Shown here in pieces: positions 1 to 64,000 of a stretch of DNA of 64,000 nt. Within the stretch, counting starts at the first letter, position 1. The number at the start of each line of letters is the position of its first letter. The position numbers were made by a program, and so were the translations under genes. The notes under the pieces are model-generated. The model searched no databases, was not told the origin of the DNA, and saw nothing but the letters and a program-made list of their open reading frames with translations. Source of the stretch: Croceicoccus mobilis (GTDB lineage Bacteria; Pseudomonadota; Alphaproteobacteria; Sphingomonadales; Sphingomonadaceae); the NCBI RefSeq assembly GCF_001661965.1, contig NZ_LYWZ01000002.1, positions 186,001 to 250,000 of the forward strand. The letters run 5' to 3'.

Positions 1-76
1 ATAATGCTTGCATCGGGTGCACCCGATTGGCCATGACGGGCGGCAGGGGCCAAAAGCTGCAAGGATATCCGCTGCC

Positions 77-556
77 ATGAAATCCGATCCCAAAGTCGTC
101 GAGTACCTCAACAAGGCGCTCACCAACGAACTCACCGCGATCAACCAGTACTGGCTGCATTATCGCGTGCTGCACCATTGGGGCATCGAGAAGCTGGCCG
201 ACAAGGAGCGCGAGGAATCGATCGACGAGATGAAGCACGCCGATATTCTGGCGGAGCGCATTCTCTTCCTCGACGGGCTTCCCAATTTCCAGGCGATGCA
301 CAAGCTGAAGGTCGGCGAAACGGTCGAGGAGATCCTCAAGGCCGATCTCGCGCTGGAGATGGAGGCGATCCCGCTGCTGCGCGATGCGGTCGAATATTCC
401 GAAAGCGTGCGCGACTATGTGAGCCGCGAGATTTTCGAGCGTATCCTTGAGAGCGAGGAGGAGCATGTCGACTTCCTCGAAACCCAGTTCGAGATGATCG
501 AGCGGATGGGCCTGCCCAACTACGTCCAGATCCAGAGCAAGCCCGCCGAGGGCTGA
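77..556 (+). CDS. bfr: Bacterioferritin
   Basis: Iron-storage ferritin of the cytoplasm that oxidises Fe(II) and stores it as a ferric mineral in a 24-mer shell. The 159-residue length is normal for the family. All ferroxidase ligands are visible at their usual positions: Glu18, Glu51, His54, Glu94, Glu127 and His130. Met52, the inter-subunit haem ligand, is also present. I chose the ATG at 77 because it gives the canonical MKSDPKVVEYLN start; an upstream in-frame start would add an unrelated extension. The next gene follows after 2 bp, so the two are probably co-transcribed. Ordinary chromosomal gene. Confidence 0.95.
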   Translation: MKSDPKVVEYLNKALTNELTAINQYWLHYRVLHHWGIEKLADKEREESIDEMKHADILAERILFLDGLPNFQAMHKLKVGETVEEILKADLALEMEAIPLLRDAVEYSESVRDYVSREIFERILESEEEHVDFLETQFEMIERMGLPNYVQIQSKPAEG

Positions 557-558
557 GC

Positions 559-1020
559 GTGGAAGAACACACGCCCACGGACAGTTGGGAAGAAGGCCGC
601 CCCGCCACGCCGACACCGATCGGCGCGGCGCTGAAGGCGGCGCGCGCCAGACGTTTCAAATGGGCGATGCTGACCGCGATCGTGCTGTTGGGCACGACCG
701 TGCTGATCGGCCTGTGGCTTGCCCTGTCCGCACACGCGCCGACCACGATCGAAACCGATGCCGCCAGCGGCGACCTGCTGGTCAGGGGGCCGGAAAGCGA
801 ATTCGTGGGCAGCGTCGCTGGCCGGGTCGATGGCCATGGGGTGCGGATCGAGGGGCTGCCCCCCTATCGCGACATAGCCGGCCGCGGCGATGCGCTGCGC
901 GCGGTCTGTGCGCTGCGGTCGGACCCGACGGCGCAATGGTCGGAAAACAGCGACACGCTGCGCGCCCATCTGAGCGCAGAGGAATTCGACCGGCTTTGCA
1001 GCGAGGCCAGCGCCAGCTGA
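559..1020 (+). CDS. Small membrane protein of unknown function
   Basis: A 153-residue protein that I do not recognise. It starts with GTG two bases after the bacterioferritin stop. Residues about 35-56 form one strongly hydrophobic segment (WAMLTAIVLLGTTVLIGLWL), preceded by Arg/Lys-rich sequence. The N-terminus is therefore predicted to lie in the cytoplasm and the roughly 95-residue C-terminal part in the periplasm. The C-terminal part contains two cysteines (in AVCAL and LCSEA) that could form a disulfide. It ends 4 bp before the end of the convergent gene der. A role in iron metabolism from co-location with bacterioferritin is only a guess. Confidence 0.6.
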   Translation: MEEHTPTDSWEEGRPATPTPIGAALKAARARRFKWAMLTAIVLLGTTVLIGLWLALSAHAPTTIETDAASGDLLVRGPESEFVGSVAGRVDGHGVRIEGLPPYRDIAGRGDALRAVCALRSDPTAQWSENSDTLRAHLSAEEFDRLCSEASAS

Positions 1021-1024
1021 CGCC

Positions 1025-2401
1025 TCAGTCCTTCGCGTAGGGGTTTTTCGCGCTGCGCAGATTGAGGCGCACCGGCACCGCCCCGAATCCCAGGTCGCGG
1101 CGAATGCCGTTCACCAGATAGCGGCGATAGCTTTCAGGCAATTGGTCAAGCCGCGAACCGAAGATAACGAAGCGCGGCGGGCGCGCGCCGATCTGGGTGA
1201 TATAACGCATCTTGATCCGCTTGCCGCCCGGTGCTGGCGGCGGATTGGCGGCCAGCGCATCGTCGAACCAGCGGTTGAGGCCAGAGGTCGGCACGCGGCG
1301 ATTCCACTGTTCGCGAATGTCGTGCGCAGCCTGCAGCAGCTGGTCCGTGCCCTTCCCCGTCTTCGCCGACACGGCGACTAAGGGCACGCCGCGCACCTGC
1401 GCCAGACCTTCATCCAGCGCGGCGCGGATGCCGTTGAACAGGGCAGAGGGCTCCGCCGCAACGTCCCATTTGTTGATGGCGACGATCAGGGCGCGGCCTT
1501 CCTCCACCGCATGGGCCGCGATCTTCAGGTCCTGATGTTCAAGACCCAGCGTCGCATCCAGCAGCAGCACGACGACTTCGGCGAAATCGACTGCGTGGCG
1601 CGCGTCGGCGACGGCCATGCGCTCCAGCTTGTCGACCACGCGGGCGCGCTTGCGCATGCCGGCGGTGTCGATCAGCTTCACATCGCGCATCACGCCATCG
1701 CGCGGATCGGTCCAATGCCAGTCGATGGTGATCGAATCGCGGGTGATGCCCGCTTCCGGTCCGGTCAGCAGGCGGTCTTCCTGCAGCAGCCGGTTGATCA
1801 GCGTCGACTTGCCCGCATTCGGGCGGCCGACGATCGCCAGCTTCAACGGGCCAAGCGGCTTTTCCTCGCCGTCGTCCTCTTCGGGAAAAGCCTCTTCAGG
1901 CTGCAGCGGATCAAGGATTGGCAGAATAGCCTCGAACAGGTCGGCAACGCCTTCGCCATGTTCGGCAGAGAGTGCGACCGGATCGCCAAAACCCAGCGCG
2001 AAGCTTTCATATAGCCCCGCATCGCCTGCCTTGCCCTCGGCCTTGTTGGCAACGAGCACCACCGGCACGCTCTGTTCGCGCAGCCAGCGGGCGATCTCTT
2101 CGTCGAGCGGCGTGACGCCTGCACGCGAATCGATCACGAACAACGCCATCGCCGCGCCCACCAGTGCCGCCTCGGTCTGCTTGCGCATGCGGCCCGGAAG
2201 CGTTTCGGCCTCGTCGTCTTCCCAACCCGCCGTATCGACGATCTGGAATTTCAGGCCCAGCAGTTCGGCTTCGCCGAAACGGCGGTCGCGCGTGACCCCC
2301 GGCTGGTCATCTACCAGGGCGAGTTTCTTGCCGACGAGCCTGTTCCACAGGGTCGACTTGCCCACATTGGGGCGTCCGATGATGACGACTTCGGGTAGCA
2401 T
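1025..2401 (-). CDS. der: Ribosome-assembly GTPase Der (EngA)
   Basis: Essential tandem-GTPase that acts in maturation of the 50S ribosomal subunit. Two G domains are visible. The first has the P-loop GRPNVGKS near residue 8, DTAGW and NKAE; the second has GRPNAGKS near residue 190, DTAGM and NKWD. They are joined by an acidic linker and followed by the KH-like C-terminal domain. The length of 458 residues is typical. It lies downstream of the DUF3297 gene on the same strand, with a 64-bp gap that contains two small hairpins. Chromosomal housekeeping gene. Confidence 0.97.
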   Translation of the reverse strand: MLPEVVIIGRPNVGKSTLWNRLVGKKLALVDDQPGVTRDRRFGEAELLGLKFQIVDTAGWEDDEAETLPGRMRKQTEAALVGAAMALFVIDSRAGVTPLDEEIARWLREQSVPVVLVANKAEGKAGDAGLYESFALGFGDPVALSAEHGEGVADLFEAILPILDPLQPEEAFPEEDDGEEKPLGPLKLAIVGRPNAGKSTLINRLLQEDRLLTGPEAGITRDSITIDWHWTDPRDGVMRDVKLIDTAGMRKRARVVDKLERMAVADARHAVDFAEVVVLLLDATLGLEHQDLKIAAHAVEEGRALIVAINKWDVAAEPSALFNGIRAALDEGLAQVRGVPLVAVSAKTGKGTDQLLQAAHDIREQWNRRVPTSGLNRWFDDALAANPPPAPGGKRIKMRYITQIGARPPRFVIFGSRLDQLPESYRRYLVNGIRRDLGFGAVPVRLNLRSAKNPYAKD

Positions 2402-2410
2402 GGAGCCTCA

Positions 2411-2449
2411 GGTGGCGTTCAACGCGCCACCTTGCAAGCTAAATGCAAG
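2411..2449 (-). other. Two tandem hairpins in the der leader
   Basis: Positions 2411-2417 pair with 2425-2431 (7 bp, GGTGGCG/CGCCACC). Positions 2431-2436 pair with 2444-2449 (CTTGCA/TGCAAG). They lie between the DUF3297 stop and the der start. No T-run follows on either strand, so this may be an attenuating leader structure rather than a strong terminator. Confidence 0.35.
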
Positions 2450-2465
2450 AACGGCGCAAGAAAGC

Positions 2466-2789
2466 TTAGCCAGCCTTGTTGACCGGCGGGTTGTCGCCAA
2501 GGTCTTCGAACCAGGCCTCGACCGGGCCTGACAGCTTGATCGTCAGCGGGCGGCCCTTGCGGTCCATGGTCTTGCCGGCCTGCACGCGCACCCAGCCTTC
2601 GGGGATGTTGTATTCCTCGATATTGGTGCGCACCGCGCCCTTGAACCGGATACCGACGCCGCGGCGCAGCGTGTCTGCATCGAAATGCTCGCTGCGCGGA
2701 TCGATCGCCAGGTGATCGGGCGGCACGTCGCTGCCACCGGTCGCCGGAGTTTCGGGGCTTTCAGGCGTGTTGTTGCTGTCTTCGGTCAT
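2466..2789 (-). CDS. DUF3297 family protein
   Basis: A 107-residue protein matching the small DUF3297 family of alphaproteobacteria, whose function is unknown. The conserved core runs from about residue 25 (PPDHLAIDPRSEHFD) to the C-terminus and includes RGVGIRFKG and the terminal WFEDLGDNPPVNKAG. The first 24 residues are low-complexity and acidic (Thr, Pro, Glu, Asn). It sits directly upstream of der on the same strand. Some databases label this family as glutathione peroxidase, but no catalytic Cys or Sec motif is present. Confidence 0.8.
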   Translation of the reverse strand: MTEDSNNTPESPETPATGGSDVPPDHLAIDPRSEHFDADTLRRGVGIRFKGAVRTNIEEYNIPEGWVRVQAGKTMDRKGRPLTIKLSGPVEAWFEDLGDNPPVNKAG

Positions 2790-2896
2790 AGGTTCGGGCC
2801 TCTAGCGCCAACGCAGTGCTTGTCAACGGCTTCGCGCTCTGGCAAAGGCGCGCCTCTGCCGGGGCGAGTGATTCATTTCACCCCTGACCAACCGGC

Positions 2897-2971
2897 GGGC
2901 GCGTAGCTCAGTGGTAGAGCACACCCTTCACACGGGTGGGGTCGCAAGTTCAATCCTTGCCGCGCCCACCA
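2897..2971 (+). tRNA. tRNA-Val(CAC)
   Basis: The acceptor stem GGGCGCG (2897-2903) pairs with CGCGCCC, and the CCA end is encoded. The anticodon stem CACCC/GGGTG (2922-2926/2934-2938) encloses the loop TTCACAC, with anticodon CAC at 2929-2931. The D-arm (GCTCAGTGGTAGAGC) and T-loop (TTCAATC) are canonical. Everything after it is accessory DNA, so its 3' end is a candidate island attachment site. No second copy of the 3' end was seen in the window. Confidence 0.95.
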
Positions 2972-3088
2972 TCTTTTCAATAACTTAGGGCGCGCTCTTG
3001 ACCGCCCCATGAAACAAGCATGAAAGGTTGGCTTGTCTATACTACTAACAGATCACGATATTAGCCGACTCATACCAACCTGCATTGA

Positions 3089-4152
3089 TCACGACCCACG
3101 CGCCCATTTGCGGCGTCCGATGGTCATGATGCGCCATGGTTGATCGACGAGCTTGTTCCACGCCTCGCAGCAGTGGTCGACGATGTTGTCGTGGGATGTG
3201 AAGACGCGGTTCGATAGCCAGTTATCGCGCATGAACTGCCAGATATTTTCGACCGGGTTCAGCTCGGGACATTTGGCTGGCAGCGCGATGATGCTGATGT
3301 TGTCGGGCACGAAGAGCTTGCCGGTCGTGTGCCAACCGGCCTGATCCATCAGCACGGCCGCATGAGCCCCGGGGGCGACCATGAGCGATATTTCGGTCAG
3401 ATGCAGCGCCATGGTTTCGGTATTGCAAAAGGGCAGCACCAGCCCTGCGCCCTTGCCCTGTTGCGGGCAGATCGCGCCAAAGATATAGGCTGATTTCGTC
3501 CGCTGATCCTTTGGGGCCGATGGCCGCGTCCCGCGCCTGGCCCAGCGGCGCGTGATCTTGTTCTTCTGGCCAATACGGGCTTCGTCCTGGAACCATATCT
3601 CTATGGGCGTGCCTCTCGGGAGGGCTGTTCTGACCTTTGCCAGCTCGGCGGCAAAGCCCCCTTTTTGAAGGCTTCCATGGCAAGTTCGTTCTGGGCATGA
3701 TGGCGCGGTCGCGCCGTCAGCTTGACGTAGCCCAGCTTCCTCAACGCGCGCCCCACGGTCGTTTCATCGAGCGACACTGCAAATTCCTCATGCAGCCACT
3801 GGACCAGATCGATCAGCCGCCAGCGGACAACGCCATGGATCGCCGGGATCGGACCGCGCTCGACCGCCTCGACGAGCGCCCGCTGCTGAGCATCGTTGAG
3901 CCGCGACGGTTTGCCCGGTGCCTTGCCGTCAAGTAGACCATCGGGGCCTTGGGCGTTAAACCGGACCCCCCAGTCACGCACGATCTGCAAACCCACCCCA
4001 CCGATCCGCGCCGCTGAAGCCCGGCTACCGCCGTCGTAAATCTCGGCCAACGCCAAAAGCCGACGGGTCTGTTTCGCGCACTTCGACCCGCGCGCCAATC
4101 GCCTCAAGGCTGCTCCTTCAAAATCATCCCGCAAGCCGATCGCTGATCCCAT
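3089..4152 (-). CDS. IS630-family transposase, expressed through a -1 frameshift
   Basis: The N-terminal part (4152 to about 3660) is a helix-turn-helix/winged-helix DNA-binding region with IS630 features such as LARGSKCAKQTRRLLALAEI and TTVGRALRKLGY. The C-terminal part (about 3660 to 3089) lies in the -1 frame. It holds the DDE catalytic core: Asp in WFQDEARIGQ, Asp in LMDQAGWH and Glu in ELNPVENIWQFM. The frames join at AAAAAGGGGG on the minus strand. Sense-frame reading alone ends after about 22 unrelated residues (stop at 3601). I infer a fusion protein of about 350 residues, the size of other IS630 transposases. Confidence 0.8.
3658..3664 (-). promoter_or_regulatory. Slippery heptamer for -1 ribosomal frameshifting
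   Basis: On the minus strand the zero-frame codons are TTC AAA AAG GGG GCT. The heptamer A AAG GGG fits the X XXY YYZ rule. A -1 slip moves the ribosome exactly into the frame that encodes the DDE domain. A simple base-count error in the homopolymer would look the same, so this is inferred. Confidence 0.6.
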
Positions 4153-4244
4153 GGTCACGCCCTCCATATCCAGGGCACCATAGATTCAGACTTTCACCAG
4201 TTTGGGAATCCCCCACGTGAGTCAGCCTCACCGCAGGTTGGTAT

Positions 4245-4389
4245 AAGCGCTAGGAGCGCCGACGAGTTGCCGGAGTGTTCTGATCATTGGTCCCGTTGGA
4301 TAGCATCACTGCGTGGTCCTCGCCAATATTAGTGCCGCCGTAAATCAGACAGCGGAGACCGGGTCCCTTAAGGACTCACCGCGCGCCAT
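4245..4389. other. Short stretch without a recognisable gene
   Basis: 145 bp between the right end of IS630 and the IS3-derived remnant. No open reading frame, RNA or repeat that I can name. It may be the original island DNA downstream of tRNA-Val, cut up by insertions. Confidence 0.4.
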
Positions 4390-4571
4390 TGGCCTGCCCC
4401 ATCAGGGTGGTCCACCGGATAAGTTAGAGTTCCGGCGAACGTGGTCGTCCTGGTGGACTGACCGGAGCGCAGCGTAGGTCAGGCCGGCAGGACGAGGCAA
4501 GATCGTTTCTGGGGCTGGCGGCTGGTAGCCGAGCGAACTGTGCGGACGCAGCGTGTTGTAATGCTGTCGCC
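4390..4571 (-). mobile_element. Right end of an IS3-family element (182-bp copy)
   Basis: This stretch is identical, base for base, to 42811-42992. That region is the right end of the IS3 element at 42811-45748, called IS3-II here. It contains the terminal repeat starting TGGCCTGCCCC and the last codons of orfB ([16 protein letters not shown]...). The rest of IS3-II is missing at this locus. Sequence identity stops at 4571, inside the octamer CTGTCGCC that it shares with the adjoining IS fragment. Confidence 0.85.
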
Positions 4572-4635
4572 CGTCGAGTTCGAGCGACAGCAGATTTTGA
4601 AAGCGGAAGGCGTCCAGAAATCTAGGGGCTACTCA
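4563..4635 (+). mobile_element. Right end of a second IS3-family element (IS3-I type)
   Basis: On the plus strand the codons LSPVEFERQQILKAEGVQ are those of an IS3 orfB C-terminus. The last 29 bases, read inward, are TGAGTAGCCCCTAGATTTCT followed by GGACGCCTT. This matches the left end of the element starting at 41204, so it is that element's partner inverted repeat. The element ends at 4635 with CA, as expected for IS3. Only this end is present here. Confidence 0.7.
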
Positions 4636-4743
4636 CAGACCATCGCATCGGCAACCGCATGGCTCTTCATCGCCTCAATACAGCTCTTCACCCGCCGCAT
4701 CGCAAGACTATGAAATTAAACCGGATAATTTTGAATCAGACTC

Positions 4744-5859
4744 TTAGAGACTGGGATCAATGAGGAACTTCTCGCCTGTTGCGCGTCTTCCCGCCTCATT
4801 GAGTGTTGCTGGATCGCAAGCATCGGCGAGAGATATGGTTCTGCTGTAATTTACCGCGAAAGTCGTCTTGATCCCGGCTGCGATCTTGTCCTTCAGGCGG
4901 TCGACGCCTTCGGTGCCGATCCGGTCCATGAAATGATAGACGAGATAGCCACCTATCTCCCAGGCCAGCCCATAATTTTTCAGCAACATCAGCGGGCTGG
5001 GATCGAGAGTGCCGTAGATCATCACTTTCTTCCGCACGGCAGAACCGTAGTGGTGATACCCGCCTTGCGGTGCGTTTGCCCGCTCCATGAGCGCCAGTAT
5101 GCGGCTTGCCAGATCGCCGCCGCCGGTTGCATCGAAAGCTAGGGTCGCGCCCGTTTGCTGCAACGCCCGCAGCAGGCCGTCCTCGAAACCGGGATCGCTT
5201 GTGTCGCAGACATGTTCTGCACCAATCGAACGCAGCAAGTCGACCTGCTCGGACCTGCGCACGATATTGACGAGCGGAATCTTGCTCTCATCGCACAAGC
5301 GGCACAGGATTTGCCCGACGGTCGAAGATGCCGCAGTATGAACCAGGCCGGAAAAGCCCTCAATCCGCATCGTTTCAATCATCCCGAGAGCGGTCAGCGG
5401 GTTGATATGGGCCGCGGCCGCTTCCGACGGCACGACACCATCGGGCATGACAAGAGCGTCGGCCGCGCGGACAATGCGGTAGCGCGCGTACATTCCGCCA
5501 CCCATGATCGCGACGACCCGACCGATAAGCGCCTGTGCCGCATGATCGGAACCTGCAGCGACGACTTCACCGGCCCCTTCCATTCCCACGGCCATCGGCA
5601 AGTCCCGGCGAGCAGACTGCGCCTGAGCGGCTCCTTCGGAACATTGGAGCTTCGTTATTGACCTGTCGCCGCACACGACCGTCTTTGCCGTAGCCACGTC
5701 GGCGCGTGCAAACATCAGGCTCATGTCCGCAGGATGGAAAGGCGTAGCGAGCAGCTTTACGACAATCTCGTCCCGTGCCGGTTCGGCAAGTTCCTGTTCC
5801 ACCAGACGAAGTTCAACCTCACCCGTTTTCCGGAGTGTGGATTGTAGCTCGATATTCAT
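4744..5859 (-). CDS. Medium-chain dehydrogenase/reductase (zinc-type alcohol dehydrogenase or enoyl reductase-like)
   Basis: A 371-residue NAD(P)H-dependent oxidoreductase of the MDR superfamily. The N-terminal GroES-like domain contains EIVVKLLATPFHPADMSLM and GMEGAGEVVAAGSD. The cofactor domain has a hydrophobic strand near TAASSTVGQILCRLC and later AFDATGGG. The catalytic-zinc Cys and His of true alcohol dehydrogenases are not evident, which favours a quinone-oxidoreductase or enoyl-thioester-reductase type. The start MNIELQ at 5859 was preferred over upstream codons, which encode unrelated sequence. It is the last gene in line with the amidohydrolase and CoA-transferase genes (138-bp gap). 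Substrate unknown. Confidence 0.7.
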   Translation of the reverse strand: MNIELQSTLRKTGEVELRLVEQELAEPARDEIVVKLLATPFHPADMSLMFARADVATAKTVVCGDRSITKLQCSEGAAQAQSARRDLPMAVGMEGAGEVVAAGSDHAAQALIGRVVAIMGGGMYARYRIVRAADALVMPDGVVPSEAAAAHINPLTALGMIETMRIEGFSGLVHTAASSTVGQILCRLCDESKIPLVNIVRRSEQVDLLRSIGAEHVCDTSDPGFEDGLLRALQQTGATLAFDATGGGDLASRILALMERANAPQGGYHHYGSAVRKKVMIYGTLDPSPLMLLKNYGLAWEIGGYLVYHFMDRIGTEGVDRLKDKIAAGIKTTFAVNYSRTISLADACDPATLNEAGRRATGEKFLIDPSL

Positions 5860-5997
5860 TCGGCTCTGGTTCAAGACTTGTCTCCATGATGTTGTAAGGG
5901 GCGCGAACACGCCGGAAATTTCGGTAGGCGGCAGTCGCCAATCTCCGCGAATTGGCAAAACTCACGCGCATAGTGAGCATGAGCGGATCTCGGATAG

Positions 5998-7464
5998 TCA
6001 GCTTGCCGGACCGATCGTCGGCGTTGTCAGACCTACTCCCCAATGCGGCGACCAGGCCTGCCGAACGACATCTTCGGATATCTTGCTGTAACCGTGCATG
6101 ATCCGGTCCCGCGATTTTTCGAGGTTCCCGCGTACAGCCTTCCAGTCCACGCCCGTCAGGCGGCCATGACGCTTGCGGGCAACGCCATCGATCCAGACAG
6201 AATTGATGTCGGCCACATCGGCATAGAAGACGAGCGCCGCGACCGGGTCTGCCACCGGACTCATGTTCACGCTCTTCGTGTCGGGCAGGATGATGTCGGC
6301 TTTCTTGCCTGGCGTCAGGCTGCCAGTATAGCCGTCCAAGCCCATTGCACGCGCGCCACCCAGGGTCGCGAATTCCAGCATGTTTCGCGCAGCATACCGC
6401 GAAGCAACGGGCAGACCGGCATTGGCCGTTTCGTAGTGACGAAAACGCATGGTTTGCAGCATCAGCCGCATTTGCGCGGACATGTCGCCTGCAAAATTGG
6501 AAGCAATGTCAATGCCGAGAGACGGCATCATGCCGCACGCCGCCGCGCGTTCGAGCACCGGATAGCCCATGCCCATCTGTAACTCGGTTTCCGGCGTGGT
6601 AGACAGCGCACCGCCAAAATCACGGACAAGAGCGAGATCGCCGTCCGTCAGAAACGAGCCGTGAACAAGCAGTAGATCATCGTTCATGAGGCCTTGCTGA
6701 TGCAGGGTCGGGACAACCCGGAAATTCTCATTCACACCGAACCCCACATGCATGCTGATCCAGGCGGGCTCCAATGTCCTCGACCAGCGGACCTCGTCGA
6801 TCATGGATTGCGGGTCCGTGGCGACAGTAAATTCGCTACTGGCTATGCCGAACTGCAACCGGCCATCATTCGACGGGAAGAACTTTTCCCGGATGCGTTG
6901 CGCATTGCACTTCTGAAAATCTTCGAGTGGACCTGCGACGTCTCCGGCGATTATTTGTTCGGTAAGCGCATCCCCCGGTACATATTTCGGGTTGCGATAG
7001 ACGCCGTAACAGAGGATTCCGCGAATGCCGGAATCTTCCATCCCCTGAACCAGCCCGTCCGAATGCGCTTCGCTGATCTGGAGATGACTGTGATCGGCAA
7101 GGCAGGTGATGCCCGCGTTGATCGCCTCCAGCGAACCTGCATAATTGCCAAGATACGCGTCTTCGGCATTGTAACAGACTGAATACATCGATCGCATCAG
7201 ACAGACGTAATCGAACAGGCTCCAGTCGATGGCGACCCCTTTGAGTTGGGTCTGCCAGGTATGGCGGTGCGTATCGACAAAGCCAGAGCTGGCAATCATG
7301 CCGGAAGCATCGACTATTTCCGCGTCATCCGCAGAGATCGATGGGGCGATTTCGGCAATGCGATCATCGACGATCAGAATGTCACCGCAAGGCAAGTCGC
7401 CAATATCGGGATCGATGCTTAACATCGCGGCTCCGCGGATAAGCGTTCTGCATTGCCGAACCAT
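5998..7464 (-). CDS. Amidohydrolase-superfamily deaminase/hydrolase (TrzA/AtzA-like)
   Basis: A 488-residue metal-dependent hydrolase of the cytosine-deaminase/chlorohydrolase branch. It has the metal-binding GFVDTHRHTWQTQLKG (HxH) near residue 70, ADHSH, the His of SMHVGFG, and Asp in SLGIDIASNF. The C-terminal GSLTPGKKADIILPD is the usual beta-sandwich return. This branch deaminates or dehalogenates heterocycles such as s-triazines, pterins and nucleobases; the substrate here is unknown. The start MVRQCRTLIRG at 7464 follows an AGAAGGGAT ribosome site; codons further upstream encode unrelated sequence. It lies 195 bp downstream of the CoA-transferase gene on the same strand. Confidence 0.8.
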   Translation of the reverse strand: MVRQCRTLIRGAAMLSIDPDIGDLPCGDILIVDDRIAEIAPSISADDAEIVDASGMIASSGFVDTHRHTWQTQLKGVAIDWSLFDYVCLMRSMYSVCYNAEDAYLGNYAGSLEAINAGITCLADHSHLQISEAHSDGLVQGMEDSGIRGILCYGVYRNPKYVPGDALTEQIIAGDVAGPLEDFQKCNAQRIREKFFPSNDGRLQFGIASSEFTVATDPQSMIDEVRWSRTLEPAWISMHVGFGVNENFRVVPTLHQQGLMNDDLLLVHGSFLTDGDLALVRDFGGALSTTPETELQMGMGYPVLERAAACGMMPSLGIDIASNFAGDMSAQMRLMLQTMRFRHYETANAGLPVASRYAARNMLEFATLGGARAMGLDGYTGSLTPGKKADIILPDTKSVNMSPVADPVAALVFYADVADINSVWIDGVARKRHGRLTGVDWKAVRGNLEKSRDRIMHGYSKISEDVVRQAWSPHWGVGLTTPTIGPAS

Positions 7465-7659
7465 ATCCCTTCTCTTTCCCGTATCTGCGCCGACTGCAAA
7501 GGACGAAATTCCTCCGCGCGTGCGACTGACTTTGAATTGAAAAGCCAACGACAGGAAAAGGGCGCAGTGTGAATGTACCGATGTTGCTCCGCCCGGCGAG
7601 GTCCTGAGTGTTGGGCGCGTAAGAGTGCGTAATTTCGTATCAGGCATCACCGGCCTGCT

Positions 7660-8295
7660 CTACGCTTCGAAAAATGCCCGGGTGTTGGTTTTGACGTGAT
7701 CGAGAGTGACGTTTGGCGCGAGTTCGATCAGTTGGAACGGAGATTGACGGTCTTCGCGGGCGAATACGCAAAGGTCCGTGACGATCATGTCGACGCAGTT
7801 GACGCCGGTCAGCGGCAGTGCGCATTCGCGTACGAACTTGGGCGTGCCGTCCTTCGAAACATGCTCCATGGTGACGATTACGCGGCGCACGCCGGCGACC
7901 AGATCCATCGCACCCCCCATGCCCTTGATGGACTTTCCGGGGATCATCCAGTTGGCGATATCCCCGCCTTCGGAAACCTCCATGGCACCCAGGATAGTTA
8001 TATCCAGATGGCCTCCACGCACCATTGCAAAGCTGCTCGCCGACCCGAAGTATGCGCTGTTCGCCGTTTCGGTAATTGTCTGCTTGCCAGCATTGATGAG
8101 ATCGGCATCGACCTCGTGCTCAAGCGGGAACGGCCCCATGCCGAGCAGTCCGTTTTCGCTGTGAAACGTAACGTCCTGATCCGGCCCGATGTGATCGACA
8201 ACGAGTGTCGGTATACCGATGCCGAGGTTGACGTAATAGCCGTCACCGATTTCCTGCGCGGCACGGGCCGCGATCTGGTCCCTGCTCCAGCCCAT
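7660..8295 (-). CDS. 3-oxoacid CoA-transferase, subunit B
   Basis: Beta subunit of a family I CoA-transferase (ScoB/PcaJ/AtoA type), 211 residues. It carries the signature ENGLLGMGP, in which Glu47 is the catalytic residue that forms the glutamyl-CoA thioester. Other family motifs are VNLGIGIPTLV and MKxMGGAMDLVAG-like IKGMGGAMDLVAG. Its start overlaps the stop of subunit A (ATGA), so the two are translationally coupled. With the thiolase upstream it could activate and cleave a beta-ketoacid. A decayed second copy of this gene lies at 28248-28466. Confidence 0.9.
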   Translation of the reverse strand: MGWSRDQIAARAAQEIGDGYYVNLGIGIPTLVVDHIGPDQDVTFHSENGLLGMGPFPLEHEVDADLINAGKQTITETANSAYFGSASSFAMVRGGHLDITILGAMEVSEGGDIANWMIPGKSIKGMGGAMDLVAGVRRVIVTMEHVSKDGTPKFVRECALPLTGVNCVDMIVTDLCVFAREDRQSPFQLIELAPNVTLDHVKTNTRAFFEA

Positions 8296-9005
8296 CAGAC
8301 AGCGTCCTCAGTACGGGTCGTTCGAAATTCGATGACCTTGTCGTAAGGCGCGCCGCAGACCAGCCGCTTTACGTAGATCCCTGGAATATGGATGGAGTCA
8401 GGCTCCAGGCAACCGGTAGGGACGATTTCTTCCACTTCGGCGACACAGACTTTGGCCGCAGTGGCCATCACTTCGTTGAAGTTACGGGCGGTCTTGCGGA
8501 AAATCAGGTTTCCGCTCTCGTCCGCCTTCCACGCCTTCACTATGGCGAGATCCGCAAAGATTCCCCGTTCCATGAGGTAGTCTTCGCCGCCAAAGTTGCG
8601 CACTTCCTTGCCTTCGGCGACCAGGGTTCCCACGCCGGTGCGGGTGTAGAATGCCGGGATGCCCGCGCCCCCGGCGCGGCAACGTTCGGCAAGGGTGCCT
8701 TGCGGACAGAATTCCAGTTCCAGTTCACCGCTTAGAAACTGCCGCTCGAACTCCGCATTACCGCCAATATAGGAACTCATCATTTTGCGGATCTGTTTGG
8801 TGAGCAGCAATTTGCCGAGCCCGACGCCGTCGATGCCGCAATTGTTCGAAGCAATCGTAATATCGCGCACGCCGCTTTCGACCAGGACATCGATCAACCG
8901 TTCGGGAATGCCGCAAACGCCGAAGCCCCCGGAACAGATCTGCATACCGTCGAACAGCAGCCCGTCGAGTGCGGCGGCGGCATCGGGGAATACCTTGCTC
9001 GCCAC
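8295..9005 (-). CDS. 3-oxoacid CoA-transferase, subunit A
   Basis: Alpha subunit (236 residues) that binds CoA. It has the family features [20 protein letters not shown] near the start, the typical [12 protein letters not shown], and [24 protein letters not shown] (given in part). I chose the GTG at 9005, which gives [15 protein letters not shown] and has an AAGGG ribosome site inside the end of the thiolase gene. A start further upstream would overlap the thiolase. Gap to the thiolase stop is 4 bp. Forms a heterodimer with the next gene product. Confidence 0.88.
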
Positions 9006-9009
9006 GCCG

Positions 9010-10179
9010 CTAACCCTTGACCTGTTCGAGGATCGATACGCAACTTGCCACTGCGCCACCGCCCATGTTGAAGCACAGACCGATGTCCGGGGTCTGCGGA
9101 AGGTTCATGTCGCCAGCCTCGTTCGTCAAAAGCCGGGCGGCAGTTACGTGCATCGAAATACCGGTTGCGCCGACGGGGTGCCCCTTCGACTTGAGGCCGC
9201 CCGACACATTGATCGGAAGACGTCCGTCACGCTCGGTCACGCCATCTGCCAACGCGGCAGACGCCTTACCGCGATCCGCGAGTCCCATGGCTTCCATCGT
9301 CAGCAATTCGGCGATCGTGAAACAATCGTGAACTTCGGCAAAGTCGATGTCATCGACCCTCAATCCGGCCTGCGCATAGGCCTGTGCGAACGCGCGGCCA
9401 GGACCTTCAAAATCAACGAGGCGCTTTGCGGAAAGCGGCAGCAGATCGTTGACTTGCGCAACCGCGCGGAAACCCACGGCTCGTCGAAACTGATCGAGCA
9501 GATCGCGGTGCACGACGACAAGGGCCGCCGCGCCATCGGAGACAAGCGAGCAATCGCTCAGCTTGAGCGGTGATGCGATCATCGGATTGCGATCCGAGAC
9601 ATTGAGGGCAAAGTCGAGATCGATCGGCTTGTGCATCTGCGCCAGCGGATTGCGCATCGCATTGCCATGGTTCTTGACCGCGATCCGGGCCATGCCCTCG
9701 GACGGGTCCTGATATTCCTGTGCGTATGCCCGTGCATAGTGTGCGAAGATTTCGGGGAAGGTAACTCCGCTCTCTTCACGCTGGTAGCTGCCGCCCGAAA
9801 GCGCCTTTGTCACACCAGCGGTGTCGAGCCCCGTCATCTTTTCGGCGCCCACTACCAATGCTGCACGGATCCGGCCGGAATCGATCGCGTCCAGCGCGGA
9901 ATAGAGTGCCGCGGCGCCCGATGCACAGGCGTTCTCACAGCGGATCGCCGGCTTGAAACGCAGAGCCGGGTCTGCACCGTGGATCATGGACGAACAAAAG
10001 CCGTCAGGCACCAGCCCCGAATTGAACTGGCCGAGCCACACGGCGTCGATCTCAGCTGCGTCGATCCCGGAATCCTCGATCGCTTCGCGCGCGGCAGATA
10101 CGATCAGATCTTCCAGCGACAAGGCATCAAACTTGCCGAATTTGGTATGACCCCAGCCTACGATAACAGCGTTACTCAT
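9010..10179 (-). CDS. Thiolase (SCP-x/lipid-transfer type acetyl-CoA acyltransferase)
   Basis: A 389-residue thiolase-fold enzyme. Nucleophilic Cys is in the motif [11 protein letters not shown] (about residue 87); the HDCF loop ([10 protein letters not shown]) and the C-terminal [14 protein letters not shown] are present. The SCP-x-like subclass often acts on branched or steroid/aromatic side-chain beta-ketoacyl-CoAs, which is a family expectation only. It is the first gene of the unit thiolase, CoA-transferase A and B. An operator-like 16-mer lies 14-29 bp upstream of its start. Confidence 0.85.
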
Positions 10180-10192
10180 CGGAAAACCCTAA

Positions 10193-10208
10193 TTGATTGA
10201 ACGTACAA
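10193..10208 (-). promoter_or_regulatory. Operator-like motif, site a (thiolase operon)
   Basis: On the minus strand TTGTACGTTCAATCAA. It matches the motif TTGTACGWWCAATCAA found at five places and weakly at a sixth, and lies just upstream of the thiolase start, where a repressor would block transcription. Confidence 0.6.
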
Positions 10209-10360
10209 TTTATATACTTCTGCAACCCGACCGCGTCAAATCACTGCGCTTAGCGGCCGAACCCAGTGGGCGACGCGACGGACGTAATACGGCCGCCTCA
10301 ATCCCACCCCACCATAAGCGGATGACCTAGCCCCCGGCCCAAGCGCGATTTGCGTCCCGG

Positions 10361-10374
10361 ACCGGGGCCCCGGT
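10361..10374. terminator. GC palindrome between two operons, possible terminator
   Basis: The perfect 14-bp palindrome ACCGGGGCCCCGGT lies 21 bp downstream of the TonB-receptor stop, with CCGGGC/CCCGG repeats around it. No T-run follows on the minus strand, so a role in stopping TonB-receptor transcription is only suggested by position. Confidence 0.35.
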
Positions 10375-10394
10375 GCCCGGGTTCACGCGGAGCC

Positions 10395-12662
10395 TTAGAA
10401 CCTGTGCCCGACAGTCACGCCATAAGTCCTCGGCTCTTCCAGATATCCGTTGACGCCAAAACCCACACCGACCCAGCTGATGAGACTGTTGGCGATTACG
10501 GTCTTGTTCGTGATGTTCTTCATGAACAGTTGTCCGTTCCAGTCCCCGTCATTCGATTCCCAGTTCAGAAAAGCGTTGAACTTGGTGTTCGCGGGCTGGC
10601 TGACATAATCGACGTTGAACGGAGTGAAGTAGGTACGATCCCGCCATGCGACTTCGCCGCGCAACGTGAAATCGCCAAGGTTCGAGGGAATGCGGTACTG
10701 CGCACCGGCAGCAGCCGTAAAGTCTGGAGCCTGCGACAGGGCATTGCCGGAAAGATCGATCTCACCGAGATAGGCACTTGATGGATCCTCGCTGGTATAC
10801 TCGTCGAAACGGGCATGCAGCCAGGCGCCGTTGGCATTGATCTCGAAGTTTTCCGTAACGGTCGCGCGAAGTTCCGCTTCAAGTCCGTAGATTTCGGCCG
10901 TTGCCGCATTCTCCAACGCCAGCTGGGCACCAACGACCTTGCCGATCTGGAGGTCCTTATAGTCGTAATAGAAACCAGCAAGATTGAGCCGCAGTCTGCG
11001 GTTGAAAAGCTGCGATTTGACACCGGCCTCGAAAGCACTTATCCGCTCTGGAACGACCGGATCCTGCAAGGCACCCAGATTGTAAGTGCCCGACTTGAAT
11101 CCCTTCGACCATGATGCATAGAGCAATGCATCAGGCGTGACCTGATAATCGATGGCCACACGCGGAGTAAACGACTTCCAGCGCTTGCTACGATCGGCAA
11201 CCCCCAGCGGATCGGGAAAGCCCTGCGGTCCGGTATAAGGCGTGAGGACGTCGAACGACAGCTCGTCGTGGTCAGTCTTCTTTTCCGAACTGTAACGCGC
11301 GCCGAGAGTCAGCGTGAGATCATCGGTGACTTCATAACTGCCCTGCCCGAAAACGGCCACAGCATCGGTCTTGATGTACCCCTTGGCCAGATAACCCTGC
11401 ACGAAAGTGCCGGGCATAGGAAAGCCGACTGCCGGACTCGCGTTATTGAACGGCGTGAACTGATAACCCGCATCATTCTCATGGAAGTAATATACGCCCA
11501 GCAACCATGTCAGCCGGTTGGCCTGCCCTGAAAGCTGAAACTCCTGACTGAATTGCTTGCTCAATTCATATTGGAACTGCTTGGCGACCGCGATGCCAGT
11601 GGCATCCAGGTCAGTTTGCGCACTGTTGTTGGTCCAGCGATAAGCCGTCAGCGAGCTGAGTTCGATATCGCTCGAAAGCTCGTAGCTTATCTTGCCGCTT
11701 ACTCCCCAGAATTCGACATTGTTGCGCGGATCTTCCTCGTTACTTATGTCACGCAAGTTCGTGGGGTATGAACCGCCCCATTGAATGCCCACAGGAACAA
11801 TCGGCGTAATCGGACCGTCGGGCCCGCCAATCTGCTCGAATCCCGCAGCGCCCAGCGCGTGATAGCCGCCCGCCCGGTCCTTCTCATGAAAATAGTCGGC
11901 CTTTACATTCACCGACAGGCGGTCTGTCGGCGTGAAAAGCAGGGTTCCCCTGATGGCCCGTGTGCGAAGATCGTCGATTTCCGTGCCGGTCACGGTATTT
12001 TCGCCAAAACCGTCCCGATCCTGCGTCTGGAATGCGATCCGCGCCGCCAGTACATCCGGGACAATCTCGCCACTCACTGCCCCTTCGGTCGTGACGCGGC
12101 CATAATTGCCGGCAGTAAGACGGAAATAGCCGGATGAGTTCCACGTCGGCTCTCGCGTGTTTATATTGATCGAACCGCCAGTGGCATTACGCCCATAAAG
12201 GGTGCCCTGCGGCCCCCGCAGAACTTCGACCTGCTCGACATCATAGAAGCTTGCAAGAGCGGCGATCGACCGAGACAGGAACACACCATTCAGGTGAAAC
12301 GCAATACTGCCTTCCGCACCCGCCGAGATATTCTCAAGGCCGATGCCACGAAGCGCGATTTTGGCCATACCCAACTGCTGACCCAGATTCAGGTTCGGGA
12401 CTGTAGCGACGACCCCTTGCAAATCATTGATGCCGCTTCGGTCGAGCTCGGCGGAAGTTACAGCGGTGATCGCAAGCGGGACCTTCTGAAGTGATTCAGA
12501 GCGCTTTTGCGCTGTCACGACGATTTCGCCGATCACAGGGCCGTCATCCTGCTGGACTGCCTGCACTTCCGCGTCGGTCGGGGCGACACTTTGCGCGTGC
12601 GCGTTTGTTGCAACCGCGAGAGCAATCAAGCTTAGAGTTCCGCCCATGATTACTTTACACAT
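10395..12662 (-). CDS. TonB-dependent outer-membrane receptor A
   Basis: A 755-residue outer-membrane importer. An N-terminal signal peptide (about residues 1-24, ending NAHAQS) is followed by the TonB box and plug domain (EIVVTAQKRSESLQKVP; VEVLRGPQGTLYGRNATGG). A 22-strand barrel follows, ending in the aromatic residue of GVTVGHRF. In sphingomonads such receptors often import aromatic or hydrophobic growth substrates rather than siderophores. It is divergent from a TetR gene, with operator site b in the 323-bp gap. I take it as the uptake arm of this catabolic unit; the ligand is unknown. Confidence 0.9.
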   Translation of the reverse strand: MCKVIMGGTLSLIALAVATNAHAQSVAPTDAEVQAVQQDDGPVIGEIVVTAQKRSESLQKVPLAITAVTSAELDRSGINDLQGVVATVPNLNLGQQLGMAKIALRGIGLENISAGAEGSIAFHLNGVFLSRSIAALASFYDVEQVEVLRGPQGTLYGRNATGGSININTREPTWNSSGYFRLTAGNYGRVTTEGAVSGEIVPDVLAARIAFQTQDRDGFGENTVTGTEIDDLRTRAIRGTLLFTPTDRLSVNVKADYFHEKDRAGGYHALGAAGFEQIGGPDGPITPIVPVGIQWGGSYPTNLRDISNEEDPRNNVEFWGVSGKISYELSSDIELSSLTAYRWTNNSAQTDLDATGIAVAKQFQYELSKQFSQEFQLSGQANRLTWLLGVYYFHENDAGYQFTPFNNASPAVGFPMPGTFVQGYLAKGYIKTDAVAVFGQGSYEVTDDLTLTLGARYSSEKKTDHDELSFDVLTPYTGPQGFPDPLGVADRSKRWKSFTPRVAIDYQVTPDALLYASWSKGFKSGTYNLGALQDPVVPERISAFEAGVKSQLFNRRLRLNLAGFYYDYKDLQIGKVVGAQLALENAATAEIYGLEAELRATVTENFEINANGAWLHARFDEYTSEDPSSAYLGEIDLSGNALSQAPDFTAAAGAQYRIPSNLGDFTLRGEVAWRDRTYFTPFNVDYVSQPANTKFNAFLNWESNDGDWNGQLFMKNITNKTVIANSLISWVGVGFGVNGYLEEPRTYGVTVGHRF

Positions 12663-12870
12663 CTCAGTATCCTCATGATTTTATAAAATATATATCTAAA
12701 TATATGATCTCGAAGTCCGATCGATTTTCGATACGATCTCAATGCCGCCGGCAGTTTTCAGTGTCGGCACAGCCAACCAGCCTATCACGGCTTCCTCGAT
12801 CACAGAGCGACCTTGTCACTACCCGGATCTAAACGCTTGCAATCCACCCCCGCATCGTCAAACCTAAAGT

Positions 12871-12886
12871 TTGATTGTACGTACAG
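12871..12886 (-). promoter_or_regulatory. Operator-like motif, site b (TonB receptor A / TetR A)
   Basis: On the minus strand CTGTACGTACAATCAA; the core GTACGTAC is a perfect palindrome. It lies in the 323-bp region between two divergent genes, 99 bp before the TetR start. The rest of that region is AT-rich and holds no gene that I can see. Confidence 0.65.
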
Positions 12887-12985
12887 CTATTTTCTACGTA
12901 TAGCAAGCCTTGCCGAGTTTATCGTCGTTGTTTGTACGGTTGATTTGGAGCAATCTTCCATCCATTGAGGGCAAAAGGATGATTG

Positions 12986-13693
12986 ATGCCGCGCAAAAGA
13001 GTTCCTCGCCCGAGTAGCGAGCTCACCCGCAAGAGAATCCTGAGTGAAGCGGAGCGGCTGTTTTCCGCCTCCGGTTACGACGGTGTTTCCATGCGCCAGA
13101 TCGGCACTGCGGCGGAAGTGCCGTTCGCCTTGGTGACCTACCATTTCGACACCAAGCTGGGTGTCTATCAAGCGATCTTCGATCATCGTATGTCGCAGTT
13201 TCAGGCTCAGCGACACGATCTGCTGCAAAAGGTGGAAATCCAGCCTGACATCTATCAGACCTTCCTCTTGATCGCGGCGGCATTCGTCGGCCCGATGATG
13301 ACGCTGAGCAACATGCCGAACGGCAAGCCGTTTGCGCAATTGCTTGCGCGCGAGATCTTTGATCCGAATGAAGCCGACCGCGGCGTGGTTGCAAAGCACC
13401 TTGATCCACTGGCTGAAAAGACGATGGCGCTCCTCCAGAAAGCCGCGCCGAAAGCATCGAAAGCGCAGATCGCACGAGCCTACCACTTCGCTACAGGCGC
13501 CTTGGTCGTAAATCACGCGGGGAGCGAGCGTTTGAAGCGAATTACCGGGTTGAAAAACAGCGAGCTAAAATCGGGAGACCCGACTGACCAACTGGTGCAT
13601 TTCATTGCCTCCGGACTTGTAGCTGCACTGCGCCCGGAGATCTTGGCGGAAAAGACCGCCATCCCCGTCACCGTCGAATCTGGCCGCACATGA
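12986..13693 (+). CDS. TetR-family transcriptional regulator A
   Basis: A 235-residue repressor. The N-terminal helix-turn-helix domain (residues about 12-58) has the family pattern RILSEAERLFSASGYDGVSM followed by TYHFDTKLGVYQAIF; the C-terminal part is the ligand-binding domain. The start is the ATG at 12986, behind an AAGGATG ribosome site; a TTG one codon earlier is possible. It is divergent from TonB receptor A, with site b between them. It is a good candidate to bind the TTGTACGWWCAATCAA motif, though the second TetR (34693) is equally well placed. Confidence 0.85.
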   Translation: MPRKRVPRPSSELTRKRILSEAERLFSASGYDGVSMRQIGTAAEVPFALVTYHFDTKLGVYQAIFDHRMSQFQAQRHDLLQKVEIQPDIYQTFLLIAAAFVGPMMTLSNMPNGKPFAQLLAREIFDPNEADRGVVAKHLDPLAEKTMALLQKAAPKASKAQIARAYHFATGALVVNHAGSERLKRITGLKNSELKSGDPTDQLVHFIASGLVAALRPEILAEKTAIPVTVESGRT

Positions 13694-13788
13694 TGCGGAC
13701 AGCTTTTTCAAGCACACGTCCGCAATTGCCCTGGCCACTTTCCTTCCGCAGACCCATTGCTCCAACACGACGGTACGCACGGATTCGG

Positions 13789-14886
13789 TTATCCGTTTGC
13801 CTGACTGGAGGAAGGCGTTAGTTCCGCCGAGCCTTCAAACGGTGCCAACAGCGCATCAATATCAGACCGGCTGACATCCGCGATATTGGCCGGCTGCCAG
13901 CTGGGAGATTGGTCTTTGTCGATCAGGATCGCCCGTACGCCTTCGGCGAAATCGTGCCCCCCGACGATCCGCACCGCCATGCGGAAATCATCAGCCAGAA
14001 CGCGCTCGATAGTTTGACCGCGTCCCTCCACTATGCGCCGCCATGTAGCCCGCAGACTGGTGGGTGATGCGCGTTCGACGACCGAACAAGCCTCGGCAAT
14101 CCAACCTGCAGTCGAAGCTTCAGTGCGAAGCTGTGCAACAACCGCATCGAGATCGTCGTTTCCGAAGATTTCGTTGATCTGGTCTATCTGAGGGGCTAGG
14201 TTACCAGCCGGCAGCGTTGCCGAGTGCCTGTTCAACGTGGTTTCGACCACCGAGGCGTCGATCAACGGCTCCTTCGCCAAAGCGTCCATCAGTGCATCGA
14301 AATTAGCCTTGAGCACGTGATGCGTCGCCAGCCCCACGGCCAGTGCATCGGCGGCTCCGAGGTGCGGACCGATCAGCGCCAGATACCTGCCCACCGCGCC
14401 TTGGCAACGATTGAGAAACCAGGTGGCGCCGACATCCGGAAACAGGCCGAGGATGGCTTCGGGCATGGCCAGCCGCAGATCCTCGCTGACTACGCGGTGG
14501 GAGCCGTGCATCGAAAGGCCCAGCCCCCCGCCCATAGCAATGCCATTGATCAGCGAGATGAACGGCTTAGGATAGGAGTTGATGCGGTAGTTGACCCCAT
14601 ACTCCGTCCCGAAGAACGCGCGGCCAAGCGCCATTCGTTCCTTGGGATCGGCAGGCGCGCCGATCGTCCGCACGTCACCGCCGGCACAGAACGCGCGCTC
14701 GCTTACGCTGCGCAGCATGACAGCATCTACGTCGCTGTCATGCGCCCAATTCGTCAGAATGGTATCGAGCCGCTCCACCATTGCGCGATTCACGGCATTC
14801 AGCGCCTTAGGACGATTGAGCGTTAGAATGCCAAGCCGCCCACGGATTTCCGCCCCGACTTCATGTTCGGCTTGCTGATCGTTCAT
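13789..14886 (-). CDS. 3-hydroxyisobutyryl-CoA hydrolase (enoyl-CoA hydratase/isomerase fold)
   Basis: A 365-residue crotonase-fold enzyme, longer than typical hydratases (about 260) and matching the HIBCH group. It shows the oxyanion-hole motifs AFCAGGDVR and GIAMGGGLGLSMHG, then MPEAILGLFPDVGATWFL. HIBCH frees 3-hydroxyisobutyrate from its CoA ester in valine or isobutyrate breakdown. It lies 10 bp after the methylmalonate-semialdehyde dehydrogenase gene in the same operon, which supports this over a plain enoyl-CoA hydratase. Confidence 0.8.
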   Translation of the reverse strand: MNDQQAEHEVGAEIRGRLGILTLNRPKALNAVNRAMVERLDTILTNWAHDSDVDAVMLRSVSERAFCAGGDVRTIGAPADPKERMALGRAFFGTEYGVNYRINSYPKPFISLINGIAMGGGLGLSMHGSHRVVSEDLRLAMPEAILGLFPDVGATWFLNRCQGAVGRYLALIGPHLGAADALAVGLATHHVLKANFDALMDALAKEPLIDASVVETTLNRHSATLPAGNLAPQIDQINEIFGNDDLDAVVAQLRTEASTAGWIAEACSVVERASPTSLRATWRRIVEGRGQTIERVLADDFRMAVRIVGGHDFAEGVRAILIDKDQSPSWQPANIADVSRSDIDALLAPFEGSAELTPSSSQANG

Positions 14887-14896
14887 TCGCCGCCTC

Positions 14897-16399
14897 CTAC
14901 TTCAACGTCGGCATGACGAATTCCGCGCCTTCGCGGATACCCTTCGGCCAGCGCAGGGTCGCGGCCTTCAGCCGGGTGTAGAAGCGCACGCCTTCGGGGC
15001 CATGCATATGGTGATCGCCGAACAACGATCGCTTCCAGCCGCCGAACGAATGGAAAGCCATCGGAACCGGGATCGGCACGTTGACACCGACCATGCCGAC
15101 CCGGACCTGCCCCATGAATGCCTGCGCCGTGTCGCCATCTCGCGTAAAAATGGAAGTGCCGTTGCCGAATTCGTGGGCATTGACGAGATCCAGCGCTGCC
15201 TCGAAACTTTCCGTCCGTACGACCGAAAGGACCGGCCCGAAGATTTCTTCTTTGTAGATCCGCATGTCCGGCGTGACATTGTCGAACAGGGAACCGCCGA
15301 CGAAGAATCCGTTTTCGTACCCCTGGATTTTCAGACCGCGTCCATCGACGACGAGGTCCGCACCTTCGGATACGCCGATATCGACGTATCCCAGAACCTT
15401 TTCAGCATGTTCCCGGGTGATAAGCGGCCCCATCTCCGCCTCGTCATCCGTACCCGCTCCAACCTTCAGCGTGCGCACCTTGGTTGCCAGCCTTGCAACC
15501 AGCGCATCCGCCGTCTCCTTGCCCACAGGCACGGCAACCGAAATGGCCATGCAGCGTTCGCCGGCCGATCCATAAGCGGCACCCATCAACGCGTCGACCG
15601 CCTTGTCGAGATCGGCATCGGGCATGATGACCATGTGGTTCTTTGCCCCGCCGAGTGCCTGCACGCGCTTGCCCGCCGAGGAGCCCCGGCGATACACATA
15701 TTCGGCGATCGGCGTCGAACCGACGAAGGATACCGCCTCGATATCAGGGTGATCGAGGATCGCGTCGACGACCGGTTTGCCGCCGTGAACCACCTGGAAA
15801 ACGCCGTCTGGCAATCCCGCCTTGGCAAGGAGATCTGCGATTTCGTTGGCCAGGCTCGGATCGCGTTCGGAAGGCTTCAGGATGAAGCAGTTGCCGCAGG
15901 CGAGCGCAACCGGGAACATCCACATCGGAACCATCGCCGGGAAGTTGAACGGGGTTATCCCCGCAACGACACCGAGGGGTTGGCGGAATGAGACCGCGTC
16001 GATGCCGTTGCCGACCTGCTGCGAATATTCACCCTTCATCATCTGCGGAATGCCGCACGCAAACTCGACGACTTCAAGCCCGCGGATCACCTCACCCTTC
16101 GCGTCAGAGTGCACCTTGCCATGTTCGGCGGTAATGATACCGGCGAGCCGGTCGAGATCGCGTTCGATCAGGTCGCGCAGCTGAAACAGCACGCGCGCCC
16201 GCACGTGCGGCGGTGTCGCCGCCCAAGCCGGGAATGCATCCTTTGCAGCCGCGACCGCAAGGTTCACCTCCTGCTCTCCACCAAGGACAAGCTGTGCGGA
16301 AACTTCGCCGGTTGCAGGGTTGAATACGTCCGAGCGGTTATCACTTGCGCCCGCATCGTACCCATAGATCACATGTTCGATCACATTGGCTTTGGTCAT
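14897..16399 (-). CDS. mmsA: CoA-acylating methylmalonate-semialdehyde dehydrogenase
   Basis: A 500-residue aldehyde dehydrogenase that converts methylmalonate or malonate semialdehyde to propionyl-CoA or acetyl-CoA with NAD+ and CoA. Typical MmsA features are [28 protein letters not shown], and the catalytic Cys in [20 protein letters not shown], which distinguish it from non-acylating dehydrogenases. The start [10 protein letters not shown] at 16399 was chosen by the family N-terminus; upstream in-frame codons overlap the neighbouring gene. It sits 31 bp after the iron alcohol dehydrogenase and 10 bp before the hydrolase gene. Confidence 0.9.
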
Positions 16400-16430
16400 G
16401 AAGACTCCTGAATTCTGATTGTCCTGACGT

Positions 16431-17588
16431 TCAGACCCAGGCTTCGCGGTAAAGCGCCTGAATTTCGTCAAGATTGGGAATTCGAGGGTTGTTGGCCGGC
16501 GACCCGGAGGCCAGTGCCTGTTCCGCCATGATCGGCAGCAGTTCGTTCCAACGAGCCTCGTCGATGCCGTAACTTTTCGGCGTGGGCACGCCGAGGTCGC
16601 GATTAACCACGCCAAGCGCCTCAACCATGTGACCGACAGCATCCTGATCGCCCTCCGCCGGACCAGTCACCCCCATCGCCCTGGCGCAGTCGGCATAGCG
16701 GGACAGCGCGGCGGGCGCCGACCAAGCGGTTACGACGGGCAGCAGCATGGCATTGGAAAGGCCGTGCGCCACATGGAAATGCGCGCCGATCGGCCTGCTC
16801 ATTCCGTGAACCAGCGCAACCGAAGCGTTCGAAAAGGCAATACCTGCCTGCAATGAGCCGATCATCATCGCTTCGCGAGCGTGGCGATCGCCCGGATTTT
16901 CACACACTCGGCGCAGATTCGGCCAGATCGCCCGCATCGCTGCCAGCGCCATGCTGTCGGAAAACGGGCTTGCAAGTTTGGAGACGTACGCCTCCATCGC
17001 GTGGGTCAACGCATCGATGCCCGTATCGGCGGTCAGCCGCGCTGGTTTCGAAAGTGTCAGTTCGTAGTCGACGATGGCCAGCGTCGGCAGGTAGGCAAGC
17101 CCTGCGCAGAGCATCTTTTCATCATTCGCTTCGTCGGTGATGATCGTAAAGCGGGTCGCCTCCGATCCGGTCCCCGCCGTAGTCGGGATGGCGATAATGG
17201 GTAAGCCCGGCTCATTTTCCTGGTGTGGAGCCTTGCGTTGCCGCATCGTGCCCCCGCGCGAACCAAGGATCGCAACGGCTTTTGCCGTGTCGATCGGGCT
17301 TCCGCCACCGAACCCGATAACGCAATCGTGATCACCTTCTTTCAGGAGATCGACCGCCGCATCGACCGCAGCGACCGTGGGATCGGGAACAACCTCGGTG
17401 AACGCCCGTGCGGCAATGTCCGCACGCTTCAGGATGTCCAGCAACCTGTCCAAAGCCCCGCTGCCTGCCAGGAATTCGTCGGTCAGAATAACCGGTGAAC
17501 TCAGGCCCAGCTGGCCCAGTGCCTCCGGCAATTCGTTGATGGCACCACTGCCGATACGCATGGCGCGGGGGAGCATGATAGAAGCCAA
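16431..17588 (-). CDS. Iron-containing alcohol dehydrogenase (group III)
   Basis: A 385-residue NAD(P)-dependent dehydrogenase. It shows [17 protein letters not shown] (cofactor loop), [11 protein letters not shown], and the metal-site region [11 protein letters not shown] and [20 protein letters not shown] with its conserved histidines. As first gene of the mmsA/HIBCH operon it may act on 3-hydroxyisobutyrate or a similar hydroxyacid or alcohol, in place of the usual MmsB-type dehydrogenase; that is inference. It is divergent from a LysR gene, with a 122-bp shared promoter region. Confidence 0.85.
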
Positions 17589-17710
17589 GACCTTGTCTCC
17601 CTTTTCTTTCAGCCAGCAATTGACTGCATCTTGACCACAGCCCTATCATCGACAAATCAACACGAAAATAATCAATATGGCGCAAAATCTGTGCAGGATT
17701 GAACATCAAG

Positions 17711-18667
17711 ATGTCTGCCTTCAACTGGAACGACTTGCGCTTCTTTCTCGCCGTCGCGCGCTCGCGCACCATCTCGCTTGCCGGGCGACGGACGGGGTCC
17801 GACCATGCAACGGTGAGCCGCAGGATCACCGCGCTCGAAGCGGCGCTGGGCCTCAAGTTGTTCGAGCGCAATCCGCGTGGCTACAACATGACGCAGCATG
17901 GCGAGGCGCTACTGGAGATGGCAAGTGCGATCGAAGCAGAGGCGGTGAAGATCGATGAGACCGCCTCCGGACAGCAGCACGGGCTGACAGGAGCGGTGCG
18001 GATCAGCGCGCCGGAAGGGTTCGGCAACTTCTTTCTGGCATCGCGTATCGGGGAGCTTGCGACTGCCCATCCGCAGTTGTCGCTGGAAATGATCACCATT
18101 CAACAGATCGTGGCACTGTCACGGCGCGAGGCGGACATCGCCATCACGATGGCATTGCCGCAGACCGGCAATATCGTGCAAGAACACCTGACCGATTACC
18201 GCCTGTTCGTATATGCCTCAGCCGATTACCTTGCTGGTGCCCGGCCGATACGCACGCGCGACGATCTGGGCGACCATCCCTTTATCGGCTACGTCGACGA
18301 TCTCATCTTCACGCGCGCGCTGAACTACTTGCCGGAGATCAAGCCGCACCTTCGCGCGCGGCTGCAGAACAGCAGCCTGCAAGCGCAGCTTAGCGCGACG
18401 ATTTCCGGTTTCGGTCTGTGCGTGCTGCCCGATTACGTGGCCCGAAATGCGCCCGAACTGGTGGCTGTACTCCCCGATGAGGTGTCGCTGATGCGGTCCT
18501 ACTGGATGGTTGCCGACGCCGATGTCGCGGAAAGCGGCCCTGTCCGGTTGACCAGGCGCTTCGTTCGCAGCCTTTTAGCCGAAGCGGACGATTTCTTCAC
18601 GCGCTGGCCGAACAGCACTTACCCGCCAAATACTCTTGCCGAAAGCTCGGGCTGCGCATCACGATAA
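17711..18667 (+). CDS. LysR-family transcriptional regulator
   Basis: A 318-residue regulator. The N-terminal winged helix (residues 1-60) has NDLRFFLAVARSRTISLAG and HATVSRRITALEAALGLKLF; the C-terminal co-inducer domain begins near residue 90. I chose the ATG at 17711 because MSAFNWNDLRFF is the usual start; a TTG four codons earlier is possible. It is divergent from the Fe-ADH/mmsA/HIBCH operon and probably controls it in response to a pathway intermediate. The dehalogenase-like gene follows 15 bp downstream and may be co-transcribed. Confidence 0.88.
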   Translation: MSAFNWNDLRFFLAVARSRTISLAGRRTGSDHATVSRRITALEAALGLKLFERNPRGYNMTQHGEALLEMASAIEAEAVKIDETASGQQHGLTGAVRISAPEGFGNFFLASRIGELATAHPQLSLEMITIQQIVALSRREADIAITMALPQTGNIVQEHLTDYRLFVYASADYLAGARPIRTRDDLGDHPFIGYVDDLIFTRALNYLPEIKPHLRARLQNSSLQAQLSATISGFGLCVLPDYVARNAPELVAVLPDEVSLMRSYWMVADADVAESGPVRLTRRFVRSLLAEADDFFTRWPNSTYPPNTLAESSGCASR

Positions 18668-18682
18668 GCGAAGGACATTCAA

Positions 18683-19609
18683 GTGCCCCCGGTCAAACCT
18701 TCAGACTCATCGACCGCTCGACTTACCGGTACGGGTCTAATTCCCGGTTTCGACCGCGTCAGGTTGCCCGGCGACGGCATTACCGTCGATGCGCTCGTGG
18801 GCGGAAACGGCCCACCTCTGCTGCTCCTGCATGGCTATCCGCAAACCCGAATGATCTGGCGAATGGTGGCACCGTCACTGGCTGAACATTTCACACTCGT
18901 CATGCCAGATCTGCGCGGATACGGTCGCTCGGACAAGCCCGCCGGCGATGGCACCCATCTTCAATATTCGAAACGCCAAATGGCACGGGATCAGATCGCT
19001 ACGATGTCCGCCCTCGGCCACGACAAATTCTTTGTGGCAGGGCACGATCGGGGGGCACGCGTGGCTTACCGGCTTGCACTCGACAGCCCGCAAGCTGTCC
19101 GGAAATTGTGCGTCATGGATATCCTGCCTACGGTTGATGTATATAACGCCGGACCTCAGACGGGGTTCGACATGTATCACTGGTACTTTCTGGCCCAGCC
19201 CGCGCCCCTTCCCGAAACGTTGATCGCCGGAAGCGGCGATCACTACATTCACCGCAAGTTCCAGCAATGGAGCGGCGAGAACTTCAATTTTCCCGAACCA
19301 AGCATGGCCGACTACATCGCGGCGTTTCGGAACCAGGAAACGCTGCGCGCATCATGTGACGATTACCGGGCAGGCTGGCACGTGGATCGCATTCTAGACG
19401 CGCAAGATCGCACCGTCGGGCGGCAGATCAAGGCGCCGACGCTGGTCCTTTGGGGGCGTGAAGGGACAGTCGCAAAGGCAGAGCCTATGACGGTCTGGCG
19501 AAAGTGGTGCAAAGATATAACCGGCCAGTCGGTAACCGGCGCCCATTTCGTACCGGAGGAGGCCCCGCGAGAAACGAGCGACGCCCTGATGTCATTCTTT
19601 CGCGAATGA
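18683..19609 (+). CDS. Alpha/beta hydrolase of the haloacetate (fluoroacetate) dehalogenase family
   Basis: A 308-residue alpha/beta hydrolase starting with GTG. The nucleophile motif is GHDRGARVAYR with Asp122, as in fluoroacetate dehalogenases and epoxide hydrolases. It also has PDLRGYGRSDKP, a second Asp in MDILPT (146) and the His in GAHFVPEE. YHWYFLAQPAPLPE contains the His-Trp pair (166-167) that binds the halide in known fluoroacetate dehalogenases. This supports C-halogen cleavage, but epoxide hydrolysis cannot be excluded. It follows the LysR gene after 15 bp. Confidence 0.72.
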   Translation: MPPVKPSDSSTARLTGTGLIPGFDRVRLPGDGITVDALVGGNGPPLLLLHGYPQTRMIWRMVAPSLAEHFTLVMPDLRGYGRSDKPAGDGTHLQYSKRQMARDQIATMSALGHDKFFVAGHDRGARVAYRLALDSPQAVRKLCVMDILPTVDVYNAGPQTGFDMYHWYFLAQPAPLPETLIAGSGDHYIHRKFQQWSGENFNFPEPSMADYIAAFRNQETLRASCDDYRAGWHVDRILDAQDRTVGRQIKAPTLVLWGREGTVAKAEPMTVWRKWCKDITGQSVTGAHFVPEEAPRETSDALMSFFRE

Positions 19610-19711
19610 CCACGTGGTCTTCGCAAAGGCTGACCCGCGGTCTTATCCATTCGACCGACAGCCGTGTTTTGATTCGGGTGCGCTCGCGATCGCGAGACGC
19701 GCTCCGCTCTA

Positions 19712-20611
19712 TCAGCCCCGGTTGTCGGCAATGATCCGGTTGCGGAGTGCCCCGATTCCTTCGATTTCCAGTTCTACGAGGTCCCCGATCGCGAGCTTGC
19801 GATCCAGCTCGAACCCGCACCCGCTCAGCACAGTGCCCGATCCAATGATCTCGCCGGCCCTGATCGGATAATCGGCACTGAGGCCAATGAGTGCGTCTTC
19901 CCACTTGTGGAACATCGAGCCGGTGGTGCCGCGGGTCCACTCTTCACCATTGATCCGCGCAGTCATCGCGAGATCGTAGATGTCGTCAAACTCGTCCAGC
20001 GTGGCGATGCATGGACCAAGGCCGTTCGCAAAATCCTTGCCCCCGCCAGGCCCAAGGCCGCATTCCATGAAAGGCAGCTGAAGATCGCGGGCGGACCAAT
20101 CGTTGAAGATCGTCAGACCGAAGATATGATCGCGCGCCGTATCGGGCGTGATGTGGGTTGCGGTCCGCCCCACCACACAGGCCCATTCCAGTTCGTAGTC
20201 GATCCAGTTCGAACGCGCCGGCCAGGGAAGCTCGGCTTCCGGGCCGTAGATGTCGAGGTGGTTCGCGTTATAGTAGATGATCTGACGCCGGAATTCCTCG
20301 TGCATCGTCTTCCCGATCTTGCCGAGCGCAATTTCCATGTGTTCGTGAAACAGGCTTGCATCGCGAAGGCGGATAGGGCGGGGCAGCGGGCTGAGCAGCT
20401 TCGGGCTCTCAACCACATCTTCTGCCGGGCAATCCGCGATCAACGCGCGCACGTTGTCCCACGCCCTGTCACCTGCTTCGATAAGCGCCTGCATAGAGTC
20501 AGGCACCGGGCGATTCGCGCGAGTGCCCGCCGATGCGAGATCCAGCACACCACCATCGACCAAAGCGCCGATTTTTTCGTCATTACCGAATTCGAATGTG
20601 ACCAGGCGCAT
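19712..20611 (-). CDS. Fumarylacetoacetate hydrolase-family protein
   Basis: A 299-residue FAH-fold metal enzyme; relatives hydrolyse or decarboxylate diketoacids from ring cleavage. Family motifs are SNWIDYELEWACVVGR (metal-ligand Glu), TIFNDWSARDLQ and GSGTVLSGCGFELDR. The internal GLGPGGGKDFANGLGPCIAT is also typical. The start MRLVTFEF at 20611 is the normal N-terminus; a start six codons earlier is possible. It is the last gene downstream of the Rieske/synthetase/MBL set on the same strand (146-bp gap). Confidence 0.83.
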   Translation of the reverse strand: MRLVTFEFGNDEKIGALVDGGVLDLASAGTRANRPVPDSMQALIEAGDRAWDNVRALIADCPAEDVVESPKLLSPLPRPIRLRDASLFHEHMEIALGKIGKTMHEEFRRQIIYYNANHLDIYGPEAELPWPARSNWIDYELEWACVVGRTATHITPDTARDHIFGLTIFNDWSARDLQLPFMECGLGPGGGKDFANGLGPCIATLDEFDDIYDLAMTARINGEEWTRGTTGSMFHKWEDALIGLSADYPIRAGEIIGSGTVLSGCGFELDRKLAIGDLVELEIEGIGALRNRIIADNRG

Positions 20612-20757
20612 TTTTGGACTCCATTTCATACCTGCATCGGACAGGCCAGATCAGGGAGAGGGCAGGAAACCTTCCCTGCAGCCTCACCCCCTGTTTCCCC
20701 ATCGTCAGGGAACAAGGTTGTCACGCCGCGCGATGGCTGCCGGCGCGACGAGTAAGT

Positions 20758-21780
20758 TCAATGCTTGCAGTCGGCACCGTGCTGGCACGAGGCGTCGTGA
20801 ACATGCGAACCTTCCAGTTCGAGGTTTTCCTTGCGCTTGGCATAGCGGCTAAGCGCACCGAAAACGCCGACGAAGTCGTCAATCGTCTCTGTGCTTCCAA
20901 AGGTGCGGTAAAGGTAATTGACCGTACCAACCATGCGTTCGGGCGAAATCCATTCGTCAAATGGCGACGATAGTGCGAGATCGAATGCGGCTTCCTCTAC
21001 AGACAAACCCGCATCAAAACGCTTGCGCGTTTCATCGCGGATTGTGACGAGGTATTCGCGAAACGTACGAACACCCTGCTTGTCCGTCACCGGGCCATGG
21101 CCGGAGACAATGGTATCGACATCAAGCGACAGCATCTTGTCACAGGCTGCTATCCAGCCTTCGATCGACCCGGCCCAGATGGCAGGATGAACGCCAAGGA
21201 AAAGCAGGTCGCCGGTAAAGACGACCCTGTCTTCGACGGAATGCACCAGCGTATCCCCGGCAGTGTGCGCGGGGCCGACGTTGTACAGCTTGACCGTCTT
21301 GTCCCCGACGGAGAGAGTTGCTTCGCTATCAAATGTTTCCGTCGGCGGGGTCAGAACGATCCCGCTGTAATCGAACAGGTGATTGCCCATCACCTTGGCG
21401 ATGTACCGCCCACCTTCGCTGTCATCGTTGTCGATCAGGCTTTGCAGATATTCAGGCTTTACCTTGAAGAATTCGTCCGCTGTGGCCTGCGAGGCAACAA
21501 TTCTGGCACCGTCGACCAGCTGGTTGCCGTATGTATGATCGATGTCGGCGTGCGAATTGACCAGAACGTCGATCTTCTTCGCCGCCGGAACCGCATCCGC
21601 CATGGTCGTCAGCATCTCGTCGGTCAGGCCCAGAGTCATGAGCGTGTCGACCAGCATCGAATTTTCGCCATCGGAGATCAGACCGGCGTTGCTCATCCCC
21701 CAGATACCGTCCGGTTGGACATAGGCATAGGTATTGGCACCGACCTGAAATAGGCCTTTTTCGTATTTGCCTGGAATCAC
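20758..21780 (-). CDS. Metallo-beta-lactamase-fold hydrolase A
   Basis: A 340-residue MBL-fold protein starting with GTG behind AGGAG. The metal motif is NSHADIDHTYGN, so Asp replaces the second His of the usual HxHxDH; later ligands are in GPAHTAGDT, FTGDLLF and SGHGPVTD. The C-terminal tail is rich in His and Cys (HVHDASCQHGADCKH). It is clearly paralogous to MBL protein B at 33406-34404 (shared SGHGPVTDK/PGHGPVTDK, RKRFDAG and gene context). Operator site c lies 61 bp upstream. The reaction is unknown; its constant pairing with a Rieske gene suggests it processes the oxygenase substrate or product. Confidence 0.8.
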   Translation of the reverse strand: MIPGKYEKGLFQVGANTYAYVQPDGIWGMSNAGLISDGENSMLVDTLMTLGLTDEMLTTMADAVPAAKKIDVLVNSHADIDHTYGNQLVDGARIVASQATADEFFKVKPEYLQSLIDNDDSEGGRYIAKVMGNHLFDYSGIVLTPPTETFDSEATLSVGDKTVKLYNVGPAHTAGDTLVHSVEDRVVFTGDLLFLGVHPAIWAGSIEGWIAACDKMLSLDVDTIVSGHGPVTDKQGVRTFREYLVTIRDETRKRFDAGLSVEEAAFDLALSSPFDEWISPERMVGTVNYLYRTFGSTETIDDFVGVFGALSRYAKRKENLELEGSHVHDASCQHGADCKH

Positions 21781-21840
21781 GTCATTCTCCTCTTCGGCCC
21801 GGTGTCTGCTCACGAATCGACATACCGCACCTAATATTTT

Positions 21841-21856
21841 TTGTACGTACAATCAA
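21841..21856 (+). promoter_or_regulatory. Operator-like motif, site c (MBL protein A)
   Basis: TTGTACGTACAATCAA. The first 12 bases (TTGTACGTACAA) are a perfect palindrome. It lies between the acyl-CoA synthetase stop (21906) and the MBL start (21780), so the MBL/FAH genes may have their own regulated promoter. Confidence 0.65.
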
Positions 21857-21905
21857 ATAACAGGCGTCCGAACTCTGGTCCTGTGCGAAAGATTGCGTTG
21901 AAGTG

Positions 21906-23546
21906 CTATGCCGGTGGGACGAGTCGTCCGGCCGCGTCGCGAAGAATTGCTTTCTGGACCTTGCCTGTCGACGTCTTTGGCAGCTCTTCGAACGAGAACA
22001 CTTTGGGGACCTTGAATGCGGCCAGGCGTTCCCTGCAGAATTGCTGCAATTCCGACGGTTCGGCTTTTTCGCCCGCGCGCAGTTCGATGAATGCACAGGG
22101 CACCTCGCCCCACTTCTCATGAGGCATGGCAACAACCGCTGCGACGGAAACTGCGGGATGCTTGTGCAAAACATCCTCGACTTCCAGCGAAGAGATATTC
22201 TCCCCGCCGGAAATGATAACATCTTTCGACCGGTCGGTGATGCGTACATAACCGTCGGGGTCGACGACGGCGATATCCCCCGTATGAAACCAGCCCCCAC
22301 CAAAAGCCGCGGCGGTGGCTTCGGGATTGTTCAGATATCCTAGCAGCGTGGCGTTTCCGCGAAACATGATTTCGCCTTGCGTTTCGCCGTCGGCCGGCAC
22401 CGGCTCCATCTTTTCAGGATCGAGAACGCACATCGCTTCCTGAGAAACCATGGCCATGCCCTGCCGCGCGTTGAGGCGCGCACGATCCTCGACCGGCATA
22501 TCCGCCCAGCCCGGCTGCTTCACGCAGACGGCAGCAGGTCCGTACACTTCGGTTAGGCCATAGACGTGGAGAAAGTCGAACCCCATCCGATCCCCCGCCT
22601 CTATCAACGCGCTTGGCGGTGCGGCGCCCGCGATCATGCAGTCGACCCGGCTGGACAAAACCCGTCCGCGTCGCTCAAGTTCATCGACCAACATCGAATA
22701 AACGATTGGCGCGCCGCACATATGCGAAACGCCATGCAATTCGATGAGATCCACGACGCGAGCCGGTTCCACGCGCCGGACGCAGATATTGGTGCCACCC
22801 TGAATCGCCACCGCCCAGGGGAAACACCATCCGTTGCAATGGAACATCGGCAGCGTCCAGAGATACACCGGATTTTGCGGCATCGACCAGGTGACGATCT
22901 GCGACAGAGCATTAAGATGCGCACCGCGGTGATGCGTCACCACGCCCTTGGGGTCGCCCGTGGTCCCCGACGTATAGTTGAGCGAAATTGGCTCGCACTC
23001 GTCTTCGGGCAAGTCGGCCTCGAAATCGTCCGAACCTTCCGCAAGCAGCCTCTCGTAATCCGTCGCCCCGATCGCCTGACCCGCGCCGTCATAAGTTTCG
23101 TCGAGAACGTCGATCACAAGCGGCGGATCTTCGAAATCGCGCAAAGCGCTAGCCACGAGTTCGCTGAATTCGCGATCGACCAGCAGGACGCGCGCACCGC
23201 CGTGGCGAAGCTGAAATGCGATTTCCGCCGCCTTCAGCCTCGTATTAAGTGTATTAAGGATCGCCCCTGCCATGGGGACGGCAAAATGCGCCTCGTACAT
23301 CGCGGGAATGTTCGGCGCGATCACCGCGATAACATCGCCCTTACCGATCCCGCGTCCTCGAAACGCCGACGCCAGCTGCCGGCACCTCCGGTAGGTTTCA
23401 CTCCAAGTCTGGCGCAGGTCGCCATGCACGATTGCGACGTGATCGGGGAAGGCCAAAGCGGTGCGCGGGAGGAACGATATCGGAGATAGCGGGGTAAAAT
23501 GCGCCTTGCGTGCATCTCCTGCCGTCGGGGCATGGGCGATGTTCAT
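21906..23546 (-). CDS. Acyl-CoA synthetase (AMP-forming)
   Basis: A 546-residue ANL-superfamily ligase that activates a carboxylic acid with ATP and CoA. Core motifs are YTSGTTGDPKGVVTHHRGA (P-loop, around residue 180), HVYGLTEVYGPA, GWFHTGDIAVVDPDGYVRI, RSKDVIISGGENIS, and the C-terminal Lys in TSTGKVQK. It most resembles the medium-chain/3-methylmercaptopropionate-CoA ligase branch, so a short or aromatic acid is likely; specificity cannot be read. It starts 44 bp after the Rieske oxygenase stop. Confidence 0.9.
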   Translation of the reverse strand: MNIAHAPTAGDARKAHFTPLSPISFLPRTALAFPDHVAIVHGDLRQTWSETYRRCRQLASAFRGRGIGKGDVIAVIAPNIPAMYEAHFAVPMAGAILNTLNTRLKAAEIAFQLRHGGARVLLVDREFSELVASALRDFEDPPLVIDVLDETYDGAGQAIGATDYERLLAEGSDDFEADLPEDECEPISLNYTSGTTGDPKGVVTHHRGAHLNALSQIVTWSMPQNPVYLWTLPMFHCNGWCFPWAVAIQGGTNICVRRVEPARVVDLIELHGVSHMCGAPIVYSMLVDELERRGRVLSSRVDCMIAGAAPPSALIEAGDRMGFDFLHVYGLTEVYGPAAVCVKQPGWADMPVEDRARLNARQGMAMVSQEAMCVLDPEKMEPVPADGETQGEIMFRGNATLLGYLNNPEATAAAFGGGWFHTGDIAVVDPDGYVRITDRSKDVIISGGENISSLEVEDVLHKHPAVSVAAVVAMPHEKWGEVPCAFIELRAGEKAEPSELQQFCRERLAAFKVPKVFSFEELPKTSTGKVQKAILRDAAGRLVPPA

Positions 23547-23590
23547 CTACACCTTCTCCTCATGACGATGTCCATGTGACAAACCCGCCT

Positions 23591-24724
23591 TCACTCCGCT
23601 GCGGATACCGCCAGTTCGGCCTCGATGATACTCCTGAGATGTCGCCTGACTTTCAGCGAGCCTTCATCCGCCTTCGACGAGATTTCGCCTTTTGCACTCA
23701 TCCTGTCGGCGATCTTCTCGATCTGCTCCAGCCAACCCACGTCTTCCCTTCGCACCCGGTCGGTCTGAGCGATCAGCCGCGCCGAAAGACTTTCATCGTC
23801 CGGATGATAATCCCGCGTCACCACGTTGAAGTAATGTGTCGAATTCTCGGTTTCCGGCGTGATGAGATGAACGAAATTCAGCTTTGCGATGGACTCGCCG
23901 GGCTGATCGCCGTCGACAAGCTCGTTCGCCCAGGGACCGGACGAATTGATGACCGCCGGACTGTAGAAATCCGTGAGCAGCGCGGCATACACGGGCTGCC
24001 CCACGATCATCGGCATCGTATCACCAATGACGGTATCCGGCTTTGCCACAAAGTTGGGAACATAACGCCCGACTCGGAACCGATCGCTCTTCCGGTCGAA
24101 CATCGGCGGAATCATCGCCAGCCCGCCTGCACCTGGCAGCGAGTCGACATGAATGAAGGCGATGTGCGACAGGTCGAACAGGTTGTCGACCAGCAATGGC
24201 GCGCGCGCCTGCATATGCAGCCGCTCCGCAACCGCAGTCGTCCAGCCGTCAGATGCATCGGATAGCCCGATGTCTGTCAAATCGGGGATATCGACCTCAC
24301 CTGCCCCTTCCACAGAGCCGGTCCAGATCCACACGAACGGCCCATCCTCCCGAACGGGATAATGTCGCAAGCGCGCATGGGGTGACGGTGCCCCGCCGGT
24401 AGGCACATGCACGCAGCGGCCGTCCTCGCCATATGCATAGCCGTGATACGGGCAGACCAGCCGGCCATCCACAATTTTCCCTTCATCGAGCGGCATGAAA
24501 CGATGGACGCAAAGATTGGAAACAGCGGTAGCCTTGCCGCCCTCGCCGCGAAAGAAGATCACGCGCTCGCCGAAGATCGTCCTCGCCAAAGTCTGACCTT
24601 CGACCAATTCGGATTTGTAAGCGCCTACGTACCATTGTTCTTTCGGATAGAACCGGCTTGCCTGAAGCGGATAGATCTCATCAGATTTTGCCACGGCTCT
24701 GCCGAGGTTGACCGGAACAGACAT
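23591..24724 (-). CDS. Rieske non-haem iron oxygenase A (VanA/dicamba-demethylase type)
   Basis: A 377-residue terminal oxygenase. The Rieske [2Fe-2S] ligands are in NLCVHRF and LVCPYHGYAY (CxH...CxxH) near residues 70-95. The mononuclear iron motif is DNLFDLSHIAFIH. Single-component-alpha enzymes of this size demethylate methoxy groups or hydroxylate or dealkylate aromatic substrates. The start MSVPVN at 24724 follows GGGAG; an ATG eight codons earlier is possible. No ferredoxin or reductase gene is found in the window, so electrons must come from elsewhere. It heads the line Rieske, synthetase, MBL, FAH. A weaker operator-like site lies about 95 bp upstream. Confidence 0.9.
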   Translation of the reverse strand: MSVPVNLGRAVAKSDEIYPLQASRFYPKEQWYVGAYKSELVEGQTLARTIFGERVIFFRGEGGKATAVSNLCVHRFMPLDEGKIVDGRLVCPYHGYAYGEDGRCVHVPTGGAPSPHARLRHYPVREDGPFVWIWTGSVEGAGEVDIPDLTDIGLSDASDGWTTAVAERLHMQARAPLLVDNLFDLSHIAFIHVDSLPGAGGLAMIPPMFDRKSDRFRVGRYVPNFVAKPDTVIGDTMPMIVGQPVYAALLTDFYSPAVINSSGPWANELVDGDQPGESIAKLNFVHLITPETENSTHYFNVVTRDYHPDDESLSARLIAQTDRVRREDVGWLEQIEKIADRMSAKGEISSKADEGSLKVRRHLRSIIEAELAVSAAE

Positions 24725-24817
24725 CTCAACTCCCAATATATTCTTCACGCGGCCGCGACACGGATGCTCAGCGACTTTTCATAAACAGGATAAGGTCGGC
24801 AACATGGTTGTGCAACA

Positions 24818-24833
24818 TTTTTTGTTCGTACGC
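24818..24833 (-). promoter_or_regulatory. Weak operator-like motif, site d (Rieske A)
   Basis: On the minus strand GCGTACGAACAAAAAA, which matches 12 of 16 positions of TTGTACGWWCAATCAA, including the whole core GTACGWWCAA. It lies in the 448-bp region between Rieske A and the NmrA gene. Apart from sites d and e, I see no gene or RNA in that region. Confidence 0.4.
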
Positions 24834-25087
24834 GCAAGACAATAATCGATCTTAGTCCACACTCGCACTGCACGATAAATCGCCGATGCCAGAGGCACCG
24901 CCCTACCCCTCGCGAGTACCCGGAGCGTACGTGCAGTTCGCCTGCGCACTGGCGACGACAAGAGACACGATCCAGGTTGGACACTTTCCCACCCACATCC
25001 TCCCGAAGTTGCGGAAAGTGGCACCCCGCTTTTTCGCATCGGTCGGAATATTCGCTCCACACAGGATAATCGGACATGATAAAGTAG

Positions 25088-25103
25088 TTGTACGATCAAG
25101 CAA
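25088..25103 (+). promoter_or_regulatory. Operator-like motif, site e (NmrA/SDR genes)
   Basis: TTGTACGATCAAGCAA, one mismatch from the consensus. The 12-mer TTGTACGATCAA is identical to that at site f. It lies 70 bp upstream of the NmrA-family gene. Confidence 0.6.
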
Positions 25104-25172
25104 ATAATTTGACGGATCGGGGGACTTGAGAGACAACCATCGAGTAGCCAAAAGCAAATTTCAGAGAATTCA

Positions 25173-26048
25173 ATGACTAAACCAGCGATCGCCGTTATTG
25201 GCGCCACCGGACTGACAGGCCAGCAGCTGATCGGCGCCCTTGTCGGGCGCGGCGTGCACGTGCGTGGCATAACCCGACAGGCACGGCTGATGGGGCCGAT
25301 TGCCGATCGGATCGAAGTCCGTCACGGCGATTGCCGGAACGTCGAATCCTTGGTTGCAGCGTTTGCAGGAGCCAACGCCATACACTATATTCCGCCTTCC
25401 CTCGATCCAGGCGATCCGGACTACGCGCGCAATATTATCGAGGCAGCGGGAAAGGCGGGTGTGCGGCGCATCGTCTATCACTCGGTTATGCACCCGGCGA
25501 CGCCGGACATGCCGCATCATTTCCGCAAGTCAAAAACAGAACAGCTACTCCGCCACTCGACGCTGGATTGGACGATCATTCAGCCAGGGATGTATTCCCA
25601 GACCGCGCTGGCATTCTTCGACCATGAGACCGCCGAATTGATGCCCTCCTTCGACATCACCAAGCCCTTCACACCGATACACGAACGCGATCTGGCCGAG
25701 GCCGCCGCAATGATCCACACGAACGAAGGCCATTCCTTTGCCACGTACGAACTGGCCGGCACGGAATTACTGACCTTTGTGGAAATGGGGAGCATCCTGT
25801 CGGACATCCTCGGCAGGCAGGTGAAGACATACAAGGCCGATCCGGACAAGCTGGCGGCATTCGTTGCCAAGGCACGCGGTTATACGCCGGGGCAAGTTCG
25901 CGAACTCAAGCTGATGTTCGAGCATTATGATGGTCATGGCCTGGCCGGAAACGGCAATGTCCTGCGCATGGTTCTTGGCCGCGAACCCTCGGATTTTTCC
26001 ACGGCCATGCACGAAAGCCTCCACACTCGATCAACCGACGCGGGGTGA
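25173..26048 (+). CDS. NmrA-family NAD(P)-binding protein
   Basis: A 291-residue atypical short-chain dehydrogenase. The dinucleotide motif GATGLTGQQLIGAL lies at residues 10-23. The YxxxK catalytic pair of classical SDRs is not evident, while GVRRIVYHSVMHP and TIIQPGMYSQ follow the NmrA/isoflavone-reductase pattern. Such proteins are redox sensors or reductases of aromatic or quinoid compounds. It is the first gene after operator site e, and the SDR gene follows 203 bp downstream on the same strand. Function unknown. Confidence 0.75.
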   Translation: MTKPAIAVIGATGLTGQQLIGALVGRGVHVRGITRQARLMGPIADRIEVRHGDCRNVESLVAAFAGANAIHYIPPSLDPGDPDYARNIIEAAGKAGVRRIVYHSVMHPATPDMPHHFRKSKTEQLLRHSTLDWTIIQPGMYSQTALAFFDHETAELMPSFDITKPFTPIHERDLAEAAAMIHTNEGHSFATYELAGTELLTFVEMGSILSDILGRQVKTYKADPDKLAAFVAKARGYTPGQVRELKLMFEHYDGHGLAGNGNVLRMVLGREPSDFSTAMHESLHTRSTDAG

Positions 26049-26251
26049 AGTGCAATAGGCGCCCACCATCGCAAAGTGATAATGGACGCCTTCGCCTCAA
26101 GTGCGGCGCGAACCGATCGGCAAATTCCTGACCTTGCAACGCACTCTGTCAGCCAGCGCCGCCAGCTAAGGCCTTGCTGCCAGTTCGTGACGCTCCGACC
26201 AGCTCAGACAGCGGCAGGCCGGGGCAAAATCTTGATGGAGAGATTTCTTTT

Positions 26252-26983
26252 ATGTCCAATGGTATGAAGCGGATCGCACTGGTCACTGGTGCGAACAAAG
26301 GGATCGGGCTGGAGATAGCCCGGCAGTTGGCGCAAGCTGGCGTTTTTGTGTTGATGGGAGCCAGAGACGCCGCGCGCGGCAAGGCCGCTGCCGACGAACT
26401 GTTGTACAGCGGGCTGAACGTCGCCTCCATCCAGATCGCCGTCGACGAACGGGAGAGCGTTGCCTCCGCAATTTCCGAAATAAAGGCCGACCACGGTCGT
26501 CTCGACATCCTCGTCAACAATGCCGGCATCGCTCCGAAGGGCGATGGACCGCCGAGCGTGACGTCGCTCGAAATCGGGCGGCAAATATTCGATACCAACT
26601 TCTTTGGCGCATTGGCTGTCACTCAGGCGGCGTTGCCCATGCTGCGCAAGTCGGCTGCCGGACGCATCGTCAACCTTTCGAGCAGCCTTGGCTCGCTTGC
26701 ATTGAATGGGGATCCGACGAACCCGTTCTATGACGTTCGCCTCCTGGCCTATAATGCATCTAAGACCGCGCTCAACATGCTTACGGTTCAGTTGAACGCC
26801 GAACTGAGCGGCAGCAAAATAACCGCCGTCTCGGTCTGCCCGGGTTTAACCAACACGGATCTGAGCGGAAATCTAGGTTGGTCGACCGCGGAAGGCGCTG
26901 CTGCCCCAGCCAAGTTCGCCTTGATGACCGACGGCAGCCACGCAGGAGCGTTCGTCAACATGGATGGCGCGTTGCCATGGTGA
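26252..26983 (+). CDS. Short-chain dehydrogenase/reductase
   Basis: A 243-residue classical SDR. It has the cofactor motif TGANKGIGLEIARQL (residues 12-26), NNAGIAPKG, the catalytic Ser region IVNLSSSLGS and Tyr/Lys in YNASKTALNM. C-terminal motifs are VCPGLTNTDLSG and a family-typical end. The start MSNGMKRIALVTG at 26252 places the glycine motif at the usual distance; upstream in-frame codons encode unrelated sequence. It belongs to the carbonyl-reductase-like (NADP-preferring) group. Substrate unknown. Confidence 0.83.
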   Translation: MSNGMKRIALVTGANKGIGLEIARQLAQAGVFVLMGARDAARGKAAADELLYSGLNVASIQIAVDERESVASAISEIKADHGRLDILVNNAGIAPKGDGPPSVTSLEIGRQIFDTNFFGALAVTQAALPMLRKSAAGRIVNLSSSLGSLALNGDPTNPFYDVRLLAYNASKTALNMLTVQLNAELSGSKITAVSVCPGLTNTDLSGNLGWSTAEGAAAPAKFALMTDGSHAGAFVNMDGALPW

Positions 26984-27008
26984 CGACATGAATTGACGGG
27001 CGGGAAGA

Positions 27009-27392
27009 CTATCCGCCATGGATACCGCCCCGTCTCCTTATCTCGACTTTGACGCCCGCCATTCCACGGGCAAGCGCGAAGGGTTTATCAATCTCGACGC
27101 TGACTCTGTTCACATTACCTGCCTCCAGGCAAAGCGCGGCAAGCCGCCAGCCGAAATTCTCGATCAGGGGAATGTGACTCCGCGCCAGGCTTTCAATTGC
27201 AGAAACGATGTTGCGATAGTCGAGCGTATCGACAATTGAACCAATGTTCTTGGCGATGACCTCTGCTTCGACAGAAATGATCAAAGGCTGAGTACGGTTC
27301 GCCTCGTCCGGGTTGATGCCGACATCGGCAAGGACTTCGTACCCTTTCAGGCGCACCCAGATTGACTGGGTAGGAGGCAGAGAACTGTTCAT
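27009..27392 (-). CDS. folB: Dihydroneopterin aldolase family protein
   Basis: A 127-residue FolB/FolX-family enzyme of folate synthesis; FolB cleaves dihydroneopterin to 6-hydroxymethyl-dihydropterin. Family features are the start strand IWVRLKGYEVLADVGI, DTLDYRNIVSAIESLA and the Glu/Lys region of VSVEIDKPFALARGMAGV. The start overlaps the stop of folD by 4 bp (ATGA), so the two are coupled. Its presence here, away from other folate-synthesis genes, fits a need for extra tetrahydrofolate by the methyl-transferring demethylase nearby. FolX-type activity cannot be excluded. Confidence 0.82.
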   Translation of the reverse strand: MNSSLPPTQSIWVRLKGYEVLADVGINPDEANRTQPLIISVEAEVIAKNIGSIVDTLDYRNIVSAIESLARSHIPLIENFGWRLAALCLEAGNVNRVSVEIDKPFALARGMAGVKVEIRRRGGIHGG

Positions 27393-28255
27393 GCGCCCCC
27401 AATCGCACGTTGCGCAGCCAGTACCGTATTCGCCAGAAGGCAGGCGATCGTCATCGGACCTACACCACCGGGCACAGGGGTTGCGGCTCTGGCGTGGGCA
27501 ATCTCGTCGAACGCTACGTCACCGACCAAACGGTCTTTCCCATGTTCGTTCGGAACGCGGGTGATGCCCACGTCGATGACCGTTGCCCCCTCCTTGACCC
27601 AGAAACCGCGAACCAGGCGGGGGGAGCCGGCTGCTGCGATTATGACGTCGGCCTGTCGCGCGATATCGGGTAATCCTCTGGTCTCGATATGGGTGACGGT
27701 GACAGTCGCTTCACGCTCAAGAAGCAGCATCGCGATGGGTTTGCCGACTATATTGGATTTTCCGATGACAACGACATTCAGGCCCGTCAGGTCCTGATAC
27801 ACGGTGTCCAGCAATTTCATGACGCCCAAGGGCGTGCACGGGACGAGGCCACCAGCCCCGGTCGACAGTCGCCCGACGTTGACGGGGTGGAAGCCATCGA
27901 CGTCTTTGGATGGATCGATCGCTCCCAATACAACGCCGGCGTCAATATGTGCAGGCAAGGGAACCTGAACCAGAATACCATGGATCGTCGGATCGATGTT
28001 GAGACGGGTTATCAGGGTCAACAACGCTTCCTGTGACGTGTCTGCCGGTAATCGATGCTCGAAGCTGTCGATACCGACGCGCTCGCAAGCTTGGACCTTG
28101 CGGGCGACATAGACCTCACTTGCCGGATCATGACCGACCAGGACCACCGCCAGCCCCGGCCGAATGCCATGTCCGCCCATCATCTGACGGACGTCGTTCG
28201 CCGTCTGCGCGTCGAGATGTCTGGCAAGTGTTTTGCCGTCGATAATCTCAGCCAC
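27389..28255 (-). CDS. folD: Methylene-THF dehydrogenase / methenyl-THF cyclohydrolase
   Basis: A 288-residue bifunctional enzyme that interconverts 5,10-methylene-THF and 10-formyl-THF with NADP+. It shows the catalytic region ASEVYVARKVQACERVGI (Tyr and Lys), VQVPLPAHID, DVDGFHPVN, GKSNIVGKPIAMLLL (usually GRSNIVGKP) and PVPGGVGPMTIA. It is coupled to folB. I take it as an island copy serving the demethylation pathway in addition to a chromosomal folD, because it sits behind transport and oxygenase genes and next to a broken CoA-transferase gene. Confidence 0.95.
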   Translation of the reverse strand: MAEIIDGKTLARHLDAQTANDVRQMMGGHGIRPGLAVVLVGHDPASEVYVARKVQACERVGIDSFEHRLPADTSQEALLTLITRLNIDPTIHGILVQVPLPAHIDAGVVLGAIDPSKDVDGFHPVNVGRLSTGAGGLVPCTPLGVMKLLDTVYQDLTGLNVVVIGKSNIVGKPIAMLLLEREATVTVTHIETRGLPDIARQADVIIAAAGSPRLVRGFWVKEGATVIDVGITRVPNEHGKDRLVGDVAFDEIAHARAATPVPGGVGPMTIACLLANTVLAAQRAIGGA

Positions 28256-28466
28256 AGACCCGGCGCCTGTTCAATCGAGGATGTGCCGGTCGACCCATGA
28301 GGCGCGCTGGGTTATTTGGATGGACGTGACCCAGGGTCACTTTCGGCGCGAGTTCGGCGAGATGGACTGGAGGTTTCCGGTACTCGCGTGCGACGACGCA
28401 AAGATCGGTGACCATCAGGTCGGCCCGTGCAGCACGGGCCGCGATCTGGTCCACGTTCAAGCCCAT
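28248..28466 (-). pseudogene. Internally deleted CoA-transferase subunit B remnant
   Basis: The reading frame begins MGLNVDQIAARAARAD and then runs straight into LMVTDLCVVAREYRKPP and HLAELAPKVTLGHV. In the intact subunit B (7660-8295) these correspond to the first 14 residues and the last 45 or so, so about 150 residues, including the catalytic Glu, are gone. The frame then drifts through unrelated codons into the folD start. It overlaps the stop of the MFS gene by ATGA, just as intact subunit B overlaps subunit A. It cannot encode an active enzyme. Confidence 0.8.
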
Positions 28467-29779
28467 CAGACGACGTCCATTTTTCGGGCAAAGTCCGAGG
28501 ATACAGTTTCCGCCACGTCAGAACGCGAAAACGAGAACCGGCGCGCCGCGATGACAAGGCAAACAAAGGCGATAGGCAGAGTGGTGATACTGACCATTGC
28601 GAGCGAGTCGTCCACGCGAAGTTCGTCACGAAAGACGCGATCGGTGAATAACGCGGTCAACGCGGGCCCGCCTGCTACGCCAAGCAGGCTGGACACCAGA
28701 AGATAAACCGCCGACAGCTGCCCCCGAAACTGCGGCGGCGTAATCATCTGCACAGAAGCGATTCCCGAACCAAGGGCGAGCGGTCCGAGAACGAAACACA
28801 CGGCAAGCAAAGCCATCGCCCCTTGCCCGCTGGAGACGAAGGCCAGGCCAGCCAGGCAGGGAAGGAAAAGTGCCGCTTCGGCAGCACCGATGACGACCGG
28901 TCCCGCAACTACCCCGCGCCGCACCAGCCGGTCGGCAATCATGCCGCCACTTAAGGCACCGACCGGGCACAGCAAAAGAGCACAAAGGCCGAGGCCGTAC
29001 CCCACTTCGGGCGGCGTCCACCCATAGACGCGCATCAGCAGCGCCGGAGACCAGGCCAGGAAGGCATAGACGTTCAGAAGAATGATGGCATAACCCAGAA
29101 ACAGGGGCACGATCAGCTTTGCCCGCGCTTTGAGGAATGCCGCCGTCTCCGACAGCGGCTGCGCCTGATGGCCACGCTGCCGAACAGGTTCGCGAACAAG
29201 CACGATCGCCAGGCAGGCAGGAATGCCCAATGCTCCCAGCAAAATGAACAGCCATCGCCAACCCGACCAGTCCAGACCGGACATAGCCGATATCGTCTCG
29301 GCGATACCTGCGACCTGACCGCCCAGAAGGAAGGCCCCCCCTACGCCCAGCCAGCTACCCAACGAAAATATGGAAAGTGTGCTGGACAATCGTTCGGGGG
29401 GATAGGCATCTGCCAGCAGCGAATAGGCCGCAGGTTGCAGGCACGCCTCACCTACGCCCACGCCGATCCGGGACAGGAACAACTCGCCAAAATTCCGGGC
29501 AAGCCCGCACGAGGCAGTGGCCACGCTCCAGAAACCTACGCCGGCAAAAATGATCTTCTTCCTGTCTCGTCTGTCAACCAGCCAGCCAAACGGCAATCCC
29601 AGCAACATATAAAGAAACGCAAACGCCAGCCCGTGAAGCAGGCTGATCTGAAGATCGGAAAGCGAAAGTTCACTTTTGACCGGCGCGACGAGAAGCGAGA
29701 GAATCTGCCGGTCGACAAAACTGAGCGCAAGCGTAGCGGTCAGAACCGTCAATGCGTATCCGCGCGAAATCACTTGCAC
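28466..29779 (-). CDS. Major facilitator superfamily transporter (spinster-like)
   Basis: A 437-residue inner-membrane transporter with about 12 hydrophobic segments. The motif between helices 2 and 3 is GLPFGWLVDRRDRKKI, and FVDRQILSLLVAPVKSELSL at the start is typical of the spinster-type MFS group common in sphingomonads. It lies 115 bp downstream of TonB receptor B, so uptake across the outer and inner membranes may be paired. The last bases before its stop resemble the end of CoA-transferase subunit A, which suggests a fusion junction here. Confidence 0.85.
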   Translation of the reverse strand: MQVISRGYALTVLTATLALSFVDRQILSLLVAPVKSELSLSDLQISLLHGLAFAFLYMLLGLPFGWLVDRRDRKKIIFAGVGFWSVATASCGLARNFGELFLSRIGVGVGEACLQPAAYSLLADAYPPERLSSTLSIFSLGSWLGVGGAFLLGGQVAGIAETISAMSGLDWSGWRWLFILLGALGIPACLAIVLVREPVRQRGHQAQPLSETAAFLKARAKLIVPLFLGYAIILLNVYAFLAWSPALLMRVYGWTPPEVGYGLGLCALLLCPVGALSGGMIADRLVRRGVVAGPVVIGAAEAALFLPCLAGLAFVSSGQGAMALLAVCFVLGPLALGSGIASVQMITPPQFRGQLSAVYLLVSSLLGVAGGPALTALFTDRVFRDELRVDDSLAMVSITTLPIAFVCLVIAARRFSFSRSDVAETVSSDFARKMDVV

Positions 29780-29894
29780 TCGTCAATCTCCCGAACAAAC
29801 GTCGCGGCGACTTTGTCCGCCGTGATCGACGGCAGGCGATCATCAATCACACGAACGCCCGCCGCCGCACCTCTTTAAAAAACCTGCTGTGCCT

Positions 29895-32189
29895 CTACCG
29901 AAACTTTCCGGTCACACGAACGCCGAACGTGCGCGGCTGCCCGCCCCACTCAACGTAGGAGAATGCTCGCCCTTTGGCTTCGGCGTAAGCAACGTTAGCG
30001 AGATTGCGCCCCCAGATGCCTAGGCTCCAGTTGTCGGCCACGTATGTCAGGTTGGCGTTGAGCAACCCGTAGCCGTCCACTCGCAGCTCCGGCGAGTTCG
30101 CAAGATCGGAATCGAAACCCGAGCGGTAATCGTAGGACACGCGGCCTTCGATATCGTTCACGCCCGCAGGGATGGAGACATTGGCCGCGAACGTCACGGT
30201 GTATTTCGGTATTCTCGAAAACTCGAGGTCTTTTGGATCGTCGACACCCGGCACCGGCACATTGAACGATTTGAATTTGGCATCGGTATAGCCAAAATTC
30301 GCTTGCAGACGCAGCGGGCGAACCGGCTGCAAGATGATCTCGGTCTCTAACCCCTTGATCTCGGCGCTTGCCGCATTGACCAGCGTCTGAATCGGCGCGG
30401 AACCGGCGATGTTAAGCGTCGATACCTGCTGGACATCCTTGTAATCCTGAATAAATCCCGCAACGTTGACGCGCAGCCTCCTGTCGAGCAAGTCGGATTT
30501 GATACCTACCTCGTAGGCTTCGACATCTTCGGGATCGGCAGGCGTGAAATTGGCCGCGGAGAAGTCAGCGCTATTGTTGACACGGCTGTTGAAATTGCCG
30601 CTGCGATAACCTTGCGTATAGCTGGCGTAGACCATGACACCGTCCGTAGCCTGATAGTTGACTACCGCGCGTGGCGAGAAATCGGTCCAGCTCTTTTTTA
30701 CGCGATAGAAGGTCTGTCCACAGTCGGTCAGCCCCGGCCCGCCGCACAGCGTGAGCGGCGCACCGTTGAAGTCTTTGGTATCCTTGCTGAACCGGCCACC
30801 AAGCGAAATCGTCAACCGATCGGTCGGTCGCCAGTCGACATTGACGAATGCAGCTAATGCCTTCACATCCTGATCGAACGCGCCTTGAATGTAGTTGAAT
30901 GTTTCGGTCGGCACGGCAGCGGACAAGATGCGCCGGTTTTCCTGAAGATACATATCGTAATTGAGATAGAAAAGTCCGGCGGTCAGATCCAGCTCATCGT
31001 CGGTGAGAGGGACATTGAGCCGCGTCTCCACACTGCGCTGAGTGCTGCGTTCCGGATTATCGATAAGATAGAACAACGGCACCGGGCCGCCATAGAAGTT
31101 GACGCTGTTATCCAGCTTGACCCGGCGCCATGCGGCGACGGTCGTCAACTTCGCCCCGCCTTCGAACTCGTTGACGAGTTCGGCGATGATATGGCCTGCG
31201 CGGAGCCGGTAATATCCGCCATCGTCGATATTCGTATCGTATCCCTCGGCAGTGGGCGTGAAGCCGTAAACCGACTGAAGCGGGACTGCCGCGCCTTTGT
31301 CGGGGCTGAAGTTGCGCGGAAACGACGTGTCGTCATCATTGTTGCGCTGATACTGGCCGAACAGCGTCAATGTATGCTTGTCGCCGATTTCAAACAGCAC
31401 GGTCGGCTTGATCGTGACCTGGTCCAGCTTGCCCAGCCGTCCGGTCTCGTGGGTAATCGGTTCGCCAGACGGGTTTCCGCTCGCCGGCTCCCAGATGCCG
31501 TCGTTGGTATTTTTGTACATGCCGTCGCTGCGGCGATAGAGCACCGCCAGTTTGCCCATGACCGCATCACTGCCCAACGCACCCTCGACGCTGGCATTGG
31601 CGGTCAGTGTGTTGAAATTGCCGTAGCTCACATCGGCAAGAACTTGGAAATCGCGCTGCGGCCGCCGCGTGCGCAGCGATATCGCGCCGCCGGTGGCGTT
31701 GCGCCCGAACAGCACTCCTTGCGGACCGCGCAGGACTTCGACCGATTCCAGATCGAAAGTACTCTGCAGCGATCCCGCAAGAAAGGCCACGACCATGCCG
31801 TCCTGAATGACGTTTACGGCAGGGTCGGCGCTGCGGATGGAGGAGTTGATGCCGATGCCGCGAATGGCGAAGTTCGGGAAACCGGGCGTCGTTCCGGCAG
31901 TCGGCGTCTGGACGTTGGGGGCCAGCGCGCCGAGATCGGTGACATCGACCGTGTTCGCAGAACGCAACAGCGCAGGATCCATCGCGGTGATCGCGATCGG
32001 AACCTTCTGCGCGGATTGGCCCAAGCTCCTGCGTTCGCCATAGACGACGATATCGCCGATGCCCGAATCGTCGAGCTGCCCGGAGCTGTCGTCCGGAAGA
32101 TCCTGCGTTGTGGCGCTTTGCGCCATTGCCAGGGCCGGCAGCATTGCTGTGCACAATGCGGAGGCCGACATTAAGAAACGCATTCTCAT
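29895..32189 (-). CDS. TonB-dependent outer-membrane receptor B
   Basis: A 764-residue receptor. The signal peptide spans roughly residues 1-23 (ending ALAMAQS), followed by a TonB-box region GDIVVYGERRSLGQSAQKVP and plug motif VEVLRGPQGVLFGRNATGG. The barrel ends with a terminal aromatic-containing strand (GVRVTGKFR). I placed the start at 32189 (MRMRFLMSAS), behind GGGAG; an ATG six codons upstream is possible. It sits 61 bp after Rieske oxygenase B in the same direction. Ligand unknown; context suggests the aromatic substrate of that oxygenase. Confidence 0.9.
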   Translation of the reverse strand: MRMRFLMSASALCTAMLPALAMAQSATTQDLPDDSSGQLDDSGIGDIVVYGERRSLGQSAQKVPIAITAMDPALLRSANTVDVTDLGALAPNVQTPTAGTTPGFPNFAIRGIGINSSIRSADPAVNVIQDGMVVAFLAGSLQSTFDLESVEVLRGPQGVLFGRNATGGAISLRTRRPQRDFQVLADVSYGNFNTLTANASVEGALGSDAVMGKLAVLYRRSDGMYKNTNDGIWEPASGNPSGEPITHETGRLGKLDQVTIKPTVLFEIGDKHTLTLFGQYQRNNDDDTSFPRNFSPDKGAAVPLQSVYGFTPTAEGYDTNIDDGGYYRLRAGHIIAELVNEFEGGAKLTTVAAWRRVKLDNSVNFYGGPVPLFYLIDNPERSTQRSVETRLNVPLTDDELDLTAGLFYLNYDMYLQENRRILSAAVPTETFNYIQGAFDQDVKALAAFVNVDWRPTDRLTISLGGRFSKDTKDFNGAPLTLCGGPGLTDCGQTFYRVKKSWTDFSPRAVVNYQATDGVMVYASYTQGYRSGNFNSRVNNSADFSAANFTPADPEDVEAYEVGIKSDLLDRRLRVNVAGFIQDYKDVQQVSTLNIAGSAPIQTLVNAASAEIKGLETEIILQPVRPLRLQANFGYTDAKFKSFNVPVPGVDDPKDLEFSRIPKYTVTFAANVSIPAGVNDIEGRVSYDYRSGFDSDLANSPELRVDGYGLLNANLTYVADNWSLGIWGRNLANVAYAEAKGRAFSYVEWGGQPRTFGVRVTGKFR

Positions 32190-32250
32190 ATTATCGCTCC
32201 CATTCATTATCGTTTGATACTCGTGTCGTCGGTTGGTGCCGCCTGGGGCG

Positions 32251-33336
32251 TTACCCTCTCAATCCGGTGCTGCGATCGGCGGTCGTTGAAATCGGCGCGA
32301 CGTGCGAGGTCGATGCTCGCTCTCGCTCCACCCGCTCCAGCCGATCGATTTCGCGCGACACACGAACGGCTGCCTCGTCGCAGCTCAGCATGGCAGGCGT
32401 GAACTCGTGGGCCCGCGCATAGGCCGAGCGCGCCTCGACCTGCTCTACCACGCGCTTATCCTCGCGCGTCAGCGCCTGAATCTGCCATTCGCGCAGCACC
32501 TGATCGATGGCAGGGTCGTCTATGGCGAAGTTGCGCGACGACCCGAAGAAATAGTGCGTCGCCCCCTCGCTTTCCGGGGTCAGAATGTGCGTCCCAGATG
32601 CTCCTCGGCTGCTCTCCTTCGCCGATCCGGCGGGGGCATAGGCGACATAATTCAACGTGGCGCTGACCGGAAACCAGCGCACATCACTCCATCCGTCGAC
32701 CAGTTCCGGCGCGTCGGGCAGCATACGCCGCGTCAATGCATTCGGCGCGGCGGACGGATAGGTGATGAACGCATGAATATCGCGGCGCTCTCGGACCACA
32801 TCACGACGGTGCCGCGCAAAGCCATCGGACTGCATTTTACTGCTGTGAACATATTGAACATGCCCGAGATCCATCAGGTTATCGAGCAACAGCCTGTCGT
32901 TGCAGCCAAGATGGAAATAGCCGCCGACATGGCCCAGGTCGGGATCGACGCGGCATCTGAAGTCGGGAATATCGGCGGGATCCGCATCGCCTGCGTCACC
33001 CGCCCATATCCAGATCAGATCGTCGCGTTCGACGACCGGGAAGGATCGCACGTCAAGCGTGGACGGGCGCGCGCCATTACCGTGCGGGTTGTGAACACAC
33101 CGCCCCCCGCCATCGAATTGAAGCCCGTGATAGGGACATTGCAACCTGCCGCCTGCGACAGAACCGTCGCTCAACGCGGCAAATCGATGTGGGCAGAGGT
33201 CCAGTAGTACCGCCGCGGCACCGTCGGTCTGGCGAAACGACACCAACGGCATACCCAACACGGTCCGCGCCAGCGGCCGATCGATCACCTCATCGGGCAG
33301 CGCGATTACGTACCAGGCATTGTAAACGAAAGGCAT
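32251..33336 (-). CDS. Rieske non-haem iron oxygenase B (VanA/dicamba-demethylase type)
   Basis: A 361-residue terminal oxygenase. Rieske ligands are in DLCPHRFAAL and LQCPYHGLQF. The mononuclear iron motif is DNLMDLGHVQYVH. Spacing and length match vanillate demethylase and dicamba monooxygenase oxygenase components. It is paralogous to Rieske A but clearly diverged. No reductase or ferredoxin gene accompanies it. Order on this strand is MBL B, Rieske B, TonB receptor B, MFS, CoA-transferase remnant, folD, folB, all with short gaps, so one long transcript from site f is plausible. Confidence 0.9.
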   Translation of the reverse strand: MPFVYNAWYVIALPDEVIDRPLARTVLGMPLVSFRQTDGAAAVLLDLCPHRFAALSDGSVAGGRLQCPYHGLQFDGGGRCVHNPHGNGARPSTLDVRSFPVVERDDLIWIWAGDAGDADPADIPDFRCRVDPDLGHVGGYFHLGCNDRLLLDNLMDLGHVQYVHSSKMQSDGFARHRRDVVRERRDIHAFITYPSAAPNALTRRMLPDAPELVDGWSDVRWFPVSATLNYVAYAPAGSAKESSRGASGTHILTPESEGATHYFFGSSRNFAIDDPAIDQVLREWQIQALTREDKRVVEQVEARSAYARAHEFTPAMLSCDEAAVRVSREIDRLERVERERASTSHVAPISTTADRSTGLRG

Positions 33337-33405
33337 TGGCCTCTTCCCGACATCCTCTATTGGCTTTTTTACAGGCGACTTTCGTGCCTTGCAGATGGGC
33401 TGCCG

Positions 33406-34404
33406 TTAATGCGGGCAGCAGCTTTTCGGAGCCTCCGGAGAAGAGCCGGCGCGCCGCTTGCGCGCACGCTCCGCATACGGCGCCATCATCGCGATCATGG
33501 AACCGAAATCGGTGACCGGTTCCTTGCCGCCGAACTCGCAATAGAGCCGATTGAGATTGACGACGATCCGCTCGGACCCGCCCCAATCTTCGAACTCGCC
33601 AAGTGCGATATCCTGGATCGCCTCCTCGATCGGCATTCCCGCATCGAAACGCTTGCGCGCTTCTGCCTGAATATAGACGAGGTATTCCTTGGTTTTCCGC
33701 ACCCCGTTTTTATCAGTGACCGGACCGTGGCCCGGAACGACTGTTTCGATGTCGAGCGACAGAATGTGGTCAAGCGCGGCGATCCAGTTCGAGCAAGGCC
33801 CCGACCAGAGCACAGGCGTATTCGTAAAGAACACGACATCGCCTGTGAACACCGTCCGTTCGGACGGCACGACGGCAAGCATGTCACCCGGCGTATGCGC
33901 GGGGCCGACCTTGATCAGTTCGACTTTCTTGTCACCGACCGTGAGCGTCATGTCCTCTTTGACCAGATCGGTCGGAAGTTTGGGGTCGATGCCGGTGAAA
34001 TCGAACGGCGGTCCGTAAAGTTCGAAAATGAAATCGCCTATGATGCCTTCGGGCCGGTTTTCTAGCAGGCCCTGAAAGGCACTGGGCGGGCGAGCGAGGA
34101 TGCCGTCTTTGCATTCGGGCGTGGCGTAGATTCGGGCATGTTCCATCAGCCGGTTGCCGAAAGTATGATCGCCGTCGGCATGAGTGTTGACCAGCGTATT
34201 GATGTCCCGCGCCGCGAGGCCGGTCGCCGCGCGATATTCCTCCAGCATGTGATGCGTCAGCCGCTCGTCGCGCAAAGTGTCGATCAATACTGCCTGATCG
34301 CCATCCACGATAAGGCCCGAGTTGCTCCAACCCCAGCCACTGCCCTGATTGCAGTCCTGCAAATAGCACAGGCAACCATTACCGAAATCACGCACTCCGT
34401 CCAC
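33406..34404 (-). CDS. Metallo-beta-lactamase-fold hydrolase B
   Basis: A 332-residue MBL-fold protein starting with GTG behind AAAGGAG. The metal motif is NTHADGDHTFGN (Asp in place of the second His), with GPAHTPGDM, FTGDVVFF and PGHGPVTD further on. The C-terminus ends in a Cys/His cluster (KSCCPH). It is paralogous to MBL A, with the same partners (Rieske, TonB receptor, TetR). It is divergent from TetR B. The reaction is unknown; a lactonase, esterase or thioesterase-like step is compatible with the fold. Confidence 0.8.
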   Translation of the reverse strand: MDGVRDFGNGCLCYLQDCNQGSGWGWSNSGLIVDGDQAVLIDTLRDERLTHHMLEEYRAATGLAARDINTLVNTHADGDHTFGNRLMEHARIYATPECKDGILARPPSAFQGLLENRPEGIIGDFIFELYGPPFDFTGIDPKLPTDLVKEDMTLTVGDKKVELIKVGPAHTPGDMLAVVPSERTVFTGDVVFFTNTPVLWSGPCSNWIAALDHILSLDIETVVPGHGPVTDKNGVRKTKEYLVYIQAEARKRFDAGMPIEEAIQDIALGEFEDWGGSERIVVNLNRLYCEFGGKEPVTDFGSMIAMMAPYAERARKRRAGSSPEAPKSCCPH

Positions 34405-34535
34405 GATACGATGCTCCTTTCAAGCCCTCTGTCGGCGCTCACACCTGCCTGTCATGCGGACCGGCAAGCTCCGTCTTTGCTGCGAACCTGCTGCACTTAC
34501 CTGCGTCCGCGACCGCCGCTTGAGCTGCAACAAGC

Positions 34536-34551
34536 TTGTACGATCAATCAA
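34536..34551 (+). promoter_or_regulatory. Operator-like motif, site f (MBL B operon / TetR B)
   Basis: TTGTACGATCAATCAA, an exact match to the consensus. It lies in the 288-bp gap between the divergent MBL B and TetR B genes, well placed to control both. No other feature is seen in that gap. Confidence 0.65.
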
Positions 34552-34692
34552 CTATTTTTGGTATCGCTATCTGTGCACGATCGTCCACACCCTCCGATTG
34601 AAACGGTTTGTCCGCACCTACTTGTGCCCTTGCCCCGCACTGCCCTATGGCGAGAGGGACCTATCGCCCAATCCATCTGCAGGAGCGTGTCA

Positions 34693-35355
34693 TTGACCAG
34701 CGCAGTCCGCGGCAGGACGACAAAGTCGGAAAGTTTCCAGCGTCTCAAAGAAAGCGCGCTGGCGCTGTTTTCCAGTCGAGGTTACGACGGGACGTCCCTG
34801 CGCGACATTGCCAACGGGGCGGACGTCCCGCTCAGCCTCATCAACCGCTATTTCGGCCGCAAGGAACAGCTCTTTCACGAAATCCAGTCGAAGATCTGGC
34901 GCTCTCTGAATAGAGAGCGTGACGATGCCTTGGCGAAAGCGCGCGGCACCATGCACCGCAATCCGGATCTTGATGAGATCATACGCATCTTCGCCCGCCC
35001 CGTCGTTGCGCTGGCCTTCGCATCAGCAGAAGGACGTGCTGCGATCCGGCTGATCCGCGAACGACGGGCATTTATCGTCCACCACGATCTGGACCTTCGC
35101 ATCGAATGGAATACAGCTCGGCAACTTTGGATGGGCTTACTGGTCGCCGCATGTCCGGAGCTGTCCAGAACCCACGCGGTGTGGGCGTTCTCGTTCGTGA
35201 TCGATACCGTCTATTCCAGTCACCTGCTCGACGACTGGCTGGACGATATCATGCCCAAATCGCCTTGCCTGTCGGTGGATGAGGTGACGGAACTGATCGT
35301 CACGTTCTGCACGGCAGGGATCAGGGCTTTGGCCCTGAAATGCATGAACCACTGA
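34693..35355 (+). CDS. TetR-family transcriptional regulator B
   Basis: A 220-residue repressor. The helix-turn-helix domain contains ALALFSSRGYDGTSLRDIA and PLSLINRYFGRKEQLFHEI, followed by an alpha-helical ligand domain. No good ATG is present; I chose the TTG at 34693, 7 bases after AGGAG (34681-34685). A GTG at 34687 is in frame but too close to that site. It is divergent from the MBL B operon, with operator site f between, and convergent with the MTHFR gene (5-bp gap). Confidence 0.82.
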   Translation: MTSAVRGRTTKSESFQRLKESALALFSSRGYDGTSLRDIANGADVPLSLINRYFGRKEQLFHEIQSKIWRSLNRERDDALAKARGTMHRNPDLDEIIRIFARPVVALAFASAEGRAAIRLIRERRAFIVHHDLDLRIEWNTARQLWMGLLVAACPELSRTHAVWAFSFVIDTVYSSHLLDDWLDDIMPKSPCLSVDEVTELIVTFCTAGIRALALKCMNH

Positions 35356-35360
35356 TCTCG

Positions 35361-36242
35361 TTACCAGCTGCCTCGCTCTCGAAGCCAGGCAGAAGCTGAT
35401 TTCAGCCCGCCGAACGCGAAGACATGAATTTGACGGATGGGGCAATCGGGATCGTCGCGCCAGTGACGCTCGACCGGAGCGACCACCGTGTCCGGCACAA
35501 ATCCGGATACCAGAGATGTCAGCTTTCCAGCCTGCTTTGTCAGGAATTCAAGTGAATTGCCTACCCCGCACGCGGCGGCATACCGGATGAGTGTCGGCAG
35601 CTTCGCCGGTCCGGCCACCCCCAGGTGTACGGGAATGTCGATTTCGCACGCCTTTAGCCCCTCGGCCCATCGAATGAACAGTTGCGCATCGAAACCGAAC
35701 TGGGTGACGATGCGCATGTCGGCACCGGTCCGCTCACCGAAAGCCTGCTTGAACTTCAGGAGTTCCAAGGCCTCAGCGTCCGAAAAATCCGGACTGCTTT
35801 CCGGATGCCCGGCAACCGCGATATCCTTTATCCCGTAGCGATCGAAAAGTCCGGTTTCGAGCAAATCCAAGGTGGCATGGTAAATGCCCTCCGGCTTTCG
35901 GGGGCCACCCCCGATGACCAGCGCATCGGAAACACCCGCTTCCGCACTCAGTGCGGCAAGGCGATTGGCAAGCGTTTCCCTGTCAGCGATCCTTCGCGCT
36001 GCGAAATGCGGCACAGGCTCGTAGCCAAGTTCCCGCACTCGGCACGCCGCGTCGACGAGATCGCCGCAATCCACCGGAGCGATGTCGGTGATATACACTC
36101 TGGTGCCGGCCGGAAACAGCGAGGGCAGGTCCGACGACTGGATCGCCTGTTTCGGTGACACCTCTATCGATGCGGGAATGCGCGCCACGACGGCCCGGCC
36201 GTTCGCGCTTATCGAACGGTGCGGTTCGTGCTGAACAGCCAT
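35361..36242 (-). CDS. metF: Methylenetetrahydrofolate reductase-family protein
   Basis: A 293-residue MTHFR-fold flavoenzyme. It shows TDIAPVDCGDLVDAACRVRE, the typical HFAARRI region, VIGGGPRKPEGIY, IAVAGHPESSPD and TQFGFDAQLFIRWAEGL. In demethylation it would run in the oxidative direction, 5-methyl-THF to 5,10-methylene-THF. The start MAVQHEPH at 36242 lies 1 base after the purU stop (TGAGATG); a TTG three codons earlier is less likely. No methionine-synthase gene is nearby, so methionine supply is unlikely to be its main role here. Third gene of the ligM-like/purU/metF unit. Confidence 0.85.
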   Translation of the reverse strand: MAVQHEPHRSISANGRAVVARIPASIEVSPKQAIQSSDLPSLFPAGTRVYITDIAPVDCGDLVDAACRVRELGYEPVPHFAARRIADRETLANRLAALSAEAGVSDALVIGGGPRKPEGIYHATLDLLETGLFDRYGIKDIAVAGHPESSPDFSDAEALELLKFKQAFGERTGADMRIVTQFGFDAQLFIRWAEGLKACEIDIPVHLGVAGPAKLPTLIRYAAACGVGNSLEFLTKQAGKLTSLVSGFVPDTVVAPVERHWRDDPDCPIRQIHVFAFGGLKSASAWLRERGSW

Positions 36243-36243
36243 C

Positions 36244-37089
36244 TCAGGCAAACACCACCGTCTTGGGTCCGTCCAACATGACGCGCCCCTCGATGTGCAT
36301 CTTCACCGCGTTTGCGAGAACGCGCCGTTCCACATCACGCCCCTTTCGCACCATATCCTGCGGGGTATCGGCGTGGGTAACCTGCGCCACGTCCTGCGCG
36401 ATAATCGGCCCTTCATCGAGATCGCTGGTCACATAATGCGCCGTTGCTCCGATCATCTTGACGCCGCGTTCATAGGCCTGATGGTAGGGTTTTGCCCCTT
36501 TGAATCCGGGCAGGAAGCTGTGATGAATATTGATGCAGCGGCCCGATAGAAATTCGGAAAGATCGTTCGACAGAATCTGCATATAACGGGCCAGGACGAC
36601 CAGATCGGCGCCTGTATCCATCACGATCTGCTTGATCTGTGCTTCCTGCTGCGGCTTGGTAACCTTGGTGATCGGGAGATGAGTAAATGTGACCGTGTCT
36701 GGCAGCTTGAACGAAAGCGCGTCCTGCGGATGGTTCGAGACAATACCGACGCATTCCAGATTGAGCTCGCCGATCTGCATCCGGTACAAAAGGTCGTGCA
36801 GGCAATGATCGAACTTCGACACGAGGATAAGTACTTTTGACGGACGCTGCGCCGGGCGAAGATTCCAGTCGAGCCCATATTGTTCGACGGTTTCGGCAAA
36901 GCTCGCGGCGAAATCCCCCTCTGCGCCGGGCAATGTAAAGACCACCCGCATGAAAAACAGCCGGGTGAGCGGATCGTCGAACTGGGCCGCTTCGACGACA
37001 TTGCCGCCGTGGGCGAGAAGCTTTGCCGCAACGGCAGACACGACCCCGCGCCGGCCCTCGCACTTAAGGGTTAAAACGAATTCTTGCAT
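36244..37089 (-). CDS. purU: Formyltetrahydrofolate deformylase
   Basis: A 281-residue enzyme that hydrolyses 10-formyl-THF to formate and THF. The N-terminal ACT domain (residues about 1-80, LTLKCEGRRGVVSAV) is followed by the formyltransferase-fold domain. This has ILVSKFDHCLHDLLYR, LARYMQILS, NIHHSFLPGFKGAKPYHQAY, and GATAHYVTSDLDEGPIIAQD with the catalytic Asn/His/Asp pattern. It lies between the O-demethylase gene (99-bp gap) and metF (next to it), which points to C1 disposal rather than purine balance. Confidence 0.93.
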   Translation of the reverse strand: MQEFVLTLKCEGRRGVVSAVAAKLLAHGGNVVEAAQFDDPLTRLFFMRVVFTLPGAEGDFAASFAETVEQYGLDWNLRPAQRPSKVLILVSKFDHCLHDLLYRMQIGELNLECVGIVSNHPQDALSFKLPDTVTFTHLPITKVTKPQQEAQIKQIVMDTGADLVVLARYMQILSNDLSEFLSGRCINIHHSFLPGFKGAKPYHQAYERGVKMIGATAHYVTSDLDEGPIIAQDVAQVTHADTPQDMVRKGRDVERRVLANAVKMHIEGRVMLDGPKTVVFA

Positions 37090-37188
37090 GATGTGCTCCT
37101 CCTTTCCGGCGCGGCCGCGACTGTGGTCGGCACCGGTGCAGGTCGCGCCGTTGGCAATTGCGCCGGACTTCGCGAAAAAAGGCGACGA

Positions 37189-38601
37189 TCAGGCGTTGAT
37201 CAGGCCCGCGTTCTTGTGCTGCTGAGCGGATCGGGCGTAGGGATTGGGCGCGACGGTCGCGCGGATCGTGGATTGCCGGTGCCGTTCGACCACAGGCTTT
37301 CGCGAACCGCCGTCTGGCTCGCCCCAAGTCACCAAAACTTCGGTCCCCGGTGCGGCGCACCGCGCATCGACGACCGCAACGGAAAGGAATTTCGCCTCGT
37401 TGACGGTATAGCCCACGAAGTTCGAGAAGCCGACGCGCTCACCACTGGTGTCGCGGACCTCGTCATATTGCTGAAACGCGTAGGACGATTTCGGCATTTC
37501 GAAGTATTTGCAGGGAATGCCGGGTTCCAGCAACGAACCCTGCACCTTCAGGATATCTTCCGGGTTCCAGACCAGCGTCACCTTGCGCCGGTGATCGGTG
37601 CGTGTCGCCATGCGCTCCAGAGCCTCACGGCCGATGAAATCGTGATCGAACTTCAATAGCTTGTCGAGATTGAGGTCCCAGGGCGTGACATAGTAGTCCG
37701 CAATATCCGGCGTAACGAGGCTTCCTCCCAGCTGCGACTGGGCTTCCCAGCAATCGCCGGGCAGCCACTTGCGAAAATCGGCAAGTGCCGGATCGGTATA
37801 GACGGCGGGAATTGGATAGCCGAGCCAGCCCGATTCACCGAGCGCGCTGTATTGGGTCTTCACGCCGGAATGACGGATGCCGTACTTCTCGCCGATCGCC
37901 ATGAGGTGCGCTCGAACTTTCTCGCCCTCGGCGAATGGACCGGATATCTCCACACCAAGATGCCCGGCCATTCCGTGCCGCAAGATATATACATCGCATC
38001 CCGCGATGCGCGCCGTCGCCATGCGGAAGAAGGGTATGTCCGGCATCTCCCCCTCGATCGCCTCCGCGAACAAATCCCGCGCGAGTGGACCTTCGAGCTG
38101 AAAGTGGTACATCTTGCGCCCGCCCGAACCATGGCCCGTCGGAGGATCGCGCTCCAAAGTGACGTCGTACCTGCCTGTTTCCGCGTGAAACTGCAGCCAA
38201 TTCTGGACATACATGCCGCTCATAAGTTCGTACGTGCCGTCCGGAAGCAACTGCAACACGCATTCACCGATTACGAAACCGTCATGGTTGCAACACACGT
38301 ATTGTTTGGCACGCAGAGGGGCAAACTTGGCGAAACTGTTGATGCCCAGATGAGACAACAGCTTTTCGGCGTCCGGCCCCCCCAGGAACGTTTCCGGCAT
38401 ATGGTGCGACTGATCGAACAGCAGCACGGATTCGCGCCAGGCCCGCTGTTCATCACGCCAGTTGGTGATTTCGAGAGGGACTGGAACTGTGCCCGGCCGG
38501 CCTATCGAATGCGGTGACAACGTATCATTATGGAAATAGCCGACCAGATCGGGCGTGGCGTCCAGCAGATGTTGCAGCGATGGATAATTGTTGGCAGCCA
38601 T
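37189..38601 (-). CDS. Tetrahydrofolate-dependent O-demethylase (LigM/DesA-like, GcvT fold)
   Basis: A 470-residue aminomethyltransferase (GcvT)-fold protein. Its length matches LigM and DesA, which move the methyl group of vanillate, 3-O-methylgallate or syringate to THF. Sphingomonad dicamba methyltransferase (Dmt) belongs to the same group. Recognisable stretches are LLFDQSHHMPETFLGGPDA, HGMAGHLGVEISGP, YSALGESGWLGYPIPAVY, KFDHDFIGREALE and GFSNFVGYTVNEAKFLSVA. The start MAANNYPSLQH at 38601 follows AGAGAGGA. The genes behind it (purU, metF) recycle the methyl-THF. GcvT of glycine cleavage is excluded by length (about 365) and by the absence of gcvH and gcvP. Substrate not determinable. 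Confidence 0.85.
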   Translation of the reverse strand: MAANNYPSLQHLLDATPDLVGYFHNDTLSPHSIGRPGTVPVPLEITNWRDEQRAWRESVLLFDQSHHMPETFLGGPDAEKLLSHLGINSFAKFAPLRAKQYVCCNHDGFVIGECVLQLLPDGTYELMSGMYVQNWLQFHAETGRYDVTLERDPPTGHGSGGRKMYHFQLEGPLARDLFAEAIEGEMPDIPFFRMATARIAGCDVYILRHGMAGHLGVEISGPFAEGEKVRAHLMAIGEKYGIRHSGVKTQYSALGESGWLGYPIPAVYTDPALADFRKWLPGDCWEAQSQLGGSLVTPDIADYYVTPWDLNLDKLLKFDHDFIGREALERMATRTDHRRKVTLVWNPEDILKVQGSLLEPGIPCKYFEMPKSSYAFQQYDEVRDTSGERVGFSNFVGYTVNEAKFLSVAVVDARCAAPGTEVLVTWGEPDGGSRKPVVERHRQSTIRATVAPNPYARSAQQHKNAGLINA

Positions 38602-38712
38602 CGATAGTCCTCTCTCTTTCATCGTCCCCGGCACATATCGGCACGGCAGAAATCTCTTTGCCCGACCAAGTCATTTGAAGCGGGCGTTGAAAGAGGAGTT
38701 TCGCTTCGTGGA

Positions 38713-39306
38713 ATGAATTTGACTATTCGTGCAAACACGCTATTCGAGAGGAACACGCCGATGGGAAACTTGGCTCAATTCGCGTTCGAGAATGCGCCGG
38801 TCGGCCTCGTGATTACGAGTGCACGCGTGATCGAGATGTGCTCACCCAGCTTTGCGAGCATGTTCGGCTATAGGCCTCACGAACTCGCGGGCCAGTCGTT
38901 GGCCATATTGCATGCCTCGCCTGAAGAATTCGAAACGCTCGGTCGGCTCTGGCTCAACGGGATGCAGCGTTCACCGAACTATGCTGACGAACGCATTATG
39001 ACGCGGCGCGACGGCACTCAGTTTTGGTGCCAGGTACACGGTCGTTCGCTTACACCCCATGAACCTTTTGCGAAATGTGTAACTGCTGCAATCGATCTGT
39101 CCGGCCACAGACCCGTTGCATCGCTCACCCGAAGAGAACGCGAAATCGCAATGTTTGTGGTAGGAGGGCTCACCAACAAGGAGATTGCGCGCCGATTGCT
39201 GATCTCTCCTCGCACCGTCGAAGCCCACCGATCCCGGCTCATGAACAAACTCGGAGCAAGGAACTCGGCGGAAATGCTTGCAAAATTGTCAGGCCTTCCG
39301 GCGTAA
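38713..39306 (+). CDS. PAS-LuxR transcriptional regulator
   Basis: A 197-residue regulator. The N-terminal PAS domain (residues about 20-125) shows FENAPVGLVITSA, FASMFGYRPHELAGQSLAIL and RRDGTQFWCQVHGRS. The C-terminal LuxR/FixJ helix-turn-helix has LTRREREIAMFVVGGLTNKE followed by RRLLISPRTVEAHR. It starts 111 bp from the divergent ligM-like gene and is its likely regulator, sensing a small ligand or redox state. A second ATG at 38761 (MGNLAQF) could also be used. No operator motif of the TTGTACG type is seen in this gap. Confidence 0.85.
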   Translation: MNLTIRANTLFERNTPMGNLAQFAFENAPVGLVITSARVIEMCSPSFASMFGYRPHELAGQSLAILHASPEEFETLGRLWLNGMQRSPNYADERIMTRRDGTQFWCQVHGRSLTPHEPFAKCVTAAIDLSGHRPVASLTRREREIAMFVVGGLTNKEIARRLLISPRTVEAHRSRLMNKLGARNSAEMLAKLSGLPA

Positions 39307-39336
39307 AGGCATTTAATTCCTAGGCTCAGGACTTCT

Positions 39337-40709
39337 GTGGTTGCCGCCCGGGATGCAAGAAGTTTCTGAATCTGTGGGTTGGTGTTCGAGTGCGGTTTTC
39401 TGTAAGGCCTTTGATTGCGGCATATTCAGAAGCCGCTGGCCGGTATGGTGATCTGCGGATCAGATCCAAATCTCATTGACGAGCTATATCGCTCAGAGTC
39501 CTGAACTGGTTTTTCTGACCCAGATCTGTTCGATCATTTTGCCCATTCGGGTCGTCGCCTTCTCACACCTCCCTTATTCGGCGGCCGGCAGGTTGTTCAT
39601 GCCGCCACTGCCTGCGCCGGATCTCGGTAATCTTCATTCTTCGTCATCATAGCCCAGATGGTTCGTGCCGTCTTGTTGGCTAAAGCGATCGCCACGAGCA
39701 TCCTCGGCTTTCGCGCTACCATGCGCGCTAGCCACGAATCGTCGGGTATTGATTTACAGCCCATCCAGTTCAGACGCGACATCGCGGCGATGATCAGCAG
39801 TCTGCGGATGTCGGCCTGCCCTGCCTTTGAGGTGCGGCCAAGGCGCTCTTTACCTCCTGAGGAGAACTGGCGTGGAACAAGGCCAAGCCAGGCCGCAAAG
39901 TCGCGACCACAGCTAAAGCTTTCCATAGGTGGGGCAAAAGCTTCGACTGCCAACGCGGTCAATGGGCCAACCCCGGGAATGGTTTGCAAGCGCCGCGCTG
40001 TGTCAGCCTCAGCCGCGAGAACCTTGATCTTCGCGGTTCGGGCGTTGATGCGAAGCGTCTGCTCGGCGATCTGCTCCAGCAGGTCGCGGCATTCCTCACG
40101 CATTAAATCGGGCAGATCGTTATTCGGCGCATTCAGGATTTCGGCAATCCGCGTGATCTGGTGGATCCCCTGCGGAACAAGGTGGCCGTATTCATAAAGG
40201 CAGGCTCTGAGCGCGTTGACCAGTTCGGTGCGCTGGTGGACGAGCCTTTCTCTAGCACGAAACAAAATCGCCCGGCTCTGTTGCTCAGCGGACTTTGGAT
40301 CAACGAAGCGCATTTCGGGCCGCTGGGCCGCGACTACAATCGCCTCGGCGTCCGCCGCGTCGTTTTTCTGGCGCTTCACGAACGGTTTGACGTACCGCGG
40401 TGCAATCAGCTTCACCTCATGGCCAAGCTTGGTCATCTCGCGTGCCCAGTAATGCGCGCTGCCACAGACCTCCATCACGACCATTGCAGGAGGCTGTTCC
40501 GCCATGAACTTGGGAAAACTCCGCCGCGATAGCTTCCTGCGGAACTTCGGTTCTCCCGTCATCGACGCAGTGTGCAGCTGAAAAACAGCCTTTGCCAGAT
40601 CCACGCCAATCATTGTATCTTTCGTCATGGTTGCCGTCTTTTCCGCTCAGTGGCACTCAACACCACATTTTTGGCACATTGCGATGCCGTCAGGGAGGGC
40701 GGCAACCAC
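39337..40709 (-). mobile_element. IS110-family (IS1111-type) element
   Basis: A 13-bp perfect inverted repeat, GTGGTTGCCGCCC at 39337-39349 and GGGCGGCAACCAC at 40697-40709, flanks a single transposase gene. Subterminal repeats of this kind are known for the IS1111 group, so the true ends lie a few bases outside. The 260 bp between the left repeat and the transposase stop hold no other gene that I can see. It abuts the IS5 fragment on the right. Confidence 0.65.
39597..40628 (-). CDS. IS110-family transposase
   Basis: A 343-residue DEDD transposase. The RuvC-like N-terminal domain begins TMIGVDLAKAVFQLH and includes VVMEVCGSAHYWARE and KNDAADAEAI. The C-terminal Transposase_20 domain has TIPGVGPLTALAVEAF, AWLGLVPRQFSSGGKERLG and the Ser-containing active region. 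Length and order are normal, so it may be functional. Confidence 0.9.
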   Translation of the reverse strand: MTKDTMIGVDLAKAVFQLHTASMTGEPKFRRKLSRRSFPKFMAEQPPAMVVMEVCGSAHYWAREMTKLGHEVKLIAPRYVKPFVKRQKNDAADAEAIVVAAQRPEMRFVDPKSAEQQSRAILFRARERLVHQRTELVNALRACLYEYGHLVPQGIHQITRIAEILNAPNNDLPDLMREECRDLLEQIAEQTLRINARTAKIKVLAAEADTARRLQTIPGVGPLTALAVEAFAPPMESFSCGRDFAAWLGLVPRQFSSGGKERLGRTSKAGQADIRRLLIIAAMSRLNWMGCKSIPDDSWLARMVARKPRMLVAIALANKTARTIWAMMTKNEDYRDPAQAVAA

Positions 40710-40722
40710 CCCATCTCGTTGA

Positions 40723-41203
40723 TCACAGCCAGAAGAGCACTGTTGCGGCCAGAGTGAGTGCGGAGAAGAAGACGCTTGGGCAGCGGTCGTATCGCGTTGC
40801 CACACGGCGCCAATCCTTGAGGCGGCCGAACATGATCTCGATGCGGTTGCGGCGTTTGTATCGGCGCTTGTCGTATTTGACGGGCATCGAGCGGGATTTA
40901 CGGCCGGGAATGCAGGGCTTGATGCCCTTCTGCTCGAGCGCGTCGCGGAACCACTCGGCGTCATAGCCCCGGTCGGCCAGCATCCACTCTGCTTTTGGCA
41001 GGTCGTCGAGCAGAGCCGCCGCTCCGGTGTAGTCGCTGACCTGGCCAGCTGTGATGAAGAAGCTCAGAGGACGTCCGTTGGCATCGGTGATGGCGTGCAG
41101 CTTGGTGTTCATGCCGCCCCTGGTCCGTCCGATCAGGCGCCCGAGATCCCCTTTTTTGCCCAAAGGCTGGAAGCCGTGCGGTGGGCCTTGAGATAGGTCG
41201 CAT
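40723..41203 (-). pseudogene. IS5-family (IS427 group) transposase, N-terminus lost
   Basis: The C-terminal half of an IS5 transposase reads GRTRGGMNTKLHAITDANGR, MLADRGYDAEWFRDAL and NRIEIMFGRLKDWRRVATRY (the DDE Glu region). The preceding segment NATYLKAHRTASSLWAKKG lies in another frame and is joined through A AAA AAG at 41151-41157. The gene is cut at 41203/41204, where the IS3-I element begins with TGAGTAGCC. It is therefore truncated and inactive. Confidence 0.8.
41151..41157 (-). promoter_or_regulatory. Slippery heptamer in the IS5 fragment
   Basis: The minus strand reads GCA AAA AAG GGG ATC; A AAA AAG is the classic -1 slippery heptamer. The upstream frame (NATYLKAHRT...) and the downstream frame (DLGRLIGRTRGG...) are both authentic IS427-type sequence, so frameshifting was used before the element was truncated. 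Confidence 0.6.
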
Positions 41204-41262
41204 TGAGTAGCCCCTAGATTTCTGGACGCCTTCGATCCTAATTTTGAGGACAGGAGGCGACG

Positions 41263-41492
41263 ATGGGGAAGCCCAATTTCAGCGATGAGTTCAAGCGTGA
41301 TGCGGTGGCCCAGATCATCGAGCGGGGTTATCCGGTAGTGGAGGTTTCTGAGCGGCTCGGCGTCAGCCAGCACTCGCTCTATGTCTGGAAGCGGCAATTC
41401 GCCCAGCGGCCGGAAGACGACGCGAAGGATGGCGAGATCCGGCGATTGAAGCGCGAGCTGGCGTGGGTGACCGAGGAGCGCGACATTCTGAA
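41263..41492 (+). pseudogene. IS3-family orfA (transposase_8), disrupted
   Basis: This frame encodes the helix-turn-helix protein of IS3 elements: MGKPNFSDEFKRDAVAQIIE and RLGVSQHSLYVWKRQFAQ, then a leucine-zipper region ending TEERDIL. The normal ending (ILKKATAYFARDAK) is cut after ILN by the IS200 insertion. The missing tail AYFARDAK plus TGA is found beyond the insertion, ending at 42117. Confidence 0.8.
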
Positions 41493-41518
41493 TGACTGAC
41501 CGGCTGACGCCGGTAGGT

Positions 41519-41938
41519 TCATGGCGCGGGGCTGAAGCCGTCCTTGTGGGTATGGCGGTCGAGATAGCGCATAATGATGTCATCGGTGATGTTGCCGGAC
41601 GTGGTTGAGAAGTAGCCGCGCTGCCAGAACCTCTGGCCCCAGTAGCGTTTGCGGATATGCTCGAACTCTTGCTGTATCTTGCGTGATGATCGCCCCTTGG
41701 CCCGACGCACGAAGTCGCTGACCGAGACATGCGGCGGGATTTCGACGAACATATGGACGTGATCGCGAGACAGCGCGCCATTGATGATCGTCACGCCCAT
41801 TTCGGCGCAGACCTGCCGGATGATGTCTCGCACCCTGATCCGCACTTCGCCATGCAGCACCTTGAACCGATACTTCGGTGCCCAAACGAGATGGTAGCGA
41901 TGATGAAAGGTCGTGTGGCAACCGGTCGAATAGCCCAT
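41519..41938 (-). CDS. tnpA: IS200/IS605-family Y1 transposase TnpA
   Basis: A 139-residue HUH single-strand transposase. HUH-motif His residues are in RDHVHMFVEIPPHVS, and the nucleophilic Tyr is expected in the C-terminal MRYLDRHT region. The N-terminal YHLVWAPKYRFKVLHGEV is characteristic. The length is typical and the gene is intact. Its start codon lies at the base of a 28-bp perfect inverted repeat, so translation is probably held down by a hairpin, as known for IS200. Confidence 0.92.
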   Translation of the reverse strand: MGYSTGCHTTFHHRYHLVWAPKYRFKVLHGEVRIRVRDIIRQVCAEMGVTIINGALSRDHVHMFVEIPPHVSVSDFVRRAKGRSSRKIQQEFEHIRKRYWGQRFWQRGYFSTTSGNITDDIIMRYLDRHTHKDGFSPAP

Positions 41939-42009
41939 AGCAGGTATCCTCGGGAAAGTGAGACTTCACGCCCTCCCGGCGGTCTCACTTTCCCGAGGAT
42001 ACCTGCTAT
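41937..42009 (-). repeat. Perfect 28-bp inverted repeat over the tnpA start
   Basis: Arms 41937-41964 and 41982-42009 are exact reverse complements with a 17-base loop (41965-41981). The proximal arm includes two bases of the tnpA ATG (41936-41938). In the mRNA this would bury the start codon and any ribosome site; it could also serve as an end-recognition hairpin. Confidence 0.85.
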
Positions 42010-42110
42010 CGAGCGAGTCCATGGCTGAAGCCAATATCCGACTGAAGTCGGAGGGGTTGCTCCCCATGCGTGACGCTAAAAAAAGCCACCGCGTATTTCG
42101 CTCGAGATGC

Positions 42111-42522
42111 AAAGTGAGATACGCGTTCATCGCCGAGCATCGCGATCGTTTCCGTGTGCGGGCAATGTGCCGGTGCCTCGCGGTGCAGCCCAGTGGCTAT
42201 TACGCTTGGCAGAAGAGCCCATTGAGCCAGCGGGCTCGGGAAGATGCTCGGCAGACAGAATTGATCCGGCAGGCCTGGAACGACAGCGGTAAGGTCTATG
42301 GCTATCGCAAGCTGCACGATGATCTGCTCGATCAGGGCGAGACAGCCTGTCCGAACCGCATCGCGCGCCTGACCAGACTGGCGGGCATCAAGGCGCAAAT
42401 CGGCTACAAGAGTCGGCCGGGCAGCTATGGTGGCAAGCCGTCCCTGGCGGTCGACAACACGCTGGATCGCCAGTTCGACGTTGCTGCGCAAGTCCGGGTC
42501 TGGGTTACCGACATCACCTGCG
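42111..42522 (+). pseudogene. IS3-family orfB fragment (integrase core, N-terminal part)
   Basis: The frame reads KVRYAFIAEHRDRFRVRAMC, then the HTH_21 region YGYRKLHDDLLDQGETACPN, and reaches VRVWVTDIT, the first Asp of the DDE core. It then stops being IS3-like at 42522, where intron-like sequence begins. The rest of this orfB is absent, except for the short C-terminal end at 4563-4635. Confidence 0.75.
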
Positions 42523-42810
42523 GTGCGCCTCGTCCCGGATGATCCGGGAGGCGTATGTTGGAATGCAAAGGAGAAAGGAGGAATTGAACGAATGCCTTGC
42601 CCTCTGCTGTGAGGGGGCATGAGCCCAAGCGGCGGTGACCTGCTGTCAACTGGCAGGGTGACGTAGCCCGCAGGTAAAGGGGATTGAGGCGAAGCCGTTA
42701 CGCCGAGATGGTCCCCGAGGCTGTAGCGCTGGAAGGTTGAGGAACACGAACCGGTTAATCCGCATCCGAGGGCTGAAATGTCGCCTTCGCCTCCACGGCT
42801 TAACAGGCGG
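42523..42810 (+). other. Probable 5' fragment of a group II intron
   Basis: It starts GTGCGCC, matching the group II 5' consensus GTGYG. A GC-rich hairpin follows at once (CCCGG...CCGGG), then several further stem-loops without an open reading frame. It interrupts orfB of IS3-I at a precise point. There is no reverse-transcriptase gene or domain V, so only the 5' part (domain I) would be left, cut by IS3-II at 42811. The identification is from pattern memory, not alignment. Confidence 0.42.
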
Positions 42811-42822
42811 TGGCCTGCCCCA

Positions 42823-43182
42823 TCAGGGTGGTCCACCGGATAAGTTAGAGTTCCGGCGAACGTGGTCGTCCTGGTGGACTGACCGGAGCGCAGCGTAGGT
42901 CAGGCCGGCAGGACGAGGCAAGATCGTTTCTGGGGCTGGCGGCTGGTAGCCGAGCGAACTGTGCGGACGCAGCGTGTTGTAATGCTGTCGCCAGCGTTCG
43001 ATGAGGATGGTTGCCTCCCTCAGGGTATAGAAGATTTCCCCGTTCAACAGCTCGTCTCTGAGCTTGCCGTTGAGGGACTCGTTATAGCCGTTCTCCCATG
43101 GCGATCCGGGCTCGATGTAGAGTGTCTTCACGCCGATCCTGCCCAGCCAGTCGCGGACGGCATGGGCGGTAAACTCCGCGCC
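42823..43182 (-). pseudogene. IS3-II orfB, C-terminal part
   Basis: It carries [33 protein letters not shown] (the DDE Glu region) and [16 protein letters not shown]. It continues the N-terminal part at 44841-45363 after removal of the IS110 insertion; the broken sequence is DHIRSDN | GAEFTAH. The last 182 bp of the element are repeated at 4390-4571. Confidence 0.85.
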
Positions 43183-44840
43183 ATAGCACATTGGGAAGCA
43201 GCCCAACGAAGGGCTGCATTGCCTTGATGAAGACAAGGGCGCGTAGCGCCCGCCGGCTTTATCAAGGCGGCCATGACCGGCCAGCAGGTCTCTAAAGTGA
43301 AGTTGTCGACTCAACACTTTGGAGACTGACCGACCATGACCAAGCTTAGTTCTACTCCCGCCGATGCCGTGCTGGTAGCCATCGATATGTCCAAGCACCG
43401 TCAGGAGGTGCTAATTGAACGCCCGGAGGGTGGCCGGCGGCGGCGTATGACGGTGATGGCCACCAAGGCGGATTACGACCGTCTGGCGGCCGACCTGGCG
43501 GACATCGGCAGACCTGTCATCGTCGGCTTCGAAGCCACCGGCAACTACCACCGCACATTGGCACACCGGCTGCTATCTGCGGGATTCGAGCTTCGCTTGA
43601 TTTCATCGGTCGCGTTGGCCCGGACGCGCGAGGCTCTGCACAATGGCTGGGACAAGAACGATTCCAAGGACGCCCAGGTAATCCTGCACATGCTGCAGAT
43701 CGGCGCGACCCAGCGCTACGTCGATCCGCTGGCCGCCGGTATCAACGATCTGCAGGAGATGTCGAAGACGCACGAAGCCATTTCGAAGGCCAAGACCCAG
43801 ACTTGGCATCGGATACTCACGCACTATCTGCCGCTGTATTTCCCGGAGATCGAGCGCTTCGCCGGCAATAGCCGCTCCGACTGGTTCCTGGCGCTGCTCG
43901 AACGGTTTCCCACACCAGGAAGCATGACGGGTCTCGGCCAGGAAGACTTCACACGCGAAGCCTGGACGCTGGTCGGCCGGAAGGTCTCCAAGGCTCGGTT
44001 GATCAACGATATTTACGAGACGGCTTGCGCATCCGTGGCTCTGCCTGTCGATGAGGATTCGGTATCGATCACCATGTTTCGCATGGTCATTGATCAAGCC
44101 CGCAGCCTGATCCGGCAGCGCGATGAGATCGAGCGAACTGCCCATGCCATGCTCAGCGATAACCGCGATTACCAGCTGCTGCGCATGATCCCGGGGATCG
44201 GACCGATCAATGCCCTGACGATCCTGGCCGAGGCCGGCGACCTTCGACGATTTGCTCACCACCGCCAGTTCCTGAAGTTCTGCGGGCTCGATCTTGCCAC
44301 ATGTCAGTCCGGCACATTCCGCGGGCGGACCAAGCTTTCAAAGTACGGCAATGCTCGGCTCCGCCGTACATTCTGGATGGCAACCCAAGTTGCCATCCGA
44401 CAGCGCGACAACAGCTTTCGCGACAAGCTTGGGCGATACGTCGCCGGGCATGCCAACGACCCTGATCGCCGCCGCAAGGCGATGACTGCACTCACCGCCA
44501 AGATGGCGCGCGTCGCACACGCCGTCATCAAGACGGGAACCGAGTACCGTCCGTTCCTGGAACGGGCGGACACCAGATGGAAGGACCCCTCTCTGTGGAG
44601 CCGTGAGGGCGCAGCTGCGACCCTGTAGATAATGTTCGGGCCTTCCATCTGGCATCTGCATCTCATCTTAAGGACGGTGAGGACCACGACCCCCAAGATC
44701 GATGGATCCTGTGTTTGCTATGGCCGAGAGCACATTCCTTGACGATGGAAGCCATCTGGATCAAAAAGACATCAGCGCCGATCCTGATCGGCGCAATGAG
44801 ACCTGCTGGCCTGTTGCCGCTGCTGCTTCCCAACATAGGA
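43183..44840 (+). mobile_element. IS110-family (IS1111-type) element inside IS3-II
   Basis: It is inserted into orfB of IS3-II. A perfect 12-bp inverted repeat, TTGGGAAGCAGC at 43191-43202 and GCTGCTTCCCAA at 44822-44833, lies 7-8 bp inside the junctions, the subterminal position known for the IS1111 group. Joining the flanks restores the IS3 codons SDNGAEF. Size about 1.66 kb. Confidence 0.85.
43336..44628 (+). CDS. IS110-family transposase
   Basis: A 430-residue DEDD transposase. The N-terminal RuvC-like domain has [32 protein letters not shown] and [14 protein letters not shown]. The C-terminal domain has [35 protein letters not shown] and the Ser region [11 protein letters not shown]. 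It is intact and therefore potentially active. It is clearly different from the 343-residue enzyme at 39597-40628. Confidence 0.92.
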
Positions 44841-45363
44841 CGTTGTCCGATCTGATATGATCGGGTGGACCGTGACGCTGGAACAGGTCCGTTAGGACGG
44901 CCAGCACGTCGTCGCTCCTGAGCTTGCGCTGGACATGGATCGCCAGGCATTCCCGGCTGTGTTCATCGATCACCGTGAGCATGCGGAAGGCTTTTCCGTC
45001 ATGGGTGCGGTCAGCCACGAAGTCGTAACTCCAGACATGGCCACGATATTGCGGACGTAGCCGTACGCACGATCCATCATTGAGCCAAAGCCGCCTACGC
45101 TTCGGTTGCTTTTGCGGAACCTTGAGCCCTTCGCGACGCCAGATGCGTTCGACCCGTTTGGCATTCACGACCCAGCCGTCATTGCGCAGCAGGGCCGTAA
45201 TCCGCCGGTAGCCGTAGCGACCGTATTGCGAGGCCAGTTGGATGATCGCTGCCGTCAACGGCTTCTCATCGACACGTGGCTTGGCCGGCTTCCTCTGGGT
45301 CGAACGATGCTGGCCAACAACCCGGCAGGCGCGGCGCTGGGACACGCCGATGACTTCCTGCAC
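44841..45363 (-). pseudogene. IS3-II orfB, N-terminal part
   Basis: It starts QEVIGVSQRRACRVVGQHRS, continues with YGRYGYRRITALLRNDGW, and reaches the DDE region VWSYDFVADRTHDGKAFRML and DHIRSDN. There the IS110 element cuts it. Reading runs on into IS110 DNA to a stop at 44761, adding unrelated residues. Confidence 0.85.
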
Positions 45364-45395
45364 ATGGTCGATGGCCAGCCTGCGTCGCGAAGGGC

Positions 45396-45674
45396 TCAGT
45401 ACTTTCCCTCGACAACCTCCTTCAGGATCAAGGCGTCGAGCGTCAGATCCGACACCGCCTTGCGCAGCCGCTGGTTCTCCTTCTCCAGATCCTTCAGACG
45501 CTTCGCCTGGCTGACCTTCAACCCGCCATACTCACGCCGCCAGCGGTAATAGCTCTGTTCTGATATCCCCAGCGATCGGGCGATCGCACCGATCTTCTCC
45601 CCTTGCGAAAGCCGAACCTCGGCCTCGCGCAGCATCCCGATGATCTGCTCCGGCGTGTATCTCTTCCGTGCCAT
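45396..45674 (-). CDS. IS3-II orfA (transposase helix-turn-helix protein)
   Basis: A 92-residue protein with the HTH region KRYTPEQIIGMLREAEVRLS and SLGISEQSYYRWRREYGG, and a leucine-zipper segment (LKDLEKENQRLRKAVSDLTL). It ends just before orfB, as usual for IS3 elements, where a frameshift makes the OrfAB transposase. It is intact, but orfB is not, so the element cannot move by itself. Confidence 0.9.
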   Translation of the reverse strand: MARKRYTPEQIIGMLREAEVRLSQGEKIGAIARSLGISEQSYYRWRREYGGLKVSQAKRLKDLEKENQRLRKAVSDLTLDALILKEVVEGKY

Positions 45675-45748
45675 TCAAAGCTCCTTCCAAGCTCAAAATA
45701 GCCGAAATCCTAACTCTCAAAATGGACCACTTTTCCGGGGGAAGGCCA

Positions 45749-45810
45749 CCTTCGCGTACCGAAATGAAAGTGTCTTTCAAGGACACGTCGAGGCCGATAA
45801 ACTGTTCCAT
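45749..45810 (-). pseudogene. N-terminal fragment of another IS110-family transposase
   Basis: The minus strand from the ATG at 45810 reads MEQFIGLDVSLKDTFISVRE, a typical IS110 N-terminus with the first catalytic Asp. The frame is cut at 45748/45749 by the left end of IS3-II, and the rest of the gene is not in the window. Confidence 0.7.
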
Positions 45811-46187
45811 GGTTGTCTTCCGTTTGATGCTGGGCCCGGTCACAATCGTGAGCCCGTTTTTCATCCTACCGGGAGGCAGCCACCCTTCCAAAGCATCACA
45901 ATCGCGCTGGCTACCATCCCCGCGATTACCCTATGTCATCTGTCCGGCCTACCGTTGCGGTGGTTTGATCGCCGCTGGCCCTGATGGTGTCCGCTGGGCC
46001 AGGTCCCACTCAGTCGATCGAGTCATAGCACTCGACAGCCCCTCGGGCCGTCCCGGCCCATGCGGCCGTGTTCAGATCGCCAACATCACTTCAATGCAGC
46101 ACTGTTAGCTTCGAATACCCAGATGTGAGGTGATAGAGCGGGGGTCAGGTCCGAATACGCCATTCAATAGGGCAATCACGTCGATTT
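45811..46187. other. Gap without a recognisable gene
   Basis: 377 bp between the IS110 fragment and the AlpA-like gene. The part next to 45811 is probably the leader of the broken IS110 element. I see no convincing reading frame, RNA or repeat in the rest. Confidence 0.4.
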
Positions 46188-46427
46188 TCAATCGATTGAT
46201 ACAACGTTCGACACCCACTCCTCCACCTCGCTCTCCACCCAGACCGCGCATTTCAGCCCGAGAGACCTAGATTTCGGAAACCGCCCCTCACTCATGCGTT
46301 GGTAGATCGCCGACCGCTTGAGCCCGACCCGGTGCATGACCTCGGGCAGGCGCAGCAACCGCTGCGGCCGAGCGACACCAACCTGCACATCATCATCCTC
46401 AATTTTCGCAACATCATTCGTCATCAC
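46188..46427 (-). CDS. AlpA-family DNA-binding regulator
   Basis: A 79-residue MerR-like helix-turn-helix protein of the AlpA family (phage and island regulators). It has the pattern RLPEVMHRVGLKRSAIYQRM followed by EGRFPKSRSLG and AVWVESEVEEWV. AlpA-like proteins often act as excision or integrase-gene activators in integrated elements, which fits a mobile island. It lies 49 bp downstream of the XRE gene on the same strand. Confidence 0.85.
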   Translation of the reverse strand: MMTNDVAKIEDDDVQVGVARPQRLLRLPEVMHRVGLKRSAIYQRMSEGRFPKSRSLGLKCAVWVESEVEEWVSNVVSID

Positions 46428-46476
46428 AGTTCACCTCGTTCGAAGGCGGCCCCCTCCAAAACAGGCTCATCCCCAT

Positions 46477-46938
46477 TCACCGCGCCAACTGCGCGGTCAC
46501 ATCTCGCGCGGCAAAATCGTCGATGTGATTGGCGAGCATTCGCGCCACGAGCTGCGAAGTCCCTTTCGCCCAGCGCGGCCGCAATTCATCGCAGCGATCT
46601 CCCAGCGTGGTCTCAAGCGCGCCCGGCAGCGTCACGAGGAACTCTTCCAGAAATGCCCCGACATCATGCCGCATCCACTGGCAGGCGCGTTCCTCCTCGC
46701 CGTTCAGCGCCATGATCAGCGTCGCGCGAACGGGGACACCGCAGACCGACAGAATCCGCGCGGCATCCTCGAGCTTGATCGGCCGCTCGCCGCGAATAAG
46801 CCGGGTCAGGGTTTCGCGGTGCATGCCGGCCTCGGCGGCAAGATCGGCGCGCGAACGCCCCGCGCTATCGACGGCATGGGCCAGAACGCGCGCGATCCGG
46901 TCGTTGTCCGAACCTTGTCCTTGCACCTGCCTGGTCAT
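46477..46938 (-). CDS. XRE-family helix-turn-helix regulator
   Basis: A 153-residue protein. The N-terminal Cro/CI-type domain (about residues 12-68) reads DRIARVLAHAVDSAGRSRAD, AEAGMHRETLTRLIRGERPI and LEDAARILSVCGV. The C-terminal half is alpha-helical and unknown to me. It is divergent from the tra operon, with a 352-bp gap between, and is a plausible repressor of transfer genes. Reading direction and spacing suggest co-transcription with the AlpA gene. Confidence 0.8.
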   Translation of the reverse strand: MTRQVQGQGSDNDRIARVLAHAVDSAGRSRADLAAEAGMHRETLTRLIRGERPIKLEDAARILSVCGVPVRATLIMALNGEEERACQWMRHDVGAFLEEFLVTLPGALETTLGDRCDELRPRWAKGTSQLVARMLANHIDDFAARDVTAQLAR

Positions 46939-47290
46939 CGTTCTGCCTCGCTGTCGTTATCGCGACTCGCAGCCATAACGCCCCAACCGTCTGTAGGAAA
47001 CAATAAAGAACATTAATGGAACATCTGGTTTTTAGTCGATTGATGACGAGAGCAAGGCGTTGTCGTGATTCGTCGACAGAAGACGCGTGATTCTGCGGCA
47101 ATACAGTCGATCTCAGCTTACCTAGTCGTCACCGACGTCCATCACCAACTCCAATGATAGTCCATATTCGTCCGTAGCATTGTCCGGATTACGCTTTCCT
47201 CTTTCCTACACCGATTTCCTAGCCGCATGAAGGATCACACAGCGGGTCGACCGCTGGCTCACAGACGCTCAACGAACCGGAGTTTCCTTC
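46939..47290. promoter_or_regulatory. Divergent control region between the XRE gene and the tra operon
   Basis: 352 bp without a gene, AT-richer than its surroundings around 46990-47040. It must hold the promoter of the XRE/AlpA pair and, very likely, that of the tra operon. I could not identify clear -35/-10 boxes or an operator palindrome. Confidence 0.45.
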
Positions 47291-47635
47291 ATGCATACCC
47301 CTTCCCTTCCCGCTGCAGCACTGAAGTCTGCACGCAGCAAGCCCGTCCTCGCCAAGGCGGCAAACCTTGCACTGCCGATTGCACTGGCCGCGCTGGTGGG
47401 CGGCACCGCCTATGCCGGCGCCGACACCACCTTCAATCCGGCGCTCACCATGTTTACCGACTTCCTCGAAGGCTCGGGTGGCAAGATCATCACCGTGCTC
47501 AGCCTTGCTGGCGGCCTGATTGCACTAGCATCGGGCCGCTTTGCCCTCGGCCAGGTCGCGGTGCCGGTCGGTGTCGGGATTGGCGTCGGCACGGGCGTTC
47601 CCATCGTCACCTCTGTCGTGACCGCGGTGATCTGA
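47291..47635 (+). CDS. traA: Conjugative pilin TraA
   Basis: A 114-residue prepilin. A long signal sequence (about residues 1-43, ending GGTAYAG) is followed by two hydrophobic segments (IITVLSLAGGLIALASG and VAVPVGVGIGVGTGVPIVTS), the TrbC/VirB2 pilin layout. A CGGAG ribosome site lies 8 bp before the ATG. It is the first gene of the F-type transfer operon, as in F-like systems. The mature pilin polymerises into the conjugative pilus. Confidence 0.8.
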   Translation: MHTPSLPAAALKSARSKPVLAKAANLALPIALAALVGGTAYAGADTTFNPALTMFTDFLEGSGGKIITVLSLAGGLIALASGRFALGQVAVPVGVGIGVGTGVPIVTSVVTAVI

Positions 47636-47669
47636 CGCCGCTTGCGGTCACGACGGGAGGGCGGCCACG

Positions 47670-47957
47670 ATGGCAGACCGGTACATGATCCCACGGCGTC
47701 TCGACGATCCGGAGCTCATTGGCTTCTGGACCATCGACGAGTTTGCCGGGATGATCATCCCCTTCGCCTGGGGGATCCTTGCCCAGCACATACTGATCGG
47801 CATTGCGCTTGCCATGGGAGCCTGGTTCGCTCTGCGAAAGGCAAAGGCAGGACGCACAAGCTCCTGGCTTCTCCATGCCGCCTATTGGTATCTGCCGGCA
47901 GGCTTTACCGGCCTTGTCGCAACGCCGCCCTCCCACTGCCGCCGCCTGGCGGGCTGA
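47670..47957 (+). CDS. traL: Type IV secretion protein TraL
   Basis: A 95-residue inner-membrane protein of the pilus-assembly complex (VirB3-like role). It reads YMIPRRLDDPELIGFWTIDE and then has a hydrophobic segment (MIIPFAWGILAQHILIGIAL), as in TraL of F-like systems. It lies between traA and traE, the conserved order. Confidence 0.85.
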   Translation: MADRYMIPRRLDDPELIGFWTIDEFAGMIIPFAWGILAQHILIGIALAMGAWFALRKAKAGRTSSWLLHAAYWYLPAGFTGLVATPPSHCRRLAG

Positions 47958-47969
47958 GGAGGACAAGCC

Positions 47970-48542
47970 ATGCTCCATGATTTTGCCCACGAGCGCCAGC
48001 AGGTGCTGCTGCGCCAGCGCAACATGTTCGCGCTCACCACCGCCGGGCTTGCCGTCGCGCTTGTCGTCGCGACCGGCCTAGCCATGACCCGTGCCCGCGA
48101 GGTCGTGCTGCTGCCGACGCTCGAGCGTCCGCTCACGGTCTCCAGTGCGGGGGTCGAAGCCGACTACCTCGAGCTCGTCACCCGCGATGTCGCGCTGATG
48201 CTCCTCAATCGCAGCCCCGAAGGCCTCGACTACTGGATGGAAACGATCCTCGATGTCGCCGATCCCGCGCATCGCGGAAAACTGAAGGCCGACCTCGTCA
48301 AGATCGTTGCCGAGCAGCGCGGCTCCGACGTCAGCCAGGCTTTCGTCATCACGCAGATGACGGTCGATCCCAAGGGGTTGTCGTCCGAAGTGTCGGGGAA
48401 GCTCAAGACGTTCGTCGGCTCGCAAGTGATCGCAAGCGACGAACGCCGGTTCCGCCTCACCTGGACCTATCGGGGCCTTCGGCTCGCGCTTGCCGGGTTC
48501 GCGCAAATTTCTACGGACAAAGACCAGAAGGAGGCTGGCTGA
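47970..48542 (+). CDS. traE: Type IV secretion protein TraE
   Basis: A 190-residue VirB5/TraE-family protein anchored by an N-terminal membrane helix (about residues 20-40, LTTAGLAVALVVATGLAMT) with a periplasmic rest. It contains VEADYLELVTRDVALMLLNR, usual for TraE. Twelve bp after traL; its stop overlaps the traK start. Core-complex and pilus-assembly component. Confidence 0.87.
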   Translation: MLHDFAHERQQVLLRQRNMFALTTAGLAVALVVATGLAMTRAREVVLLPTLERPLTVSSAGVEADYLELVTRDVALMLLNRSPEGLDYWMETILDVADPAHRGKLKADLVKIVAEQRGSDVSQAFVITQMTVDPKGLSSEVSGKLKTFVGSQVIASDERRFRLTWTYRGLRLALAGFAQISTDKDQKEAG

Positions 48543-49297
48543 TGCCCTCGCTCAATCCTATCCCGCGCCTGTCGTTGACAGGCTTCGCTATCGCCACTGC
48601 TCTTGCGGGTACTACGCCGGCGCTTGCCGACCAGTTCAAGCAGGCCGCCGACGGCGCAGCGATTGACTGCACGGTGTCGCAGCGCGAACTGACCCGTTTC
48701 GCGCTGGTCGAGGACCAGTTCGCCAGCGTCTCGAAGATCTCGAGCGGCTATCCCTATAGCGATTTCGCGGTGAGCAATGAACCGCTGCGCGGCGATATCT
48801 ATGTCTCGATCCCCGAGACGTTCGCCGCCCGTTCGATCAGCTTCTTTGCGACCACGAAGAAGGGCCAGGTCTACAAGTTTGCCTGCCGCATCGAGGCGGT
48901 CGGCGCGCAGCAGGTTTTCATCACCAATCCGGCGCTTGGGCAGAACGCTGCCGTACGCTTCGAAAAGGCAAGCGCGCCCGAAGACACCGCCGTGCGGCTG
49001 ATCCGCGCGATGGCGAGCGATGAACTGATCGAAGGCTACGAGATCCGCAGCCTTGGCGGCTTGCCGGCCCGTGTCGGCGACTTCGAGATCCAGCTGGTCA
49101 GCGATTATCGCGGCGCAGCCTTCACCGGCAAGGTGCTGCGCATCGCCAACCGTACCGATGGACCTGTCACGCTCGATGCCGATGCGCTGGCGCCGGCAGG
49201 CACCCTCGCCCTCGCCTTCGGCAAGGACGAGCTTGCACCCGGCGAAGCGACCAGCGCCTACCTCGTCACCGATGCTGGAGCATTCTCCCATGACTGA
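48542..49297 (+). CDS. traK: Type IV secretion protein TraK
   Basis: A 251-residue periplasmic or outer-membrane-associated protein (VirB9-like). An N-terminal signal peptide (ending about ALADQ) is followed by beta-rich sequence. It connects outer-membrane TraV to TraB in the F-type core complex. The start overlaps the end of traE, and its stop overlaps the traB start by 8 bp (ATGACTGA). Confidence 0.85.
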   Translation: MPSLNPIPRLSLTGFAIATALAGTTPALADQFKQAADGAAIDCTVSQRELTRFALVEDQFASVSKISSGYPYSDFAVSNEPLRGDIYVSIPETFAARSISFFATTKKGQVYKFACRIEAVGAQQVFITNPALGQNAAVRFEKASAPEDTAVRLIRAMASDELIEGYEIRSLGGLPARVGDFEIQLVSDYRGAAFTGKVLRIANRTDGPVTLDADALAPAGTLALAFGKDELAPGEATSAYLVTDAGAFSHD

Positions 49298-50645
49298 TGC
49301 GACCAAGCCGCAGGCGAGCGCTCCCAAGGCCGATAGCACCAAGGTGCCCAGCGCATCCGCATCGGGCAAAATCCAGGCCGCCGGCAATATCAACGAGCGC
49401 ACCCAGCGCCGGCAGAAGATGCTGTTCGCCTCGCTTGGCGCCGTCGCGCTACTGGGCGGCAGCTGGATCATCTTCGGCGGCGAGGATGGCAATTCCGGCG
49501 ATCCCGACGGCGCGCGCACGATCGAGACCGCGGGCCTCGTCAATCGCGACATTGCCAACCGCGAGTTCGTCTCGGTCTTCGACAACCGCGTTGGCAATGT
49601 CGAACAGCAGCAGAAGAAGCTTGCCGAGAACCAGTTGCCGCGCAGTGAACTCGAAGCCCAGCTCCAGGCGATCCGCGCCGAGAACGAAATGATGCGCGCC
49701 GATGGCGAAGCCGCGATCGATGCCATCTCGGCGGAGAATGCCGAATTGAAAACCCGGCTCGCAACGGCCGAGACGGCAGCAACGGCCACACCGCCGCCCC
49801 CGGCCTATGGCCCACAGGCGGGCGGCTACGACGCGCGCGGCCTGGGTTCTCCCGTCGGTTCGGCGCAATCGGGCCCTGCTTCGGGTCTCGATGGCAGAAC
49901 GCCTGCCGGTGTCCGGCTGCTCAATTTCGCGTCGGACAAGAATGTTGCCGGCGCCTCGGTGCGCCGCGCCGAAGCGCAGCCGCTGGTCATCGAGGATTCG
50001 CCTGAATACCTGCCGCCCAATTCCTACGCGCCGGCACGCGTCATCGTCGGGGTCGATGCCTCGGCGGGCGTTGCCTCGCAGACCGATCCGCTGCCCGTCG
50101 TGCTGCGCATCACCGGCCCGGCCCGCTCGGTGTTGCAGGACGGGCGCGTCCTCACCACCCGGATCGAGGGCTGCGTGGTCAATGGCGCGGCGCGCGGCGA
50201 CCTCTCTTCGGAAAAGGTCTACGTCAAGCTGGCGCGCATGACCTGCGACCAGCCCGGCGGCCGCGTCGCGGTTTCCGAGGTCAAGGGCTTCATCGCCTTC
50301 TCCGGAAAGTCGGGGGTGCGCGGCCGGGTTGTCAGCCGCGAGGGCTCGCTGATCAGCCAGGCGCTGCTGGCCGGCATCGTCGGCGGGTTCGGGCGCGGCT
50401 TTTCGGCCAACGCCAATTCGGTGTTCTCCGGGATCACCGCCAATTCCGACGGCACGCGCTCGAAGCTCTCGGGCACCGACATCCTCGCCGGCGGTCTCGG
50501 CCAGGGCGCGGGCGATGCCGCCGATACGGTGAGCAAGTACCTCATCGAACGCGCCGAACAATACCAACCCGTCGTCGAGATGCCGACCGGCATTGAAGTC
50601 GAAATCGTGTTTCTCGACGGCGCCTTCGTGAGGAATGCCCAATGA
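49290..50645 (+). CDS. traB: Type IV secretion protein TraB
   Basis: A 451-residue VirB10-like protein that spans the cell envelope. A cytoplasmic N-terminal stretch is followed by a membrane helix (about residues 50-68, LFASLGAVALLGGSWIIFGG), a coiled-coil region (residues about 100-155, QQQKKLAENQLPRSELEAQL) and a beta-barrel C-terminal domain. I placed the start at 49290 (MTDATKPQ); upstream in-frame codons lie inside traK. Its stop overlaps the next start by 4 bp. Confidence 0.88.
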   Translation: MTDATKPQASAPKADSTKVPSASASGKIQAAGNINERTQRRQKMLFASLGAVALLGGSWIIFGGEDGNSGDPDGARTIETAGLVNRDIANREFVSVFDNRVGNVEQQQKKLAENQLPRSELEAQLQAIRAENEMMRADGEAAIDAISAENAELKTRLATAETAATATPPPPAYGPQAGGYDARGLGSPVGSAQSGPASGLDGRTPAGVRLLNFASDKNVAGASVRRAEAQPLVIEDSPEYLPPNSYAPARVIVGVDASAGVASQTDPLPVVLRITGPARSVLQDGRVLTTRIEGCVVNGAARGDLSSEKVYVKLARMTCDQPGGRVAVSEVKGFIAFSGKSGVRGRVVSREGSLISQALLAGIVGGFGRGFSANANSVFSGITANSDGTRSKLSGTDILAGGLGQGAGDAADTVSKYLIERAEQYQPVVEMPTGIEVEIVFLDGAFVRNAQ

Positions 50646-51538
50646 CCCCGAAGCCCCACTTTGCCGAACGCCTGCGCACTCGCGCCCGAACGCTTGGCCG
50701 CTCCAGCTGGATCAAACCCGCCGCGGCGACGCTGGCTGTCCTCGCGCTCTCGGGCGCGACCGGATGGGGCGTGGCAAGTTTCGCGCAAGAGACGAGTGCA
50801 GCGACAACAGAGGCCGTCAAGGAAGCGCTGAAACTCCGGCTGCCCAAGACCGCGATCGACGCGATCGTCTGCAAGGGTCTGGGAGGCCTGTGCGAAGTCG
50901 CCTCGAAGCAAACCTTGTTCTATGTCGACAGATCCGCACGCTATCTGGTGATTGGCCGGGTCTACGACATGGAGACCCGGCAGGACCTCACCGCCGCGCG
51001 GCTGCTCGAGCTTAATCCCGACCTGCTGGCCGCGGGCGCCGCACGGCGCAGCGAAGCGGACAGCGACAATCCGTCAGCACCGACCCGCGACGCGACGCCT
51101 ACCACGGTCGACCTGTCGAAACTGTCCGACAAGGGCGCGATTCACTGGGGCTCGGAGGACGGGCCGCGCGTCACGGTTTTTTCCGATTTCCATTGCGGCT
51201 ACTGCAAGAAGCTCGAGGCCGAGTTGAAAGCGATCGGCGCGCGGGTTGAGGAACGCCCGATCTCGATCTTCGGCGCCGAGAGCCGCAAGCTGGCCGAACA
51301 GGTGCTCTGCGCCAAGCGGCCCGAAGTCTCGCTGCATATGGCCTATGCCGGGGTTGCGCTGGCCACATCCCAACCCTGCGATGCCTCCGGACTCGACGAG
51401 AACGAAGCTTTTGCCAGGGCGCATGGATTTGGCGGTACGCCGGTGATCGTCCGGCCTTCCGACGGCGCGGTGCTCGAGGGCTATCGCCCCGCCGAAGCCT
51501 TGCGCGCCTTTCTTACCGCCACCCCGCAGCCCCGCTGA
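50642..51538 (+). CDS. DsbC-like thiol:disulfide interchange protein
   Basis: A 298-residue protein with an N-terminal membrane anchor (about residues 27-48) and a C-terminal thioredoxin-like domain with the active site FSDFHCGYCKKLEAEL (CGYC). Cis-Pro is in FGGTPVIV. It probably isomerises disulfides of the Cys-rich transfer proteins TraU, TraN and TraV. This kind of gene is placed after traB in several F-type systems of environmental bacteria. It starts inside the traB stop. Confidence 0.82.
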   Translation: MTPKPHFAERLRTRARTLGRSSWIKPAAATLAVLALSGATGWGVASFAQETSAATTEAVKEALKLRLPKTAIDAIVCKGLGGLCEVASKQTLFYVDRSARYLVIGRVYDMETRQDLTAARLLELNPDLLAAGAARRSEADSDNPSAPTRDATPTTVDLSKLSDKGAIHWGSEDGPRVTVFSDFHCGYCKKLEAELKAIGARVEERPISIFGAESRKLAEQVLCAKRPEVSLHMAYAGVALATSQPCDASGLDENEAFARAHGFGGTPVIVRPSDGAVLEGYRPAEALRAFLTATPQPR

Positions 51539-51550
51539 GGAGCCCTACCC

Positions 51551-52291
51551 ATGACCCATTTCCTCCGCCCCCTCGCGCTCCTGCCCATGCTTTTCACCGC
51601 CAGCGGATGCGTCGGGCTTGGCACCAATATCGAAGGCGATTTTTCCTGCCGGGCGCTGAAAGGCACCTGCGCGCCGACCGCGGTCACCGACAAGGACGCG
51701 GTAACCGGGATCGCCGGCTCAGAACCGGCCCCGGAAGCACGCACATTCGCTTCCGGTCCGATCACGCCGGGCGATAGCTCGCGCACCGCCGAACGGCGCC
51801 TGAAGGTGATCTTTCCGACACATGTCGATGCTTCGGGCACACTCCACGAAGAAGCCGTCGCCTGGATTGTCGTCGAGACCCCGCGCTGGGCCGCCGAGCT
51901 GCAGGGCAATTCCGCCAGGGGCCGTCCGGCAACGCTGCTGCGGGCGATCAAGCGCCAGATCCGCGACGCCGAAGGCGCTGTCGATAAACGGGCCGATGCG
52001 CGCGCCGATGTCACTGCGCCGCCGTCGGACGATCCGTTCGTCGCGCAAGCTTTTACCACTACCTCGCCGCTTCCTCCCCCGGTCCCCTCCGAGGCGCGCG
52101 AGGCAGATGCCGGCCCACCCCTGCCGGCAGCCGGGGGATCTCGAGAAGGCACCGTCCCGCCCGATCGGGTCTCCCGGCATTTTGACCCCGTGCGTGTTTC
52201 TGCACCTCCGCCCACCCCGCGTCCCGGGTTTCCCAACCTCGACGCCGTGATCGCAGCGCAAAGCGCAAGAGAACAAAAGGAGTCCAAATAA
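51551..52291 (+). CDS. traV: Type IV secretion lipoprotein TraV
   Basis: A 246-residue outer-membrane lipoprotein. The signal peptide ends in a lipobox TASGC (Cys about residue 20). The following GTNIEGDFSCRALKGTC contains the paired cysteines typical of TraV. The remainder is Pro- and Ala-rich and probably extended. It anchors the F-type core complex in the outer membrane (VirB7-like role). The traC gene starts at the very next base. Confidence 0.82.
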   Translation: MTHFLRPLALLPMLFTASGCVGLGTNIEGDFSCRALKGTCAPTAVTDKDAVTGIAGSEPAPEARTFASGPITPGDSSRTAERRLKVIFPTHVDASGTLHEEAVAWIVVETPRWAAELQGNSARGRPATLLRAIKRQIRDAEGAVDKRADARADVTAPPSDDPFVAQAFTTTSPLPPPVPSEAREADAGPPLPAAGGSREGTVPPDRVSRHFDPVRVSAPPPTPRPGFPNLDAVIAAQSAREQKESK

Positions 52292-54847
52292 ATGACGCTC
52301 TCGATCGGAACATTGGCCGACCGCGTGCTCACCGGCCTCCTTGGCGATGCCGAACATGGCGAGGCCGCGCGCCCCGCGCTCATGCTCGACATGCTTTCGG
52401 ACTGGCTGCCCTACCGGGTCTTCGACCCCGCATCGCGCCTCTATGTGAACGCGCGTTCGAAAGGTTTTGTCCTTGCCGTCACGCCGCTGATCGGCGCCGA
52501 CGAGCGCACCGGCGAGATATTGGGCGCGTGGTTTTCCGAAGGCCTCCCCGAAGGGGCCTGCGTCCAGATCCTCCACTATGCGAGCCCGCGCATCAGCCGG
52601 ATCGTCGCGCCCTGGTTTGCCCCGCGCTACCTCCAGGGCGGGGTCTACGAAGCGATCGCGCGTCACCGCGCGCGCCGGCTCTACGGCCTTGTCTGGAAAT
52701 CGGGCTCGAGCGATGCCCCCTTCCACGCCCGCCATCACCAGGTCGTGATCTCGGTCGGCGTGCCGTCGAAAAGCCAAGTGCCGAGCGACGAACTCGCGCA
52801 GGCCCGCGACGGGCTGGTCTCGATGCTGAAATCGCTCAATCTCGGCGTCAGCGAAGTGCAGCCCGAAGCGCTGATCGCGCTGGTCGACGATCTCACCTCG
52901 CCGACAACCGCGCCGCAGGACGATGCGCTGGCCTATAACCCGCACGATTCGATCGCGTCGCAAATCCTGCGCCGCGATATCGAATTGACGGTCGAGGACG
53001 ACCGGCTCGTGCTTGCGACCGAGCGCTTCCGCGCGACCGGCGAGGAGCACGACGGCGTGCCCGAAATCGGCACGGTCTATCCCGATGCCTTCGACGTGCG
53101 CCATTACGCGGTGCGCAACATGCCGGCGCGCTGGGCGCCTTGGGAATGCGCGCGGCTTATCGGCGATCTCTTTACCGACAAGCTGCGCTTTCCTTGTCCT
53201 GCTGCGACGATGCTCTGCCTCGTCTATCCTGACCGCCAGGCCGCCGAAGCCAAGGCCGGCTACAAATTCATGCGCACGACCACGCTCGCGGGCTCCAAAA
53301 GCGCGCGCTTCCTCCCCCGCCTCGCCGAACAGTCCGCCGAATGGCAGCATGTCCAGGCGGAGCTCCAGGAAGGCCGGCGGCTCGTCAAAGTCTTCTATGG
53401 GCTCACCAGCTTTTCGCCATTGGGCGAAGGCGACCGGCACGAGCGCGCGATCAAGTCGATCTACAAGGCGGCCGGATGGGATCTTGCCGACGAGCGCTTC
53501 CTGCAGATCCAGGGGCTTGTCGCCGCGCTGCCGCTGACCCTCGCCGATGGCCTTGCCTCCGACATGGCGCGCCTCAAACGCATGCGCACGCTCTTGTCGA
53601 CGACGGCGGCGCATATCGCTCCGATGCAGGGCGAATATTTGGGCGGACCGCTGCCGCATCTTCTGCTCGTCGGACGACGTGGGCAGCCCTTCTACTGGTC
53701 GCCCTTCGAGAACGAGGCGGGCAACCACAATGTCGCGATCTGCGGCAAGTCGGGATCGGGCAAGTCCGTCCTGCTCCAGGAAATGTGCGCGGCGCTGCGC
53801 GGGGCGGGCGCCGAAGTCGTCGTTATCGACGACGGGAGGAGCTTCGAGCACTCGGTCAAATTGCAGGGCGGCCGCTTCGTCGAGTTCACCCTTGCCTCGG
53901 GGTTCTGCCTCAATCCCTTCTCGATGATCGATGCCACTCGCGCCGAAGACGACGAGGATTACCGGCTCGACTGCTTCGCGATGGTCAAGGCCATTATCGG
54001 CCAGATGGCGCGCTACAGCGCGCCGCTCAATGACACCGAACGCGGGCTCATAGACAAGGCGGTGAACGAAGTCTGGTCCGCGCACGGCCCTGCCGCCAGC
54101 GTCACCGCGGTCGGCGAAGCGCTGGCCGCGTCCGACAAGCCCGCCGCGCACGATCTTGCGACCGCGCTCGCGCCCTTCATGCAAGGCGGCACCTATGGCG
54201 CCTTTTTCGAGGGCCAGGCGAGCCTCGAGGCGAACGCACCCTTCATCGTCTACGAGATGAGCGATCTCGCCGCACGCGAGGAGCTGCGCGCGGTCGTGCT
54301 CTCGGCGATCATGTTCATGACCAGCCAGGCGATGACCCGCAGCGACCGGTCGGTGAAGAAACTGCTCTTGATCGACGAAGCCTGGAGCCTGCTGAAAGGC
54401 GGGTCGATGGGCGAGTTCGTCGAGACTTATGCCCGCACCTGCCGCAAGTATGGCGGCGCGCTTGCGACGGCGACCCAGTCCCTCAACGACTACTACAAGT
54501 CCGACGGCGCGACCGCGGCGCTCGAAAACAGCGACTGGATGCTGATCCTACAGCAGAAGAGCGAGACGATCGCCGACTTCAAGGCCTCCAAACGCCTCGA
54601 CATGGACGACCGCTCCGAGACGCTGATCCGCAGCCTGAAGCGCTCGGGCACCGACTATTCCGAAGTCTTCATCAAGGGCCCCGAGACCGAGGCGATCGGT
54701 CGGCTCGTCCTCGATCCCTTTTCGGCGACGCTGTTTTCGAGCTCGCCCGGAACCTTCGCCGCGATCGAACACGAGATCGCGCGCGGCCACCAGCTCGCCG
54801 ATGCCATCGAGCGCATCGCCTTTCCCGAAACGCACACTCCCGATTGA
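52292..54847 (+). CDS. traC: Type IV secretion ATPase TraC
   Basis: An 851-residue VirB4-like ATPase that powers pilus assembly at the inner membrane. The Walker A motif is GKSGSGKSVLLQE (about residue 485) and the Walker B motif LLLIDEAWSLL (about 690). C-terminal QKSETIADFKASKRL is typical of the TraC/VirB4 family. Length is normal. The adjacent gene order traV-traC is the conserved F-type order. Confidence 0.93.
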   Translation: MTLSIGTLADRVLTGLLGDAEHGEAARPALMLDMLSDWLPYRVFDPASRLYVNARSKGFVLAVTPLIGADERTGEILGAWFSEGLPEGACVQILHYASPRISRIVAPWFAPRYLQGGVYEAIARHRARRLYGLVWKSGSSDAPFHARHHQVVISVGVPSKSQVPSDELAQARDGLVSMLKSLNLGVSEVQPEALIALVDDLTSPTTAPQDDALAYNPHDSIASQILRRDIELTVEDDRLVLATERFRATGEEHDGVPEIGTVYPDAFDVRHYAVRNMPARWAPWECARLIGDLFTDKLRFPCPAATMLCLVYPDRQAAEAKAGYKFMRTTTLAGSKSARFLPRLAEQSAEWQHVQAELQEGRRLVKVFYGLTSFSPLGEGDRHERAIKSIYKAAGWDLADERFLQIQGLVAALPLTLADGLASDMARLKRMRTLLSTTAAHIAPMQGEYLGGPLPHLLLVGRRGQPFYWSPFENEAGNHNVAICGKSGSGKSVLLQEMCAALRGAGAEVVVIDDGRSFEHSVKLQGGRFVEFTLASGFCLNPFSMIDATRAEDDEDYRLDCFAMVKAIIGQMARYSAPLNDTERGLIDKAVNEVWSAHGPAASVTAVGEALAASDKPAAHDLATALAPFMQGGTYGAFFEGQASLEANAPFIVYEMSDLAAREELRAVVLSAIMFMTSQAMTRSDRSVKKLLLIDEAWSLLKGGSMGEFVETYARTCRKYGGALATATQSLNDYYKSDGATAALENSDWMLILQQKSETIADFKASKRLDMDDRSETLIRSLKRSGTDYSEVFIKGPETEAIGRLVLDPFSATLFSSSPGTFAAIEHEIARGHQLADAIERIAFPETHTPD

Positions 54848-54863
54848 AGGACCGATTTTTGCC

Positions 54864-55280
54864 ATGAACATGCACATCACCACCCCCGCCGACCGCGCGC
54901 TGGCCGCGTCGCCAACGCGGATTAAAAACCCGAACGCAACCCTGCCGCAGCGTCTCGCGCGCTGGCGCCGGCATGGCGCCGATATTGCCTACCTCAGCCT
55001 CAAGGCTTGCGGCTTTCTCGGCACCTGCTGGCTGATGGCCTTCGGCCTGCCGATCCTCTTTTTCCTCGCAATCTCGGGCGGCAATCTCGATGTGCTGTTC
55101 TGGCAGGTCGACAATCTGGCTTCGCGCTGGATCGCCGCCGACGCGTCGCGCAAGCTCGCACTTTCGCAGACGATTCAAGTCGTGCTGATCTCGAGCACCA
55201 CGCTGATCGCGATGTGGCGGCTTCCGGCGTTCCTCGCCGACGTCACCGGCAATTCCGCCCACCGGGACGATGCACGATGA
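54864..55280 (+). CDS. Small inner-membrane protein of the tra operon, unknown
   Basis: A 138-residue protein. Two hydrophobic segments are visible: about residues 51-70 (GTCWLMAFGLPILFFLAISG) and about 102-118. I do not recognise the family. The start MNMHITTPADRAL at 54864 lies 16 bp after the traC stop; a start inside traC is possible but not needed. Its stop overlaps the trbI start (ATGA), so it belongs to the operon. Confidence 0.6.
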   Translation: MNMHITTPADRALAASPTRIKNPNATLPQRLARWRRHGADIAYLSLKACGFLGTCWLMAFGLPILFFLAISGGNLDVLFWQVDNLASRWIAADASRKLALSQTIQVVLISSTTLIAMWRLPAFLADVTGNSAHRDDAR

Positions 55281-55684
55281 CGACGGGTCTCATCCCATCG
55301 GGTGCGCGCCGGCAGGTCTTCGGCGTCCCGCTCGCCTCGCTCGCACTTGGCGTGCTGCTGCTTGCCGCGCTGCTCTGGAGCGCCTGGACAACGCGCACGC
55401 TGTTGGCGCTGCAAAGCCGCGAGGTCGTGACCGTCGAACTGTCGGGGCTGATCGGCGCTTTCGTCGAGGCCGAAGCGCGGAGCGGCACCGACCCCGAAGC
55501 AAGCCAGCGGCGCGTCGCCGCTTACCTCGAAGCGATCGACGCCTCGGTCGATGCGCTGGGGCGGAATGGCCGCACCGTGCTCGTCGGCGAAGCCGTGCTC
55601 GCGGGCCAGGCGCGCGACATGACGCCGCTCGTGCGCGCCGATGTCGCGCGGCGGATGGAGAACCTCGCCCATGCCGCACGCTGA
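55277..55684 (+). CDS. trbI: Type IV secretion protein TrbI (F-type)
   Basis: A 135-residue protein with one N-terminal membrane helix (about residues 18-36, LASLALGVLLLAALLWSAW) and a periplasmic domain (SREVVTVELSGLIGAFVEAE). This layout and position between traC and traW match F-type TrbI, which affects pilus outgrowth and retraction. Start fixed by ATGA overlap with the upstream gene; in-frame codons upstream lie inside that gene. Confidence 0.75.
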   Translation: MTTGLIPSGARRQVFGVPLASLALGVLLLAALLWSAWTTRTLLALQSREVVTVELSGLIGAFVEAEARSGTDPEASQRRVAAYLEAIDASVDALGRNGRTVLVGEAVLAGQARDMTPLVRADVARRMENLAHAAR

Positions 55685-56219
55685 TCGTCACCTCCCCCGT
55701 CTCCGGCCCCGGCCCCGCGCGCGCCGGATCTGGCCGCGTCTTGCTCTCCTCGCGGGTCTGGGCGCCGCCACATTGGCGCTCACCTCGCTCCATGGCTTTG
55801 CACAGAGCCACGCGCTGATGATCAATGCCAGCCCCTCGCTGCCGCATTGGGCGATCTGGCTGGAGAAGGACGCGGCGCCGACGCGCGGCAGGATCGTGCT
55901 GTTTGCGCCGCCGCCCTCCGACCTACTGACCGCGCATTTCGGGGAAAGGCCGCAGCCTTTCGGCAAGCGCGTGCTGGGCATGCCCGGCGATTTGGTAACG
56001 CGGCAAGGCCGGACCTTCGCTGTGAACGGTGAAATCGTCGCCACGGCCAAGCCGAGAAGCCGCAAGGGCGAAGTCCTCGCCTTGGGGCCGACGGGCACGA
56101 TCCCCGATGGTTGCTACTATGTCGGCACCGACCATCCCGATTCCTTCGACAGCCGTTACGCCGCGATTGGCTGGATTTGTAAGAACCGCATTCTCGGGGT
56201 CGGGAGGCCGATCCTGTGA
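55671..56219 (+). CDS. traF: Conjugal transfer signal peptidase (S26 TraF type)
   Basis: A 182-residue membrane-bound serine peptidase. A membrane helix is at about residues 22-42. The catalytic Ser is in NASPSLPHWAIW and the catalytic Lys in FGKRVLGMPGD, the S26 Lys box; GCYYVGTDHPDSFDSRY is box E. It likely processes or cyclises the pilin or matures another transfer protein. The start MPHADRHLP at 55671 overlaps the trbI end by 14 bp; a start ten codons earlier is possible. It is named after RP4 TraF and is not the thioredoxin-like TraF downstream. Confidence 0.85.
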   Translation: MPHADRHLPRLRPRPRARRIWPRLALLAGLGAATLALTSLHGFAQSHALMINASPSLPHWAIWLEKDAAPTRGRIVLFAPPPSDLLTAHFGERPQPFGKRVLGMPGDLVTRQGRTFAVNGEIVATAKPRSRKGEVLALGPTGTIPDGCYYVGTDHPDSFDSRYAAIGWICKNRILGVGRPIL

Positions 56220-56869
56220 TCCGGTCGTGCCGCCTCGCCCTCGTTCTGCCGTTTGCGCTCGTCGGCCTTGCCGCCACCAGTCCCGCCTCCGCGCGCGACT
56301 ATGGCCAGCAGGGCACGGTCTGGGCCATCGCCGAACCCGACCTGCTTGCGCAGATCCACGCGCGCCTCGCCGCGCTCGAGGCCAGCGGGGAAACCCGCAA
56401 ACTCAATGAACGGCTGAAGCAGCGCACGATCGCCCGCGTCAATCGGCCGAACCCGGTCGCCGGTCTCGCGCGTGCCGAAACGCCACGCAGCTGGCTGTTC
56501 GATCCGACGATTTCTGTCAGCGAGGCCATCACCGACGACAAGGGCCGCGTCGTCATTGCCGCCGGCACCCGCGTCAATCCGCTCGACAGCGTGTCGCTGC
56601 GCCAACCGCTCGTCTTTCTCGATGGCGACGATCCCGAGCAGCTCGCCTGGGCGACAAGGACCTACAGCAACAAGGCGAAATTCATCCTCGTGGCGGGCGC
56701 ACCGCTCGAGCTGATGAAATCCCGCCAGCGCAGGTTCTGGTTCGACCAGGACGGCAAGCTGGTGCACCGCTTCGGCATTCGCGCGGTTCCCGCCGTCGTC
56801 GAACAGCAGGGCCGCCAGCTCCAGATCCGTGAACACTCTCTGCCGCGGAAACGGGATGGCCAGCCATGA
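56216..56869 (+). CDS. traW: Type IV secretion protein TraW
   Basis: A 217-residue periplasmic protein of F-type pilus assembly. The signal peptide ends near SPASAR; the mature start DYGQQGTVWAIAEPDLL is the classic TraW N-terminus. It also shows AGTRVNPLDSVSLRQPLVFL. TraW works with TraU and TrbC at the outer membrane. Overlaps both neighbours by 4 bp. Confidence 0.9.
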   Translation: MIRSCRLALVLPFALVGLAATSPASARDYGQQGTVWAIAEPDLLAQIHARLAALEASGETRKLNERLKQRTIARVNRPNPVAGLARAETPRSWLFDPTISVSEAITDDKGRVVIAAGTRVNPLDSVSLRQPLVFLDGDDPEQLAWATRTYSNKAKFILVAGAPLELMKSRQRRFWFDQDGKLVHRFGIRAVPAVVEQQGRQLQIREHSLPRKRDGQP

Positions 56870-57891
56870 CGTATCGCCCCTGCCCTCTGATCGCTCGGCT
56901 GATGATCGTCATTCTGGCCTGCCTTGCGCTTGCCGCCACGCCGGCGCGCGCCGATGCCGGTCCGGGACGCTGCACCGGCAGTTTCGTGAACCCGATCACC
57001 GATATCTGCTGGTCCTGCCTCTTCCCGATCTCGGTCGGTTCGCTAAAAATCTGGCCATCGAACCGGCCCGATCCCGACAATCCCGATCTGCCCGTATGCC
57101 TCTGCGGTTTGCGCCCCGGCATCGCCATGGGGTTCTGGGAGCCGGTCCGGCTTGCCGATGTGTCGATGAAGCCCTGGTGCTTCGTCAATCTGGGCGGAAT
57201 GAAGCTCGATCCCGGTTTCGACATCGGCTTCAAGACCATGGCCGGGCCGTCGGCGGTGGGCGGCGCGACGCAGTACCATTCGCAGTGGCACGTCCACTGG
57301 TACGCCTATCCGCTGATCTACTGGATGGAGCTCGTCGCCGATTTCCTGTGCCTCGAATCCGGCTCGGTCGACATTCTCTATATCTCCGAGCTCGATCCGC
57401 TCTGGCAGGATTCCGAACTCACCGCGATCATCAATCCGGAGGCAGTGCTCTTCGCCAATCCGCTGGCGCTGGCGGCTTGTGCTGCCGATTGCGTCGAGGC
57501 GACCCGCAAGCTGCCGAGCGACAAGCTGTTCTGGTGCGCGGGATGTCAGGGCTCGATGTATCCGCTGAATGGCAATGTCTCGGCAACGATCGGGCATGTC
57601 CAGGCTTCGCGCCTCGTGCTCTCGCGCTTTGCCTACAAGCTCCACCGCGAACTCGCCGCCTGGGGCACGATGGGCTCGACGGGCCTCTGCGGCAAATATC
57701 TGATGCCGGTGATGCGCAAGCAGCAATACCGCTTCCAGGCCACCAATCCCAATCCCCAGACGAGCGGGCGCTACGCCTGCGCGCCCATCGGCGCCTCGAC
57801 CACCTTCATGTCGGCAGGTCAGGTCTATCCCGCCATCGGCGAGGACATGGGCTACCTCGTCTGGCGCAAGCGGAACTGCTGCGCGCTATGA
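56866..57891 (+). CDS. traU: Type IV secretion protein TraU
   Basis: A 341-residue Cys-rich periplasmic protein needed for DNA transfer and pilus assembly. A signal peptide (ending PARADAG) is followed by CTGSFVNPITDICWSCLFPI, then CLCGLRPGIAMGFWEPVRL and GCQGSMYPLNG, all typical of TraU. Many cysteines suggest dependence on the DsbC-like protein of this operon. Overlaps traW and trbC by 4 bp. Confidence 0.93.
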   Translation: MTYRPCPLIARLMIVILACLALAATPARADAGPGRCTGSFVNPITDICWSCLFPISVGSLKIWPSNRPDPDNPDLPVCLCGLRPGIAMGFWEPVRLADVSMKPWCFVNLGGMKLDPGFDIGFKTMAGPSAVGGATQYHSQWHVHWYAYPLIYWMELVADFLCLESGSVDILYISELDPLWQDSELTAIINPEAVLFANPLALAACAADCVEATRKLPSDKLFWCAGCQGSMYPLNGNVSATIGHVQASRLVLSRFAYKLHRELAAWGTMGSTGLCGKYLMPVMRKQQYRFQATNPNPQTSGRYACAPIGASTTFMSAGQVYPAIGEDMGYLVWRKRNCCAL

Positions 57892-58655
57892 CTAACAAGC
57901 TCTCCCTCGCCATGCTCACCAGCCTCGCGATCACCGCCGGTTTTGCCGCCGCCTCGGCGCAAGTCCACGAACCCGATCTCGATCTCGCCGCGATTCGCGC
58001 CAAGGCCAAGGCGCAGGCGAGCGATGCCGAAGCGCTCGCCGCCGAAGCGCGCCGCCGCGCCGAAGCAGTGACCGAGCAAGCGAAAGCGACCGCGCAAGAC
58101 GGTGCCGACAACGGCGCGCGTTTTACTGCTGCTGCCAAAGTCCTTGCCGGCAAGCCCGATGACGGCCAGGCCTTCGATTTCGACCGGCTGATCGCCGATG
58201 CGGGCGAGATGGCCGAGGCCGAGCTTGCGGGCCAGCCCCGGCTAATTGCCTTTGCCAGCACGTCGATGCCCAAAGCCGCGCTTGCCGCGATGATCGCCGA
58301 TGTCGGTCAGGCCGGCGGGGTGGTCGTGCTGCGCGGATTTCCGCAAGGCAGCGCCAAACGCCTGACCGCCGCGCTCGCGCCCATCGCGCAAGACAGTGCG
58401 CGACTCGAGCATGTCGGCATCGACCCACGCCTATTCCGCGCTTTCGGCGTCGAGGCGGTCCCGACTTACGTCGTTGCCGCGAGCGACTTTGCGCTTTGCG
58501 ACGGGTTCGATTGCACGAGCAATGTCCCGCCGCACGATCGGATGAGCGGCAATGTCACGCTCGCCCATGTCCTTGAGACTTTCGCGCAAGGCAATGGCCC
58601 CGGCGCGCGGATCGCCGCGCATCACCTCGCCCGGCTGAGAGGAGACCGACCATGA
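57888..58655 (+). CDS. trbC: Type IV secretion protein TrbC (F-type)
   Basis: A 255-residue periplasmic protein. Signal peptide about residues 1-25 (ending AASAQ). An Ala/Lys/Glu-rich coiled coil (about 35-75) is followed by the TrbC domain: LIAFASTSMPKAALAAMIAD and VVLRGFPQGS, then GVEAVPTYVV as in thioredoxin folds. I placed the start at 57888, overlapping the traU stop by ATGA; in-frame codons upstream lie inside traU and traW. Confidence 0.87.
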   Translation: MTNKLSLAMLTSLAITAGFAAASAQVHEPDLDLAAIRAKAKAQASDAEALAAEARRRAEAVTEQAKATAQDGADNGARFTAAAKVLAGKPDDGQAFDFDRLIADAGEMAEAELAGQPRLIAFASTSMPKAALAAMIADVGQAGGVVVLRGFPQGSAKRLTAALAPIAQDSARLEHVGIDPRLFRAFGVEAVPTYVVAASDFALCDGFDCTSNVPPHDRMSGNVTLAHVLETFAQGNGPGARIAAHHLARLRGDRP

Positions 58656-60382
58656 TCCGTGCTGGAACCGCTGCCACGCTCGCGCTGGTGCTCATCATCG
58701 CCTCGGGTCTTGGTGCCATCGATGCCGGCATGGCCCAGACCACGACCGACCAGGCGAAAGCCGACGGCAAGGCCTTCGCCGGATCGATTGCTTCCCGAGC
58801 GCAGGAAGCGGCCACGACGACACCCGATCCCTCGCGCATCCCCAATTACGATGCCGATCCTATCGAAAGCGCCTATGGCGACGATCCCGACAGCCTGACA
58901 TCCCGCGCCGCCAGCGCCGCGCCGGCCCACACCGGCTACCGTGTGATACGCGTGTCCATGGAAAGCCGCTCCACATTCGATTCCGCCGACATCGAGGCCG
59001 TGCTCGCGCGCAGCACGACCATCAGTGGGGATCCCTTGTCCTACACGAGCGGCATGTCGGTGACCGGCAGCCAGGGGTCCTGCGTTCCGCTCCCCGGCGG
59101 GACCGCGTCACCGGGGCGCTATTACGCCACCTGCAATGCCGGTTACACCGCGAGTGAGGACCTGCTCACCTGCCCGATTGCCCTGGAAGCGCGGATCGAG
59201 CAGCAGACGCGCTACCAGTATTATTGCGTCGAAGGATCGGGCATAGATCCCACCAGTCCCTATTATTGCGGCAATTTTCCGGCTGACACCTGCACGGTCA
59301 CCCAGTCGATCCCGATCTGCGGCTATTGGTCGGGCTACTACTGGGGCTGCTACTGTACCTTGCGCGTCGACGTGCTCTCGTGCAGCGAAACCGTCCCGCC
59401 GCTCGAGCCCTATGCGACGAGCTTCGAAGACGTGCTCGTCACCACGCGCAACGAGAGCGCCTGCACCGGACTCGACGCCGACGATACCTGCGCCCCCGAG
59501 GTCGAGACCTGCACCGATTCCGATCCGGTGACACGGATCATCGATGGCCAATCGGTCACCAAACCCTGCTGGGCCTGGGAGCGCAGCTACACCTGCAACA
59601 GCTATTCGGCCGCCGAGGATTGCGGCACGCTCGAGACCACGCCCGGCTGCACGCTGGTGCGCGAGGATTGCCTCGCGGGCGAACCCTGCCGGACCTGGGA
59701 GCGCGTCTACGACTGCCCGCTGCCCGACGAAGAAACCGCCACCACCCAGTATATCTGCGACGGGGATGTCTATTGCATCGACGGTTCGTGCGAAACGATC
59801 GAGCGCACCCCCAATGACGAGTTCAAGGACGCGGTCGTGGCCTTGAACGCCATGGACCAGGCCCGACGCGAATTCGATCCGGATACGCTGCGGCTCTTCG
59901 AAGGCACCCGCAACACCTGCTCGTCCAAGGTGTTCGGGGTCCTCAACTGCTGCAAGGGCAAGGGATTTCCGCTGCTGCCGGGATCGCAGCTCCTCGTCTC
60001 GCTGGGCTGCAGCCGCGCGGAAGTGCTGCTCCACGAGCGCGATTCGCAAGGCCTGTGCGCCTATGTCGGAACCTATTGCTCGGACAGTTTCCTCGGCGTC
60101 TGTCTCACCAAGAAGAAGGTCTATTGCTGCTTTGAATCCAAGCTCAGCCGGATCCTTCAGGAACAGGGCCGGGTGCAGCTGAACAAGCCCTGGGACAAGC
60201 CCAAGGACGAGCAATGTAGAGGCTTCACCATCGATGAGTTCGCGCGGCTTGATTTGAGCCGGATGGATTTCTCCGAAGTCTACGCCGAGTTCACCGCCGC
60301 CGCGCGCCTCCCCGACGAGCTCGAGGCGGCGAGCGATATCCAGCAGAAAATCGAGGACTACTATGCCCGTTCCGGCTCCTGA
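58652..60382 (+). CDS. traN: Mating-pair stabilisation protein TraN
   Basis: A 576-residue outer-membrane protein that stabilises contact with the recipient. A signal peptide (ending GMAQT) is followed by a very Cys-rich body of more than 40 cysteines, with repeated patterns such as CWAWERSYTC and CRTWERVYDC. The C-terminal region contains NCCKGKGFPLL and the TraN-typical VYCCFESKLSRILQEQGR. Position between trbC and traF is conserved in F-type systems. The variable centre may set recipient preference. Confidence 0.9.
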   Translation: MIRAGTAATLALVLIIASGLGAIDAGMAQTTTDQAKADGKAFAGSIASRAQEAATTTPDPSRIPNYDADPIESAYGDDPDSLTSRAASAAPAHTGYRVIRVSMESRSTFDSADIEAVLARSTTISGDPLSYTSGMSVTGSQGSCVPLPGGTASPGRYYATCNAGYTASEDLLTCPIALEARIEQQTRYQYYCVEGSGIDPTSPYYCGNFPADTCTVTQSIPICGYWSGYYWGCYCTLRVDVLSCSETVPPLEPYATSFEDVLVTTRNESACTGLDADDTCAPEVETCTDSDPVTRIIDGQSVTKPCWAWERSYTCNSYSAAEDCGTLETTPGCTLVREDCLAGEPCRTWERVYDCPLPDEETATTQYICDGDVYCIDGSCETIERTPNDEFKDAVVALNAMDQARREFDPDTLRLFEGTRNTCSSKVFGVLNCCKGKGFPLLPGSQLLVSLGCSRAEVLLHERDSQGLCAYVGTYCSDSFLGVCLTKKKVYCCFESKLSRILQEQGRVQLNKPWDKPKDEQCRGFTIDEFARLDLSRMDFSEVYAEFTAAARLPDELEAASDIQQKIEDYYARSGS

Positions 60383-61214
60383 CATCTGGCGCCGTCTTGC
60401 CGCCGCCCTGACGCTGCTCGCCGCGATCGTGGTCGCGGCACCCAAGGTTGCCTTGGCCAGTGAAAAGTCGGTCGACGCACCGTTCGTCGCGACCGGCGAC
60501 GGCAGTGACGCCTTCTATTGCGAGGAGCGCCGCCTCGGCTACTGGTTCTACTGCGCCCCACCCGAAGAGACGGAAGATGACACCAACGCTGCCGGTCCGC
60601 CCGCATCAAGCGCCGTCCAAAAACTCGATGCGATCACGGCGGAACTGCGCGAGCTAAAAGCGCGCGCGATCATCGAGCCCACGCCCGCCAATGTCACCGC
60701 CTATATCCGTTTCCAGCGCCGCCAGCTCGACCAGGCCGCGCTCTTCTCCGATGTCTGGCAACGCGCGATCTGGCAGGATCCCGACCTCGACTACACGTTG
60801 CAGCGCCCGGTCTCGACGCTCGGCAAGCGGCAATGGCAGGATGCACGCAAGGCCGAGCGCGATGCCGCCATGCGCTCGCTCTCGGCGCGCTATGGCCTGT
60901 TCTATTTCTTCGCGCAGAGCTGCGGCGCCTGCGAGGTGATGAGCCCGATCGTGCGTTCGGTGACATCGACCTGGAATATCACCGTGCGCGCGATCTCGAC
61001 CGATGGCGGGCCCTCGAAGCAATTTCCCGACTACACCGTCGAGACCAACCAGCGCGCCCGCATGGGCCTCGAACCCAAGGTCACGCCCGCGGTCGTCCTC
61101 TGGGACGCGCAAAACCAGCGCGCCATTCCGATCGGCTACGGCGTGATGAGCGCCGACGAACTCCAGGACCGCATCTACCTCCTCACCAGCAAGGACGCCG
61201 GATATGATTTTTAG
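60363..61214 (+). CDS. traF: Type IV secretion protein TraF (thioredoxin-like)
   Basis: A 283-residue periplasmic protein. A signal peptide is followed by YCEERRLGYWFYCAPPEE (paired Cys) and a C-terminal thioredoxin-like domain with LFYFFAQSCGACEVMSPIV (CGAC). Many F-type TraF proteins lack this Cys pair, so the protein here may be redox-active. It overlaps traN by 20 bp and traH by 11 bp. Pilus-assembly role. Confidence 0.88.
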   Translation: MPVPAPDIWRRLAAALTLLAAIVVAAPKVALASEKSVDAPFVATGDGSDAFYCEERRLGYWFYCAPPEETEDDTNAAGPPASSAVQKLDAITAELRELKARAIIEPTPANVTAYIRFQRRQLDQAALFSDVWQRAIWQDPDLDYTLQRPVSTLGKRQWQDARKAERDAAMRSLSARYGLFYFFAQSCGACEVMSPIVRSVTSTWNITVRAISTDGGPSKQFPDYTVETNQRARMGLEPKVTPAVVLWDAQNQRAIPIGYGVMSADELQDRIYLLTSKDAGYDF

Positions 61215-62652
61215 GCGTAAGCCATGGACGGGCGCGCTTGCCCCGCTCGCGCTCGTCGGTTCCACAATTGCCGCTCCCGCCTCGGCCGATGTCGGCTCGT
61301 CGATGGATGCGTTTCTGGGCGATCTGGGCGGTGCGTCCAATGTCACCGGGCCAACGGCGTTCGAGGGCCAGTCGGCGGGCTATTACAGTTTGGGCAACGT
61401 GTGGACGCGCTTTCCGCAGAAGACGACCAACATCGCCAACCTGCAATTGCCGCGTGCGCGGGCAGGCTGCGGCGGCATCGACATCTTCGCCGGCTCCTTC
61501 TCCTTCATCAACGCGAGCGAGATCGTCGCGCTTTTAAAAGCCGTCGCCAACAATTCGATCGGTTTTGCCTTCTCCCTCGCGATCGACACCGTCTGCCCCG
61601 AGTGCTCGAAGATCATGCAGGAATTTTCGCAAAAGGCGCAGTTGATGAACAACCTCAACATCAATTCCTGCGAAATGGCCCAGGGCCTCGTCGGCGGCGT
61701 CTGGCCCAAGGGAGACCTTGCCGACAAGGCAATCTGCGAAGCGATCGGCAACAGCGAGGGCGTTTTCACCGACTATGCCGCCGCCAAACACGGCTGCGGC
61801 ACCAAAGGCGAGCGCGCCACCACCACCGCGCAAGGCGCGGGCAAGTACGACGACGTCAATCCCGGCGTACCCCGCAATTACACCTGGACGATCCTCAAAA
61901 AATCCGCGTTCTTCAATCCTGGCGGCACCTTCGATCGCGAACTGGCCGAATACGCGATGACGCTGATCGGCACCGTCATCTATATCCCGCCCAAGGATGA
62001 CGAGCCCGGCAAGTTCGTGCCGTTCGCCGGCGATGCCTCCTCGACGCTCGTCACCGCGCTGCTCGATGGCACCGCCGCAGGCGACGTGCGCGTGTTCGAT
62101 TGCGACGAGGTCGACCAGTGCCTCAATCCGACCTTCAAGACGCTGAACCTGCCTGCCTCGAAAGCGCTGCGTCCGCGCGTCGCGGCGCTCATTACCGGCA
62201 TGGTCGATGCGATCCGCGACGACACTGCGATCACCGATGCGCAGAAGGAACTGCTCCAGGTCTCCTCGGTCCCGCTCTACAAGATCCTCACCGTCCAGGC
62301 CGCTTATGGCCGCGGCATGCCGACCGACGACCGCGAAACCCTCGCAGAGATCGCCAGCGTCGACCTACTCTTCGCGATCCTCGAGCGCATTACCGGGGAA
62401 GCCGGACGCTCGATGACCAGCTTCATCGGCGCCGACGAAGCCAAGCTTGCCATGTGGCAGCGCCAGGTGAGCGACGTGCGCACCGCGCTCGCCGACAGGC
62501 AGGCCAATACGCATTTGCGCGTCAGTGCGATTCTACAGATCATCGAGAAGACCGCCTTTATCGAGAATGTGCTTGCCGCATCGATGTCGCCCGGCATGGC
62601 GGCCTCGCTCGACTGGTCGCGTGGGCTTCGCACCCGCGCGCTCACCCACTGA
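61204..62652 (+). CDS. traH: Type IV secretion protein TraH
   Basis: A 482-residue periplasmic pilus-assembly protein. Signal peptide ending PASADVG; TraH motifs include GNVWTRFPQKTTNIANLQLP, GCGGIDIFAGSFSFINASEI and CEMAQGLVGGVWP. Length is normal. Start overlaps the end of traF. It acts with TraG and TraF in pilus formation and mating-pair stabilisation. Confidence 0.92.
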   Translation: MIFRRKPWTGALAPLALVGSTIAAPASADVGSSMDAFLGDLGGASNVTGPTAFEGQSAGYYSLGNVWTRFPQKTTNIANLQLPRARAGCGGIDIFAGSFSFINASEIVALLKAVANNSIGFAFSLAIDTVCPECSKIMQEFSQKAQLMNNLNINSCEMAQGLVGGVWPKGDLADKAICEAIGNSEGVFTDYAAAKHGCGTKGERATTTAQGAGKYDDVNPGVPRNYTWTILKKSAFFNPGGTFDRELAEYAMTLIGTVIYIPPKDDEPGKFVPFAGDASSTLVTALLDGTAAGDVRVFDCDEVDQCLNPTFKTLNLPASKALRPRVAALITGMVDAIRDDTAITDAQKELLQVSSVPLYKILTVQAAYGRGMPTDDRETLAEIASVDLLFAILERITGEAGRSMTSFIGADEAKLAMWQRQVSDVRTALADRQANTHLRVSAILQIIEKTAFIENVLAASMSPGMAASLDWSRGLRTRALTH

Positions 62653-62664
62653 TCGGATTTCGAA

Positions 62665-64000
62665 ATGGTCGAGATCTTCACGATCGGCGGCGGCGACTAT
62701 CTCGTCAGCACCTTCCAGGCCGTCGCGGCCTGGACCGGAAACGGCGGCTACAAGAGCCTGATCCAGGTTGTCATGGTCATGGGGCTGGGCCTCTCCGCGC
62801 TCACCCTCGCCTTCAACCAGGACTGGCGTGCCTGGATCAACTGGTTCCTCGGCGCCACCCTCATCTATTCCTGCCTGATGGTGCCGCGCCTCGACGTCCA
62901 TGTCACCGACCGGCTGAACCCTGGCCTCGCGCCGGCCGAAGTCGCCAATGTGCCGCTGGGACTTGCGCTTATGGCGAGTTTCACCAGCCAGGTCGGCGAC
63001 TATCTCACTGGCTCCGCCGAAGTCGTTTTCGGCCTTCCCGGCGATCTCGACTATTCGAAGAACGGGATGATCTACGGCGCGCGGCTCTATGACGCGACGC
63101 GGTCCTTGCGCATTTCCGATCCGGAATTTGCCGCCAATCTCGACGAGCATTTCAAACAATGCGTGTTCTACGACGTGCTGCTCGGCCGCATGTCGATGAA
63201 GGACCTCGCTGAAAGCAGCGATATCTGGGCGACGATCGCGCCGGGCAGCCAGGCCCGCGCGCAGCGCTTTCTCGTGCGCGACACCGGTACAGGCATGGTC
63301 ACTTCGGACATCGTCACCTGCCGCGAGGCCTATAACGCGCTGTCCACGCAATGGGCCGGGCTGGTCGATGACATGGGCACCGTCTTCGGGCGCCAGCTCT
63401 ATCCCAACCAGAATGCGGCGCTCGCCAAGGCCAAGCTCTTTGCCGATCTCCCCATCGCCTACCAGTATCTTTCCGGCGTCTCGGCCAATGCGACCGAGAT
63501 TTTCCAGCAGACGCTGACCATAAATGCGATGGAAAGCGCGATGCATTCGATGTCGGGGGCGAGCGGCGCCGGCAGCGTCGATGTCTATGCCCAGACCCGC
63601 GCCGATATCCAGACCGAGCGCACGTATTCCTCGATCGCCAGCAATGCCATGAAATGGGTGCCGCTCCTGAACGTGGTCCTGACGGTCCTGTTCTATGCGC
63701 TTTTCCCCGTGCTCTTTCCGCTGTTCCTGATGCCGCGCTCGGGCCCGGTTGCCTTGAAAGGCTACGTCACCGGCTTCTTCTACCTTGCCGCTTGGGGCCC
63801 GCTTTTCGTCATCCTCCACATGATGCTGATGGCCAAGGGCGCCGCCGACATGAGCGCGGTCGCGGGCAGCAACGGTCTGACGCTTGCCAGCTTTACCGGC
63901 ATGGCCGACGTCAACAGCGATATCGGCATCCTGGCAGGCTATCTCATCGCCTCGGTGCCGTTCCTTGCCGGCGGGGTCGCGCGCGGCGCCATGGCGATCT
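62665..64000 (+). CDS. traG: Conjugal transfer protein TraG, 5' part (cut by window end)
   Basis: The frame opens at the ATG 62665 (MVEIFTIGGGDYLVSTFQAV), 12 bp after traH, and stays open to the window end, giving at least 445 residues. N-terminal membrane segments (LIQVVMVMGLGLSALTLAF) and the stretch FGRQLYPNQNAAL are typical of the TraG N-terminal domain. Further hydrophobic helices occur from about residue 330 on. F-type TraG has about 900 residues or more, so the C-terminal part lies outside. Works in pilus assembly and entry exclusion. Confidence 0.9.
   Translation, partial: MVEIFTIGGGDYLVSTFQAVAAWTGNGGYKSLIQVVMVMGLGLSALTLAFNQDWRAWINWFLGATLIYSCLMVPRLDVHVTDRLNPGLAPAEVANVPLGLALMASFTSQVGDYLTGSAEVVFGLPGDLDYSKNGMIYGARLYDATRSLRISDPEFAANLDEHFKQCVFYDVLLGRMSMKDLAESSDIWATIAPGSQARAQRFLVRDTGTGMVTSDIVTCREAYNALSTQWAGLVDDMGTVFGRQLYPNQNAALAKAKLFADLPIAYQYLSGVSANATEIFQQTLTINAMESAMHSMSGASGAGSVDVYAQTRADIQTERTYSSIASNAMKWVPLLNVVLTVLFYALFPVLFPLFLMPRSGPVALKGYVTGFFYLAAWGPLFVILHMMLMAKGAADMSAVAGSNGLTLASFTGMADVNSDIGILAGYLIASVPFLAGGVARGAMAI

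Follow-up and report, generated by a model that had tools for sequence, protein, structure and literature searches.

Most of the catabolic units in the window, by which we mean the whole 64,000 nt stretch of Croceicoccus mobilis DNA analysed here, are preceded by a 16-bp operator-like element. We suggest, with a probability of roughly three in four, that the TetR-family protein TetR A may use six copies of this element to keep uptake, acyl-CoA cleavage and the two Rieske/MBL modules repressed as long as it has not bound a pathway compound. The gene groups are very probably switched together by one repressor, as a site lies before most of them and a matching site lies before five of them in a related bacterium, G381. 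The six sites and the two TetR genes of the window are:

10193..10208, minus strand, operator-like site of the thiolase unit; exact, 13 bp upstream of the ATG at 10179
12871..12886, minus strand, operator-like site between the divergent TonB A (start 12662) and TetR A (start 12986); one mismatch
21841..21856, plus strand, operator-like site of MBL A; exact, 60 bp upstream of the GTG at 21780
24822..24837, no strand assigned, operator-like site of Rieske A; 97 bp upstream of the ATG at 24724
25088..25103, plus strand, operator-like site of NmrA/SDR; one mismatch, 69 bp upstream of the ATG at 25173
34536..34551, plus strand, operator-like site between MBL B (GTG 34404, 131 bp) and TetR B (TTG 34693, 141 bp); exact
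12986..13693, plus strand, TetR A; TetR_N 38.2 bits, TetR_C_30 76.8 bits; a 44% ortholog in G381
34693..35355, plus strand, TetR B; TetR_N 46.4 bits, TetR_C_30 29.5 bits; start TTG

The five copies that an earlier note had listed lie at the coordinates and on the strands it gave (three exact, two with one mismatch). All of its copies are located in promoter DNA as claimed, two of them between a TetR gene and its neighbour. When the whole genome (4.2 Mb) was searched for the motif, these five were the only ones with at most one mismatch; the remaining matches carry two mismatches (a second register of 21841) or three. Allowing up to three mismatches, the window holds nine matches at seven distinct places where 0.56 would be expected; two of the nine, 10197 and 21837, are listed sites read in a second register. 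None of 100 shuffles of the window attained nine. The pattern TTGNNYGWWCRNNCAA occurs at six places in the genome, five of them in the window, while the reversed-pattern control gave two and about two are expected from base composition.

The predicted units with and without a site, as annotated by Pfam for those with one, are:

4744..10179, minus strand, target unit of thiolase, two CoA-transferase subunits, amidohydrolase and zinc-ADH-like genes
10395..12662, minus strand, target, TonB-dependent receptor A
19712..21780, minus strand, target unit of MBL A and FAA hydrolase
21906..24724, minus strand, target unit of Rieske A (VanA_C) and AMP-dependent ligase
25173..26983, plus strand, target unit of NmrA-like and SDR genes
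27009..34404, minus strand, possible target unit of MBL B, Rieske B, TonB B, MFS, FolD and FolB
13789..19609, no strong site; ECH_2, MmsA-type Aldedh and Fe-ADH (minus strand), LysR and abhydrolase (plus strand)
35361..39306, no strong site; MTHFR-like, PurU-like and LigM-like GCV_T (minus strand), PAS-LuxR (plus strand)

The proposal that one regulon joins most catabolic units is well supported, at the level of sequence, by the genome-wide scans and the footprint in G381 described below. The folD/folB genes have no site of their own and would be reachable only by read-through from 34536. The last genes of 27009..34404 may belong to the unit; in its gaps of 115 and 210 bp no terminator-like site was detected on the minus strand, by a scan performing at chance level. 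As previously remarked, no strong site precedes the mmsA-type or the ligM/purU/metF unit, and the same is true of the equivalent units in the stretch of G381 that was read (59 kb). Adjacency suggests LysR and PAS-LuxR as possible controllers of these units. We also considered LysR as the protein binding the element and rejected it, the LysR neighbourhood being devoid of a site in both the window and G381.

The element is best described as a 16-bp imperfect dyad, TTGNNYG-WW-CRNNCAA, which overlaps the 12-bp palindrome described before. That palindrome is present, but what had been taken for an asymmetric site with an extra half contains a second, 16-bp register that is symmetric as well. The two registers lie 2 bp apart (centres 6.5 and 8.5), and the fraction of complementary pairs in the 12-bp versus the 16-bp register is 60% versus 57% in the window, 72% versus 58% in G381 and 48% versus 64% in a further genome, G114. 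The copy before Rieske A fits the 16-bp register; it is real, but should be read at 24822-24837 and not at 24818-24833, where it meets all 10 half-site positions of TTGNNYG-NN-CRNNCAA. Its matrix score of 17.6 was attained by one of 30 shuffles, and its main support comes from the orthologous site that the sequence comparison points to in G381.

The flanks of the sites are AT-rich, which along with the promoter distances would also suit a promoter element for a sigma factor or an activator instead of a repressor operator. We find this very improbable: the sites point in the same direction as the gene for thiolase, TonB A and NmrA and in the opposite direction for MBL A and MBL B, a mixture that disfavours a sigma-factor element, and the thiolase site ends only 13 bp short of its ATG. 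A sigma-70 scan placed nothing on the sites, the scan itself running at chance level (5 hits versus 6.8 expected, and 3 versus 4.7).

G381 carries an orthologous cluster, of which 59 kb were read, the remainder of that genome being searched by pattern only. When the 59 kb are scored with a matrix derived solely from the six sites of the window, the top ranks go to the five orthologous promoters, so that in this one other genome the site is kept upstream of five out of five orthologs; one of 20 G381 shuffles scored 18.3, above the weakest G381 site (17.8). With the TonB A pair aligned by site direction and the other four by gene direction, identity between the window and G381 is 79% in the sites versus 33% in the flanks. 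Spacing from site to start is preserved in four of the five pairs, with 13 and 15 bp for thiolase (window and G381, respectively), 60 bp (GTG) and 66 bp (ATG) for MBL A, 97 and 103 bp for Rieske A and 69 and 73 bp for NmrA. G381 does carry a site upstream of TonB A, at a changed spacing (208 versus 96 or more). Every G381 match with at most one mismatch to that genome's own consensus falls in the orthologous cluster. Chance repetition would suit the weaker single copies at 25568 and 38719, which are at chance level (38719-38734 scores 12.2 and, with ATG 38761 taken as the LuxR start, falls in the gap separating the ligM-like gene from PAS-LuxR); for the main sites the shuffles, the genome scan and the G381 footprint speak against it, and it is in practice refuted.

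The sites have also changed together. Position 4 is T in all six window sites and A in all five G381 sites (p 0.002; 1/126 for the 5 and 4 sites left when the two whose direction is ambiguous are dropped), a concerted change expected if all sites are read by one protein. Both TetR A and TetR B exceed the Pfam cut-offs for the TetR-family domains TetR_N (24 bits) and TetR_C_30 (26.3 bits). A close relative in the G381 cluster exists for TetR A only.

We further inspected 24 loci of TetR A homologs (L026-L030, L107-L116, L117-L124 and L062), which come partly from related genomes and include nine loci from one family. An upstream palindrome of the same class, scoring above shuffles, was found at 14 of the 24, one of these positives being G381 itself, while the other 10 gave no significant upstream site. 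Ten distant TetR relatives from a contig scan fall outside this test; two of the distant relatives, L031 and L032, were scanned whole and gave best scores of 8.2 and 10.7. Among plasmids, 86 records contain a TetR A relative, and 8 of these were examined. In G114, a TetR_C_30 gene lies amid five sites of the same class. The idea that the class is exclusive to TetR_C_30 was rejected; TetR_C_13 genes of G002, G092, G392 and G077 also adjoin TTGAACGTTCAATCAA, hence the site class is no proof of subfamily.

Both paralogs might bind the same sites, by competition or as heterodimers, whereby the regulon would integrate two ligands. This is consistent with the shared TetR_C_30 domain and the site adjoining each gene, with a second TetR_C_30 gene that likewise adjoins a site in G381, and with the best match of TetR B in the searched family genomes, a G114 TetR (30%) from a cluster with TTGTACG sites. 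The recognition helix of TetR A nevertheless differs from that of TetR B, while it is almost the same as in the G381 ortholog of TetR A, and TetR B is preceded by a different dyad; we regard such sharing as unlikely. The evidence, as read from these sequences, favours TetR A rather than both proteins as the binder. The dyad in question is:

34573..34588, no strand assigned, 16-bp dyad GTGCACG-AT-CGTCCAC; 6/7 pairs complementary, CG-NN-CG core

TetR B might itself use this dyad as its operator, but the candidate is weak, its pattern (at most one mismatch) being present in 12 of 100 shuffles. A search for the TetR B site via homologs led nowhere, the relatives reaching about 30% along most of its length, or 35-38% across some 100 residues. 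Alternatively, there could be two regulons, TetR B alone acting on MBL B/Rieske B from the adjoining site at 34536 and TetR A on the other five. Neither TetR B nor the Rieske B module has an ortholog in the 59 kb of G381 read, hence 34536 is without a footprint. Still, this site matches the common consensus exactly, which is hard to reconcile with a different recognition helix, and we consider the division quite improbable.

Returning to TetR A as the preferred repressor, the element would be the operator of a dimeric TetR-family protein. In the absence of ligand TetR A would occupy the six promoter-near sites and shut off TonB A, the CoA ligase, the thiolase/CoA-transferase genes, NmrA/SDR and the two Rieske/MBL modules; its own gene would probably be repressed as well. 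An acid or an acyl-CoA of the pathway may then bind the C-terminal domain, upon which the dimer would leave the DNA and the units would be derepressed together. The ligand of TetR A would indicate the substrate of the island.

The degradation island is probably mobile; the element that harbours it, at tRNA-Val, is probably conjugative. A megablast of window positions 9000-25000 against plasmids matched 17 records with a best coverage of 8%, and no copy of the cluster was found there. Tentatively, we speculate that TetR_C_30 proteins are widespread catabolic regulators sharing a single 16-bp operator layout (YTGNNYG-NN-CRNNCAR, outer bases varying), that the island is a self-contained regulon which keeps operators, repressor and pathway together on a conjugative element, and that TetR B adds a second input via its own variant dyad. 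If such a common architecture holds true, it could serve to predict operators for further catabolic TetR proteins that are still uncharacterised.

The present scheme proposes, in a form open to experiment, how an island whose enzymes are O-demethylase-like or cleave acyl-CoA may be wired; we found no earlier description of this island. In the open-licence PMC literature, as judged by title or start of abstract, neither the site nor the cluster is described, and a search there with six written-out site forms gave only the bare 12-mer, in a Geobacillus toolbox paper. No mention of TetR_C_30 or PF17939 was found in that literature, nor any text combining five of six cluster terms.

The arrangement, a shared operator before several units, has good support and belongs to a familiar type. 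EdcR of Caenibius tardaugens is reported to be a TetR repressor of an estradiol catabolism cluster with a shared palindrome upstream of several operons, and partial autoregulation is proposed (PMC8700777). Its host presumably belongs to the same order as that of the window, but EdcR has the C-terminal domain TetR_C_11 and the operator TnnCnnTACnAnTnGTAnnGnnA, whereas TetR A and TetR B match TetR_C_30 and not TetR_C_11 (E <=0.001). PheR of Sphingobium sp. SHPJ-2 is reported to be a catabolism repressor in a sphingomonad, with uptake included in the claim of the title; it differs in being of the IclR family with the minimal motif GCAACG (PMC13273656). The nearest curated family to TetR A is NF053516 (PsrA), at 85.1 bits against a cut-off of 300, which places TetR A outside the PsrA equivalogs. 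PsrA-type repressors act in fatty-acid metabolism and are, as proposed for TetR A, TetR regulators of acyl-CoA pathways; the PsrA operator, C/G-AAAC-N2-4-GTTTG/C, differs in sequence from the window site. The nearest solved sequence to TetR A is 2fbq, which we take to be PA3006/PsrA.

The five motif copies listed in the earlier note lie at the positions it gave, and a scan of the 4.2 Mb genome found matches to TTGTACGWWCAATCAA with at most one mismatch only there. With up to three mismatches allowed, nine matches at seven distinct places occur in the window, where shuffled sequence gives 0.56 on average; nine were reached in 0 of 100 shuffles. A sixth copy, before Rieske A, is also present, but its correct register is 24822-24837, not the one proposed at first; taken by itself it has a matrix score of 17.6, reached by one of 30 shuffles (null 9.0-18.5). 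With the gene starts checked, the claim of a non-coding position was borne out for all six sites.

Shared sites (first base) and checked gene starts in the window
10193, site before thiolase; thiolase start at 10179
12871, site between TonB A and TetR A; TonB A start at 12662, TetR A (12986-13693, plus strand) start at 12986
21841, site before MBL A; GTG start at 21780
24822, site before Rieske A; ATG start at 24724
25088, site before NmrA/SDR; NmrA start at 25173
34536, site between MBL B and TetR B; MBL B GTG start at 34404, TetR B (34693-35355, plus strand) TTG start at 34693

The site can be written as a dyad, TTGNNYG-WW-CRNNCAA, whose ten half-site positions are all met at 10193, 21841, 24822, 25088 and 34536, and nine of them at 12871. 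Perfect half-site pairs occur five times at 2-bp spacing and never at the remaining eight spacings in the 0-8 range, a count that is not independent as the half-site was derived from the same sites. Genome-wide the dyad pattern occurs at six places, five in the window and one on contig 18 (about two expected by composition, two for the reversed control). The contig 18 copy (G000:C18:242877-242892, TTGGACGAACGGTCAA), the sole match to TTGNNYGWWCRNNCAA outside the island, may be due to chance; the DNA there is perhaps non-coding, perhaps 122 bp before a gene. Two symmetry registers, 2 bases apart, are seen. The 12-bp palindrome described previously has a slight edge in the window (60/57%) and in G381, a genome with an orthologous cluster (72/58%), but G114, a further genome, favours the 16-bp register (64/48%), and we therefore keep both; the Rieske A copy fits well only in the 16-bp one.

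The family was sampled with 397 genomes, the own genome among them, and 17 of these contain a site with no more than one mismatch. Beyond the own genome, two such sites lie 4 kb apart in G381, 10 kb apart in G114 and within 30 bp in G002 and G092. The G381 cluster is orthologous (TonB A 64%, TetR A 44%, thiolase 86%, CoA-transferase subunits 82 and 87%, Rieske A 65%, MBL A 77%, FAA hydrolase 71%, NmrA 64%, LysR 82%, MmsA-type 84% and Fe-ADH 82% identity). A matrix built from the six window sites alone, applied to 59 kb of G381, ranked the five orthologous promoters as its top five places (17.8-22.1). A possible sixth G381 site, at position 629 of locus L061 before an abhydrolase gene, follows as the next separate place with 15.3. 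Of 20 mononucleotide shuffles of G381, 19 peaked at 9.8-13.5 and one at 18.3, which exceeds the weakest true site. Every match in the G381 genome to its own consensus with at most one mismatch falls inside the orthologous cluster. Between window and G381 the sites are 79% identical, against 33% for 40 flanking bases, and site-to-start spacings are 13/15 (thiolase), 97/103 (Rieske A), 60/66 (MBL A) and 69/73 bp (NmrA); for TonB A the spacing is 208 against 96-174 bp, depending on the start chosen.

All 6 window sites have T at position 4 of the TTGWACG half, and all 5 G381 sites have A (p 0.002); leaving out two degenerate sites of arbitrary direction (window Rieske A, G381 NmrA), the counts are 5 versus 4 (1/126). 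Such concerted drift across unrelated promoters is the trace expected of one shared regulator. A promoter element was also considered. In the window the site runs with the gene at thiolase, TonB A and NmrA and against it at MBL A and MBL B, and at TonB A its direction is clearly reversed between window and G381, hence a dyad-binding protein fits better.

TetR_N and TetR_C_30 domains are present in TetR A as well as in TetR B. The recognition helices of TetR A and its 44% orthologue in the G381 cluster are nearly alike, VPFALVTYHFDTK and VPFALVSYHFGSK; that of TetR B is VPLSLINRYFGRK, and no close relative of TetR B was found in the searched sets. A second G381 TetR, also with TetR_C_30, has VNQAAINYHFGSK. 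For 24 TetR A relatives, the 360 bp upstream were searched with the window-only matrix and the top-scoring site was taken; it was above shuffles at p<0.05 in 14/24 and above segments of the same locus at 0.05 in 15/24. These loci are not independent: nine of them, L108-L116, come from genomes of a single family (8/9 carrying a TTCAAC variant), and G381 itself supplies L026.

Sites upstream of TetR A relatives
TTGGTCGTTCGTCCAA, Paracoccus denitrificans
CTGTACGATCGTGCAG, Cupriavidus KK10
TTGTACGTGTGTTCAA, Variovorax RA8
TTGACTGTTCGATCAG, Chelatococcus

At the G114 locus (L062, G114:C1:3941000-3960900), found through the motif, the site upstream of tetR fails this test; its five sites, of the TTGTACG class, precede neighbouring genes. 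This locus is a different catabolic cluster, with P450s, CoA-transferase III, SDR and a TetR_C_30 regulator, and is probably a further regulon of this type. That the site class is exclusive to TetR_C_30 is contradicted by TetR_C_13 genes beside TTGAACGTTCAATCAA in four genomes (L064-L067; G002, G092, G392, G077), with a full 20-bp palindrome-like form in G002 and G092. Two further loci (L102 and L103, in G178 and G277) have TetR A relatives beside a VanA-type Rieske gene and relatives of the FAA hydrolase and the TonB receptor, and a related TTGAACAAG-type element precedes the Rieske gene. Before TetR B lies a dyad that differs from the shared site, GTGCACGATCGTCCAC (34573-34588), the best intergenic CG-NN-CG palindrome, tied with one at 19682 between convergent genes; as its pattern also occurs in 12/100 shuffles, we propose it weakly as a candidate TetR B operator.

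The strong site is absent from the MmsA-type/Fe-ADH/ECH_2 units and the LigM-like/PurU/MetF units in the window, as the earlier note held, and also in G381 (whose LigM-like protein shares 40% identity and is perhaps another gene), and likewise from the LysR units in both. Copies at 38719 (12.2) and 25568 (16.2) fall inside the 9.0-18.5 range given by 30 shuffles. For these units, control by LysR and PAS-LuxR is suggested by adjacency only. From 34536 the folD/folB genes could be controlled by read-through only, which would have to cross intervals of 115 and 210 bp. A terminator scan of that strand shows no candidate in these intervals, but it performs at chance level (13 hits against 11.8 expected).

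Going beyond the observed sites, positions and conservation, we infer that a TetR A dimer would bind the shared sites as repressor of the putative operons for uptake, O-demethylation, CoA activation and ketoacyl cleavage, and probably of its own gene, and that a pathway compound would bind TetR A and end repression. TetR A is similar to PsrA, yet under the PsrA family cut-off. EdcR, as excerpted from PMC8700777, behaves alike but differs in ligand domain and operator, and PheR, in the corresponding extract of PMC13273656, is an IclR protein, unlike TetR A. An extract of PMC5343134 names PsrA, FadP and LiuQ as regulators of the TetR family that act on pathways for fatty acids or branched-chain amino acids; the present regulon adds a new case to this group.

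The catabolic island is flanked by transposase genes (39597-45363) and a perfect 182-nt direct repeat (4390-4571 and 42811-42992). F-type conjugation genes follow it within 47970-62652 (TraE, TrbI, TraC, TraU, TraN, TraF, TraH), and tRNA-Val (2897-2971), beside der/engA, precedes it; an exact 51-base copy of the 3' part of this tRNA lies on contig 1 (G000:C1:33706-33756). The island is thus probably part of an integrative conjugative element at tRNA-Val, with its far end on another contig. This agrees with a regulon whose strong operators occur nowhere else in the genome. The best solved relative of Rieske A (23591-24724) is dicamba O-demethylase (3gb4) and the second-best of MBL B (33406-34404) is chlorothalonil hydrolytic dehalogenase (6uxu), hinting at a possible chlorinated or methoxylated aromatic substrate.
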